A stretch of 43,142 bases of DNA, from positions 1 through 43,142 of the forward strand of contig CALWOA010000019.1 in assembly GCA_944382965.1 (NCBI GenBank). The letters run 5' to 3'. The position numbers and the translations under genes are program-made. The DNA comes from an uncultured Oscillospiraceae bacterium (GTDB lineage Bacteria > Bacillota > Clostridia > Oscillospirales > Oscillospiraceae). The stretch's first letter is position 1, and each line of letters opens with the position of its first letter. The notes under the pieces are model-generated. The model saw only the letters and a program-made list of their open reading frames with translations. It made no database searches and was not told where the DNA came from. Positions 1 to 43,142 of this stretch are shown piece after piece.

Positions 1-1
1 A

Positions 2-205
2 CCTTTTCTGTACCTCCGGCATAGGCACACCAAAGACCTCATCGGACCGATTACGCTCCGAACTGTCGTTGAAACCCTGCCGCGCGACGATGCGCAACGG
101 TTGCGACGGTGTTTTTGGGGGCGGCAATTTTATCGTCGCACCGTCGCGGAGGGAAAAAAGACGGCAGCGGACGGCCTTCTGGAACATGGGAAAAATCAAG
201 GCTGA
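2..205 (+). CDS. C-terminal fragment of an unknown protein, cut by the window edge
   Basis: The second reading frame is open from the window edge to a TGA at 203-205 and gives about 67 residues rich in Arg, Asp and Leu with a protein-like composition. No family is recognised. It would be the gene upstream of the helicase in the mobilisable element and separated from it by about 370 non-coding bases. The start lies outside the window. A chance open frame of this length in G+C-rich DNA is possible, so the call is tentative. Confidence 0.35.
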   Translation, partial: PFLYLRHRHTKDLIGPITLRTVVETLPRDDAQRLRRCFWGRQFYRRTVAEGKKTAADGLLEHGKNQG

Positions 206-575
206 AGCCATCGTATGATATAAAACATAAATCTTGTAAAAAAGGTGTAAACTCCGTGATCAAGACGAAACGGAAAAATCCTGCTATAGTCATACCAGGC
301 GACCGGCAATGGACTGTCTGAGACAGACGATGCTCGGAACCCGCAGCTGGAAGGGCATTCCAGAAAACAAAAATGCCCGCGTACCTTGAAAATTGAACAG
401 AGATGTCAAGCGCATTTGTAACTCGGCAACCGCTTGACATTCACACAGCAATTTCCAATCATGGCGCTTCGTCGTTGGGTGCTTCACCGCCTAGCGACTT
501 TTTATATCGCAGAAGGAAGGTGAAAAATGCAAATTATCTGAACGGAGACACACAATCGAGCGGAAAGGAGAAGCT
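206..575 (+). promoter_or_regulatory. Leader region of the helicase gene with hairpins and a candidate promoter
   Basis: This 370-bp gap has no convincing gene. It contains a short perfect hairpin (GTCTG-AGA-CAGAC, 315-327) and a second one (GGGCATT/AATGCCC, 353-378). A candidate promoter has TTGACA at 434-439 and, after 17 bp, AATCAT at 457-462 (4 of 6 matches to the -10 consensus). The helicase gene has an AAAGGAG ribosome site just before 576. The hairpins could belong to a replication or transfer origin, which is inference only. Confidence 0.4.
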
Positions 576-1697
576 ATGTCAAAAGCAAAAGAAACGACCG
601 CCCTGAGCCCATCTGTTGGCGCAGATGGAGGGCAGCCGTCCAAAACGTACACACCTAGTATAGCAGAAACAGACGCTGAGTTCAATGACGACTTTTCAGA
701 TTCCCCGGACTTTTTTCAAAAACTCCAGCGGGCACAGGACCCGGACTTCCTGAACACCGTCTCCTACAACGAGCTGATGGAAGAAACCCTTCCCAGCCGG
801 AGGGCCGTCATCGAGGGCCTTCTAGGCACCGGGGTCTACCTGCTGGCAGGTGCACCGAAAATCGGCAAGTCATTTTTGGTGGCCTTGATCGCCTACCGGG
901 TCAGCACCGGCACCGACCTCTGGGGCTACCGGGTGCATGGCGGCACCGTCCTGTACCTGGCTCTGGAGGATGACAGAAAACGGCTTCAGGAACGTATGGC
1001 CCGGATGTTTGGCGTGGAAGGCTGCGACAACCTGCACTTTGCCACCCATGCCGGACAGGTGGGCCAGAACCTGGACAAGCAGCTGCAGAACTTCCTGCGG
1101 GAGCATCCAGACACCATCCTGGTGATTGTGGACACCCTCCAGAAAGTCCGGGAGATGACCACAGAGGGCTACAGCTACGCCAGCGATTACGATGTGATGA
1201 CCAACCTGAAGCAGCTGGCAGATTCCTACAACATCTGTCTCCTGCTGGTCCACCACACCCGGAAACAGCCCGCCGGAGACAACTTCGAGATGATTTCCGG
1301 CACCAACGGCCTTTTGGGTGGCTCCGATGGAGCCCTTCTGATGAAAAAAGAAAACCGCACCGATCTCACAGCCACTTTGGAGCTATCCAGCCGGGATCAG
1401 CCGGAGCAGAAACTGTACATAACCAAGAATCCGGAGAGCCTGATCTGGGAACTGGACCACGCAGAGACGGAGCCCTGGAAGGAACCGCCGGATCCGATCC
1501 TGGAAGCGGTGGCAAAACTGGTCACACCCCAGGCTCCTTACTGGGAAGGGACTCCTACCGAACTAGTCACTGTCCTGGGCCTTCCTGACCAGAGCAATCG
1601 GCTCACCCGGCATCTGAACGTAAAGGCGGGACGGCTGCTGGAGGAATTCGGCATCGCCTACGAGAACAAAGCCAGACACACCGGACACCAGCTCTAA
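576..1697 (+). CDS. RepA-like RecA-fold ATPase/helicase of a mobilisable element
   Basis: This 373-residue protein has a RecA/DnaB-type ATPase core. Walker A (GAPKIGKS) lies near residues 93-100 and a Walker B strand (ILVIVDT) near 181-187, with an HHTRK sensor-like motif around 226. Proteins of this type (RepA hexameric helicase family) support replication of small plasmids and mobilisable elements. A leading tail of about 60 polar residues precedes the core. The gene has a good AAAGGAG site. Its stop at 1695-1697 lies immediately before the conserved start of the relaxase reading frame, and the last seven residues look clipped compared with what I recall of the family, which suggests a small deletion at the gene boundary. 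Confidence 0.85.
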   Translation: MSKAKETTALSPSVGADGGQPSKTYTPSIAETDAEFNDDFSDSPDFFQKLQRAQDPDFLNTVSYNELMEETLPSRRAVIEGLLGTGVYLLAGAPKIGKSFLVALIAYRVSTGTDLWGYRVHGGTVLYLALEDDRKRLQERMARMFGVEGCDNLHFATHAGQVGQNLDKQLQNFLREHPDTILVIVDTLQKVREMTTEGYSYASDYDVMTNLKQLADSYNICLLLVHHTRKQPAGDNFEMISGTNGLLGGSDGALLMKKENRTDLTATLELSSRDQPEQKLYITKNPESLIWELDHAETEPWKEPPDPILEAVAKLVTPQAPYWEGTPTELVTVLGLPDQSNRLTRHLNVKAGRLLEEFGIAYENKARHTGHQL

Positions 1698-1851
1698 AAA
1701 TGCTGCCTACGGCGACGCCCTGGACTACCTGAAATACCGGCACCGGGAGGATTCCAAGACCGGGCTGTACGAGCCCATCCTGGATGAATACGGTCTGCTT
1801 CAGGAGCGGGAAAACTACACCATCTGTGCCCTGGATGGGCACGGGCGGGAG

Positions 1852-3309
1852 ATGGACCCGGAGAGCTGGGCCGGAGCCTGCATGGAAACCAATATTCGCT
1901 TTGGTAAAAACAATACCAAAGCAGAGCGCAAGCAGCACATCTACATCATCAGCCACCCGGAAGCGGATGTGCCCCTGCTGACCAAGGAGGCCCTGCTGGA
2001 AGAAGGCAAGGCGTTCGTCCGGGAGAATCTTCCCGGGTACGAAGCCCTGATTGCCGTCCACATGGACACGGACAATCCCCACATTCATGTGGCAATCAAC
2101 TCTGTTCGGTCAGTTGCCCGGGAGGAACGACCCTGGATGATCCACGACGAAGGGGGCCAGGTGCTCCGGTGCGAGATATGCGCCGGAGGAAAGCACCAGG
2201 ACAATCCCACCTTCCGGCACCACTGCCAGGACTGGTTGTTGGCCTACACCAGAAGCCACGGCCTTGCCCAGGAGGACAACAACCGGGTGGAAGAGCAGCG
2301 CAAGCAGCAAAGAAAAGAATCCCGCTATAATGTGCTGAAACATCAGATTCTGTTTGCTGCCACGGACAGCTGCACCATGGAGCACCTGAAAGATACCCTG
2401 AAGCGGAAGTATGACATAGACCTGATCCGCCGGGGCAGCACCTACAGCGTTCGCCTGCCGGGAGCCAAGCGGAACATCCGGCTGGACACCGTGGGCATTT
2501 CCAAAGATTTGCTCTACTCCGCAATTGGGAAGAACCGGCGTGGAGAGGCGGAACTGCGGCAGCAGGAAGCGCAGTACTATGAAAAGAAAAAGTACATCCA
2601 GTGGCTCCGGGAGCGGCGTCTGAAAAACAATGCCAAGGCAGAGGATGCCATTGCGGACGCTGCGGCGCTGATTGCGTCCAAGGCATGTCCCGGATATGAG
2701 AAAGAGAACTTTCAGGAACTCCATGATCTGGTGAAACAGGTCACCTACCTGGAACGGGACTTGCAGACAGAGAAAGAGAAGTTAGACCGGTTGATGGAAC
2801 GGTGGGACCGCTACGAGAATCCCGAAGCATCCGACCAGGAGCGGTTCCGGCATGGTAGTTACCTCCGCTGGTGCGGCTGTGATCCGGATGCGCCGGAAGA
2901 GCGCAGCGAGCTTCAATGGGAGCGGGATGTGGTGGATTTACAAATCCAGGAAGCATCTTCCCTCCGGGAAGCGTTGGCAGAATCGGCAGACCAGTGGCAG
3001 GACCAAGCCCGGGAAGCCCGATTCCGGTATCAGCGGGAATGGAATCTGACCCGGGAAGAGCAGCTGAGAGCCCAGCTCCAGCACATCCGGGAGAACCGGA
3101 AGAAGCTCAGCCGGATCGCTTACAACTGCCAGAAGGCAGCAGACCGGCGAATCTACAACAAGGACTATCTTGCCAAGGCAGAGCATTTCCGGTCCCTGTG
3201 GCACCAGAAATTGCAGGAAGAAAATGAATTGAAGGCCCGCATCCGGGAGCTGAAACAGGCCCGGAAGGCCCTGGAAAAGGGCCAGCGGGTCAGAGAGCGG
3301 GAGAGATAA
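1852..3309 (+). CDS. MobA/MobL-type relaxase, N-terminus probably damaged
   Basis: The relaxase nicks and pilots element DNA during mobilisation. The histidine triad motif is clear (HMDTDNPHIHVAINSVR, near nt 2059-2107), followed by a long charged, coiled-coil C-terminus. The first in-frame ATG is at 1852, but relaxase-like sequence continues upstream to about 1690 (SSKNAAYGDALDYLKY region), where the catalytic tyrosine of this family is expected. No ATG, GTG or TTG lies in that upstream stretch before the frame closes at 1621-1623. Starting at 1852 would therefore remove about 50 conserved residues. It may be inactive, use a rare start codon, or be made by frameshifting from the helicase gene. 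Confidence 0.8.
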   Translation: MDPESWAGACMETNIRFGKNNTKAERKQHIYIISHPEADVPLLTKEALLEEGKAFVRENLPGYEALIAVHMDTDNPHIHVAINSVRSVAREERPWMIHDEGGQVLRCEICAGGKHQDNPTFRHHCQDWLLAYTRSHGLAQEDNNRVEEQRKQQRKESRYNVLKHQILFAATDSCTMEHLKDTLKRKYDIDLIRRGSTYSVRLPGAKRNIRLDTVGISKDLLYSAIGKNRRGEAELRQQEAQYYEKKKYIQWLRERRLKNNAKAEDAIADAAALIASKACPGYEKENFQELHDLVKQVTYLERDLQTEKEKLDRLMERWDRYENPEASDQERFRHGSYLRWCGCDPDAPEERSELQWERDVVDLQIQEASSLREALAESADQWQDQAREARFRYQREWNLTREEQLRAQLQHIRENRKKLSRIAYNCQKAADRRIYNKDYLAKAEHFRSLWHQKLQEENELKARIRELKQARKALEKGQRVRERER

Positions 3310-3353
3310 CCATCTCTTCCTCTCCAGTTAAAACACACTAGCCGGAGGCCGTC

Positions 3354-3376
3354 GGGGATTGGGGGAACACCCAACA
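3354..3376 (+). other. oriT-like motif downstream of the relaxase
   Basis: The 23-nt sequence begins GGGGATTGGGG and ends CCCAACA, with TTGGG and CCCAA able to pair. A near copy lies on the minus strand at 42644-42666, with 18 flanking positions identical and a differing centre. The motif sits in the 237-bp gap between relaxase and excisionase. Repeated G-rich hairpin motifs close to relaxase genes are typical of transfer origins. Assigning it as the nick region is inference. Confidence 0.35.
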
Positions 3377-3510
3377 GGCCCTGGGTGGGGAAAGAATTTT
3401 CCTCACTTAGGGATCCTGTTCTCCCATCTTCCACACAATCCCCCCGTTCGGCTCCGGCTCAATTTTCCAATTACCTTTGAAAAACAATAACTACCTTGAG
3501 GAATAAACAG

Positions 3511-3530
3511 GGATAGGCAAAGACCTATCC
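3511..3530 (+). promoter_or_regulatory. Leader hairpin before the excisionase gene
   Basis: A perfect 7-bp stem (GGATAGG, loop CAAAGA, CCTATCC) ends immediately before the GGAAAGGA ribosome site of the excisionase gene. It is well placed to influence translation or mRNA stability, or to act as a DNA site for a regulator. Confidence 0.45.
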
Positions 3531-3546
3531 GGAAAGGAACTGCAAT

Positions 3547-3750
3547 ATGAAAGCAACATTTACATCCCTGGAACAACTGCCTCTGACCCTGAACGCCGAT
3601 CAGCTGGCACAGGTGCTGGGAATCTCCCGGGCCAACGCCTACTGCCTGATGCACACCCGGGGATTTCCCACTTTGAAAATCGGCAAGCGGATGATGGTGC
3701 CGAAGGATAAACTGATGGACTGGATGGAAAAAGAGGTGAGTACCCGCTGA
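3547..3750 (+). CDS. Excisionase-type DNA-binding protein
   Basis: The 67-residue protein has a winged-helix/MerR-like HTH spanning about residues 14-60: LNADQLAQVLGISRANAY, then a GFPTLKIGKR-type wing and a VPKDKLMDWM helix. This is the excisionase-family layout. It precedes the integrase gene and would set the direction of recombination and help excision of the element. The start has GGAAAGGA 7-8 nt upstream. A strong terminator follows directly, so integrase expression is separated from it. Confidence 0.85.
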   Translation: MKATFTSLEQLPLTLNADQLAQVLGISRANAYCLMHTRGFPTLKIGKRMMVPKDKLMDWMEKEVSTR

Positions 3751-3796
3751 GACCGCTGCCCCGGCGGCTCAGCCCCGGGGCAATCTGCGGTTTTTT
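3751..3796 (+). terminator. Rho-independent terminator after the excisionase gene
   Basis: Nested stems ACCGC/GCGGT and GCCCC/GGGGC are followed by TTTTTT. It lies directly after the excisionase stop codon. Confidence 0.8.
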
Positions 3797-3841
3797 CTCA
3801 CTATTTTTTCCAAATCCCTTTACACAGTGAAAAAGTTATGT

Positions 3842-3868
3842 TAACCTAAAAGGGCGAAAGCCAAGGTT
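3842..3868 (+). promoter_or_regulatory. Leader hairpin before the integrase gene
   Basis: TAACCT pairs with AGGTTA around an inner GGC-GAAA-GCC tetraloop stem. It ends about 8 nt before the AAAGGAG ribosome site of the integrase gene, so it may modulate integrase synthesis. Confidence 0.45.
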
Positions 3869-3885
3869 ACCGGAAGAAAGGAGCA

Positions 3886-5007
3886 ATGACGCGTAACATG
3901 GCAAAACGATTGAACGGCGAAGGGAGTCTGCGCCGCCGGGCAGATGGCCGGTGGGAATACCGTCTCATGGACGGATACCTGGAAGACGGACGTCCCAATA
4001 CCGTATCCTTCTATGGAAGAACCCAGAAGGAAGTCCGGGACAAGCTGGAAAATTATCGCATCCGGCACATCTACGGAATTGATACCCGGGTCAAACACAC
4101 CTTTGCAACCTGGTCGGAAATCTGGTTTCAGAACCACCAGGACAATATTTCCCCCACCACCCGGGAAAATTACAAGTACATCCTGACCACTCTGAAAGCC
4201 CACCTGGGAAGTCGGAAACTGGACGGTATCAAGGCCTTCGACATTGAGCAGCTGCTGAAGGAGCTGAGAAGGGAAGGGAGGTCTGACTCCTATCTGGCAT
4301 CTTGCCGGGGCATGCTGTATCAGATTTTCAACAAGGCGGAGGCCAATGATCTGATTCTCAAGAATCCCGTGCGGTTCGCAGACAAAATGCGTTCGACCCG
4401 GACGGCCCCGAAGCGAAAGGATGCCTTCCACGCCGAGGAAGTCCGGCGGATGATGGAACAGCTTCCCCATGATCTGCTGGGGGAGAGCATCCGGCTGATG
4501 CTGGGCACCGGGATGCGGACCCAGGAGCTGCTGGCACTGGAACCAAGCCACATTGCCCAGGACGGTTCCATGATTTCCATCCGCCAGGCGGTGAATCTGG
4601 TGAAGGGAACTGTTTCCGTAGGGCCGCCCAAGTCCCGGGACAGCTACCGGGATATTCCGGTGCCGCCGTCCCTCCGGCCCTGCGCCATGGCCATCCGGAA
4701 TACGGAGAAAAAGTACATCTGGGAGGTAGGCGTGAAAGACCAGCCCTGCAACCCCTCCCACTTCCGGAAAAAATTCCGGGAGGTACTGAAACAAATTGGG
4801 GGCGTGCGGCTTCTGACGCCCCACTGCTGCCGACACACCTACGTTTCTCAGATGCAGGCTTTGGGTGTGGATCTTCCCACCATTCAGAGCATTGTAGGCC
4901 ACGCAGACCTGGATATGACGCAGCATTATTTGCATGTTCAGGATTCCATCCGGCAGGAAGCGGTCAATAAGTTCAGTAAAGCCTTCGGAAACCAGGAAAC
5001 TGCGTAG
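3886..5007 (+). CDS. Tyrosine recombinase (integrase)
   Basis: The 373-residue phage-type integrase has an arm-binding N-terminal domain (residues 1-60), a SAM-like core-binding domain (70-160) and a catalytic domain. Catalytic residues are visible: Arg in GMRTQELL near 211, Lys in PPKSRDSYRD, HCCRH near 313-317, His in IVGHADL near 339 and Tyr in QHYLHV near 348. It should recombine the element with a tRNA 3' end, and a tRNA-Ala fragment indeed lies 140 bp downstream. The ribosome site AAAGGAG is only 2 nt from the ATG at 3886, so ATG 3898 is an alternative start. Confidence 0.93.
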   Translation: MTRNMAKRLNGEGSLRRRADGRWEYRLMDGYLEDGRPNTVSFYGRTQKEVRDKLENYRIRHIYGIDTRVKHTFATWSEIWFQNHQDNISPTTRENYKYILTTLKAHLGSRKLDGIKAFDIEQLLKELRREGRSDSYLASCRGMLYQIFNKAEANDLILKNPVRFADKMRSTRTAPKRKDAFHAEEVRRMMEQLPHDLLGESIRLMLGTGMRTQELLALEPSHIAQDGSMISIRQAVNLVKGTVSVGPPKSRDSYRDIPVPPSLRPCAMAIRNTEKKYIWEVGVKDQPCNPSHFRKKFREVLKQIGGVRLLTPHCCRHTYVSQMQALGVDLPTIQSIVGHADLDMTQHYLHVQDSIRQEAVNKFSKAFGNQETA

Positions 5008-5023
5008 TTTTTGGGCAAAAAAG

Positions 5024-5045
5024 TATTTGGGTCATATTTGGGTCA
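5024..5045 (+). repeat. Tandem 11-bp direct repeat, likely integrase arm-type sites
   Basis: TATTTGGGTCA occurs twice head to tail, at 5024-5034 and 5035-5045, between the integrase stop and the tRNA fragment. This is the usual place for integrase or excisionase arm-binding sites. A further 12-nt repeat (TCGGAACTTTTC at 5080 and 5133) lies next to the attachment site. Confidence 0.6.
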
Positions 5046-5109
5046 GCTGGTTGCCACCCCCGCAACCGGGGATGGTAAATCGGAACTTTTCGTCCACCGG
5101 ATAAAAAGA

Positions 5110-5143
5110 AAAAGTTCCGAAATCCTAAGATTTCGGAACTTTT
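5110..5143 (-). terminator. Terminator hairpin beyond the tRNA-Ala 3' end
   Basis: A perfect 15-bp stem (AAAAGTTCCGAAATC with a 4-nt loop) is followed, reading leftward, by TCTTTTT. It sits directly after the CCA end of the tRNA fragment and was probably the native terminator of the tRNA gene. Confidence 0.7.
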
Positions 5144-5144
5144 C

Positions 5145-5205
<61 letters not shown>

Positions 5206-5221
5206 ACCTATCGGTTACACA

Positions 5222-5251
5222 CCCCTCATGAGACATTATGAGGGGATTTTT
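5222..5251 (+). terminator. Rho-independent terminator for rightward transcripts
   Basis: The perfect stem CCCCTCAT/ATGAGGGG with an 8-nt loop is followed by ATTTTTG. It would stop integrase-side transcription before it runs antisense into the leftward operon. Confidence 0.6.
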
Positions 5252-5317
5252 GCTGTGGGGATAAAAAGGGGATCAAGGATAATACACGCTGCATCCTGAC
5301 AGGGAATTTCCAAGTCT

Positions 5318-6250
5318 TCAGCCGGATACTCTATGCAATATCCTTTCTGTAGTGGACTCCAATGCTCCGTTGAAAAACTTATCCAGCACGGCCTTAAACC
5401 GCATATCCCCGGTAACAAGCCAAAAAAGTGTCATGGATGCCTGAATCTTGCACCGACAACCGTAATTTCCAATCTGCTCAATGGGTTTGTCTGTTTTAAG
5501 CAGGATTTCGGTTGCCTCCAGGAGTTTTCTGGATAATATTTCATGATTCCAATAATCCAGGGCTTCTTGCCTGTCCCGGAGAGAATATATATCACTATTA
5601 TGGAAACGGATGTCGGGCGTGTGTATGAGGCGTGGAAACAGAATATCTTCCGGTTGTTGATATACTGGCGCTTCCAACTTTCCTGCTTTCAACATCTCAA
5701 GTGCTTTGGGGTACCACCTTTCCAGGGCATTCTCAAATCGATCCAGCGTATAGGGCAGATTACCAAGCCGAAAAATTCGGAAAGGGCCTGTGAATTGACC
5801 ATGTTGATCTACATAAGTATAGAGGGTCACTTCCAGATCATCTTCGATGCCAAAACCGTCTTCATCTGCCCAGTAGCGACCGTCCGGCTGGATCTGCCAA
5901 AGCATAATCCAACGGTCCTTTCGCTGCTCAAAGCTGGTTCTAAACCGAATTTCCGGTTTCATTGCATTGGGGGATACTTGGCTTGTCCAGAAATCTTCCT
6001 TGATAATGCCGGGAAAATTCTGGATGGTTCCTGTACTATCCACAAGTACTGTTCGAATCCCATGCTGCTCATCAATGAAGTAAACAGGATCGTCTCTTCG
6101 TCCAAAAGTCACCATGTTGGTCAGATATGGTTTGGGGAAAGTCTGTTGTACGGAAGAAAGGTTGTGATCTTCCGCTCCTGATGCAGGAAGATTCTGCTTT
6201 CCCGAATTAGAGTCAACCTGTTTTTTGAATAGTTTCCTTAAAAAATTCAT
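5318..6250 (-). CDS. Protein with DUF1810-like C-terminal domain; last gene of the leftward operon
   Basis: This 310-residue protein starts at MNFLRKLF with GAGAGGG upstream. The N-terminal two thirds is not recognised. The last 90 residues align by eye with the DUF1810 protein encoded at 18865-19299: HEILSRKLLEAT against HPILGQNLLTIT, SMTLF against the same SMTLF-type motif, and FKAVLDKFFNG against FAAVLEKFYGG. DUF1810 proteins have no firmly known activity but occur near ADP-ribose genes. The WIWYIFPQ half of the domain is degenerate or absent here. It has no signal peptide and is probably cytoplasmic. Confidence 0.75.
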   Translation of the reverse strand: MNFLRKLFKKQVDSNSGKQNLPASGAEDHNLSSVQQTFPKPYLTNMVTFGRRDDPVYFIDEQHGIRTVLVDSTGTIQNFPGIIKEDFWTSQVSPNAMKPEIRFRTSFEQRKDRWIMLWQIQPDGRYWADEDGFGIEDDLEVTLYTYVDQHGQFTGPFRIFRLGNLPYTLDRFENALERWYPKALEMLKAGKLEAPVYQQPEDILFPRLIHTPDIRFHNSDIYSLRDRQEALDYWNHEILSRKLLEATEILLKTDKPIEQIGNYGCRCKIQASMTLFWLVTGDMRFKAVLDKFFNGALESTTERILHRVSG

Positions 6251-6308
6251 TTCTACCCTCTCCCATAATAAACCTGCGGATGTTGTTTCATTCCCTCTGC
6301 ATTGGGGT

Positions 6309-6692
6309 TCACTTCTTTTGATGGTGCAGCACCACAAAACCGGTTTTGCCGCTGTAATCCATGGCAATCAAGGTGCGGACAACTCGATCCGAGTGGGCGG
6401 CCCTCCAGCAGTCCACATACTGGTCTGAATCCATGGGATGCGCCACAACCTCGCAGTCGATCTGGTAGATGTTACTTTCCTGGTCGTCCTCAGTTGGAAT
6501 ACAGATCAGCTTTCCGCTGTCTAATCCCAGACGATAACCCAGAATTTTTCCTTTCCCGTCTGAAGTAGTACACAGATAGGTTTCAAAATCCTCCAATTTC
6601 AGTTTTTTCAGCTTCATTGTAGCCAGCATCGCATTGAGCTGCTGCAAATCTGTTTCTTCCCGCTCCGGGAAATCAAACGTGATGGTAATCAT
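6309..6692 (-). CDS. Unknown 127-residue soluble protein
   Basis: I do not recognise the family. The protein has a short N-terminal beta strand (MITITFDFP), an acidic/leucine-rich helix and then a mainly beta C-terminal half ending in Lys. It has no signal peptide or membrane segment. A GGAGGG site precedes the ATG with good spacing. It lies 58 bp upstream of the terminal operon gene and 91 bp downstream of another unknown gene, so it is transcribed with them. Confidence 0.7.
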   Translation of the reverse strand: MITITFDFPEREETDLQQLNAMLATMKLKKLKLEDFETYLCTTSDGKGKILGYRLGLDSGKLICIPTEDDQESNIYQIDCEVVAHPMDSDQYVDCWRAAHSDRVVRTLIAMDYSGKTGFVVLHHQKK

Positions 6693-6783
6693 CTTTGGGC
6701 CCTCCGATAGTGTATTCTTAAAGTCCAGATATGCCTGATGATGTGCAGGTACATCCGTTTCCTCTTTACCCGTCGAGGCGATT

Positions 6784-7290
6784 TCACCTGGCGGCGCTTG
6801 CTGCTTCTTTTAAAACAGACAACCACCTGTCGAAACTGGGGATAGATTTTTCCAGACCAACGTAAATTTTAATTCGTGGAATCTTAGCACCGTGGCGGCA
6901 GGAGAGCAGGACGACTTCGTTTCCCATTTCATATACTGCGATATGACTGGTGCTGTCCCACAACCGATCTGCATAATCAAAGGTTGGAATACTGGAATAG
7001 GAGAATAAAAACTTCGTTCCGTCCATGTGTTCACGGATTTCGTAGTCATCCGGATATTCTGCAAGGGTCTTCCCCTTCACAAAAGACAAGTCCGTAAATT
7101 CCCGCCCCTTAACCTGGTAGATGCAGCCCTGGATACCATTGTTCCAGTCATTGCGCTCTATCTCATAGGCCTCACGGAATTTTAATTCCCTGTCCATAGA
7201 AACAGGGCCAAACCAGGAGTAGGTGGTATTGGGCTTGGCGTTCAACTGCACGTTCCCCTGCAGTACGATTACTGCCTGCTTTGCATCCAC
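6784..7290 (-). CDS. Unknown 168-residue protein with GTG start
   Basis: The family is not recognised. The reading frame is open farther upstream, but the sequence GAGGAGGAAACAAA-GTG at 7290 gives an ideal ribosome site and a natural start (VDAKQAVIVLQGNV), while the upstream extension overlaps the BtpA-like gene. The protein is mixed alpha/beta with many aromatic residues and no signal peptide. It belongs to the distal end of the leftward operon. Use of GTG may lower its output. Confidence 0.7.
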   Translation of the reverse strand: MDAKQAVIVLQGNVQLNAKPNTTYSWFGPVSMDRELKFREAYEIERNDWNNGIQGCIYQVKGREFTDLSFVKGKTLAEYPDDYEIREHMDGTKFLFSYSSIPTFDYADRLWDSTSHIAVYEMGNEVVLLSCRHGAKIPRIKIYVGLEKSIPSFDRWLSVLKEAASAAR

Positions 7291-7354
7291 TTTGTTTCCT
7301 CCTCTTCTGATTTCTTTCCATGCTTTGCTCAGTTTTTTGAAAGCGGCTGCATTC

Positions 7355-8074
7355 TTAACCCTTTGCAGCCGCCATAAATTGCTGCACGAACACTTCATTG
7401 ACCTCTCCATAAGCATCATGCTCGTCTTTCAGCCAGCTTCCGACAATCACACCATCACAGCGGCTTAGCGTCTGTGCCACCGTCTGAACGGTGACCCCCG
7501 CACCGGTAATCAGAGGAAAGTCTCCCAGCGTGCTGCGGAAAAGATCAATTTTCTCTTGGGGGGTATCCAGTCCGGTGCCTGCCCCGGTGACCACCACAGC
7601 ATCGCAGCGGGTCATGCCGATTTTCAGATCTTCCTCTACTGTTCTGCCAGACTGGATCGGCTGATACTTGAACCGGACGCCACCAAAGACCAGTGCCTTG
7701 CTGTTGGAGCGCAGGGTGTCAAGGCTTTTGACAAAAGCCGGCTCCCGATGGGGCCTGAGGTGTCCGCAGACAGAATCAATTTGAATAAATTTGGCTCCGT
7801 AGGTATCTGCCAGGGAAAAAGCGGATTTGGTATCTCCCAGAATGTTTACACCATAGATGCGGTCCGGGTAATTTTCTTTCAGATACTCCAATGCCCATTG
7901 GCAATCGTTCGTGCTGCCAAAATAGTTTTCCACCAAAACCGCATCTACACCATTCTGGTAGAAAATGGAAATTTCCCGCTTGGCGCGCTCCTGAATGTCC
8001 TCAGCGGTGGTGCCTTTCAGGTGCAGCATGGCAATCACTGCTTTTTTGTTGGGAAACAGTTCCTGAAATGTCAT
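7355..8074 (-). CDS. BtpA/SgcQ-family TIM-barrel protein
   Basis: The 239-residue protein looks like a complete TIM barrel of the BtpA family: AVIAMLHLKG at strand 1, GVDAVLVENYFGS, YGVNILGD, KFIQIDS, DAVVVTGAGTG and FPLITGAGVT near the phosphate-binding end. Some family members are linked to photosystem stability or sugar metabolism, but the reaction is unknown. Its place next to macro, NADAR and VWA genes suggests handling of a nucleotide- or ribose-derived product (inference). GAAGGAGG precedes the ATG. Confidence 0.85.
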   Translation of the reverse strand: MTFQELFPNKKAVIAMLHLKGTTAEDIQERAKREISIFYQNGVDAVLVENYFGSTNDCQWALEYLKENYPDRIYGVNILGDTKSAFSLADTYGAKFIQIDSVCGHLRPHREPAFVKSLDTLRSNSKALVFGGVRFKYQPIQSGRTVEEDLKIGMTRCDAVVVTGAGTGLDTPQEKIDLFRSTLGDFPLITGAGVTVQTVAQTLSRCDGVIVGSWLKDEHDAYGEVNEVFVQQFMAAAKG

Positions 8075-8112
8075 ATTGGAATCCTCCTTCTGTGACAGTA
8101 TCTTAAATGGAT

Positions 8113-8754
8113 TCAGCGCTTTCGGCTGTTATAATCCTCGTCCACCGCTTTGCGCCACTTGTTGCCCATGATCCCGCAGCGCATTTCACTGACAGCACAG
8201 GCTACGCTGGCGAAGGTTGCCGCAGTTCCTGCCGCATCCGCATGGTAGTTGACGCTGCGTTCCGGGGCAATGCCCATGGCACCGGCGGTCTTGACCGCAT
8301 CCATATTGGCCCCCAGGAAGAGGAACTCCCAGCCTCTTTCCCGGCAACGGTTGATCATAGCCTTGACCGTATCCAGGCGGTATTCCTTGCTGGCATTCTC
8401 CAGCCCATCGGTTGTGATCACAAACAGGGTCTTTTCCGGACGCTGGCTTTCCAAAGTGTGGGCCTGGGCGTTTTCCACCTTGGTGATGGTACGGCCTACT
8501 GCATCCAGCAAAGCGGTGCAGCCCCGGACATAGTATTCCTTGGTGGTGATGTCTGCAATGCCAGTCAGGGGAATCCGGTCGTGGAGCAGCTCGTAGCCAT
8601 CGTCAAAGAGAACGGTGGTCACGATGGCTTCGCCGTCTTCCTTGCGCTGCTTGTCCAGCAGGGCATTGTAGCCACCCACAGTGTCGCTTTCCAGCCCCCG
8701 CATGGAACCGCTGCGATCCAGAATAAATACCAATTCCGTCAAATTCTTCTTCAT
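8113..8754 (-). CDS. VWA-domain protein, TerY-like
   Basis: The 213-residue protein is one von Willebrand factor A domain. The metal-ion site is intact: DRSGSM near residue 13, a Thr in GCTALLDAVG, and Asp in TTDGLEN. TerY-type VWA proteins assemble complexes with kinases and phosphatases in stress and conflict islands. Here the kinase of the same operon could be the partner (inference). ATG 8754 is chosen because GGAGGG lies 7 nt upstream. That ribosome site can be hidden by an upstream complementary segment, as listed separately. Confidence 0.88.
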   Translation of the reverse strand: MKKNLTELVFILDRSGSMRGLESDTVGGYNALLDKQRKEDGEAIVTTVLFDDGYELLHDRIPLTGIADITTKEYYVRGCTALLDAVGRTITKVENAQAHTLESQRPEKTLFVITTDGLENASKEYRLDTVKAMINRCRERGWEFLFLGANMDAVKTAGAMGIAPERSVNYHADAAGTAATFASVACAVSEMRCGIMGNKWRKAVDEDYNSRKR

Positions 8755-8757
8755 AAC

Positions 8758-8821
8758 AAAGCCCTCCATATTCTGTAATTCAGTGTTTTGCTGTACTGAC
8801 AGGATACCACAGGAGGGCTTT
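8758..8821 (-). promoter_or_regulatory. Inverted repeat able to hide the VWA ribosome site
   Basis: In the leftward mRNA, AAAGCCCTCC (8821-8812) is perfectly complementary to GGAGGGCTTT (8767-8758), which contains the Shine-Dalgarno sequence of the VWA gene. The 44-nt spacer holds a small CTGT/ACAG hairpin. This could switch VWA translation, or act as a weak attenuator. Confidence 0.5.
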
Positions 8822-8846
8822 CTTTTTGTCGCCTGGGAGGGGACAT

Positions 8847-9848
8847 TTAGAGAGAACCTAACAAAGGCTGGTCAAACTGAAACAAAATTGCGTTGATCTC
8901 AAAGATGTCGTAGCTGCCCTCGGAAATGAAATACTCCAGAATGATGTCAAACTTGCTGGTGTGGGTCAAAGCAAAGCCAGCTTTTCCCAGCAAATCCTTT
9001 GTTTCGTCCAGGGAAAGTTCCAGCGCCACGCACAAGGCCAGAACCGTCTGTTTGGTGGGCTTGTAATTCTTGTTGCTTCGGATTTTGGAAAACAATCGGC
9101 GATCCAGATTGGCCCGGTTGTATACCTCCGAGTCCTTTTTTCCCCGCTCGTCAATCAGCCGAAGCAGACACTGGGAGAAAGTCTCCTCCGTTTGAGCCAG
9201 CAGATCCGAAAGCCGGCGATGGGGCATGGCTTTCGGCATACAGGCGCTGGGAGGCGGAAGCGCACATTCGCCCCCGGCGCTCTCTTGAGGCTGCAGATGG
9301 AGATAGGTGCTGCGCTGCTGAACATATCGGTCATCAATGAATTGCTCTACTCTCTGGGTCAGCTTTTCCGACAGACAGAAAGAATCTTCATCATAGACCA
9401 CGAGATATACCGTCATGTCATGTTTCAGAAGAAAGGAACTGATTGCCGAAATCGCAATCTGCAAAGCCGCATCCTTTGGATAACCACAGGAGCCAGAGGA
9501 AATCAGGGGAAAGGCGATGGACTTCAGCCAATGCTTCTTCGCAAGATTCAGACTTTTTATGTAGCAGGCGCGCAGCAGTGCCTCCTCGTTCTGACTGCCG
9601 CCCTGCCATACAGGTCCAACTGCATGAATGACATACTTGGCAGGAAGGGCAAACCCCGGCGTCATCACCGCATTGCCAACCGCACAGCCTCCTATTTTCT
9701 GACAGGCCTTTTCCATTTTGTCATAACCCGCCCGGTCAAAAATGGAGCCGCAGACACCACCTCCGGAGCGCAGGCTGCGATCAGCCGCATTGACGATGGC
9801 ATCGGTCTTCATATGGACAATGTTGTCCCGGACAAATAATAATGGCAT
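8847..9848 (-). CDS. Macro-domain protein with C-terminal HTH-like domain
   Basis: The 333-residue protein starts with a canonical macro domain (1-170): DAIVNAADRSL, a GGGV phosphate loop, VIHAVGP and FPLISSGSCGYP. Macro domains bind or hydrolyse ADP-ribose, its derivatives, or ADP-ribosylated targets. The C-terminus (about 215-333) is an all-helical XRE/HTH-like unit with KPTKQTVLALCVALELS and LLGKAGFAL segments, often found after macro domains. It may bind nucleic acid or another operon protein. GGAGG lies before the ATG, and the gene is 41 bp from the NADAR-macro gene. Confidence 0.9.
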   Translation of the reverse strand: MPLLFVRDNIVHMKTDAIVNAADRSLRSGGGVCGSIFDRAGYDKMEKACQKIGGCAVGNAVMTPGFALPAKYVIHAVGPVWQGGSQNEEALLRACYIKSLNLAKKHWLKSIAFPLISSGSCGYPKDAALQIAISAISSFLLKHDMTVYLVVYDEDSFCLSEKLTQRVEQFIDDRYVQQRSTYLHLQPQESAGGECALPPPSACMPKAMPHRRLSDLLAQTEETFSQCLLRLIDERGKKDSEVYNRANLDRRLFSKIRSNKNYKPTKQTVLALCVALELSLDETKDLLGKAGFALTHTSKFDIILEYFISEGSYDIFEINAILFQFDQPLLGSL

Positions 9849-9889
9849 TTCCCGTCAGCCTCCTTGGGAGATTAATGGTTTCTCTGGTG

Positions 9890-10861
9890 TCAACCTTTCA
9901 GCGCCTCACAGAAGCCCCGGTATAGCGTCAGATCCACATCGGCAAAAATTACTTCCAACGGATAGTCCATATGTTCCTGCTTCCACTGCCGTACAGAAGT
10001 GACCGCAATTTCGGTGGCAGCCTTCTTGGGATAGCTGAATCTGCCCACAGATATGGCGGGAAAGGCAATGGAATGAATATGCTGCTTCGCTGCCAGATCC
10101 AGCACATTTTTGTAAGTATGCGCCAGCAGAGCGGCATCGTCCTTTACGCCGTAATGGGGCCCCACTGTGTGAATTACATGGCTTGCAGCCAGTCGATAGC
10201 CGGCGGTAAGTTTTGCTTCGGTTACTCCACAGCCTCCAAGCCTGCGGTACTCTTCCAGCAGCTGGGGACCTGCGGCGCGATAGACAGCAGCACTGTCTTC
10301 AACGGATTCCGTGGCGGCATGGACGATGCAGTCACAGGGAATCTGGGTAATATCCCGCAGCTGCACGCAAATACCGTCCGCGCTCATTTCCTGGCGGAAG
10401 GAATGCGCTTCCTTTCTTTCAGGAATGCCGTTTTGCTGAAAGTCTTTCCGAAGTGCCATCAGAAGTTTCCCCAGATGGTTTTCTCCTTCACCGGTTTTCA
10501 GGTCAACGCCCCAGAAGGTATCGTGCCAGGTATTTCCCTCGATCAGCTCTGCATCTCCGGTTTCCACCAGAAACTGTGCCAGATGAGGATTCTGGGTAAA
10601 CTTCGCCCGGAGGATTTTCTCCATTTCCTGGACCTTTACCTCTTCCCAATCGAACCGTTGAGGAACCTTCCGTCCCAAAATCTTGGAATCGTTGGAATTC
10701 AACTCCGTAAAAAGCAACCGGTCTTCTGCCTTTGCACACTTTGCCGCCTGATAGGCTGCCTCGGAGCAGAGATATTCCAGTCCGTCCACCTGGAGGCAGG
10801 CAGGGTAGAAGTTGCTTAAATAGTCATATTCCTGTCGAAAACGTTTGATTTTTTGCTCCAT
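9890..10861 (-). CDS. NADAR-macro fusion protein
   Basis: The 323-residue protein joins an N-terminal NADAR/YbiA-like domain (about 1-145: YLSNFYP, SEAAYQAAK, NTWHDTFWG) to a C-terminal macro domain (about 155-323: VIHTVGP, FPAISVGRFSYP). NADAR proteins cleave N-glycosidic bonds of ADP-ribosylated or riboflavin-type substrates. The macro half has lost the usual GGGV loop, reading SVEDSA at that place, so its ligand may differ from that of the neighbouring macro protein. ATG 10861 is preferred over 10870 because the GGAAGG site would touch the latter. Confidence 0.88.
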   Translation of the reverse strand: MEQKIKRFRQEYDYLSNFYPACLQVDGLEYLCSEAAYQAAKCAKAEDRLLFTELNSNDSKILGRKVPQRFDWEEVKVQEMEKILRAKFTQNPHLAQFLVETGDAELIEGNTWHDTFWGVDLKTGEGENHLGKLLMALRKDFQQNGIPERKEAHSFRQEMSADGICVQLRDITQIPCDCIVHAATESVEDSAAVYRAAGPQLLEEYRRLGGCGVTEAKLTAGYRLAASHVIHTVGPHYGVKDDAALLAHTYKNVLDLAAKQHIHSIAFPAISVGRFSYPKKAATEIAVTSVRQWKQEHMDYPLEVIFADVDLTLYRGFCEALKG

Positions 10862-10884
10862 AAACCCCATCCTTCCCCAGTGTT

Positions 10885-11445
10885 TCAGAGGTTATGTTCC
10901 TTGCCGGTACAGGATTCCTGATTCCAGAAAGGCAGATCTTTCAGAATGTTCCAGCACTTGGTTTCAATGTTGGCAACATCTTCTGTAACATGAATCTTCT
11001 CCTGCTCGTCGGCATAAACTACCCGGGTCATCTTGCCGTTACCCAGAAGGAAGAACCAGCGATGTCTGCGCTTCTCATAGAGATAATCGAAGCTGTCAAA
11101 GCAGGGAAACAATTCTGAGTAGTAGACCACATTTCTTCCGTAGATATCTGTGTATACCCCTGGAATTTCCGCTTTTTTCTGGCAAAGTTGCTCCCAGCTT
11201 TTATATGTTTTCCCGTCAGCGATGAAATTGCCGGGGTAGGAGAAGTTTCTTGTAGATTCGTTGGGAATGCGGATTGCTGCCGGTTGTCCATCCGGATTCG
11301 TTTCTGTGCTGACCCAGCGGATGCTTTGGGCGGAACCAACAAACAATTCATGCCGGGCTGTAGCTCCGACTCTGTATGCCTGGGGCTGCATATGCAAGTT
11401 TTGCTGAACTTTGTTCCCGCCAAATAATTTCTTTGAGTGAAACAT
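10885..11445 (-). CDS. Unknown 186-residue soluble protein
   Basis: The family is not recognised. The protein is rich in aromatic and polar residues, with a Tyr/Trp-rich C-terminal half (YLYEKRRHRWFFLLGNGKM) that looks like a small beta sheet. It has no signal peptide or membrane segment. The start at 11445 has a strong AGGGAGG 7 nt upstream. It lies between the 2H phosphodiesterase and the NADAR-macro gene, so a role in the RNA/ADP-ribose module is plausible. It does not show the motifs of KptA/Tpt1 2'-phosphotransferase. Confidence 0.7.
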   Translation of the reverse strand: MFHSKKLFGGNKVQQNLHMQPQAYRVGATARHELFVGSAQSIRWVSTETNPDGQPAAIRIPNESTRNFSYPGNFIADGKTYKSWEQLCQKKAEIPGVYTDIYGRNVVYYSELFPCFDSFDYLYEKRRHRWFFLLGNGKMTRVVYADEQEKIHVTEDVANIETKCWNILKDLPFWNQESCTGKEHNL

Positions 11446-11465
11446 ATGCTTTCCTCCCTGAAAAA

Positions 11466-12131
11466 TCATGTAGTAGTGTAATGGTTCATGTCAGAAAATC
11501 TTTGATGAACCAGTTTGCTCAGATCCAGCTGCAATTCCAGCTCAATGGGGCATAAAACATTTCTCAGGGCTTGCAGATGCGCAGCAGAATAGCTGCCTGG
11601 GCGGAAATAGGCCATGGTAATGTGGGGGGTCAGGCCATATCCCAGGGGAACCACAGCTTCCAAGGCGGTGTACATGGTGTCCAGGCGGAGGGCGGTTTCC
11701 TGATCTGTCGGAGCAAGCCCCAGAACAATGCTGGTGTTGACCATATTGAACAGCCAGGTGGTTTTCATCCGCAAAGGCGGCATATTTGCCCACTGGGCCA
11801 GCAATGCTTTTGCCTTTTGCTCCGCTTCTTCCATCCTCTGACACAGATCCGGCGTTTTCTCTGTTCCGTTTACCAAATCATGAAGAGTCATGTGAAAGGT
11901 ATCGGGGCTCAGCGGCTGGCTGAGCATCCAGCCAGCGGCATCCTGCAGCTGCGCTTGTAGCATTTTCAGATCTTCTTTTACCCCGTCGTCCAGCAGGAAC
12001 ACCACCGTATTTCCATAAAAGGGGAGAAAATTTCCGTCCCAGTCCACTTTCTTCAGCAGGTTGGGATTGGTCTGAAATTCTCCTTGCTCCGGCAGACTCC
12101 GGGAAATATAGTCCTCCAATAAATTCAGCAT
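11466..12131 (-). CDS. 2H phosphodiesterase (LigT/CPDase-like)
   Basis: The 221-residue protein carries the two HxT motifs that define the 2H superfamily, HMTLHDL and HITMAYF, about 100 residues apart. Members open 2',3'-cyclic phosphates or ADP-ribose 1'',2''-cyclic phosphate and were named for 2'-5' RNA ligation. Beside an RNA ligase, an HD-Pnk and macro proteins, processing of cyclic-phosphate RNA ends or by-products is the natural reading. AGGGAGG precedes the ATG. Confidence 0.87.
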   Translation of the reverse strand: MLNLLEDYISRSLPEQGEFQTNPNLLKKVDWDGNFLPFYGNTVVFLLDDGVKEDLKMLQAQLQDAAGWMLSQPLSPDTFHMTLHDLVNGTEKTPDLCQRMEEAEQKAKALLAQWANMPPLRMKTTWLFNMVNTSIVLGLAPTDQETALRLDTMYTALEAVVPLGYGLTPHITMAYFRPGSYSAAHLQALRNVLCPIELELQLDLSKLVHQRFSDMNHYTTT

Positions 12132-12157
12132 AGAAAACCTCCCTTGCAGAAACTCTC

Positions 12158-13312
12158 CTATTTTGGAAAGCGGTAATATCCCCTGGAGATGTACTGACCG
12201 GTCTTGATGGAGATTCCCTTCACACAGATATGGGTTTTTCCGATTTCCAGTTCTATTGCATTCCCTTCCGTCCAGGAAGCTGGTTGGAGGGGTTCCTCCG
12301 GCTTCAGTGTGGTGGGGCGAATGGAACCGGTATTGATGTACAGATTGCCGATCGAATCCCGTTCAATACATCCGGATTGGCAGTTCAGGGACACATGGGT
12401 ATGCCCGGAAAGAAAGAGGATATCCCTCTGGGAATCGAGGATTCCCTGCAATTTTTTATCCAGGTGCAGATAGGGCGGGTCCCCCGGCTGGTGATAGGGT
12501 CTGTGGTTTGCCAAAGGAGCGTGGCACAGGATAATCCGATTCCTTGCGCTGCTGTGATTCAGTCGATTGGCAAGCCAATCCAGCTGGGCGGATTCCGGGA
12601 AGCGGAATTTCCGCCAATGGGTCACCGCATTTAATCCGAAAATCTCCGTATCTCCAAAAGCGGCAGAGAAGGTGCCGCTGCTGTCTGCCTGGCAGGGAAT
12701 CCCCAAATTCGCTGCTCTGTCCAAAAGCGCTTTGTGTAACGCTGGATAATCTTCGATTCTCCGGCATATCTGGGGCAGGGGATGAACGGGATAGTCATGA
12801 TTTCCGGCAACGGCGAATACGGGTGTCTGGGGAATCACCTCCGTGACGCACTGCCAGAAGCGCATAAACTGCTCCGCTATGCCATCATTGGTGATATCCC
12901 CGGGGATGAGTACGCCGTCCCATCCCTTACCCATGGAAAGGGCTTTGCGAATCTGCCAGGGCTTGCTGCTCAGATGCAGATCAGACAGCACCAGAAAGCG
13001 CTGCGCCGGCTCTTTTTGGGGTAGATTACTCGGCATCGGTATGGGCACCAATACTGCGCTGGTGGCTTCCAGATCGGCAGAGACTGCCTTCATCAGCACA
13101 TGGGTGGCCTCATCAGGGACAGCCCGACCGCCGGTCATGTGATAAGAACCCACACCGTTTGGCTCAATCGGGAAATGGGCAAAGGATGTCCAGTTGGGAA
13201 GCGGGCCGTTTTCGTCTGCCCAATACAGGCTGGCAGCCAGAAATCCTCTTGCCTTCAGCTGGTAGAAGCCATCGGAATATCCGGGGCAGAGCTGCTTGAT
13301 CGTTCCTTCCAT
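12158..13312 (-). CDS. Metallophosphoesterase with N-terminal beta domain
   Basis: The 384-residue protein begins with an unrecognised beta-rich domain of about 100 residues. A calcineurin-like metallophosphoesterase follows (about 110-384): DLHL (DxH), GDITND, AGNHDYP, CHAPL and SGHTHVS, all key metal ligands present. Such enzymes hydrolyse phosphodi- or monoesters, including cyclic nucleotides. The ATG at 13312 is chosen for its GGGAAGGA site, and upstream starts would run through the HD-Pnk gene. The context points to nucleotide or RNA-end phosphate removal. Confidence 0.88.
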   Translation of the reverse strand: MEGTIKQLCPGYSDGFYQLKARGFLAASLYWADENGPLPNWTSFAHFPIEPNGVGSYHMTGGRAVPDEATHVLMKAVSADLEATSAVLVPIPMPSNLPQKEPAQRFLVLSDLHLSSKPWQIRKALSMGKGWDGVLIPGDITNDGIAEQFMRFWQCVTEVIPQTPVFAVAGNHDYPVHPLPQICRRIEDYPALHKALLDRAANLGIPCQADSSGTFSAAFGDTEIFGLNAVTHWRKFRFPESAQLDWLANRLNHSSARNRIILCHAPLANHRPYHQPGDPPYLHLDKKLQGILDSQRDILFLSGHTHVSLNCQSGCIERDSIGNLYINTGSIRPTTLKPEEPLQPASWTEGNAIELEIGKTHICVKGISIKTGQYISRGYYRFPK

Positions 13313-13349
13313 CGTTCCTTCCCTTTCCTTTTCCTCAGGAGCAGCACGG

Positions 13350-14453
13350 TCAAACGCACTGCCAGATGACATGACCTGCTTCCCAGCTTTCCGGAGGTGA
13401 CAGCTTTTCCAGCATATGAGAAATGGCCGTTTCGGGAACAGCAGCTTCCCGGTGCGCATTGCGGCAAAGCTGTTCCTGCCAGGGTGTTTCCAGATATACA
13501 ATCCGGACGGCAGCGCCGTAGCTTTCAAACAACTGTACTTGCTTTTGCCGGGTCTGGTGCGTCAGATTGGTGGCGTTCCAGACGAAGGGCCGCTTCTGCC
13601 GCAGCAGTTCCCGAGCCTGCTCCCGGGCCAGATCCAGGACTTTGCTCTGATTATCCTGGGGTGAGATACCCTGCTCCTTGCGGATGACATCGAGAGAAAC
13701 CATAGGCAATCGGGGGCAGTGCTGCTGAATCCAGGTATCCTTGCCTGTACCGGGCAGACCGGACAGCAGAATAACTTCGCCCCATGTGGTATCATACAGT
13801 TCATATTCCGGATGAATTTCCTTTCCGGACAGATAAGCGCGGCCGGTATGCCGTGAAGGGAAGGGATAGGGGCCATTCAGGCATCCGGCCTCCTGTGCCA
13901 GCTCCCGGCAGAGCAGCACCCGTTCCTCAAATTCCTGCTGATCCTGACAGATCCTTCCCCGGGCGTCCGCTTGGGCCAGGGTACACAGCCAATCCAGGCA
14001 GAAGCCAGGGACCTGCTGACCGTTTGCGGCAATCTTCCGCAGCAGCCGCAGTCCATCGGGATGGATTACAGCGTAGGCCGGGACGGAATGATACCGGATG
14101 AGCAGGCACACCGCTTCCCGCAGGCGCTGTTTCTCCGGGGTTCCGCACAGCCCCAAGTCAAGCCAGAGAAACTGACGGGCTATTTCTGCTCCTTTTCGGC
14201 TATGGCCGGGAGAAACCCAGTTTCCTGCCTCTTGCCGTGTGACAGATGGTTTTCCAATGTCGTGCAAAGCCGCTGCCAGGTACAAAATGGTTTGGGTGTT
14301 CTCGTCAGCGTTTCGGTAAGTGTCGAGAGATTCCAGCGCCTTGCATACCATTTGGGTGTGCCGCAGCACATCTCCCTCGGCGTGCCACTGGGGATTCTGG
14401 GGCGTGTTTTCCATTTCCGTCATCCAGTTTCCCAGAACGTGGGTCAAATCCAT
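13350..14453 (-). CDS. HD-Pnk: RNA/DNA end-healing phosphoesterase-kinase
   Basis: The 367-residue protein has an N-terminal HD domain (AAALHDIGKP, later IRYHS and QADARG) and a C-terminal P-loop polynucleotide kinase (GLPGTGKDT Walker A, SLDVIR, and WNATN). This is the architecture of Runella HD-Pnk, a characterised enzyme that removes 2',3'-phosphates and phosphorylates 5'-OH ends. It is followed in order of repair by a ligase encoded directly upstream. ATG 14453 with AGAGGTG 7 nt upstream is preferred to the GTG at 14462. It probably heals tRNA or other RNA breaks. Confidence 0.9.
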   Translation of the reverse strand: MDLTHVLGNWMTEMENTPQNPQWHAEGDVLRHTQMVCKALESLDTYRNADENTQTILYLAAALHDIGKPSVTRQEAGNWVSPGHSRKGAEIARQFLWLDLGLCGTPEKQRLREAVCLLIRYHSVPAYAVIHPDGLRLLRKIAANGQQVPGFCLDWLCTLAQADARGRICQDQQEFEERVLLCRELAQEAGCLNGPYPFPSRHTGRAYLSGKEIHPEYELYDTTWGEVILLSGLPGTGKDTWIQQHCPRLPMVSLDVIRKEQGISPQDNQSKVLDLAREQARELLRQKRPFVWNATNLTHQTRQKQVQLFESYGAAVRIVYLETPWQEQLCRNAHREAAVPETAISHMLEKLSPPESWEAGHVIWQCV

Positions 14454-14458
14454 CCTGC

Positions 14459-15274
14459 TCACCTCTTTTCGGGGAGTTGGGGCAGATAGATTTCATTGAT
14501 GGGAATCGACAATCCATTGGGGACAATGGAGCGATCCAGCCAGTGGGTGGATGATATTTCCACGGTTTGCGTGAAGGAGGGACGAACAAATTTCAATCTT
14601 TCCACAACCTGGCCGTTCTCCTCCACCTTTATATAAAGTCCCTCCATCAGATTTGTGTCATCGGTCTCCCGGCATTGACGGTCCGGGTCCAGGCCCAATT
14701 TTACGCTGGTCTGACGCAGAGTTTCCGTCTTTCGATTGCTGATATAGTTGGAAGGCCCCAGCAGAGAAACCAATTCCTCTTTTGTCCGGAAGATTCCCTC
14801 CGCCAAAACCGGAACGGAAACCACCGGCAGACCTTGCAGCATCTCATGCCGCCGAGCTGTGGACAGGAAAATCTCTTCCTGCCGGTCAAAGATGTCAAAC
14901 TCCAGAAAATAGTGGGGCAGCTTGTCATAATATACTGTATGCTTGGCATACAGCCATTCCCCGTAGAGAATGTATCGGGTACCCAATACCTCAAAAAAAG
15001 CATCCTGGTGAATCCCGGCCCACTGCTTCATCAGGTTATAGTGCCGCTCCCGGTATCCCCCCGTGAGGTAGTGGCCCCGGCTTTGCAGCAGCAGCGTTCC
15101 ATCTTCATCAAAAGAAATGGCGCTGTTGGCTCCGTCCACTTTTTCCTCCACCACCAGATGTTTTCCCCGGATGCAGGAAAAGGGGATTTGGGACAGGTCC
15201 TCGTCTCCGGGCTGAAGGCGGGAGCCTTCCAGGTGCGGGGTCCGGGGATATTTTTTCAGATTGACAGGTTCCAT
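14459..15274 (-). CDS. RNA ligase
   Basis: The 271-residue ATP-dependent ligase has motif I EEKVDG (Lys is the adenylylation site) near residue 50, motif III-like HYFLEFDIFD, motif IV EGLYIKVE and motif V LKFVRP. The size and motifs fit the RNA_ligase (Rnl2-like) family that seals 3'-OH/5'-phosphate ends. With the adjacent HD-Pnk it forms a complete heal-and-seal pathway. ATG 15274 has AAGGAG 9 nt upstream and is preferred over an upstream TTG. Confidence 0.9.
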   Translation of the reverse strand: MEPVNLKKYPRTPHLEGSRLQPGDEDLSQIPFSCIRGKHLVVEEKVDGANSAISFDEDGTLLLQSRGHYLTGGYRERHYNLMKQWAGIHQDAFFEVLGTRYILYGEWLYAKHTVYYDKLPHYFLEFDIFDRQEEIFLSTARRHEMLQGLPVVSVPVLAEGIFRTKEELVSLLGPSNYISNRKTETLRQTSVKLGLDPDRQCRETDDTNLMEGLYIKVEENGQVVERLKFVRPSFTQTVEISSTHWLDRSIVPNGLSIPINEIYLPQLPEKR

Positions 15275-15287
15275 GGACGCTCTCTCC

Positions 15288-15968
15288 TTACTTGGAAGCA
15301 ATTAAAATCAGGTGACCGTTGACCCCGTCAAAATGCAGCCTGGTGCAGCCTGCATTGGTAAACAGTCTGGTGAGAATGTCCTTGGTCAGCAGGTGAATAT
15401 GCTCCGGGTTGTCGTCGGGGTGACTGGGGACCGACACCACCACAAACCGTTTTGCCAGCCGGACAGCGTTGGCAACGGCCTGGTCAACGGCGGGGATATG
15501 TTCCAATACTTCCAGCAAGGTCACCACATCGAACCGGTTTTCCTCCTGGGGCCAATGGCAGATGTCCCGCTCCAGGACCGTCAGGTTTTCGATTCCGCCA
15601 TCGGCAATGGCTTGGAGCATCTGAACCCGGTGGGGCAGAATGTCCGCCGCTGTTACCTGGGCCCAGGGAAACTGGCTTAGAAAGGGGAACAGGAATACCC
15701 CCCGCCCGCTGCCCACGTCCAGCAGACTCTCCGGCTGGACACCGTACAGAAATCCCAGCACTGCCTTGACTCTGGGCAGCAGTTCTTTCTTCTTGAAATG
15801 ATACATTCTCAGGCCGGCGTCTTCTCCGGCGTGGACGATGGCTTCCATTTCGTCCTGAGATAACCCTTCCAGGGGCGTTTCCAGTAGAGCCGGTGGCAGA
15901 AGCGCTGGATTCTGCCTGCCCAGTCCACGGACATAAGCTGCCGCCAGCTTTTCTTCATAGCGTTCCAT
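15288..15968 (-). CDS. SAM-dependent methyltransferase
   Basis: The 226-residue class I methyltransferase has a helical N-terminus (1-70), a SAM-binding LDVGSGRG near residue 79, a DIL acidic loop, and EVLEHI. The ExxEH pattern with a later His (PEHIHL) resembles the metal site of bacterial Hen1, which methylates the 2'-OH of repaired RNA ends, but EVLEH is also common in unrelated methyltransferases. Its position directly upstream of the RNA ligase makes an RNA substrate attractive. It overlaps the PHP gene by 14 nt. Confidence 0.85.
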   Translation of the reverse strand: MERYEEKLAAAYVRGLGRQNPALLPPALLETPLEGLSQDEMEAIVHAGEDAGLRMYHFKKKELLPRVKAVLGFLYGVQPESLLDVGSGRGVFLFPFLSQFPWAQVTAADILPHRVQMLQAIADGGIENLTVLERDICHWPQEENRFDVVTLLEVLEHIPAVDQAVANAVRLAKRFVVVSVPSHPDDNPEHIHLLTKDILTRLFTNAGCTRLHFDGVNGHLILIASK

Positions 15969-16698
15969 CTTCCACGCCTCCTTCCTTCATGCCCAGCAGT
16001 GACCGGGCGTTGCCGAAAGACAATTCATCGGCATATTCTTTCGGGGTATTCTCATACAGCCACTTCAGACCCATTTGGGCGCAGGGCGGACGGTGGTAGG
16101 TTCGGTGGGCATCCGTTCCCAGGAAATCCGCCCACTGATTTTCTGCCAATTTCCTGGCCCAATTCTTGATTCCCGGATCCTGCTCGTCATACAGGCTGTA
16201 AGCGTTGATCTGAATTTTGGCGCCCATTTCACGAAAGCGGGATACCAGCGCCTCCTGACTGCGCAGATAGGCATAGCGTTCCATATGGGCAATCAGGGGG
16301 GTATATCCGCCGGCGGCAAGGGCTTTGACACAGGAAAGGGCACGCTCCGGACTGGTCCACTGAGAAAACTCCGTCAGCACATAGCTGGTGCCGTTCATGG
16401 TTGGATAGACGCCGGAGTCCAACGCTTTGAGAATCTCCGGCATCCGCTCTGCCTCGCAGTACACTTCACAGCCGAAATACAGTTCCATGTCCGAAAAAAA
16501 CAATTTCACCATCAGCTGAAGATTCTGGAACTGGTTATGTACCGAAGGTGCATCTGCGTCAAAGGCCATGCTGTGGGGCGTGGCCGTCATGGCGGTAATG
16601 CCTTGATCTTGGGCTCGGAGCATCATGGTCAGGGCCATGGTCATCTCCTCCGCCCCGTCATCTACTCCGGGAATCAAATGGGCGTGAACATCAATCAT
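15955..16698 (-). CDS. PHP-domain phosphatase, CpsB/YwqE-like
   Basis: The 247-residue PHP-fold metallohydrolase has HAHLIPGVDDGA at its N-terminus, then TPHS, an AHMERY motif and GTDAHR, which are the metal ligands of the CpsB tyrosine-phosphatase group. It could reverse phosphorylation by the operon's kinase or act on phosphorylated nucleotides (inference). The start at MIDVHAH has GAGGAAA upstream and overlaps the previous gene by 8 nt, indicating coupling. Confidence 0.87.
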   Translation of the reverse strand: MIDVHAHLIPGVDDGAEEMTMALTMMLRAQDQGITAMTATPHSMAFDADAPSVHNQFQNLQLMVKLFFSDMELYFGCEVYCEAERMPEILKALDSGVYPTMNGTSYVLTEFSQWTSPERALSCVKALAAGGYTPLIAHMERYAYLRSQEALVSRFREMGAKIQINAYSLYDEQDPGIKNWARKLAENQWADFLGTDAHRTYHRPPCAQMGLKWLYENTPKEYADELSFGNARSLLGMKEGGVEDGTL

Positions 16699-18868
16699 GG
16701 TTTTTTCCTCGATAGGTAACCTCTGCGTATTTCTGCTCCCAGGCAATATCCCGGGGGTCCTCCGCAATGGTGTATTCGTTGATCTGGCAGTCGTGGTAAA
16801 GGTCTTCGGCCATTTCCGCAATCACATCCAGCAGCTCCAGATTCTGCGTGTACTTTTCCGGAATGCGGGATGCCCCCAGATAGGCCCCCAAAATGTTGCC
16901 GGTGATGGCGCCGGTGGAATCGCTGTCGCCGCCATGATTCACCGCTGCAATCAATGCTTTGTCAAAGTCATCCTGGTACTTCAGTGCACAGTAGACGGCG
17001 ACTGCCAGCGCTTCATCGCCGCACCAGCCGGGGCCAAGGGCGTGGATGACATCCAGATCCGGTTCGTCTTTCTTTGCAAGATCCATTGCAAGACTGATTT
17101 CCTCCAGGAACCCGGGCAAGTGACTTGCTCCGGGGAAAATCCGGATCATGGCGTCCATGCTGTCTGCCACTGCATCCTCCAGGGAAATGTCTTCACTGTG
17201 GGAAACCAATCGGACAATGTGGGCGAGCATGGCTGCCGGGATGTATCCCATTTCATGGCCGTGGGTCAGGGCTGCTGCATCCGCTGCCACCAGATCGGCT
17301 GCCAGTCCCGCCAAACGGGAGCTACCCAGATACAATCCCACCGGGGCCACCCGCATGACACCGCCGCAGCCTTTGCTGCTGTTGATAGGCTTTTCGATGC
17401 TGCCATGGCACCCGGCGTCAATGGCGCTCATACAGGTGGTGCCTGGTGCCCGCTGGGCATAGAGCCGGGGCACATTCAGCAGCCAGCAGGTATGAAAATC
17501 CTTTGCTGCCGGAAAATCGCAGACCTGGGTTTTGTACCACTCCTGATAAGCCTGGGCGATGTAATCCGGGTAAGAGGCCATAATTCCCCGCAGGCACCCC
17601 CGGGTCTTGCCCACCAGCAAGCCGTTGGCGGTAAACAGGGTCATCTGGGTGTCGTCGGAAATCCGGGCCAGGCCGTCTTGAAGGTGATACTCGGTAATCC
17701 CGGTTTTCCCATACCGGGCAGAGATTGCCCATTCTGTCAGAAATTCCACGGCATACCCCAGCGCGTCCCCGGCGGCTCCGCCAATCAGGCAGCCCAGGAA
17801 TTTATCCTTGTTTTTTGCTGCCGCCTTCTGATCCAGGGCGGTATTCCACTGGCTCTGCCGGTCTGCCCGGCGGATAGTATCCAGGTTTCGAGGTTTTTCT
17901 TCTTTCGTTCGATTATTTTCCATGCAGTAACCCTCCAATCCCTGTACGCAGTCTTCTATGATTTCTTTTCCCGCCAGCAAAGAAATCCATTCCCGAGGAA
18001 TCGCATCATATCCATAGTAAAGTCCAGCCAGTCCTCCGGCAATGGCGGCTGTAGAGTCGGTATCATATCCCATGTTCACACATTTAAGAACACACTCACG
18101 ATAGCTGCCCGTCCTCAGAAGGCACCAAAGAGCTGTTTCCAAAGACTCTACCACATAGCCGCCGCTTCGAATGGATTCTTCTTCCCGCTGGGCAACAAAA
18201 GCAAGAGACTTCCAGACATTTACCCAGGGGGCGAACCGACTGTGACTGCCGTACCACTGCAGCGCCTTTTGAATGCCATCGTATACAGCCATGGGAAGGG
18301 TTTCTCCATCCAGAATATGGCAGGCAATGGAAATGTAGATTCCGCAGGCAGACTGGGCCAGCGGATGCCGGTGGGTCAGTCCGGAGATTTTGTGAATTTC
18401 CTGCATTGCCCTGGAAACATAGGCAACATTTTTCCCATATTTTCCGTACAGGACAAAGGCAGCGGGCAAGATCCGCATCAGAGAACCGTTCCCATTTTCT
18501 TCCAGCTTGTTGCTGCCGCACAGAGCGGGTGTAACACCCTTCTGATATCTGTGAATTGCTTTGGCGCAGGTGTGGCCAAAGTCAAAACAGTTCCCTCCGG
18601 GGGTATAGGCTCCGTCTACAAACCACTGGCGAAACCGCTCCATAATATCATGGGTATGAAAATATCCCGTCTGGGCAATGCTCTTTGTCAAACAAAGGGT
18701 CATGCTACTGTCATCGGACCAAAACCCTACACCCTGTCCGCGGATACCGCCGTCTGACATTCCGGTGATAGGATGTGTCCTCAGGTCTTCCCGGGTACGG
18801 CACTCTGCAGGGACTCCTAATGCGTCCGCTACGCACAAGCCATATATTCCATCGCGTATTTTTGTCAT
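16691..18868 (-). CDS. Double ADP-ribosylglycohydrolase (two DraG-like domains)
   Basis: The 725-residue protein contains two complete DraG/ARH domains. The first (about 1-310) has SDDSSMTL near residue 51 and GYDTDSTAAIAGG near 278. The second (about 350-700) has GGAAGDALGY, SDDTQMTL near 404 and GGDSDSTGAITGN near 650. These aspartates bind the two metal ions that remove ADP-ribose from Arg or other acceptors. Both halves seem catalytically intact, unlike many fused paralogues. A polar linker joins them. It starts with AAGGAG and overlaps the DUF1810 gene by 4 nt. Confidence 0.92.
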   Translation of the reverse strand: MTKIRDGIYGLCVADALGVPAECRTREDLRTHPITGMSDGGIRGQGVGFWSDDSSMTLCLTKSIAQTGYFHTHDIMERFRQWFVDGAYTPGGNCFDFGHTCAKAIHRYQKGVTPALCGSNKLEENGNGSLMRILPAAFVLYGKYGKNVAYVSRAMQEIHKISGLTHRHPLAQSACGIYISIACHILDGETLPMAVYDGIQKALQWYGSHSRFAPWVNVWKSLAFVAQREEESIRSGGYVVESLETALWCLLRTGSYRECVLKCVNMGYDTDSTAAIAGGLAGLYYGYDAIPREWISLLAGKEIIEDCVQGLEGYCMENNRTKEEKPRNLDTIRRADRQSQWNTALDQKAAAKNKDKFLGCLIGGAAGDALGYAVEFLTEWAISARYGKTGITEYHLQDGLARISDDTQMTLFTANGLLVGKTRGCLRGIMASYPDYIAQAYQEWYKTQVCDFPAAKDFHTCWLLNVPRLYAQRAPGTTCMSAIDAGCHGSIEKPINSSKGCGGVMRVAPVGLYLGSSRLAGLAADLVAADAAALTHGHEMGYIPAAMLAHIVRLVSHSEDISLEDAVADSMDAMIRIFPGASHLPGFLEEISLAMDLAKKDEPDLDVIHALGPGWCGDEALAVAVYCALKYQDDFDKALIAAVNHGGDSDSTGAITGNILGAYLGASRIPEKYTQNLELLDVIAEMAEDLYHDCQINEYTIAEDPRDIAWEQKYAEVTYRGKNHD

Positions 18869-19299
18869 GGAATCTCCTTCGCCAAAATCTCCAAGGTCAA
18901 CGGGGCCCGATTTCCACCGTAGAATTTTTCCAGAACGGCTGCAAATTCCCGATGCTCCGGTACCGCTGCCTCAAACAAGGTCATACAAGAACGGAGTTTC
19001 AGATCATCCGGTGTTCCCAGAATCCGGGTAGGGTTATCCTCTTTCAGATCCAGCAAAGCCCGGGTGATGGTGAGCAGGTTCTGTCCCAAAATCGGATGTG
19101 CGAGGAATGTTTTGGCGGCATCCAGGTCAGGAATCCCAAAATATTCCGCAGTATAGCTCCGGCCCAGCCCTCGCAGCTGGGGGAAAATGTACCAAATCCA
19201 GTGGGTGCGCTTTCTCCCAGTCTGAATTTCTGCCAATGCTGTGGCAAAATCCCGGTGGTGGGCCTCTTCAAATCGGGTTAAGTCAAAGGTTTCCATCAT
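18865..19299 (-). CDS. DUF1810 family protein
   Basis: The 144-residue protein matches the DUF1810 family: RFEEAHHRDFATAL at the N-terminus, HWIWYIFPQLRGLG, then HPILGQNLL and SCMTLFEAA. The biochemical role is not established. Members are frequent beside macro and ADP-ribosylglycohydrolase genes. It overlaps the ADP-ribosylglycohydrolase gene by 4 nt, so the two are translationally coupled. A related C-terminal domain recurs in the last gene of the operon. Confidence 0.9.
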   Translation of the reverse strand: MMETFDLTRFEEAHHRDFATALAEIQTGRKRTHWIWYIFPQLRGLGRSYTAEYFGIPDLDAAKTFLAHPILGQNLLTITRALLDLKEDNPTRILGTPDDLKLRSCMTLFEAAVPEHREFAAVLEKFYGGNRAPLTLEILAKEIP

Positions 19300-19307
19300 T
19301 CAGCACC

Positions 19308-19775
19308 TCACAAATAGCCGCTGTTTCCTTGATAGGAATATTGGTCGGAGTTTAAAATCAGCAGAAACACTGGTTCCAGCAGGAACAGCCCCCAGCAAAA
19401 GCCAATTCCTCGTCCAAAAGCATTGGCCAGGTGCTTCATGGCAAAGAAACGTACCGCCAGCCCCCACAGAATACACCCCATATCCGGCAGGAGCATCAGC
19501 AGCAACCAAGTCTCTGGATCGAACCAAAGCAAATTCAACGCCATCAATGCCAGAAATCTTCCACCCCAAGCAAATACCAGCACCCAGAACCATGTGGTAT
19601 TCCAGGTCAGACGGTATTGCACATAGGTGCTGTATAAGGGAATCAGCCCCTTCCACCCGGGAATTCCCGCCCGTCGAAAGATGCCATATCGCCCGATTGC
19701 CTGAAAGACAAAGGAAAGGATCAGCAGCATCAGGCTGCAGAGCTGTACAGTGCTTGTCCATGCTTCTGAGAACAT
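19308..19775 (-). CDS. DUF5684-like membrane protein, copy 2
   Basis: The 155-residue integral membrane protein has about four hydrophobic segments and the signature GIPGWKGLIPLYSTYVQY between the first two. ATG 19775 has a full AAGGAGGTG site, and an upstream ATG would overlap the previous gene. It is a paralogue of the protein encoded just upstream (19777-20268), sharing the WKGxIPLY loop and a RAMKHL-type segment near the C-terminus. The role is unknown; it may form a hetero-oligomer with its twin. Confidence 0.82.
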   Translation of the reverse strand: MFSEAWTSTVQLCSLMLLILSFVFQAIGRYGIFRRAGIPGWKGLIPLYSTYVQYRLTWNTTWFWVLVFAWGGRFLALMALNLLWFDPETWLLLMLLPDMGCILWGLAVRFFAMKHLANAFGRGIGFCWGLFLLEPVFLLILNSDQYSYQGNSGYL

Positions 19776-19776
19776 A

Positions 19777-20268
19777 TCAGGCACCTCCTTGTGAATCAGA
19801 TGCAGCATGTTGGGCAGGCTGTGTAAAGCCCAGTCCCAAATGCGGGAAGAAAATTGGCGGCAGCAGTGTCAGCCCTACCGCATAACCCCAGCCCCGGCAG
19901 AAGCAGGCAGAAAGATGTTTCATGGCACGCAGGTGCACCAGAAGCCCTGCCAGGAAAAAAATCAGTTCCAAACTGGTCAGAGTGAACATCATGACGGTGC
20001 TTTCGGGGCTGATATCGTCATACAGAAAAGAGAGATCCGAAAACATAGCCATTCCCAGAAACGCCCAATTCATCAGCCGGCCGCAGCAGCCCATCAGCGC
20101 AAGAAAGAACATCTCCGGCTTCCAAATTTTTTGGTACAGCAGATATCCACCATATAACGGAATCCAGCCTTTCCATCTGGAGATTCCTATTTTTTCAAAA
20201 ACCTTGCTTCGTCCCCAAAGAGTTAGCATCAATATCCCCAGCAGGGAGAGAAAAATTCCGGTTTTCAT
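19777..20268 (-). CDS. DUF5684-like membrane protein, copy 1
   Basis: The 163-residue membrane protein begins with a signal-anchor helix followed by ISRWKGWIPLYGGYLLYQ, a second helix, a longer polar loop and two further hydrophobic stretches. Its gene overlaps the EcsC gene by 4 nt (ATGA) and abuts its paralogue by one base. Tandem duplication within the operon is the simplest origin. No enzymatic motif is visible. Confidence 0.82.
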   Translation of the reverse strand: MKTGIFLSLLGILMLTLWGRSKVFEKIGISRWKGWIPLYGGYLLYQKIWKPEMFFLALMGCCGRLMNWAFLGMAMFSDLSFLYDDISPESTVMMFTLTSLELIFFLAGLLVHLRAMKHLSACFCRGWGYAVGLTLLPPIFFPHLGLGFTQPAQHAASDSQGGA

Positions 20269-21074
20269 TCTGTTCCACCCTCCAGCAGCCGCAGCAAGTA
20301 CCGTTTCCGGTATTTCAGCTGCACATATTTCATGACCTTGTGGTAATATACCGGGTTGGCAGCGCCGCCCAGAATTCCTACCACCGGCAAACCCTGGATA
20401 AATTTCAGCAGCAGCATATCCACGGCAAAAACGGAAGCTGTCTGCCTGATCTGCTGCTTTAGATCTTCCTGGGTGATGCCTACGGTTTCCAGAGTGAGCA
20501 TTTCCTCAACCTGGGCGTTTCCTTCTGTCCAGGCATCCCCAGAGGACAGGGAAGTGGACAACATTTTCAAAATCCACATTTGTTCCTGGGGCGTGTCATA
20601 TGCAAATCCGTAGGCAAGGGCCGTTTCGTAAACGCCCTTGAGCAGAGTCCCCAGAAAGAGAACAATATCCGGCATCCCGATCCCCAATACTCCCAGGCCA
20701 ATGCCCTCTGCCGTAGTCACAGCCAGATTGCGCAAGCTCCTTTGCCGGGCACTGGATTGGAGCCGGCGCAGTTCTTTTTTTCCGCCTTTTCGCTGAACCG
20801 CAAAGTCCCGGATGGCATGATCCGCTTCCAGATCCGATTTGTTGTATGTCTTTTCAATGATCCCACGGCCTTGCCGAAAAACCAAGGAAAATCCTTTGGC
20901 AAAAGCCGCTTCCAGTCCGGTATAAACCTTTTCCGGAATCCGGCTTTCCAGTTCCTGCTTCCAACCGGCAGGCTTTGTTTTCCGGGTCGCCTGAGCCAGA
21001 TTACTTTCTTCTTTTTCAATGCGGAGCAGTTCTTTGCAGATGGCCTTTTCTTTTCTGAGCTGTTCACGGTTCAT
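20265..21074 (-). CDS. EcsC-family protein
   Basis: The 269-residue protein matches the EcsC family: an N-terminal charged helical region, then AEGIGLGVLGIGMPDIVLFLGTLLKGVYE in the middle (quoted here by its first and last parts around residues 125-155), and a hydrophobic C-terminal helix. EcsC proteins are linked to ABC exporters and to membrane-associated defence or stress islands, with unknown activity. The gene has AAGGGAG before the ATG and overlaps the next membrane protein gene by 4 nt. Confidence 0.85.
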   Translation of the reverse strand: MNREQLRKEKAICKELLRIEKEESNLAQATRKTKPAGWKQELESRIPEKVYTGLEAAFAKGFSLVFRQGRGIIEKTYNKSDLEADHAIRDFAVQRKGGKKELRRLQSSARQRSLRNLAVTTAEGIGLGVLGIGMPDIVLFLGTLLKGVYETALAYGFAYDTPQEQMWILKMLSTSLSSGDAWTEGNAQVEEMLTLETVGITQEDLKQQIRQTASVFAVDMLLLKFIQGLPVVGILGGAANPVYYHKVMKYVQLKYRKRYLLRLLEGGTE

Positions 21075-21111
21075 AAGATATCTCCCTTATATATAGCAAT
21101 GGGGAGCAATC

Positions 21112-21543
21112 TTAGAAGCACTTCTGCTCCAATATGGATGCGATTTCTTTCGCCTTAGGGAAGCTGTACAGGGTGCAGGAGCCTGGATGGGAAACGATTT
21201 TGATATGCTCCACATTTTCAATAGAGGAAACCTTGTCTCCGGTATAGTTCATAAATTTGAGTTTTTGAATGTCATTGTATGCAGCGTGGAACACCAGCTC
21301 CCCCTTTTTAAGGTAGTAAATCCCGGCATTAGACATTGCAAAGGCATCGTTTGTTCTTCTTCCACTGTCAACCAGTATTAACTCCTCACCTGGCGCAAGC
21401 ACATTCTTTATACTATTTCTACTTTGGTCAATGTCAGCGGAATAACGCTCGTTTTTGACATAGTTCGAGTTGAGGCTACGGGAAACAAAAGCGCCGATTG
21501 AACCAATGGCCACAATGAAAAATACCACCAAAATAGGGCTCAT
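21112..21543 (-). CDS. Membrane-anchored PH-like-domain protein
   Basis: The 143-residue protein has one N-terminal membrane helix (about residues 3-20) and a soluble C-terminal domain of beta strands and a closing helix (SNAGIYYLKKGELVFHAAY, then FPKAKEIASILEQK), resembling small bacterial PH-like domains. The family is not firmly identified. AAGGAGG lies 10 nt before the ATG. The 123-bp gap upstream holds nothing recognisable. Confidence 0.7.
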   Translation of the reverse strand: MSPILVVFFIVAIGSIGAFVSRSLNSNYVKNERYSADIDQSRNSIKNVLAPGEELILVDSGRRTNDAFAMSNAGIYYLKKGELVFHAAYNDIQKLKFMNYTGDKVSSIENVEHIKIVSHPGSCTLYSFPKAKEIASILEQKCF

Positions 21544-21666
21544 AGTTATTATCCTCCTTATTTATCAACGTCAACATTTTTTTCCAGTCTATGTATGTCT
21601 GGTAATGGATCACCACACCCTTTTTCCTATACATACGGATGGATGTGTCTTCCCGCCGGAAATACG

Positions 21667-21972
21667 CTATTTTGTGCAATCTCTGCGTAATGCCGCATCT
21701 CTTTTTGCTTCGTAGTACATTTTTAATTTCTTATTATATAAATTCCCAGCAAAAACGCCGAGAACTGCTCCTAAAAATACCATGATTGCAGATACCGTCC
21801 CGCTATTAAACAGCACAGAAATCCCACTTATGACCATCCAGACGACCATAAATATCATCACGCTGTTCTCAAACTTCCTTGCCTGATGAATCGCCAGCTT
21901 TCGGCTGTATTCTGTTGCCTCTTCTGAATTTTGGTATTTTACATAATATATTGGCATCTTAATACTTGCCAT
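21667..21972 (-). CDS. Small two-helix membrane protein
   Basis: The 101-residue protein has a polar N-terminal helix, two hydrophobic helices (VMIFMVVWMVISGISVLF and MVFLGAVLGVFAGNLY) and a basic tail. This suggests a hairpin in the membrane with both ends in the cytoplasm. ATG 21972 with GAAAGGG 8 nt upstream is preferred over a GTG three codons earlier. It is not recognised. Its gene lies between a repeat-domain protein and a PH-like protein in the operon. Confidence 0.7.
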   Translation of the reverse strand: MASIKMPIYYVKYQNSEEATEYSRKLAIHQARKFENSVMIFMVVWMVISGISVLFNSGTVSAIMVFLGAVLGVFAGNLYNKKLKMYYEAKRDAALRRDCTK

Positions 21973-21988
21973 ATCAGTCACCCTTTCA

Positions 21989-22585
21989 TCATGTCTCTAC
22001 ATTCAAGTCTGCCAGTTCCAGGCGGATGTTTCGATTTGCTGCCGCCTGCATGGCAAAACGGAGAATCTGATCCTGGCCCTTGTTGATCAAGTAGGCTGCA
22101 ATGTCGTCTTTTGCCTTCTGGGGCAGAAAGCCTAGAAGGATATTCGGACTGCCTGCCGGAATTTTCCCCAGAATACTTGCCATGTTGTCATGCTCTTCAG
22201 CCAGTTTATCCTGAATCAAAGGCAGAATTTTTTGAACCAAACTTCCGTAATCAATATCCAGAATAACCAGCTCCACCGCCAGATCAGAAGCGACTGCAAG
22301 ATTCTGGATGGTCAGGCCGATCCGTTGCTCCTGGAGAAACTGGGTGGCATATGCAAGAATCTTTTCTTTATTTTCCTGAACTAGCAGGAAAACAATTTCG
22401 TTTTTCTCTTGCTGAGGGATGGCGTCGAACAGAGAATAGACCACATCCTCCGGCAAATGCGCAATGGCTCTGAGCAGCTTGTTCATGGCCGTATCTTCCG
22501 CAGGAAGCTTTTCCGCCATAACAGGAAAGGCCTGGACGGCCACATCTCCGTAGTGGATGTCCTGAATATTCATGGTGATTTTCAT
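21989..22585 (-). CDS. Unknown protein with two internal repeats
   Basis: The 198-residue protein consists of two copies of a unit of about 95 residues. Each starts with a strand ending DIxYG, continues with a helix (VMAEKL or IQDKLAEE), a proline-containing turn, an acidic helix and a closing strand (IGLTIQNLAV or IRLELADLNV). No enzymatic motif is visible. It may be a small scaffold. GAAAGGAGA precedes the ATG. The operon position is downstream of the SpoT-like hydrolase. Confidence 0.72.
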   Translation of the reverse strand: MKITMNIQDIHYGDVAVQAFPVMAEKLPAEDTAMNKLLRAIAHLPEDVVYSLFDAIPQQEKNEIVFLLVQENKEKILAYATQFLQEQRIGLTIQNLAVASDLAVELVILDIDYGSLVQKILPLIQDKLAEEHDNMASILGKIPAGSPNILLGFLPQKAKDDIAAYLINKGQDQILRFAMQAAANRNIRLELADLNVET

Positions 22586-22617
22586 ATGTTTCTCTCCTTT
22601 TCTTTCTGGATATGCTG

Positions 22618-23298
22618 TCATTTCTGGCCTTGGGAAACCCGCGCCAGCATTGCCGCCATGCTGTCATTCAGAGCGGTGATGCTGCTTTTGAGGATGCTGA
22701 AAGCGTTGGCGTACTGGGGATAATACTTTTTGCAGTAGGATGCCATGGGAATCAGGAACAGCTTGGTCTCCCGCAGATATTTCGCCATTTTGGCATCGGT
22801 AAAAGTGTAAAGACTTCCGCTGTTGTGCAGCCGGTCTGTCAGCTTAATCAGGGCAGCCCGAGGATTTTTCTCAATTTTCTGGAAATAGGCCGCCAGTTCC
22901 TGGTCGTTCAAACCAGAGCGCTTGCTGAGCAGAGAGATGGTCTCCACCACCTCCGGAGCAATGCCGTACTCCTGGATCAGACTCTTTCCGCCCTCGGTCA
23001 GCTGGTCGCCGCAGTCCTCCAGCACGTCATGGAGAATGGCAGAAGCCAGAGTCACATCGTCGTCGATGCCATAGCTGATCAGGGTGGAGCAGACTTTCAG
23101 AGGATGGGTAAAATAGGGTTCCCCGCTCTTGCGGTACTGTCCATCATGGAGCTTTCGGGCTACCGGAAGGGCCAGCATGGTCTGAGAGAGTTCCTTGCCC
23201 ATGGCATATCCTTTGATGAACATATAGGGCTTGATGTAGTGAATCGTATCCTGCTCACAGTAATCATCATTCATCAGAAACAATACATTCTCTGCCAT
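22618..23298 (-). CDS. SpoT/MESH1-like HD hydrolase
   Basis: The 226-residue HD-domain protein resembles the hydrolase half of RelA/SpoT: an RKSGEPYFTHPL block, the metal-binding ILHDVLED, and a LIKLTDRLHN block. No synthetase, TGS or ACT domain follows, so it is a small stand-alone hydrolase as in MESH1. The likely substrate is (p)ppGpp or a related 3'-phosphorylated nucleotide. ATG 23298 with AAGGAGAGG is the natural start; longer starts add unrelated residues. Confidence 0.87.
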   Translation of the reverse strand: MAENVLFLMNDDYCEQDTIHYIKPYMFIKGYAMGKELSQTMLALPVARKLHDGQYRKSGEPYFTHPLKVCSTLISYGIDDDVTLASAILHDVLEDCGDQLTEGGKSLIQEYGIAPEVVETISLLSKRSGLNDQELAAYFQKIEKNPRAALIKLTDRLHNSGSLYTFTDAKMAKYLRETKLFLIPMASYCKKYYPQYANAFSILKSSITALNDSMAAMLARVSQGQK

Positions 23299-23383
23299 TT
23301 GAAATCCTCTCCTTAATTTGGATGGCATTAGAATAACACCGGCATTTTGCCCCGTTGCTTTTTCTGTCCAAGGCTGAAAACAA

Positions 23384-23423
23384 ATTTCCCACCACACTCC
23401 ATATGGGGGATGCGGCGGGAAAT
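23384..23423 (-). promoter_or_regulatory. Inverted repeat between lipoprotein and hydrolase genes
   Basis: Ten bases (ATTTCCCGCC in mRNA sense) pair with GGTGGGAAAT with one G-U pair, around a 20-nt loop. The structure sits in the 156-bp gap between the lipoprotein gene and the SpoT-like gene and may protect or process the long mRNA. No U tract follows, so it is not a classic terminator. Confidence 0.35.
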
Positions 23424-23454
23424 GGGATAATTCCGAGCAAAAGGATATTCACAC

Positions 23455-24651
23455 TTAAGATTTTGCCGTCATGGCAATCAGATACAGTTCCGGAATCAGG
23501 CAGGCAATCGGGTCGCTCATATACAGAACCGTCTCGTCCTCCGTCCACTCTACAATCAAGGAGACATTCTCTTCCAGAAGGACAACCTGGTAAGCCCCGT
23601 TCTCTTCTTTCCAACCTGCCGAAGGGGAAAATCCGTAAGAGGCCAGAGTTTGGGCATACTGCGCCACCTCGTCCTGCGTTGCCGAGGCGGATACATAATA
23701 GCCGGAGGGAGCAGAAAAAATCTCCTGACCAGCCTGGATTGTCTCTTGATCATTGTTGCCCGGATTGGTAATCCGGTAGGTACAGACATAGCTGTCCAGC
23801 ATCCAGTTGGGCATTGGGATGTAGCAGGAGACATCCTCAATGGTGTGCAGCGCCTGAATCAGATAGGTTAGGTCCTTCGTGTCCAAGGCTTCCTGTACCA
23901 GCTGCAAGGTATATTCCGATGTGCCGACACATGCACTCATTTGAGTCAGGCGTTCCTCATATTGGTTCAGAATGGCATTCCCCTGCTCCAGCAGCGCATC
24001 TGGGCTCTCCTCCCACTCGCCAGTCATCAGCGAAAGCGTGGGATATTGTTCCAGAAAATTGTTCCACAGTTCGGCTTTTTCCAGCTGCAGCAGCAGATAG
24101 TTGGTAGACAGACTGTAATACTGAGCTAGGTCCTCCAGGCCGCTGCGGCATGCCTCGCTCCAAGTGGACAAGCTCTCCCAGGATGCCTGAAGGAATACAT
24201 CATGGTTCAGCAGGGCATCCAAAGATGCAAGGGTACCTAACTCCTGTCCCAGTGCAGTGGGGAGATTCAGATACTCTGCCTGGACAAGATCTGCTTCAAT
24301 TCCGTCGCCGATCAGGCTGTTGCACTGTTCCTGTGTTAGCGTAAACTCCGGCAGACAATAATCCTGCAGGTATGCCGCTGCCGCATTGCAGGCTGCTCGG
24401 GCCTTCAGTAGACTTTCCCACTGATTGTCTGCCAGGCAGGCGTCCACATAGTCCAGCACCCAGTGCATCCGGGAATAAATATCTTCCTTTGCCGTTAAGT
24501 ATTGGGTCCAATGATCCAGCAGGAGCTGCTTCTCATTCTCCAATGCATTTGCATCGGCGGTGGATGCGGCGTTCGCCTCTTTGGATGCACAGCCAGTGCA
24601 AAGGCTCAGGGCCAGCACCAGAACCATTATCAAGCATAATCCTCGTTTCAT
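23455..24651 (-). CDS. Lipoprotein, partner of the kinase-NACHT protein
   Basis: The 398-residue lipoprotein has a signal peptide and lipobox ending LCTGC, with Cys at 21. The mature part has an all-helical half (about 40-265) and a smaller beta/alpha domain at the C-terminus. The first half shows an IYxRxxxxxDY.....W pattern resembling the ectodomain of the kinase encoded immediately upstream, and the two genes overlap by 4 nt. It is therefore probably an outside-facing partner or sensor for that kinase. No enzymatic motif is seen. Confidence 0.82.
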   Translation of the reverse strand: MKRGLCLIMVLVLALSLCTGCASKEANAASTADANALENEKQLLLDHWTQYLTAKEDIYSRMHWVLDYVDACLADNQWESLLKARAACNAAAAYLQDYCLPEFTLTQEQCNSLIGDGIEADLVQAEYLNLPTALGQELGTLASLDALLNHDVFLQASWESLSTWSEACRSGLEDLAQYYSLSTNYLLLQLEKAELWNNFLEQYPTLSLMTGEWEESPDALLEQGNAILNQYEERLTQMSACVGTSEYTLQLVQEALDTKDLTYLIQALHTIEDVSCYIPMPNWMLDSYVCTYRITNPGNNDQETIQAGQEIFSAPSGYYVSASATQDEVAQYAQTLASYGFSPSAGWKEENGAYQVVLLEENVSLIVEWTEDETVLYMSDPIACLIPELYLIAMTAKS

Positions 24652-27548
24652 TCTCTTTCCTCCGTTCGATTCCCTTCTTTTTGTATCTGTTCCACCATGG
24701 CACAGCAGCGGGCCATAGCCTGCTCGGCCTCCTGCTGGTCATTACGTAATTTCTCCGGAGACTGCTCCGGTTCTGCCCCTGCTCCCGGAAGCGGTGCAGT
24801 CAAGTATTTTACCCCATCCTGCCATACCGGTTCCCCTGTTTGCAGATGGGGATAGCAGGATAGATAATAGAGTTTGCTCATAGCCAGTTCATCCGTTTCC
24901 AGAAGTTGCTGCAGGGTATCCGGAAATTCCGGGCAGAAAGACCGTGCCCGTTCCGTAGAACACCAGGTTTCCATATAGGACAAATATTCCAGATATTTCT
25001 CTACCTGCTCCTGGGCTGTTTGGACAAACTCCGTGGCACTGGCTGCGTCAAATGGCATTTCCGACCAGGCGACAATGTCCCCGGATGCTTCCAGGTCGGA
25101 AATTTCTTCCAGGTATCGCTCAACGTTTTCCCCCATCATGGTGGGTGCCTGGGCCCGCTCCAGGTAGCGGGGGTATTGGCGCTGAAACTCGATCCACTCC
25201 CCACCAGCAAGGTAGTCGGTCAGTTCCTCCATTTCCATCAATCGGCTGCCAAATATGGAGTAGCAAAGGGAAATATGGTCAATAACCGTTTGGGTTTGCT
25301 TTACATCGTAGGCAACCGGTTGATTCAATATTTGCGGGAGCACCAGGCCGCTGATGCCCGTCAATGCCGCAATCACAAGGACAGAAAGGGCGGACCAGCG
25401 TACACCTCGGTACCGAAGCGCCGCACTGCGAATGGGCTGGTACTGTGTTGCCAGATACTCCCCTACATCCTGGTGGAATACCCGGTAGTTCCCTTCTGCA
25501 TCCTTCATCAGCAGCCCCAGCCGCTGCCACAGGAGACTGTGAATCACAATCCCGTACCACTGCTCCGACGTCTCCGCATCTCCAAATATATCTCGGCTGT
25601 GCCCAATCCACACGGGAAAGAGTTTTTTACTTACCCCGGAACGGAGCACTTTCCAGCACCTCGTGACCACGTCCAGCGTCTGGGACTCCGTCAGGGGGGC
25701 GGACATTGCCCGATCCGCCAGAGCCGGCAACACAAGCCGAATCGCAGCCTCTGTCTGCCATCGCCTGGGAGATTCCTCCGGCAGTTGGCGAAGCTCCTTT
25801 TCCAGCAGGGAGTCCACATAGGCCTGCATCAGTTCCTCTTTGTTGTGTATGTCCAGCTGGACGCCGCTTTCATTGGCCCGAATGTATATGGAAAGAATCA
25901 GCGGTGTGCGCAGCAGCTGCAGCATTTCCGATGATTTGGGAATCAGAAGCCCGTGCTGCCCCAAAACGGACACAACATCTTCTATATCCAGTGGCTTCAG
26001 AGGAACCGACTCCAGATTCAGTTCCGAGATATCACTGCGGGAAGCGGCCAGAATCCGGACCCCGGGCATGGCGCTCAGGTCCCGGATTTCCTGAATTAGC
26101 GGTCCCGCCTCCTCCTGAATTTCGTTGAACCCATCCAGCAGGAGCAAAACCGTTGGGATATCCCCGGACTTGGTGTGCAGTGACTGACTCAGCAGCTGGT
26201 TCAGCGCATGCATGGCGGAGTCAAAAGTATTTTCCGTTCTTTTAAACCGCAGTCGCAGCAAAATCTGCGTGCGGATATAATTGGGATCACCGCCGGTCCA
26301 ACCGTCCAACGGTAAGTAAACAACGGCGCTGGCGCTTGAGGAATACCGTTTTCCCAAGAGAGAAGCGGTGTGCAGCAGCAACGTGGTTTTTCCCATGCCT
26401 CCCTGGGCCAGAATCACGCCGGATCGTCCTGCGGGAGAGAGCAGCTTGTTCAAATATTGTTCCAGCGAAACGGACTTGTCCTGTCCCAGTCGAATGGGGT
26501 ACAGGCTGCTGTCCCCTTTCAGATAACGCAAAGAGGGATTGATCCGGATCAATTCTTCCACACTGCGCTTTCCCGTTTCCCACAGCGCCCAGTGTGTAAC
26601 ACCCACGCAGTCAATCCGGTCCAATAGTTCCAAAAACGCTTGCCGCATTTGACCGATGCTTTGATACCGGCGTCGGGGAAGGGTATGCAGTCCTTTTCTC
26701 ACAATGGCGCTCACCATGCTGGCTACACTCTGGGGCATGCCCGCAATCAAAGGGCTGTCCTGGGCATCCGGCGCACGGATTTGGAGCGCATCCGAAATGG
26801 TCAGACTCCGGCCCATCAAGCTTCGATAAAATACTGCGGCCACGCTATACAAATCCGACGGGAATCCCAGACTTGCGCAATCCCCATTGCAGACCTCCGG
26901 TGCAGAGTATCCTGCTTTAAAGCTGAAATAAGGACTGCCCGAGACATCCACTTTTCTGGCGCTGTTATAGTCGATGAGAAAAATCCGTTCCCGGTCTTTT
27001 TGTCCCACCAGCATGATGTTGTCCGGGCTGATATCCAGATGGAGATAACCGCTTTTGTGAAAAGCTTCCAATGCGTCCAACAGAAGGAGCATACGACGGG
27101 CTGTGGAGCGAAGGTCAGAAGCGTTTATGTTCAGTTCTGACTGGAGACTCCGGCCACCGGAATACCCCAGAACAGAGTAGAGCGTACCGTTAGCGTGGAA
27201 GCTATTCAGGTTGGCGCCCATTACCATCAGTTCCGGATGATCCGCCAGCAGCCGCAGATGGATAGCATTTCCGGCCTCAAAGCTCTCCTGATGGGTCTGC
27301 CACAGTTCTGCTGCCTCCGGAGCCACATGAATTGCGCCATCCGCTCCTCGCTGAATCTTCTGCTGGGGATGAAAGGGAAACAGCTCCTTGATCAAAACAT
27401 GGTGACGCAGCGCTGGGTTCAGATTGTCCGGATACCACGCATCGTATACGATGGCGTTGGAACCTTGCCCCACAACCGCTTCAATCTGGAAGTCCATAGC
27501 TCCGAAAGCGAGGACGGTATGAAGTTTTAGTGGAATGCGATGATCCAC
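24648..27548 (-). CDS. Membrane protein kinase fused to a NACHT-type ATPase
   Basis: This 966-residue protein has an N-terminal Hanks-type kinase (about 15-310): GQGSNAIVY loop, Lys in VLIKE, HLDISPDN catalytic loop, DYN in place of DFG, and APE. A NACHT/STAND ATPase follows, with Walker A QGGMGKTT near 382 and Walker B LLLLDGFNEI near 471, then a helical region. A single membrane helix lies at about 718-738, followed by an outside domain of about 225 residues. It could sense a signal and phosphorylate targets. The start is GTG 7 nt after AAGGAGG. The lipoprotein gene overlaps its end. Confidence 0.9.
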   Translation of the reverse strand: MDHRIPLKLHTVLAFGAMDFQIEAVVGQGSNAIVYDAWYPDNLNPALRHHVLIKELFPFHPQQKIQRGADGAIHVAPEAAELWQTHQESFEAGNAIHLRLLADHPELMVMGANLNSFHANGTLYSVLGYSGGRSLQSELNINASDLRSTARRMLLLLDALEAFHKSGYLHLDISPDNIMLVGQKDRERIFLIDYNSARKVDVSGSPYFSFKAGYSAPEVCNGDCASLGFPSDLYSVAAVFYRSLMGRSLTISDALQIRAPDAQDSPLIAGMPQSVASMVSAIVRKGLHTLPRRRYQSIGQMRQAFLELLDRIDCVGVTHWALWETGKRSVEELIRINPSLRYLKGDSSLYPIRLGQDKSVSLEQYLNKLLSPAGRSGVILAQGGMGKTTLLLHTASLLGKRYSSSASAVVYLPLDGWTGGDPNYIRTQILLRLRFKRTENTFDSAMHALNQLLSQSLHTKSGDIPTVLLLLDGFNEIQEEAGPLIQEIRDLSAMPGVRILAASRSDISELNLESVPLKPLDIEDVVSVLGQHGLLIPKSSEMLQLLRTPLILSIYIRANESGVQLDIHNKEELMQAYVDSLLEKELRQLPEESPRRWQTEAAIRLVLPALADRAMSAPLTESQTLDVVTRCWKVLRSGVSKKLFPVWIGHSRDIFGDAETSEQWYGIVIHSLLWQRLGLLMKDAEGNYRVFHQDVGEYLATQYQPIRSAALRYRGVRWSALSVLVIAALTGISGLVLPQILNQPVAYDVKQTQTVIDHISLCYSIFGSRLMEMEELTDYLAGGEWIEFQRQYPRYLERAQAPTMMGENVERYLEEISDLEASGDIVAWSEMPFDAASATEFVQTAQEQVEKYLEYLSYMETWCSTERARSFCPEFPDTLQQLLETDELAMSKLYYLSCYPHLQTGEPVWQDGVKYLTAPLPGAGAEPEQSPEKLRNDQQEAEQAMARCCAMVEQIQKEGNRTEERE

Positions 27549-27633
27549 AAAAATCCCTCCTTGACATGAATCCTCGCTTTCAGAATAGAGGGGTTGCGCT
27601 TTTGGGGTTGTTTTTATTTTCCTGTTTCTGCCT

Positions 27634-28929
27634 TTATCCTTCCGGGAACGCCGCCCGGAGCATGGCAGGCAGCCGCTGATCGCTTTCCCACAGATCTCCT
27701 GTAGAAATACAGTACAGAATCATCCAGTCAAAGGGATTCCGGGGATCCAGCTTTTGAAAGCCGCAGGAAGCAAGCATAAAGTTCATCCGGGTATAGAGAT
27801 CCAGAAACTGCTCCTCCTGGGTAAAAGGTTCTTCATCGTCCTCATCCAGGGTAAAATCACTGCCGAAGCCGTCGGTTGCCAAAAACAGCAAGATTAGCAC
27901 CTTCCGGGTCACGTCCTTTTTCCTGCTTTTCATTTTGGACAGAGTGGCCTCATCCGGCCAGTTCTGACGGATGCTTCGCTGAATGGCTGAGAAGGATGCT
28001 TCCGTAGACCCCTTTCCACGCTCTTTCACCGGGACCAAGCTTCGATACAGGTAGATTTCCAGGATTTCACTGGTGCTCATTGCTTCGGGCCGGTACAGTT
28101 CAGTATCCCCATCCATCTCCTGCAGCCGCTTTTCTTTATCTGAAGTTTTGTTCAAGGGATGCGCTAATTTCTGGTCTTCCCGTTCCATCCGGGCAGTAGC
28201 TTCACGATCCGCTTTTTCCGCTTCTTTGCGTTTCTTTTCTTTTGCAGTCAATTCCTGGAACAGAGCGGCAACATCCCCGTCTGCATACCCCTTGCTCAGA
28301 ATATCCATAAACTGGCAAAACAGTTGGTATGCAGTGTTGTGCAGGGCACCTAGGCTGTCCTTTTGCGCTTCCAAAAAGGACAGCAGTTCCTCCTGAGAGT
28401 GGTACAGCACCGGCTGGAGCTTCTCAAATACATCGGCCGTGTAGGCATCTGCAGATATTGCCGCTGCCATCGGCTGTTCGTACAGTGCATTGGCTCGGTG
28501 AAGCAAACTGCGGCTCTCCTCCGGACCAAGAGTATGAACAATCGAGTAGGCCCAGACGATATCCTCCGGATTTCGCCAGTGAATGCCCTCTCCGGCGGCC
28601 ATCTTCAGAAATTCGTTGGCCCGCTCCAGGGAAAGAGAAAAAATCCGACTGACCACAAAGGCATCCTCCTTGGTGAGGCTTTGTGTCTTCCCGTTCAGCC
28701 AGTTGCGAACCTTTCGATCCAGCGCTTCCCGGCTGCTCTCCGGAAACCACTGGAAAAGGCCATCCACTAGTTGCTTCTTCACATCCGCTGTATTGGAAAA
28801 CTCCATCAGTATGTCGCCCATAGTGCGTATATGAGGGTGGGACAGCAGCACCTGAGCCGCACGCTGTATGCTATCCATGTGAAGTGCATATTCAAACATT
28901 TTTCTGCTGAGGCTGGTCATTGCATCCAT
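27634..28929 (-). CDS. Unknown helical protein, first gene of the leftward operon
   Basis: The 431-residue soluble protein is not assigned to a known family. Residues 60-130 look like an HTH-type unit (LTKEDAFVVSRIFSLSLERANEFL), recalling the C-terminal region of the macro protein in this operon. A highly charged Lys/Glu segment follows near 225-275, then a helical C-terminal domain ending in a DPRNPFDWMILYC block. Because it is first in the operon beside the divergent promoters it could be a regulator or adaptor for the kinase (inference). AGAGG lies about 9 nt before the ATG. Confidence 0.75.
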   Translation of the reverse strand: MDAMTSLSRKMFEYALHMDSIQRAAQVLLSHPHIRTMGDILMEFSNTADVKKQLVDGLFQWFPESSREALDRKVRNWLNGKTQSLTKEDAFVVSRIFSLSLERANEFLKMAAGEGIHWRNPEDIVWAYSIVHTLGPEESRSLLHRANALYEQPMAAAISADAYTADVFEKLQPVLYHSQEELLSFLEAQKDSLGALHNTAYQLFCQFMDILSKGYADGDVAALFQELTAKEKKRKEAEKADREATARMEREDQKLAHPLNKTSDKEKRLQEMDGDTELYRPEAMSTSEILEIYLYRSLVPVKERGKGSTEASFSAIQRSIRQNWPDEATLSKMKSRKKDVTRKVLILLFLATDGFGSDFTLDEDDEEPFTQEEQFLDLYTRMNFMLASCGFQKLDPRNPFDWMILYCISTGDLWESDQRLPAMLRAAFPEG

Positions 28930-28952
28930 AGATTATGCCTCTTTCGTGTACT

Positions 28953-28965
28953 TGTATGTGATACA
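28953..28965. promoter_or_regulatory. Palindrome over the leftward transcription start
   Basis: TGTAT-GTG-ATACA is a perfect 5+5 palindrome lying where the leftward transcript should start (about 28962). It is a good operator candidate for a dimeric repressor. Confidence 0.4.
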
Positions 28966-28968
28966 AAA

Positions 28969-28997
28969 ATTATAGTATTACTTTTTATTATTTTCAA
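28969..28997 (-). promoter_or_regulatory. Leftward promoter of the kinase/RNA-repair operon
   Basis: On the minus strand TTGAAA (28997-28992), a 17-bp spacer and a perfect TATAAT (28974-28969) form a near-consensus housekeeping promoter. It starts transcription about 33 nt before the first gene of the leftward operon. Confidence 0.8.
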
Positions 28998-29020
28998 GAA
29001 GTAACTACAAAAAATATGAA

Positions 29021-29134
29021 TAATTTTTTAATAAGTGTATTTGACATCACGACCTTCGAGTAATATAATGACGAATAGTAGCCGAACTTGGTATTATTCA
29101 AGTAAATTGAAAAATGCTGGATTAATTTTTTAAT
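29021..29134. repeat. Duplicated 12-bp AT-rich motif around the rightward promoter
   Basis: TAATTTTTTAAT occurs at 29021-29032, just upstream of the rightward -35 box, and again at 29123-29134 in its leader, 102 bp apart. The second copy forms a GATTAA/TTAATC hairpin. An ACTTG-N8-CAAGT repeat lies between (29086-29103). These may be paired operator sites for looping. Confidence 0.4.
29041..29069 (+). promoter_or_regulatory. Rightward promoter of the dynamin/zinc-ribbon operon
   Basis: TTGACA, exactly 17 bp, then TATAAT: a perfect match to the housekeeping promoter consensus. A leader of about 80 nt precedes the first GTPase gene. It lies back to back with the leftward promoter. Confidence 0.88.
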
Positions 29135-29156
29135 CAGTTCTAATGGAGGTAAACAA

Positions 29157-30929
29157 ATGAATGCTCTGGACTTTCAACTGCACTCCATTTTACTGCAGTT
29201 GCAAAACATTGCCAAAAGTGTGCCAAACAATTCAATTCAGAACGATATCGACTCGGCCATTCAGTCTTTACAGGAAAAGCGGCTTCGTGTGGCAGTTTTA
29301 GGCGATTTTAAGCGTGGAAAATCCAGTTTAATCAATGCTCTGCTGGGTATGAACATTCTGCCCGTTGATATTGAGCCGACCACTGCAACGGTGAACAGAA
29401 TCACGTTTGGAATTCAGCCTGCAGCAGTAATCCATTATAAATCTGGGGACAGCAAAAAAATAGATATCAAGTGCCTAGCGGATTATGTTACGAAACTGAC
29501 AGATCAGTCTGCGAAAATCGCTGAGACAATCAGAGAAGCGGAAATTCAATATCCATTGGTACTTTGTGCGAACAATGTGGAAATTATTGACACACCGGGT
29601 TTGAACGATACGGAAAGTATGACAGCGGTCGTGGAAGATATCTTACAGGATATAGATGCGGCCATCTTTGCAGTGAAGGCTTCCATGCCCTATAGTCAAA
29701 CCGAATGTGAATGGGTTGCAAAAATGCTTGCACTGCCAAATCTACAGCATGTAGTGTTCGCTATGACCTGTGCGGATCTGCTGAGTAAGCGGGATGTACA
29801 GAAGATGGTTGGATTTTTACGTGAGCGTATCAGTAACAATACTTTGCAGATGGTGTCGGAAAGATATCCTGACGATTTTGAACTTCAGAAGAAAGCAAAA
29901 CGAATCCTTTCACCGGAAAATCTCCAATTGTATCCGGTATCAGCAATGAATGCGCTTGAGGCTTTTGACACGGGGGATAATGAACTGTTGGAGCAGAGCA
30001 ATCTGCCAATGCTGAAGATGGAACTGGTTACAGTTTTAAATGCACAGCAGCAGAAAGTTGAAATTTATCGGGTTGGCCAGCTGATGAAGCGGTTCCTTCC
30101 GTGGATTCGAGAAGACGCTGGGTTTAAGCGCGAGATATTGAACAAGCAAAATCTTGTCGTGCAGCTGACAAAAGAGGATGAGCGCCAGCAAAGATATTTT
30201 TCTAAACGAGCTGAAATGCTTACAAGTATTTGTCAAGACTTGGAGGGAGAGTTCAAAGGTATCTGCCAAACCTGGAATTCAGACGAATTGGCTTCTCGGA
30301 TCATAAAGTGCTACATAGACCACCTGTCAAAAGTAACAGTTAATTCCAACAGTGTCATTCTGAAGGCATTGGAAGAAGCAAAAAAAATGGTGAGAAATGG
30401 AATTGTATATTTCTTTGGACAGAAGATTAAAAAAGAGGTTAATAAATCTGTGCTGATGCGTGTGGAAACGTATTTGCAGTGGCGGAGGGAGTTTCTTTTC
30501 CCCAACGGGTGCAGTGCAGAGGAAATCAGGCGTGTATTTCCTGAAGAGGAACAAATACGGGATGCCGTGGTGGATTGTTTGTCGATTTATAGAGAATCAG
30601 AGGTTCCGGAAATACAGATTCATTTGCCACGTCGGCTGGAGGGAAAGAATATCATCGAGCTGATCCGAATACAGGTAAAAAGTTTCAGCGATGCATATTT
30701 GGCACAATGGAATCAAGTATTTCCGGAATATACGCAAAATGCGGTATATGCGATAGTCAGAACTGAACAAACGGATATACAGAAAAAATGCAGTAAACAT
30801 ATTGAGGGTAGAATACAGGCTTTGAAACTAGAGATAGAATACTGCCAACAGAAGCTTCGTGATGCTGTGCACACTTATCAGGACATTGAGCGGCAATACG
30901 CTGAGATCCAAAATTCGACAAGAGACTGA
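29157..30929 (+). CDS. Dynamin-like GTPase, copy A
   Basis: The 590-residue protein has a dynamin-family GTPase domain: G1 GDFKRGKS at 49-56, a PTTATV G2 region, G3 DTPG at 145-148 and a weak G4 TCAD near 204-207. A long helical stalk follows, with coiled coil toward the C-terminus. No clear membrane helix is seen. Bacterial dynamins bind and remodel membranes and some take part in phage defence. It is the first gene of the rightward operon, with a GGAGG site. It is divergent from the other GTPases here. Confidence 0.9.
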   Translation: MNALDFQLHSILLQLQNIAKSVPNNSIQNDIDSAIQSLQEKRLRVAVLGDFKRGKSSLINALLGMNILPVDIEPTTATVNRITFGIQPAAVIHYKSGDSKKIDIKCLADYVTKLTDQSAKIAETIREAEIQYPLVLCANNVEIIDTPGLNDTESMTAVVEDILQDIDAAIFAVKASMPYSQTECEWVAKMLALPNLQHVVFAMTCADLLSKRDVQKMVGFLRERISNNTLQMVSERYPDDFELQKKAKRILSPENLQLYPVSAMNALEAFDTGDNELLEQSNLPMLKMELVTVLNAQQQKVEIYRVGQLMKRFLPWIREDAGFKREILNKQNLVVQLTKEDERQQRYFSKRAEMLTSICQDLEGEFKGICQTWNSDELASRIIKCYIDHLSKVTVNSNSVILKALEEAKKMVRNGIVYFFGQKIKKEVNKSVLMRVETYLQWRREFLFPNGCSAEEIRRVFPEEEQIRDAVVDCLSIYRESEVPEIQIHLPRRLEGKNIIELIRIQVKSFSDAYLAQWNQVFPEYTQNAVYAIVRTEQTDIQKKCSKHIEGRIQALKLEIEYCQQKLRDAVHTYQDIERQYAEIQNSTRD

Positions 30930-30959
30930 AAATATAGGAAATCCAAGGAGGGCTATATC

Positions 30960-31709
30960 ATGGGCGGCTTTACGGTCAACGGACTGGGCGCAAAAGACTA
31001 TTTCAAGAAACTGAAATATCTAGGGGAACACGAATGCCCTTTTTGTCATAACGTGGCACAGATGAATTTGGAAAAATCCACATTCAAAGTAGCTCTGTTT
31101 TATATTCCTACAATCCCTTTGAAAAAGGAACAGTACAGTATTATGTGCAAGAAGTGTGGTCAAGGGCGGGTCATCTCCGAAAATATGATGCACAGACTCA
31201 TGCTGCTGGAAATGCCCTACAGTGAGACGGAAGCAATTCTCCATGGGGGATCTTCGGGCACGGTGGTAGATGCGGAACCTGCTCTCGATGGTGGGAATAT
31301 ATGCCCCAAATGCGGCGCAGCTGTGCAGGGAGGTATGTTCTGCGGCATGTGCGGAACAAAATTGACAGAACAGGTGCGGGAAATTCCACAAATTGATTTG
31401 GTGCCTCTCGAAATGAAAAAAAGATTTTGCAATAACTGCGGTTCAGAGATCGAAGTCGGAGATTTCTGCGGCATGTGCGGAACTAGATATGTAGAAGAAA
31501 CGGAATCTGTTCAGCACCCCCTGCAGGTGCAAGCAGACAGTGTCCCTGCGGTTATTTATTTTGGACCGGAGTCTGGCGAGATGAATACGGCAGAGACTGA
31601 CGGCACAGGCGATGAACATACTGCACGGTGGGAGTGCTTCCTATGCGGAACGATGAATGGCTACGAAAGTGACTTTTGCAGTTTGTGCGGACAAAAAAGA
31701 CAAACATAA
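30960..31709 (+). CDS. Multi-zinc-ribbon protein
   Basis: The 249-residue soluble protein begins with a zinc-ribbon module whose Cys pairs are CPFC and CKKC. Two nearly identical ribbons follow (CPKCG...FCGMCGT and CNNCGS...FCGMCGT), and a fourth at the C-terminus (CFLCGT...CSLCGQ). Ribbon arrays of this kind mediate protein or nucleic-acid contacts. No catalytic domain is seen. AAGGAGG lies before the ATG, 30 bp after the first GTPase gene. Confidence 0.82.
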   Translation: MGGFTVNGLGAKDYFKKLKYLGEHECPFCHNVAQMNLEKSTFKVALFYIPTIPLKKEQYSIMCKKCGQGRVISENMMHRLMLLEMPYSETEAILHGGSSGTVVDAEPALDGGNICPKCGAAVQGGMFCGMCGTKLTEQVREIPQIDLVPLEMKKRFCNNCGSEIEVGDFCGMCGTRYVEETESVQHPLQVQADSVPAVIYFGPESGEMNTAETDGTGDEHTARWECFLCGTMNGYESDFCSLCGQKRQT

Positions 31710-31774
31710 CTGTTCCGAAGCCATTCTCCTGGAAAAGCCAGTGTAAATTCTCCTGCCTCGGAAATAAAAAACAA

Positions 31775-31828
31775 AGCCGGTGTATCCACGGTGTATACTG
31801 CACGTATATCCACGGGGCCATACCGGCT
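31775..31828 (+). repeat. Intergenic inverted repeat with nested copies
   Basis: AGCCGGT (31775-31781) pairs with ACCGGCT (31822-31828). Between them, TATCCACGG occurs twice. The element fills most of the 159-bp gap and may be a small palindromic repeat or an mRNA-processing structure. No U tract follows. Confidence 0.35.
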
Positions 31829-31868
31829 GTATGGCCAGCAGCAAAATATACTGAAGCAAGGTGATATT

Positions 31869-32333
31869 ATGAAAAAATGTCCAAATTGCAATGCAGAGTA
31901 TCCGGATACGCAAGTGTTCTGTGCGGATTGTGGTACCAAGCTCAATGAAGTGCAGGTTCCATCACCGCAGTCCACCAAAAAGCCAAAACCTGTAAAAGCG
32001 AGTTGGTTCGTGTGGGTGTTGCTGGGCATGATTGTATGCCTGATTTGTGCGTTGTTTCAACAAATGGGTGAGGTAAGTTTTTACAGTAGGCAAGCTAACC
32101 GATACCATGAATTATATGAAGAAAGTAAAACGGAATATGAGGCAACAGTGGATACAGCGTATTTTTATACAAAATATGCACGCATTCTGCCGGCAGATGA
32201 GAATGGGAATTGTACGGAATTCTACCACATTTATGGCTGCCCGGATTGTGATACAACATCGTTTTGGATTTATAATATAGGCACTGCAGACAAGTACGCA
32301 AATCCCTGCCCGCTCTGCTGCAAAAATGACTAA
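31869..32333 (+). CDS. Zinc-ribbon membrane protein
   Basis: The 154-residue protein has an N-terminal zinc ribbon (CPNCNAEYPDTQVFCADCGT), a basic Pro-rich linker, one membrane helix (about residues 46-64, WVLLGMIVCLICALF) and a C-terminal domain with two CPDC/CPLC pairs that may be a second metal site. The ATG at 31869 follows AAGGTGA; longer starts would run through the intergenic repeat. Similar ribbon-plus-helix proteins recur at 34097 and 41242. Confidence 0.8.
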   Translation: MKKCPNCNAEYPDTQVFCADCGTKLNEVQVPSPQSTKKPKPVKASWFVWVLLGMIVCLICALFQQMGEVSFYSRQANRYHELYEESKTEYEATVDTAYFYTKYARILPADENGNCTEFYHIYGCPDCDTTSFWIYNIGTADKYANPCPLCCKND

Positions 32334-32412
32334 TTTCGAGCATTATCTTGTTATGAAGGTTCGATATTCAGCAGCACACCCGTAATTCTGTTAGTAAGAA
32401 AGGAGCATCCCG

Positions 32413-32805
32413 ATGAAAAAATGCCCAAAATGTGGTGCGGATAACAAAGATATCCAACGATTCTGTTCCTATTGCGGTGCGTCCCTGGCCAGCCCGGCCG
32501 AAGGAAAAATCTATAACATCGTTATGAGACGTCCTGCTGGGCTACAGTGGGTTTTAAATGTGATCCACATCAAGGTGGATGGCAGGGAGAAATATCAGCT
32601 GGCCAATGACAGCGCTGTTACGGTGCGGATGATCCCGGGACAACATGAGATCGAAATGTCTCTGTTTGGTCAGCCCCGGAAAAAGAAGTTTACTTTTTTC
32701 GCCAGCGAAGACACGGCTCTAATTTGCACCCCTACAGTTACATCTACAATTTCCTATCTGGCTTCCCCGGTCAAAGTGGTAGACAGCTATGGCCGCACTT
32801 ATTAA
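32413..32805 (+). CDS. Zinc-ribbon plus beta-domain protein, divergent array member
   Basis: The 130-residue protein has an N-terminal zinc ribbon (CPKCGADNKDIQRFCSYCG) followed by a beta-sandwich-like domain with a VRMIPGQHEIEM motif similar to PEGA-type domains, ending in GRTY. It is the most distant member of the tandem array that follows (32848, 33267, 33686). The site AAAGGAG precedes the ATG. The role is unknown; the ribbon may bind a shared partner. Confidence 0.8.
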   Translation: MKKCPKCGADNKDIQRFCSYCGASLASPAEGKIYNIVMRRPAGLQWVLNVIHIKVDGREKYQLANDSAVTVRMIPGQHEIEMSLFGQPRKKKFTFFASEDTALICTPTVTSTISYLASPVKVVDSYGRTY

Positions 32806-32847
32806 CCGGATCAGAATCGATAAACTGCCCATAGAGGAGAGATAGCG

Positions 32848-33224
32848 ATGAAAGTGTGCCAAAATTGTGGGACCCAGTGTCAGGATTTCCAGCTTTATTG
32901 CCAGCCTGCGGCTCCCCCCTGAACACCCAGCCCAAAGCAGCAGTACATACCATCACCATTAGACGGCCGTGTCAGTTGATCGGGTGTGCGTGTGAAATGT
33001 ATATCACCCTTGATGATAAAAGCCGGTACGGGCTGAAAAATTCCGGCAGTATTAGGATGCTGGTTTCCCCGGGACAGCATGATATTAAGATCAGCGGAGG
33101 ATTTCATCTTAGTCATGAATGTACGCTTTATGTCAGCGAGGATATGTTTCTGGAGTGTACATTCAAGTCGGGATGGTCGAAGGGATCAATAGAAATAAAA
33201 GATTCCAATGGTCGGATCTATTAA
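32848..33224 (+). pseudogene. Frameshifted zinc-ribbon/beta-domain gene
   Basis: The gene has a ribosome site (GAGGAG) and a start like its neighbours, but after MKVCQNCGTQCQDFQLYCQ the frame shifts and meets TGA at 32920-32922. The homologous frame resumes at CGSPLN (32907 onward) and runs to GRIY at 33224. Comparison with the next copy indicates loss of one base at about 32903-32906. If the shift is real, only a 24-residue peptide with half a ribbon is made. A sequencing error is possible, although there is a run of six C nearby. Confidence 0.75.
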
Positions 33225-33266
33225 CAGGATCAACAGACATGAACACCTTTTTAGGGGAGGGAAGAC

Positions 33267-33644
33267 ATGAAAGTATGCGGAAAATGCGGAGCCCAGTGCC
33301 AAGCTTTCCAGCTTTATTGCCAAGACTGCGGTGCCCCACTGAACAATGAGCCTAAAGCGACAGTACATACCATCACATTTAGACGGCCGTATCAGTGGAG
33401 CGGGAGTGCACGTGAAATGTATATCACCCTTGATGACCAAGATCGTTATGGAGTGAAAACTTCCGACGGTGTTATGCTACGTGTTTCTCCGGGTCAACAC
33501 AGCTTTAAGATCCAATGTGCTGGCTTGAACTACGAATTTGCACTTCATGTCAGCGAGGACTTGTCCCTGTCTTGCGCATTTAAGTCGACAGGGGGGTTTA
33601 TGCCTAGAATAGAAGTGAGAGATGACAATGGGCGGATCTATTAA
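33267..33644 (+). CDS. Zinc-ribbon plus beta-domain protein, array copy
   Basis: The 125-residue protein has a ribbon MKVCGKCGAQCQAFQLYCQDCG and a beta domain with MYITLDDQDRYG, LRVSPGQHSFKI and a closing NGRIY. It is the intact relative of the frameshifted copy upstream, and its start lies exactly 419 bp after that copy's start. GGGGAGGG lies before the ATG. Cytoplasmic; no membrane helix. The function is unknown. Confidence 0.83.
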   Translation: MKVCGKCGAQCQAFQLYCQDCGAPLNNEPKATVHTITFRRPYQWSGSAREMYITLDDQDRYGVKTSDGVMLRVSPGQHSFKIQCAGLNYEFALHVSEDLSLSCAFKSTGGFMPRIEVRDDNGRIY

Positions 33645-33685
33645 CAGGGGCAGTGCTTCGGAACGACATTTTAAGGAGAGATAGA

Positions 33686-34084
33686 ATGAAAGTATGCCCA
33701 AATTGCGGCGCCCAGTGCCCGGATTTCCAACTTTTTTGCCAGAACTGCGGCACCCGACTGAACACCCTGCCCCAGGAGGCCGTGTATACCGTCACATTTA
33801 GATGGCTATATGAGCGGGCGTTAGATATGTATATCACCGTTGATGACAAAGAGCGGTATGGCATGAAGCCTCCCGGTAGCCTTGTGTTGAGGGTTTCTCC
33901 GGGGCAGCACAATTTTAAAATCAAATTTGGCACCACGAAACTTGGTTTTAAAACTGAGGTTACCCTTCTTGTCAGCGAGGATATGGTCCTAGATTGCATA
34001 TGGAGGGCGGGTTTTTGGAAGAACACACTCGAAGTGAGAGACATCAACGGACGGATCTATTCACCGGATCAACAAACTTTTTAA
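33686..34084 (+). CDS. Zinc-ribbon plus beta-domain protein, array copy
   Basis: The 132-residue protein begins MKVCPNCGAQCPDFQLFCQNCG, followed by MYITVDDKERYG, LRVSPGQHNFKI and GRIYS. Its start is again 419 bp after that of the previous copy. AAGGAGAG precedes ATG 33686; an upstream ATG lacks a ribosome site. It differs from its neighbours mainly in surface loops, as expected of duplicated genes under diversification. Confidence 0.83.
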   Translation: MKVCPNCGAQCPDFQLFCQNCGTRLNTLPQEAVYTVTFRWLYERALDMYITVDDKERYGMKPPGSLVLRVSPGQHNFKIKFGTTKLGFKTEVTLLVSEDMVLDCIWRAGFWKNTLEVRDINGRIYSPDQQTF

Positions 34085-34096
34085 GGAGAAAAAGAT

Positions 34097-34507
34097 ATGA
34101 AAGTATGCGGAAAATGCGGAGCCCAGTGTATGGATAACCAGATCTATTGCCATTCGTGTGGCGCAGCTCTTGATGAGAAGAAAGGTGCTGCCTCTAAAGC
34201 AACGGATGCAGTAAAGGATTTTGGCCAGGATTATAAAGCCTATACAGATAACTACTTCGGTGAAAAAAACAATTATCGAAACGGCCTGGAAAAGTTCTAT
34301 AAAGCTCATGGTGGACTGATAATTGGTATTATTGCCCTGTTGATTTGGGCTAATTGGGGAAGCTTGGGTGACTTCTTGGGATTGGCTTTGGGCATCCTGG
34401 GTATTTATGTTTGCAAATTTGAGGAATCCAGCACAATTAAAATTATTGCATACATTTGTAATGGCCTAGCAGTCGGATTGAGTATCCTTTGCCTTTTGAG
34501 CTTGTAA
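34097..34507 (+). CDS. Zinc-ribbon membrane protein
   Basis: The 136-residue protein keeps the array's N-terminal ribbon (CGKCGAQCMDNQIYCHSCG), but the beta domain is replaced by an amphipathic linker and about three hydrophobic segments (residues 75-136). It thus tethers the same ribbon to the membrane. It lies 12 bp after the last array copy with AAGGAG before the ATG. It could anchor the soluble ribbon proteins or the GTPases at the membrane (inference). Confidence 0.8.
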   Translation: MKVCGKCGAQCMDNQIYCHSCGAALDEKKGAASKATDAVKDFGQDYKAYTDNYFGEKNNYRNGLEKFYKAHGGLIIGIIALLIWANWGSLGDFLGLALGILGIYVCKFEESSTIKIIAYICNGLAVGLSILCLLSL

Positions 34508-34546
34508 AGCATCTGCTTCATCCAAAATTATGGAAGGGGTTTAACT

Positions 34547-35017
34547 GTGAGTAAAGAATTAGTACTAGGTATGTTGGTTGGTGCAGTTGGGGGTGCTGCT
34601 GGCAGCACGCTTCTCGGAAAAATAAAAAAGAAGATAAAAAACTCAGAATCGCCGGGAGAAAATGGTGTAGCTGTCCAAAGCGGTATATCCTTTGATGAGC
34701 TATTTCGCAATCGAACAGTGGTAGATACGATTAGTATGTCGATTTTGCTTCCTTGGTATCGGGCGCAAAAGGAGCAGTATATCAACGAAAACTGCACACT
34801 ATTCCTGGCAAAAGTCACGGAACAAACAGCACAGATGTTTTGCTTAGGAGAGATTCCGGCGGAATTTAACCGGGATAACTGCACACTTCAAGTGGTGGCG
34901 GTACAGCGGGAACAAGGTTATGTGCCGGAAGAAATTCATCTCGTTACATTTACACAAATGGACGATAGCCTTCTGCAACGTTTTTCCAGCAGAGATTATA
35001 TCGTGGTCATAGATTAA
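34547..35017 (+). CDS. Unknown protein with glycine-zipper helix
   Basis: The 156-residue protein starts at GTG 34547 with GAAGGGG upstream. It has an N-terminal small-residue-rich helix (GMLVGAVGGAAGSTLLG) and then a basic stretch, typical of membrane insertion or packing. A soluble alpha/beta domain of about 100 residues follows, ending in YIVVID. The family is not recognised. It sits directly before the pseudo-GTPase gene. Confidence 0.72.
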   Translation: MSKELVLGMLVGAVGGAAGSTLLGKIKKKIKNSESPGENGVAVQSGISFDELFRNRTVVDTISMSILLPWYRAQKEQYINENCTLFLAKVTEQTAQMFCLGEIPAEFNRDNCTLQVVAVQREQGYVPEEIHLVTFTQMDDSLLQRFSSRDYIVVID

Positions 35018-35064
35018 AGCGAATGACAGCAGTTTCGGAAATCCACTGAGCAGGAGGCTGGAAG

Positions 35065-36168
35065 ATGGAGGAAAATACAACAGATAATTTTGCCCGATAT
35101 CATGCCATGCGTTCAGAAATCCTCAACAGCCTGAGCCGGATGGCAGCAATCTGTGAGAAACTGAATCTGAAGGAACGTGGGGAATCCTTGTTGGACAGGC
35201 GCAGAAAGTTGCAGAAGCACAGGTTTTCGGTTGTTATTTTAGGCGAGTTCAAAAAAAGTAAAGCTACAGTTATTAGTGCGTTGTTGGGACAAGAAATCAT
35301 GCCATATGCCATGGTTGGCGGCTCTGCAACCATGTTCCGTGTCACCTACGGCCCAAATCTATGTGCACAGGTGCATATGATGGACGGCTCCCGGGTAGAT
35401 ATCCCGATAGAGGATTTACCCAAATATGTCACAACTTCGAATGACAATGCTACAGCAATGTTGGAAAGAATAGACGAGGTCGTTGTTTACCATCCCTGCC
35501 GCTTCTGCCAGAACGGCGTGGATATTTTGGATGCACCAGGCCTTGATGTCGACGAACAGAAGAATAAGCTCACGGAGGACATCCTTCCCAAACCGGATGC
35601 CGTTATTATGGTATTGGCGGTAGACTGTCCCATCAGCATCGGGGAGGCAGAATTCATCCGTAGCGAGCTGTCACCCTTAGGTACGGAGCGGCTGATTTTC
35701 CTGGTAAACAGAATCAATACGGTCCCATCTGGACACCGGCAAACAGTGGTAAACAAAATTCAGGAGAAAATCCGGAAAACCGTGCTGGATAAAACGGAAG
35801 AAGAATATGGTAAGGAATCCGCTCAGTACCGGATAGCACAGGAAAAGCTGGCAGATATCAGAATTTACCCCATTTCCGCACTGGATGCGCTGGATGGGCG
35901 GCTGGATGGCGACGAGGAGCTGCTGCGGAAAAGTGGGATCCTGGAATTCGAGGACGGACTGAGCCGCATGCTCACGACCTGTGAACTCAGCAGCCCCATG
36001 ATGGAGCTGATCCACACCGGGATGCTAGTACGTAAAACCATCCGAAAAAGTAGAGACCTGCGGCGCCGCGCATGGACACAGCTTGATGACGAGGATTATC
36101 GCCTCCTGGAAAAAACGGCCTGCGCCAGCAAAACAATACTCTCGCACTTTTCGGACGTTTTGACATAA
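35065..36168 (+). CDS. Dynamin-like pseudo-GTPase, truncated
   Basis: The 367-residue protein is clearly related to the first 315 residues of the next gene's product, but all nucleotide motifs are altered. G1 is GEFKKSKA instead of GEFKRGKS (invariant Gly and the Mg-binding Ser lost). The G2 threonine region reads MVGGSAT instead of ITPCSAT. G3 is DAPG for DTPG, and G4 is NRIN for NKID. The stalk and membrane hairpin are missing and the last 50 residues diverge. It probably cannot hydrolyse GTP and may regulate or cap the partner GTPase. Confidence 0.87.
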   Translation: MEENTTDNFARYHAMRSEILNSLSRMAAICEKLNLKERGESLLDRRRKLQKHRFSVVILGEFKKSKATVISALLGQEIMPYAMVGGSATMFRVTYGPNLCAQVHMMDGSRVDIPIEDLPKYVTTSNDNATAMLERIDEVVVYHPCRFCQNGVDILDAPGLDVDEQKNKLTEDILPKPDAVIMVLAVDCPISIGEAEFIRSELSPLGTERLIFLVNRINTVPSGHRQTVVNKIQEKIRKTVLDKTEEEYGKESAQYRIAQEKLADIRIYPISALDALDGRLDGDEELLRKSGILEFEDGLSRMLTTCELSSPMMELIHTGMLVRKTIRKSRDLRRRAWTQLDDEDYRLLEKTACASKTILSHFSDVLT

Positions 36169-36215
36169 GCACTATTATCCATTATTACATACATAACAAA
36201 AAGGAGAGAGAAACA

Positions 36216-38270
36216 ATGGCAAATATCACGGATGTTTATACCAGCTACCATGCCATGAGCGCAGAAATCACCGAAGGCCTGAGCCAGATGGCAAAAATCT
36301 GCGAGAAACTGGATTTGAAGGAGCGTGCAGAATCCTTGATGGAAAGCCGCAGAAAGCTGCAGGAGCACAGGTTTTCCGTCGGTATTCTGGGTGAATTCAA
36401 ACGGGGCAAAAGCACGGTCATCAATGCGCTGCTTGGCCAGGAGATTATGCCGGCTGACATTACCCCCTGTTCCGCAACCATGAACCGGGTTACCTATGGC
36501 TTGTCTCCTCGTGCCCAAGTGAACATGACGGATGGCTCCCATGTGGATATCGCAGTAGAAGATTTGGCAAAATATGTCACAAAACTGGACGAAGACGCTA
36601 TAGCAATGTCTGAAAAAGTGGAAGAGGCCATTGTCTACTATCCCTGCCGCTTCTGCCAGAACGGCGTGGATATTGTGGACACGCCAGGCCTGAACGATGA
36701 TGAACGGATGAACAAGATTACGGAAAATATCGTTCCAAAGCTGGATGCCGTCATTATGGTACTGGTGGCAGGTAACCCCTTCAGCATCAGCGAAGCGGAA
36801 TTTGTCCGAAATAAGCTCATGTGCAGTGACGTGGGCCGACTGATTTTCCTGGTAAACAAAATTGATACCGTTCGGCCTAAGGATCGGGACAAGGCAATAA
36901 ATGGAATCCGTGAGAAGATCCGGAAAACCGTGCTGGACAAAACAGAAGATGTTTACGGCAAGAACTCGGACCAGTACCGGATGGTCCAGGCCAAGCTGGC
37001 GGAGATCCGGATCTACCCCATTTCTGCAATGAATGCTCTGGATGGTCGGATGGAAGGCGACGAGAAACTGCTGGAAAAGAGCGGAGTGCCGGAATTTGAG
37101 GCGGCATTGAGCCATATGCTCACGGAAGAGCGGGGAATTCTGGAACTCAGCGGCCCCATGATGAAACTTGCAAGCATGGGCCCGGCAGTGAACGAGGTCA
37201 TCGACCAGAAGTTGAACTGTATGGACTTGGATGCGAAGGCATTCCTTGAAACACAGCAGAAAACGGTAAGCGAAATTAAGAAGCTGAGGGAGCAGAAAAA
37301 AGAAGAAAAAAGAAAGTTGCGGGAGCAGTCTAAAATGATTGCACAAGATCTGACTGGGAAGGCAGAGGAGTGTTATCAGGAAATTGAGCGTGAAGCTGCG
37401 AAAATCATCGATGAAATGCAGCCAAGAGGGAGGATGACTGTTTCGGACAAACAACAGTTGATTGCAGAAACTGTTGCAAAAATTGAAAATAAGATTCCAG
37501 ATATTTTGTCTGTTCACACGGAGCGAATCATAGCCAATATTAACACTTCTATTCAGAAAGAAGGTGAGAAACTCTCTTTCGAACTGATTGGGAAGGGGTT
37601 GGATAACGTCAATGCACACCTAAACAATATCAAACTGGATGAGAAAAAATCATCTGCCGGTAAAGATATTGGATCTATGGCGGCAGGCGCGATGCTGGAG
37701 ACTTTTAGTCCCATTTGGGGTGTTGGAGGGGCCATTGAGGGCTTCCGTACAGCAGGAATCAAAGGCGGCATTACAGGAGGGCTGTCCGGCTGTGCAATTA
37801 GTTATGCGGGAATGTGTTTGGCAGCAACATTGGGAGCAGCAGCCTTTCCTGCAGTTCTTCTTGGGGCAGCGGCGGGTGCATTTGGTGGGAGAGCAATTAC
37901 AAGACTCCTGTTTCAAAATGACCTTGCCCGGACACAGCTTGTTAGCTTGCAGCAAGACTTGAAGAGTCAAGTGTTCGCATCCATCCAGCAAATGCGGCTG
38001 TCAGGCCAACTGGAAATGTGGATTAGCAAGGAAGTTAAATCACAATATGATGACTTGATTGGCACGATGGAAAATGAATGTGAAAAAATCGTTGATGAAA
38101 CTCAACGTAAAATTGCAGCCATCAGCCAGACTTTGACAGCATCCGAAGCACAACGAGATGCCCAGCGGAAAGACCTGAAGGAGTTGGGGCAGGAAAGTGC
38201 AGCGTTGATTCAGAAACTGGAGCCAGTTTATCGGAAGGTTCTGGATGTTCCTACGATGGCAGCAGTGTGA
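36216..38270 (+). CDS. Dynamin-like GTPase, copy B, with membrane hairpin
   Basis: The 684-residue protein has intact G1 GEFKRGKS (59-66), G3 DTPG (155-158) and G4 NKID (214-217). A coiled-coil stalk spans about 340-400 (KKLREQKKEEKRKLREQ). A long Gly/Ala-rich hydrophobic region at about 488-565 probably inserts into membranes, and a helical C-terminus follows. This is the classic layout of bacterial dynamins that tubulate or fuse membranes. It lies 47 bp after the pseudo-GTPase gene with AAGGAGAG before the ATG. Confidence 0.92.
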   Translation: MANITDVYTSYHAMSAEITEGLSQMAKICEKLDLKERAESLMESRRKLQEHRFSVGILGEFKRGKSTVINALLGQEIMPADITPCSATMNRVTYGLSPRAQVNMTDGSHVDIAVEDLAKYVTKLDEDAIAMSEKVEEAIVYYPCRFCQNGVDIVDTPGLNDDERMNKITENIVPKLDAVIMVLVAGNPFSISEAEFVRNKLMCSDVGRLIFLVNKIDTVRPKDRDKAINGIREKIRKTVLDKTEDVYGKNSDQYRMVQAKLAEIRIYPISAMNALDGRMEGDEKLLEKSGVPEFEAALSHMLTEERGILELSGPMMKLASMGPAVNEVIDQKLNCMDLDAKAFLETQQKTVSEIKKLREQKKEEKRKLREQSKMIAQDLTGKAEECYQEIEREAAKIIDEMQPRGRMTVSDKQQLIAETVAKIENKIPDILSVHTERIIANINTSIQKEGEKLSFELIGKGLDNVNAHLNNIKLDEKKSSAGKDIGSMAAGAMLETFSPIWGVGGAIEGFRTAGIKGGITGGLSGCAISYAGMCLAATLGAAAFPAVLLGAAAGAFGGRAITRLLFQNDLARTQLVSLQQDLKSQVFASIQQMRLSGQLEMWISKEVKSQYDDLIGTMENECEKIVDETQRKIAAISQTLTASEAQRDAQRKDLKELGQESAALIQKLEPVYRKVLDVPTMAAV

Positions 38271-38349
38271 GCTGATTGTATTTATTGCGCTATTTTCAAG
38301 CTATTCTATGGTTCAGAAATGGCTGTGGCTATGATAAAAGGAGATTCAA

Positions 38350-39348
38350 ATGAATGAACTGACGAGTAAATTATCCCCGATTGCAGATATGGACTGCAGT
38401 TTCCGCTCTTATCTAAACAGTAAAAAAGCTCATGAAGCAGCGCATATGAAAGGAAACGGCATCCCGGACTATGCCTATGGCATGGACTACGAGTTGCGCA
38501 AAAAGTTGGACAGCATTCCCGGATTATATAAAGTTGCCAGAAGTATTACCTCGACCATCGTACATCAGCAGATGCAAATTATGAACCAGCAGGCCGTATG
38601 TGCAACGCCCACCAGTTTCCCGGATGTTTACGAAATCGGCTGCGAATGTGCCCGCCGGCTGGGAATTGCTGTTCCCAACATTTTCATTGTGAATGATCAG
38701 ACACTCAATGCCTATACTTACGCCTGCGATGATGTGGAGCCGTTCATTGTCCTTCACAGCGGCCTCTACGAACGTATGACCCCCGGTGAATTAAAATCCA
38801 TTATCGGTCACGAATGCGGACATATCCAGAACTATCATGGCAGCTATGAGACCATTGCAACGTTGATCGCTCAGGAGGGACTGAGTGCGCTGGGCGGTTT
38901 ATCTGCATTTTTCCTTTCAGTCTTCACAACCGGTGTACAGCTTGCGCTGAATTCTTGGAGCCGTGCCGCAGAGGTAACCTGCGATCGGGCAGGACTGATC
39001 TGCGCGGATAATTTGGAGGACGCTCTGTCCGCAGAGGCAAAGCTAATGTATGGCGGTGCCTTTGGCGATCACAAGATAGACTATGCGTCGATTGAAGAGC
39101 AGTTGGAGCTTCAGATGAGCAATGCCACAAAGTATTACGAAGCATTGTATTCGCATCCAACTTCAGCAAGACGTATAATGGCCATCCGGGAATTTTATGA
39201 ATGCCAAACCTTCTACGATTGGCGGCCGGATATGAGAAAAGCCGACTCTATTCTCCGGTCTCATAAAGAATGTGACGAACGTTGTAAAAAGTTTATCAAT
39301 CTGACAGAGGAAGGCACCCGCAGCAAAAGGGGGAAGGAAAATGAATAA
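38350..39348 (+). CDS. M48-family zinc metallopeptidase
   Basis: The 332-residue protein has the zinc-binding HECGH at 154-158 and the third ligand Glu in SRAAEVTCDRAG (Glu about 208), as in M48/HtpX/Ste24 peptidases. Unlike HtpX it lacks N-terminal membrane helices; one hydrophobic segment (about 180-200) may dip into the membrane. It ends in basic residues and its gene overlaps the next GTPase gene by 8 nt, so the products are coupled. It could mature or degrade the operon's membrane proteins. Confidence 0.9.
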   Translation: MNELTSKLSPIADMDCSFRSYLNSKKAHEAAHMKGNGIPDYAYGMDYELRKKLDSIPGLYKVARSITSTIVHQQMQIMNQQAVCATPTSFPDVYEIGCECARRLGIAVPNIFIVNDQTLNAYTYACDDVEPFIVLHSGLYERMTPGELKSIIGHECGHIQNYHGSYETIATLIAQEGLSALGGLSAFFLSVFTTGVQLALNSWSRAAEVTCDRAGLICADNLEDALSAEAKLMYGGAFGDHKIDYASIEEQLELQMSNATKYYEALYSHPTSARRIMAIREFYECQTFYDWRPDMRKADSILRSHKECDERCKKFINLTEEGTRSKRGKENE

Positions 39349-41083
39349 TGCAATTGTATACGACATCGAAGATTTAAGATGCAGACTGGATAGCTACCTG
39401 GATGGGCTCAGCCAGTTGCGCCACTCTGAAAAATATCGTGAGCTGCTCGGTGAGGCATTTTCTTTCAAAGTGACTGCGTGGGAACAGAGCATTCGCCGTC
39501 AGAAGGATATGCCGTTTACGATTGTTGTCTGCGGCGAATTCAAGAGGGGAAAATCCAGCTTTATCAATTCCCTGCTGGGAGAGGATGTGGTTACCACCGA
39601 TGTAACAACAGAGACGATTACCCTGAACAAAATTAGTTATGGTCCCCACAGCAACGCTTTGGTTCTGGAAAAAGGGAAACGAATGCTTCTGACAGATGAG
39701 CAGCTTCGTCGGGAGCATTTGGAGGAGATTTTGGAGAAAGCAGATGGTAATTTCTACGAACTGGAGCTGAAACGGCCAATAGAATTCCTCAAAAAGGTTA
39801 CCATTGTAGATACCCCCGGCTTGAGTGACTCATTGCAGGATTTCAGTCCCATGGTAATAGAATCGTTAATGCAGGCAGATGCAGTAATTTACATTTTTTC
39901 TGCAATTTATCCGCTGTCTTACAGGGAACAGGTATTTTTGAAGAACAGTGTGATCCCCCAGAAACATACCGATTTGCTACTAGTGGCGAATTATGTAGAT
40001 ATGCTTAGAAATGATGCGGAGCTGGAACGGATGTATAAAGAAATTCAGTCTCGTATTCATTCCCTGATGCCAGGGGAAGATGCCTATATGATCAGTGCGC
40101 TGGATGAGCGCTGCCGTCAGATCGGTACACCTCGCCCCAACGAGAAGACCCAGGGGAAACTGGAGGCAAACTTTGCTGCTCTGCGAGACGATATTGTCAA
40201 TTTGGTCGACACAAAATGTGACATGGTATTGCCTGACCGCATGGAACGCATGATTCAGGGAATGCAGGCAGATCTGCAGTCGTACCTGGATGGCATCGCC
40301 CGTAGCCTGGACACTAGCGAGGATGCGCTGAAAGAGGAGCAGAAGAAGTCTGATGTGGCAACAACCGAAATGCTTGTGCAGCAGACCCAGGCCATTGAAA
40401 ACATCAAAACTGCAATTCAGAATATGAAAGCGGAAACCGAAACCTGGTTGAAGCAAGTCATTTTGAAAATGCGAAAGGAAATCGCTGATTTTAGTTCCTT
40501 TGATATTCGGGATGTGAGAAAATACTACCCCATCTACTGTATCGACACCCTGCAGGATGCATTGAGCCGCTGTTTCGACTACCACACGGATGTGCTGTAC
40601 GATATGCTGGATGAAATTTCCGGTAAACTCACAAAGAATATGCCTTCCGACATCAACAATTTGGGAATGAAAGCCAGTTTTCGCTTTGTACTGAATAATA
40701 AGACATGGACAAAGGGAGATAACGTTGCGTTGGCCCTGAATTTTGTTTCTTTGAACAACCCGATTTTGGACTTGGTGGCAAAGGGAGTCGCAGGAGGGAT
40801 GCGGGACAAGGAAATGAGCAGCAATACTCAGGAGGTCTATCAAGATATTCGCAATCAATACGATAAGTTGGAAAAGTCATTACCTGCGGTCATCACAAAC
40901 ATATATAGTCATTTGGAGAAACAGCTGTCGGTCCTCCTCCAGGCATACTATTCCGAAAAGGCAGCAGATTTGAAAAATCAGATGGAACAGATGCGCTTGA
41001 TCGTTCATAGGAGTACTGAGGAAAAAAATCAGATTAGACAAGCAGTTAAGTCAGTTCGCAGCATACTTGAGGAAATGGCGTAA
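39341..41083 (+). CDS. Dynamin-like GTPase, copy C
   Basis: The 580-residue protein has G1 GEFKRGKS at 65-72, a TTETITL G2 region, G3 DTPG at 157-160 and a weaker G4 (NYVD). The helical stalk includes coiled coils (about 325-370 and 500-570). A moderately hydrophobic stretch near 455-490 could touch the membrane. It is distinct from copies A and B, so three separate GTPases are encoded. Overlap with the M48 gene points to a functional pair. Confidence 0.9.
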   Translation: MNNAIVYDIEDLRCRLDSYLDGLSQLRHSEKYRELLGEAFSFKVTAWEQSIRRQKDMPFTIVVCGEFKRGKSSFINSLLGEDVVTTDVTTETITLNKISYGPHSNALVLEKGKRMLLTDEQLRREHLEEILEKADGNFYELELKRPIEFLKKVTIVDTPGLSDSLQDFSPMVIESLMQADAVIYIFSAIYPLSYREQVFLKNSVIPQKHTDLLLVANYVDMLRNDAELERMYKEIQSRIHSLMPGEDAYMISALDERCRQIGTPRPNEKTQGKLEANFAALRDDIVNLVDTKCDMVLPDRMERMIQGMQADLQSYLDGIARSLDTSEDALKEEQKKSDVATTEMLVQQTQAIENIKTAIQNMKAETETWLKQVILKMRKEIADFSSFDIRDVRKYYPIYCIDTLQDALSRCFDYHTDVLYDMLDEISGKLTKNMPSDINNLGMKASFRFVLNNKTWTKGDNVALALNFVSLNNPILDLVAKGVAGGMRDKEMSSNTQEVYQDIRNQYDKLEKSLPAVITNIYSHLEKQLSVLLQAYYSEKAADLKNQMEQMRLIVHRSTEEKNQIRQAVKSVRSILEEMA

Positions 41084-41116
41084 CGCTGTATCCCTGCGAA
41101 TTATCTTCCGGAGTAC

Positions 41117-41146
41117 AGACGGGATGGTCGTATCGATCATCCCGTC
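41117..41146 (+). promoter_or_regulatory. Intergenic hairpin after the last GTPase gene
   Basis: GACGGGATG pairs perfectly with CATCCCGTC across a 12-nt loop in the 158-bp gap before the last zinc-ribbon gene. No U tract follows, so it is more likely an mRNA-stabilising element or partial attenuator than a strong terminator. Confidence 0.4.
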
Positions 41147-41241
41147 CCGGCAAAATCGCTGTGGCGTACTGGCTCTGCTGCAGCCCTAGAACAGGTGTAG
41201 GTCGTGCCTGGACATGAAAGTAAAAAAGGTGGTATCATGTT

Positions 41242-41826
41242 ATGAAAAAGTGTCCCAATTGCCAGACCGAATTCCCAGATGCACAGTTTTTCTGTGCGAA
41301 CTGCGGCACCAAACTCGAAGCACCAAAGATGCCAGCATCAAAGCCTCCGGCTGCAAAGAAACGCAGTTCTTTCGGCATGTTTGCCGTGATCTTGGCAGCC
41401 ATACTCGTCATCTTCTTGGTAGCCCAATATATGACGGTTCCACACGACTCCTATGAAGCCATATCCACCAGCCAGCAAACCAATGATTTGATCCTTCCGA
41501 TTCTCGAAGATGAAGATTTTCAGATCATTGAACCCAAAAATTCCAATGTATTAACCCCGGAGCAGCAAAATCTATTCATGGCAGCCGGCGATGTTCTTAA
41601 CGATGTGGTCCCGTCGGACATGATCGTACAGAATTTCTTCTATCTTTCCACAGCGGAACAATGCACAGCAGCATTTAATATTAATATCAAAGATTATAAA
41701 GACATTCTTTTTCTGCAATATGTCAATGGAAACTGGGTAAATCTTGACTATATAATTCTGGCGGGTGGACAAATAATGGTAGACTCACTGGTTGACGCCC
41801 CTACGGCAATTTTGGCCCTCTCTTAG
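41242..41826 (+). CDS. Zinc-ribbon membrane protein, last gene of the rightward operon
   Basis: The 194-residue protein begins with a ribbon (CPNCQTEFPDAQFFCANCGT), then a Pro/Lys linker, one membrane helix (about 50-67, MFAVILAAILVIFLVAQYM) and an outside domain of about 120 residues with alternating helices and strands. It parallels the protein encoded at 31869. The start at 41242 is an ATG after AAGGTGG. It may be the membrane end of the zinc-ribbon network. Confidence 0.8.
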   Translation: MKKCPNCQTEFPDAQFFCANCGTKLEAPKMPASKPPAAKKRSSFGMFAVILAAILVIFLVAQYMTVPHDSYEAISTSQQTNDLILPILEDEDFQIIEPKNSNVLTPEQQNLFMAAGDVLNDVVPSDMIVQNFFYLSTAEQCTAAFNINIKDYKDILFLQYVNGNWVNLDYIILAGGQIMVDSLVDAPTAILALS

Positions 41827-41907
41827 CAGAAACGGCATTCTCTAGAGTTTTTACCCTATGAGCATTTACCCTCAACTCACACAAACGGTGAAGTATATTT
41901 TATATCA

Positions 41908-42352
41908 AATGAAGTAGGATATAGCAAAGCGAGCATCTATGCCTGGTGACGTAAATATATCCAGAAAGGTGTTGCTGCGATAATGAATCCATCCAATGAG
42001 TGAGGTAGAGGAAAACTGACAGCAGGGGAGCCTGCACCTTCCAGGGAACTGGATGAATTGAAGGCAAAAATCCAAGACATACAGCTGGAAATTGATATTC
42101 TCAAACAAACGATTGATGTGCTAAAAAGCCCCAGGCATCAACAAGACTCCGTTAAGCAACGGGAAGAAGGCAGTGGTTGCTGATGCCTTAAAAACGAAAT
42201 ATCCACTAACAGTATTGGACAACACAGCGATACAGGGAAAACCAGTTTGCTTTGAAGGATTGACCATGCTGGACAACGGAAACTATATTGGTATTAACTA
42301 ACGGCTCCATAGTGCGGATTGCAAAGGAACCAGCCAAAGCAAATATGTCTAG
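41908..42352 (+). pseudogene. Decayed IS3-family transposase
   Basis: Conceptual translation recovers the IS3 OrfA pattern: VGYSKASIYAW, then after stops a coiled-coil IQDIQLEIDILKQTIDVLK. After a -1 shift, PGINKTPLSNGKKAVVADALK appears, which is the typical OrfA-OrfB junction. Several stops (for example 41947-41949 and 42001-42003) and frameshifts make it inactive. Terminal inverted repeats were not found. It is a remnant bounding the island. Confidence 0.75.
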
Positions 42353-42533
42353 AGCCAACATTTCACCGTAACTGCAAATATCATGCCGCATGGAGGATAA
42401 CAGTCAAAAGGTAAATAACTATCAGCACTGCACTCTTATTCACACGACCTCATGTGCGATAATCAATTCTTGTCTCGCCGCAGTGAAGCGATTATTCTTC
42501 CATCTTAGTAGTTATGTAATTACTTTGTAAGTT

Positions 42534-42555
42534 GCTGGAGCAACCCCGCTCCAGC
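42534..42555 (+). repeat. Perfect 8-bp hairpin
   Basis: GCTGGAGC-AACCCC-GCTCCAGC. It lies in non-coding DNA near the oriT-like motif. The surrounding 42353-42900 holds no intact gene. Confidence 0.5.
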
Positions 42556-42643
42556 TTATCCTCGTTATTTTCAAAATCCTGCTCTTGCAGCTAAATAAAT
42601 TGTAGCAAGCAGTGTCTGGGTGCTACCCAGCCGCATTTTCTCT

Positions 42644-42666
42644 TGTTGGGGTTCTCCCCAATCCCC
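42644..42666 (-). other. oriT-like motif, second copy
   Basis: On the minus strand, GGGGATTGGGG...CCCAACA recurs (compare 3354-3376), with its own TTGGGG/CCCCAA stem. A CTGGGT/ACCCAG hairpin lies 14 nt away (42616-42630). It suggests remains of another mobilisable element at the right end. Downstream on the minus strand, broken coding sequence can be traced around 42670-42895 with an in-frame TAG. Confidence 0.35.
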
Positions 42667-42934
42667 AGAAGATCAACCCTCTAATGAGGTCTGGCTGCGC
42701 ATTCTGTGAGAATGCTGAAATACAGCGAAGAACAAAAAAGCAAAATTGTGTACAGATGGGTGCGTTTGCTCGCCTGACTTCCTCACAATACTGTTTGTGG
42801 TTTTCCGGATGGGTAAGCCTGCGCTGTGCCTGTGCAAACTAGGCTTCCACCTGTTCCGGCTTCTGTTGGAGCTGATCGGGTGGTTTCTTGTCTGGCATAA
42901 AGTTAACTGCCTTTCCTGAAAAAGATGTGGACAA

Positions 42935-42986
42935 CAAAAAAGACTGTTGACTTCTCGCATGGTGCGAATAGTCAACGGCCTTTTTT
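42935..42986. terminator. Bidirectional terminator hairpin
   Basis: The stem GTTGACT/AGTCAAC with inner CGCA/TGCG pairs is flanked by AAAAAA on one side and TTTTTT on the other, so it can stop transcripts from both sides. The remaining DNA to 43142 shows no recognisable gene. Confidence 0.65.
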
Positions 42987-43142
42987 GATATTCAGTTTTT
43001 ACAAAAGCTGCAGACAGCAAGTTTTTGATTCTGTTTGAAAATGCTGGTATTTTAAGGGAATTCTTGTAAGTGCTCAATAACCACCCGCCTAGCATTTGAC
43101 TTCGTACTGTGAGATAATGTCCCAAACTTGAAAAACTGACGG

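What the first reader, a model, noticed from the sequence alone, without database searches (positions are those of the whole stretch)
5318..41826. Two divergent operons forming one large candidate stress/anti-invader island
About 36 kb is read outward from one 227-bp intergenic region. The left operon pairs membrane kinase-NACHT signalling with RNA repair and ADP-ribose chemistry; the right one has dynamin GTPases, a pseudo-GTPase, an M48 peptidase and zinc-ribbon proteins. Each class occurs in known conflict systems, but I know of no described system with all of them. Seen: gene order, overlaps, promoters. Inference: they work together.
Basis: partly seen in the sequence, partly recalled or inferred. 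Interest (0 to 1): 0.85.

Follow-up and report, generated by a model that had tools for sequence, protein, structure and literature searches.

The report
Modular membrane-signalling and RNA-repair island
A bacterium related to gut Clostridia carries a 36-kb two-sided gene cluster that joins a membrane sensor kinase, RNA-repair and ADP-ribose-removing enzymes, and membrane-remodelling dynamins; parts of the set recur in other genomes in other combinations, which suggests a swappable stress or anti-invader toolkit rather than one fixed machine.

Summary
In detail: two divergent gene runs (5318-28929 minus, 29157-41826 plus) leave one 227-bp region with back-to-back near-consensus promoters. The island is a composite of three separately conserved modules: A, a triad of helical protein, transmembrane kinase-NACHT and lipoprotein; B, dynamin/M48/zinc-ribbon genes; C, RNA repair (HD-Pnk, RNA ligase) plus ADP-ribose enzymes. 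A+B+C together was seen only in the window, and most other loci held one module. Yet modules meet in other arrangements: A with C (one contig), distant dynamin/M48 genes with A (five) or with C (one, divergent), window-type B facing an ADP-ribosylglycohydrolase/HD pair (one), C with another kinase (two). RNA ligase is in 9 of 31 kinase-NACHT genomes against 2 of 390 in a class draw (relatedness not controlled). Same-genus islands add KptA and RtcB, linking RNA repair to ADP-ribose chemistry. Best reading: a patchy, envelope-sensing stress/anti-invader programme that repairs RNA, clears ADP-ribose and guards the membrane. Function is inferred, not tested. Part of C resembles the published ARG-centric systems; my searches showed no description of the combination.

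The parts
1..5240 (+). Flanking piece of an integrative/mobilisable element: AAA (RepA-like) 576-1697, MobA-type relaxase 1852-3309, tyrosine integrase 3886-5007; a sequence at 5107-5225 beside the integrase recurs elsewhere in the genome
   Evidence: Pfam AAA_25, Relaxase, Phage_integrase; 5107-5225 matches in part C25, C38, C39, C59 of the same genome; C59 also has an integrase 3' end nearby. Borders the island, not part of it.
5318..6692 (-). DUF1810-domain protein (5318-6367 as an ORF, true start probably inside) and a 127-aa unknown, l24 (6309-6692)
   Evidence: Pfam DUF1810 E 1.5e-17; both families recur in G592:C11 and G616:C49
6784..8074 (-). 211-aa unknown (l23) and BtpA-family protein (7355-8074)
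   Evidence: Pfam BtpA 3.4e-23; l23 recurs in G147, G145, G506, G139, G592
8113..8769 (-). VWA domain protein
   Evidence: Pfam VWA_CoxE E 3.1e-5, 23.9 bits, below the cut-off of 26.4; family recurs in G142, G616, G713, G790
8847..10870 (-). Macro domain with HTH-like tail (8847-9848) and NADAR-Macro fusion (9890-10870)
   Evidence: Pfam Macro E 6.8e-38; NADAR 2.2e-26 and Macro 1.5e-27
10885..12131 (-). 194-aa unknown (l18) and 2H/LigT phosphoesterase (11466-12131)
   Evidence: Pfam LigT_PEase 3.5e-6 and 2_5_RNA_ligase2 2.8e-6
12158..13528 (-). Calcineurin-like phosphoesterase (true start probably near 13348)
   Evidence: Pfam Metallophos E 2.3e-14
13350..14462 (-). HD-Pnk: HD domain plus P-loop polynucleotide kinase
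   Evidence: Pfam AAA_33 6.4e-27, HD 3.6e-8; motifs HDxGK and GLPGTGKD
14459..15301 (-). RNA ligase
   Evidence: Pfam RNA_ligase 4.9e-35; motif KVDG
15288..15968 (-). SAM methyltransferase beside the ligase
   Evidence: Pfam Methyltransf_23 1.3e-13; not a Hen1 equivalog (20 bits against cut-off 340)
15955..16821 (-). CpsB/CapC-type phosphatase
   Evidence: Pfam CpsB_CapC 5.7e-56
16691..18868 (-). Two-domain ADP-ribosylglycohydrolase
   Evidence: Pfam ADP_ribosyl_GH 1e-135, two stretches
18865..20268 (-). DUF1810 protein (18865-19299) and two DUF5684 membrane proteins
   Evidence: Pfam
20265..21074 (-). EcsC family protein
   Evidence: Pfam EcsC 1.3e-39; recurs in G142, G126, G139, G592, G616
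21112..22621 (-). Small unknowns l6, l5 and l4 (21989-22621); the l4 family recurs beside A, B and C modules
22618..23397 (-). HD_4 protein related to the hydrolase half of RelA/SpoT
   Evidence: Pfam HD_4 1.6e-12; TIGR00691 E 7.9e-26 over residues 76-220
23455..24651 (-). Module A: lipoprotein, predicted helical bundle plus beta domain outside the cell
   Evidence: Lipobox-like N-terminus by eye; AF2 pLDDT 88.4, no PDB match at E<=0.001; conserved neighbour of the kinase
24648..27548 (-). Module A: kinase - NACHT/STAND - membrane span - external tail
   Evidence: Pfam Pkinase 6.7e-14, NACHT 1.2e-5; span 719-737; 32 related loci
27634..28929 (-). Module A: 431-aa all-helical protein, first gene of the left operon
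   Evidence: No Pfam, PADLOC or NCBIfam match; AF2 pLDDT 81.4, no PDB match at E<=0.001; cluster of 28 loci counting the window
28930..29156 (.). Divergent control region: promoters 29041-29069 (+) and 28997-28969 (-); paired 19-mers at 29018-29036 and 29120-29138
   Evidence: the 19-mer pair is the only match in the window at up to 3 mismatches, 0.07 expected, but the pattern was drawn from these two sites
29157..30929 (+). Module B: dynamin-like GTPase
   Evidence: Pfam Dynamin_N 6.4e-27
30960..35017 (+). Module B: six proteins with zinc-ribbon matches (two with predicted membrane spans), a related 122-aa protein without a match (32856-33224), and r9 (34547-35017)
   Evidence: two of the six (33267-33644, 34097-34507) only by matches below the cut-off
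35065..36168 (+). Module B: truncated pseudo-GTPase copy of the next gene
   Evidence: Dynamin_N 2.4e-20; GTP motifs degenerate
36216..38270 (+). Module B: LeoA-like dynamin
   Evidence: Dynamin_N 1.6e-26; LeoA profile 5.4e-30; PDB 2j68 bacterial dynamin-like protein 6.4e-39
38350..39348 (+). Module B: M48 peptidase
   Evidence: Pfam 2e-23; EVTCDRAG motif; HECGH visible in the translation
39341..41083 (+). Module B: further dynamin-like GTPase
   Evidence: Dynamin_N 4e-19
41242..41826 (+). Zinc-ribbon membrane protein
   Evidence: DZR 2.3e-5, 24.9 bits, below the cut-off of 27.3; span 43-61

Best explanation
The island is a composite, patchily inherited stress and anti-invader programme. Module A (lipoprotein outside, kinase-NACHT across the membrane, helical partner inside) senses damage or attack at the envelope and signals by phosphorylation. 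Module C repairs RNA cut by ribotoxins (HD-Pnk heals ends, RNA ligase seals) and uses 2H, macro, NADAR and ADP-ribosylglycohydrolase enzymes to remove ADP-ribose by-products and adducts; a SpoT-like HD hydrolase may reset the stringent signal. Module B (dynamins, M48 peptidase) stabilises or reseals the membrane. Shown: gene content, divergent layout, conservation of each module, recurrent linkage in other genomes. Inferred: the signal, the phosphorylation targets, the substrates, joint control of the two operons and any effect on phages.
For: Families. Module A triad in many genomes. Linkage: G142:C138 carries A, an AAA-ATPase gene set and C on one strand within 27 kb; G506:C254 has M48 and dynamins with HD4, ARG, NADAR and calcineurin genes divergent from methyltransferase-ligase-HD-Pnk; G145:C138, G132:C15 and G147:C37 carry A with dynamins (M48 in the first two; in G145 the contig ends inside the kinase); G124:C1 and L023 carry A with M48-family genes. 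G641:C1 has the window-type B operon facing an ARG-HD4 pair across 237 bp (ARG confirmed by Pfam, HD4 only weakly). G713:C17 and G790:C3, of one genus, carry C behind a different kinase; Pfam of the G713 one shows kinase plus leucine-rich repeats. Genome association: RNA ligase 9 of 31 against 2 of 390, Fisher p about 1e-9. In the same genus G616:C49 adds KptA and G592:C11 adds RtcB. Of 41 genomes in a genus draw only the window's own has the queried 20 kb as a whole at DNA level (at most 7 candidates scored per genome). Published support for membrane defence by a dynamin: B. subtilis DynA (PMC8844932, start of abstract in a search listing).
Against: Most loci carry one module only. The A+B+C layout was seen once. 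The window-type B operon stood apart from A and C in four of five other genomes, and the M48 genes joined to A or C elsewhere are a more distant variant (25-32% identity). Nine of the ten HD-Pnk loci in kinase-NACHT genomes are not on the kinase's contig, though some contigs are short. No transcript, phenotype or substrate data. Relatedness, habitat and search depth were not controlled in the association test. The paired 19-mers were not found in any other locus.
Confidence: 0.45

Rival explanations
1. Neighbourhood effect: three independent accessory systems share an insertion hotspot, as in ordinary defence islands, and do not act together.
For: Integrase element at the left edge; 77 identical bases at the window's right end shared with the far side of the G592 island; modules mostly found apart; different G+C of the two operons, 51.9% and 46.1%; patchy in the genus.
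Against: Mixed gene order inside single co-directional runs (G506, G147, G139), the divergent B / ARG-HD4 pair in G641, and the same small families (l4, l23, EcsC) recurring beside different modules.
Confidence: 0.35
2. General stress response to antibiotics, bacteriocins or RNA damage with no special role against invaders.
For: RNA repair, a SpoT-like hydrolase, EcsC and dynamins all fit cell stress; the DynA abstract seen mentions membrane surveillance against antibiotics as well as phage.
Against: Very patchy distribution: RNA ligase in 6 of 399 and M48 in 5 of 399 other genomes of the family draws; reshuffling as in conflict systems.
Confidence: 0.15
3. A suicide (abortive) system in which the kinase-NACHT triggers membrane damage by dynamins or peptidase, and the ADP-ribose and RNA enzymes are antidotes.
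For: NACHT/STAND proteins and membrane effectors are typical of abortive defence (established knowledge); PADLOC kinase models match the kinase domain.
Against: No recognised toxin, nuclease or ADP-ribosyltransferase family among the 40 window proteins scanned; repair enzymes outnumber possible effectors.
Confidence: 0.05

Closest known systems
ARG-centric host systems predicted to counter viral ADP-ribosylation (Iyer et al. 2022, PMC9503650; section 3.8 read in full)
   Same: ADP-ribosylglycohydrolase without a coupled ADP-ribosyltransferase, alarmone-type HD and calcineurin phosphatases, VWA, Macro and NADAR genes, modular reshuffling
   Different: No Nudix or WYL regulator and no rhodanese phosphatase found here; adds RNA ligase/HD-Pnk, a kinase-NACHT triad and dynamin/M48 genes; the lineages that the section names (actinobacteria, planctomycetes, proteobacteria) do not include Clostridia
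Bacterial RNA repair systems of the Pnkp-Rnl-Hen1 and HD-Pnk type (Pnkp1-Rnl-Hen1 paper PMC4411300 seen only in a search listing; HD-Pnk systems of Burroughs and Aravind 2016 recalled, not held)
   Same: End-healing HD-Pnk next to an RNA ligase and a methyltransferase
   Different: The methyltransferase is not Hen1 by model; ADP-ribose enzymes, sensor kinase and dynamins are joined in the same island
Bacterial dynamin systems (LeoABC; B. subtilis DynA, PMC8844932, start of abstract in a search listing)
   Same: Dynamin GTPases, LeoA profile match 5.4e-30
   Different: Three dynamins plus a degenerate copy with M48 peptidase and zinc-ribbon proteins; the 684-aa one is far below the DynA model cut-off (50.9 against 1600 bits)
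Bacterial NACHT (bNACHT) and kinase defence proteins (PD-T4-6, MAD6)
   Same: Kinase domain matches PD-T4-6 (7.1e-21) and MAD6 (9.5e-15); NACHT-type P-loop
   Different: Kinase, NACHT and a membrane span with external tail in one protein, with two conserved partner genes

Membership tests
ARG-centric host system (PMC9503650) | ADP-ribosylglycohydrolase core | tested here: met
   Pfam ADP_ribosyl_GH 1e-135, two stretches
ARG-centric host system (PMC9503650) | No coupled ADP-ribosyltransferase or sirtuin | tested here: met
   None among the 40 window proteins scanned with Pfam at E<=0.05. A same-genus island, G616:C49, does carry KptA, a member of that superfamily that acts on RNA
ARG-centric host system (PMC9503650) | Phosphatase coupled to ARG | tested here: met
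   HD_4 and calcineurin families in the same operon; ARG next to HD4 in G506 and G641
ARG-centric host system (PMC9503650) | Nudix or WYL one-component regulator (in a little over 42% of published cases) | tested here: not met
   No such family; not filed as a member, only as similar in part
ARG-centric host system (PMC9503650) | Predicted peptide-binding chaperone such as VWA or SseB | tested here: inconclusive
   VWA_CoxE E 3.1e-5 but 23.9 bits, below the cut-off of 26.4
HD-Pnk / RNA ligase repair module | HD domain fused to P-loop polynucleotide kinase, beside an RNA ligase with KxDG | tested here: met
   HD motif in 19 of 19 HD-Pnk rows and GLPGTGKD in 15 of 19, window included
Pnkp-Rnl-Hen1 repair complex | Hen1 methyltransferase | tested here: not met
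   TIGR04074 20 bits against cut-off 340
LeoABC / bacterial dynamin defence | LeoA/LeoBC-type dynamins | tested here: inconclusive
   PADLOC LeoA 5.4e-30 and LeoBC 2e-24 on the 684-aa protein; operon context differs
bNACHT (bacterial NLR-related proteins) | NACHT domain above the family threshold | tested here: inconclusive
   25.6 bits against 26.7
bNACHT (bacterial NLR-related proteins) | Anti-phage activity | not testable with these tools
PD-T4-6 kinase defence | Whole-protein match to the kinase defence model | tested here: not met
   Best match covers residues 20-309 of 966 only

The most novel reading that the evidence does not exclude
A bacterial envelope-sensing kinase-NACHT receptor, with its own lipoprotein and intracellular partner, switches on one integrated survival programme that mends ribotoxin-cut RNA, strips ADP-ribose from RNA and protein, resets the alarmone and reseals the membrane through dynamins tuned by an M48 peptidase, the last pair working like mitochondrial OMA1 and OPA1 (analogy recalled; OMA1/OPA1 seen only in a search listing).
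Probability: 0.2. Interest if true: 0.85.

Novelty: new variant of a known kind. Interest (0 to 1): 0.6.

Why it matters
If the modules act together, bacteria would have a single switchable response that couples membrane sensing to RNA repair, removal of ADP-ribose and membrane repair, which have so far been described as separate systems. The module A triad is in itself a conserved gene set; two of its three proteins matched no family or solved fold here, and it gives a direct entry point for genetics. The KptA, 2H and NADAR genes of the same-genus island would make the proposed link between RNA repair and ADP-ribose clearance testable.

Tried and rejected
Scans of viral contigs with the kinase-NACHT alignment and with the RNA ligase confirmed no relative in that collection. 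tRNA and Rfam (gathering threshold) scans of the window were empty. Fold searches with the models of the 431-aa protein and the lipoprotein gave no PDB match at E<=0.001. The idea that the kinase's external tail and the lipoprotein are related was rejected (hhalign probability 1.2). The paired 19-mers of the divergent region were found in two of the 145 loci held by then, both copies of the window. The figures were set aside for the main test because only the two best candidates per genome were scored there; they point the same way (HD-Pnk and ligase in 3 of 391 others). A first family draw found full-length HD-Pnk or ligase in 0 of 119 others, a larger one the ligase in 6 of 399. In the counts I dropped two weak rows: L033 (62-aa HD4 fragment on the other strand) and L036 (methyltransferase at 6e-5). 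The tally of M48/dynamin clusters used for the binomial (4 of 11) was made by hand, where a few genomes had one or two candidates left unscored.
Full report
What is there. The window is contig C19, 43142 bases, of a 2.63-Mb genome in 60 contigs. Two co-directional gene runs leave a 227-bp region: left, 28929 down to 5318; right, 29157 to 41826. Families were assigned with Pfam, and for ten chosen proteins each with PADLOC and NCBIfam. At the left edge lies an integrative element with relaxase and integrase; a sequence beside its integrase recurs in other contigs of the genome. In the 24000-43142 scan the divergent region holds the two best promoter-like sites and a pair of 19-base repeats seen nowhere else in the window; since the search pattern was drawn from these two sites, the expected 0.07 only says that further copies are absent.

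Three modules. A scan of genome contigs with a two-sequence kinase-NACHT alignment gave 32 loci, with record titles of Clostridia, Eubacteriales, Oscillospiraceae, Lachnospiraceae and their kin. Clustering, window counted, showed one conserved triad: the kinase in 30 loci, the 431-aa helical protein in 28 and the lipoprotein in 20, with many contigs too short to hold all three. This is module A. The window's right operon has counterparts in G132:C77, G164:C18, G617:C2, G641:C1 and G755:C45: dynamin, usually zinc ribbons, LeoA-like dynamin, M48, dynamin: module B. The RNA-repair and ADP-ribose genes form module C, seen at large scale in two genomes of the window's own genus: G592:C11, where a run of about 36 kb, plus strand but for one called ORF, includes ARG, CpsB, methyltransferase, RNA ligase, HD-Pnk, calcineurin, RtcB, HD4, BtpA, NADAR, 2H and EcsC genes, and G616:C49, which has KptA, NADAR, 2H, VWA, EcsC and BtpA genes up to the contig end.

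Linkage. In 31 genomes that carry kinase-NACHT, HD-Pnk was found in 10 and the RNA ligase in 9. The ligase was found in 2 of 390 other genomes of a class draw and in 6 of 399 of a family draw, one of the six apparently a kinase-NACHT genome again (G807, same coordinates as G125). Fisher for 9 of 31 against 2 of 390 gives about 1e-9, without control for relatedness or habitat. On single contigs: A with C in G142:C138, with a seven-gene set between them (an AAA ATPase and a protein with only a weak MreB match, which I first took for Hsp70-like, among them) that also precedes C in G592. A with dynamin or M48-family genes in G132:C15, G145:C138, G147:C37, G124:C1 (the contig fetched under handle G071) and L023 (the L023 copies lack HExxH). 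Dynamin/M48 with C in G506:C254, in a divergent layout without kinase-NACHT. Dynamin/M48 with EcsC in G126:C32 and G139:C1, in G139 also with HD4, l23, l4 and a macro-HTH relative. Window-type B facing ARG and HD4 across 237 bp in G641:C1; the HD4 match is clear with the iterated profile (135 bits) but weak in Pfam (E 0.0083). C with a kinase of another kind in G713:C17 and G790:C3, which belong to one genus; Pfam of the G713 one shows kinase and leucine-rich repeats, and the membrane span between them I saw only by eye. Of 11 M48/dynamin clusters listed in the 31 genomes, 4 lie at a module A locus; with a chance of 1.3% each (20 kb either side in 3 Mb) the binomial gives about 1e-5, and 2e-4 with a chance of 3% (tally by hand).

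Against. Of the 32 loci, 23 show no B or C family in the stretch held, many of them on short contigs; nine do (L017, L018, L019, L022, L023, L030, L040, L045, L046), L018 only by l4. Four of five other window-type B operons stand apart from A and C; one of the four lies on a contig of 11.5 kb, G617 has an l6 relative about 6 kb off and G132:C77 the end of a DUF1810 gene about 15 kb off. Of 19 other contigs with RNA ligase or HD-Pnk, eight carry only the core or part of it (G122, G133, G128, G121, G144, G125, G137, G833:C2). The M48 genes joined to A and C elsewhere are 25-32% identical to the window's, so they are a distant variant. In the family draws, M48 (5 of 399 others) and RNA ligase (6 of 399 others) share two genomes, Fisher p 0.0019, but on different contigs, and one of these M48 proteins is a distant 790-aa form. 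Two class-draw genomes with the ligase, G356 and G302, had no match to the module A, M48 or EcsC query at 1e-8.

Mechanism. The kinase keeps the glycine loop, lysine, HxDxxxxN and a DYN variant of DFG, identical in its 45% relative (motif reading recalled). A membrane span after the NACHT part is predicted in 18 of 22 related proteins of 930-1080 aa and in the window's (simple hydropathy). HD-Pnk keeps the HD motif in 19 of 19 rows and GLPGTGKD in 15; RNA ligase keeps KxDG in 19 of 19; M48 keeps HExxH in 14 of 17 rows, the three without being the L023 pieces; of 32 dynamin rows 31 have the P-loop and 32 DxPG, but only 5 a standard NKxD. KptA makes an ADP-ribose cyclic phosphate in RNA repair, 2H enzymes are said to open such cyclic phosphates and macro domains to act on the product (PMC9503650, passages), so the KptA and 2H genes of G616 and the 2H and macro genes of the window fit one chemistry. 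The window itself has no KptA by Pfam. The signal, the kinase targets and the joint use of A, B and C remain inference.

Literature. Of PMC9503650 I read section 3.8 in full, the outline with abstract, the figure legends and passages; of PMC7159879 passages; other papers only in search listings with abstract starts. The search for dynamin with ADP-ribosylglycohydrolase, RNA ligase and bacteria returned no paper; the listings showed none that, by title and abstract start, describes the combination. The library lacks most subscription journals and the 2016 RNA-repair survey. The HD-Pnk name and the OMA1-OPA1 analogy are recalled.

Noticed in passing
window 5107-5225: A 119-bp sequence with a 16-pair hairpin beside the integrase recurs, whole or in part, in four other contigs of the genome; one copy (C59) lies near an integrase 3' end. 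Probably an element end or attachment region.
   Followed up: partly
window 35065-36168: Truncated dynamin copy with all three GTP motifs degenerate, next to its intact paralogue; no such extra copy is mapped in the five other window-type operons. Decaying duplicate or pseudoenzyme is open.
   Followed up: partly
L143:2802-11540 and L065:13591 to L066:2140: A conserved seven-gene set accompanies module C in two genomes. Of the four G592 proteins scanned one is an AAA ATPase, one has a weak MreB match and two have none; three were not scanned.
   Followed up: partly
L163/L164 (G713:C17) and L165/L166 (G790:C3): RNA-repair/ADP-ribose islands led by another kinase, with leucine-rich repeats in G713, in place of the kinase-NACHT.
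   Followed up: partly
L124:11300-12988 and relatives: A family of about 420-560 aa sits between M48 and dynamin in five contigs; the one member scanned matched nothing in Pfam.
   Followed up: partly
window 43066-43142: The last 77 bases are identical to a stretch just beyond the end of the G592 island, close to an ORF that looks like an insertion-sequence gene (label recalled, not tested).
   Followed up: no
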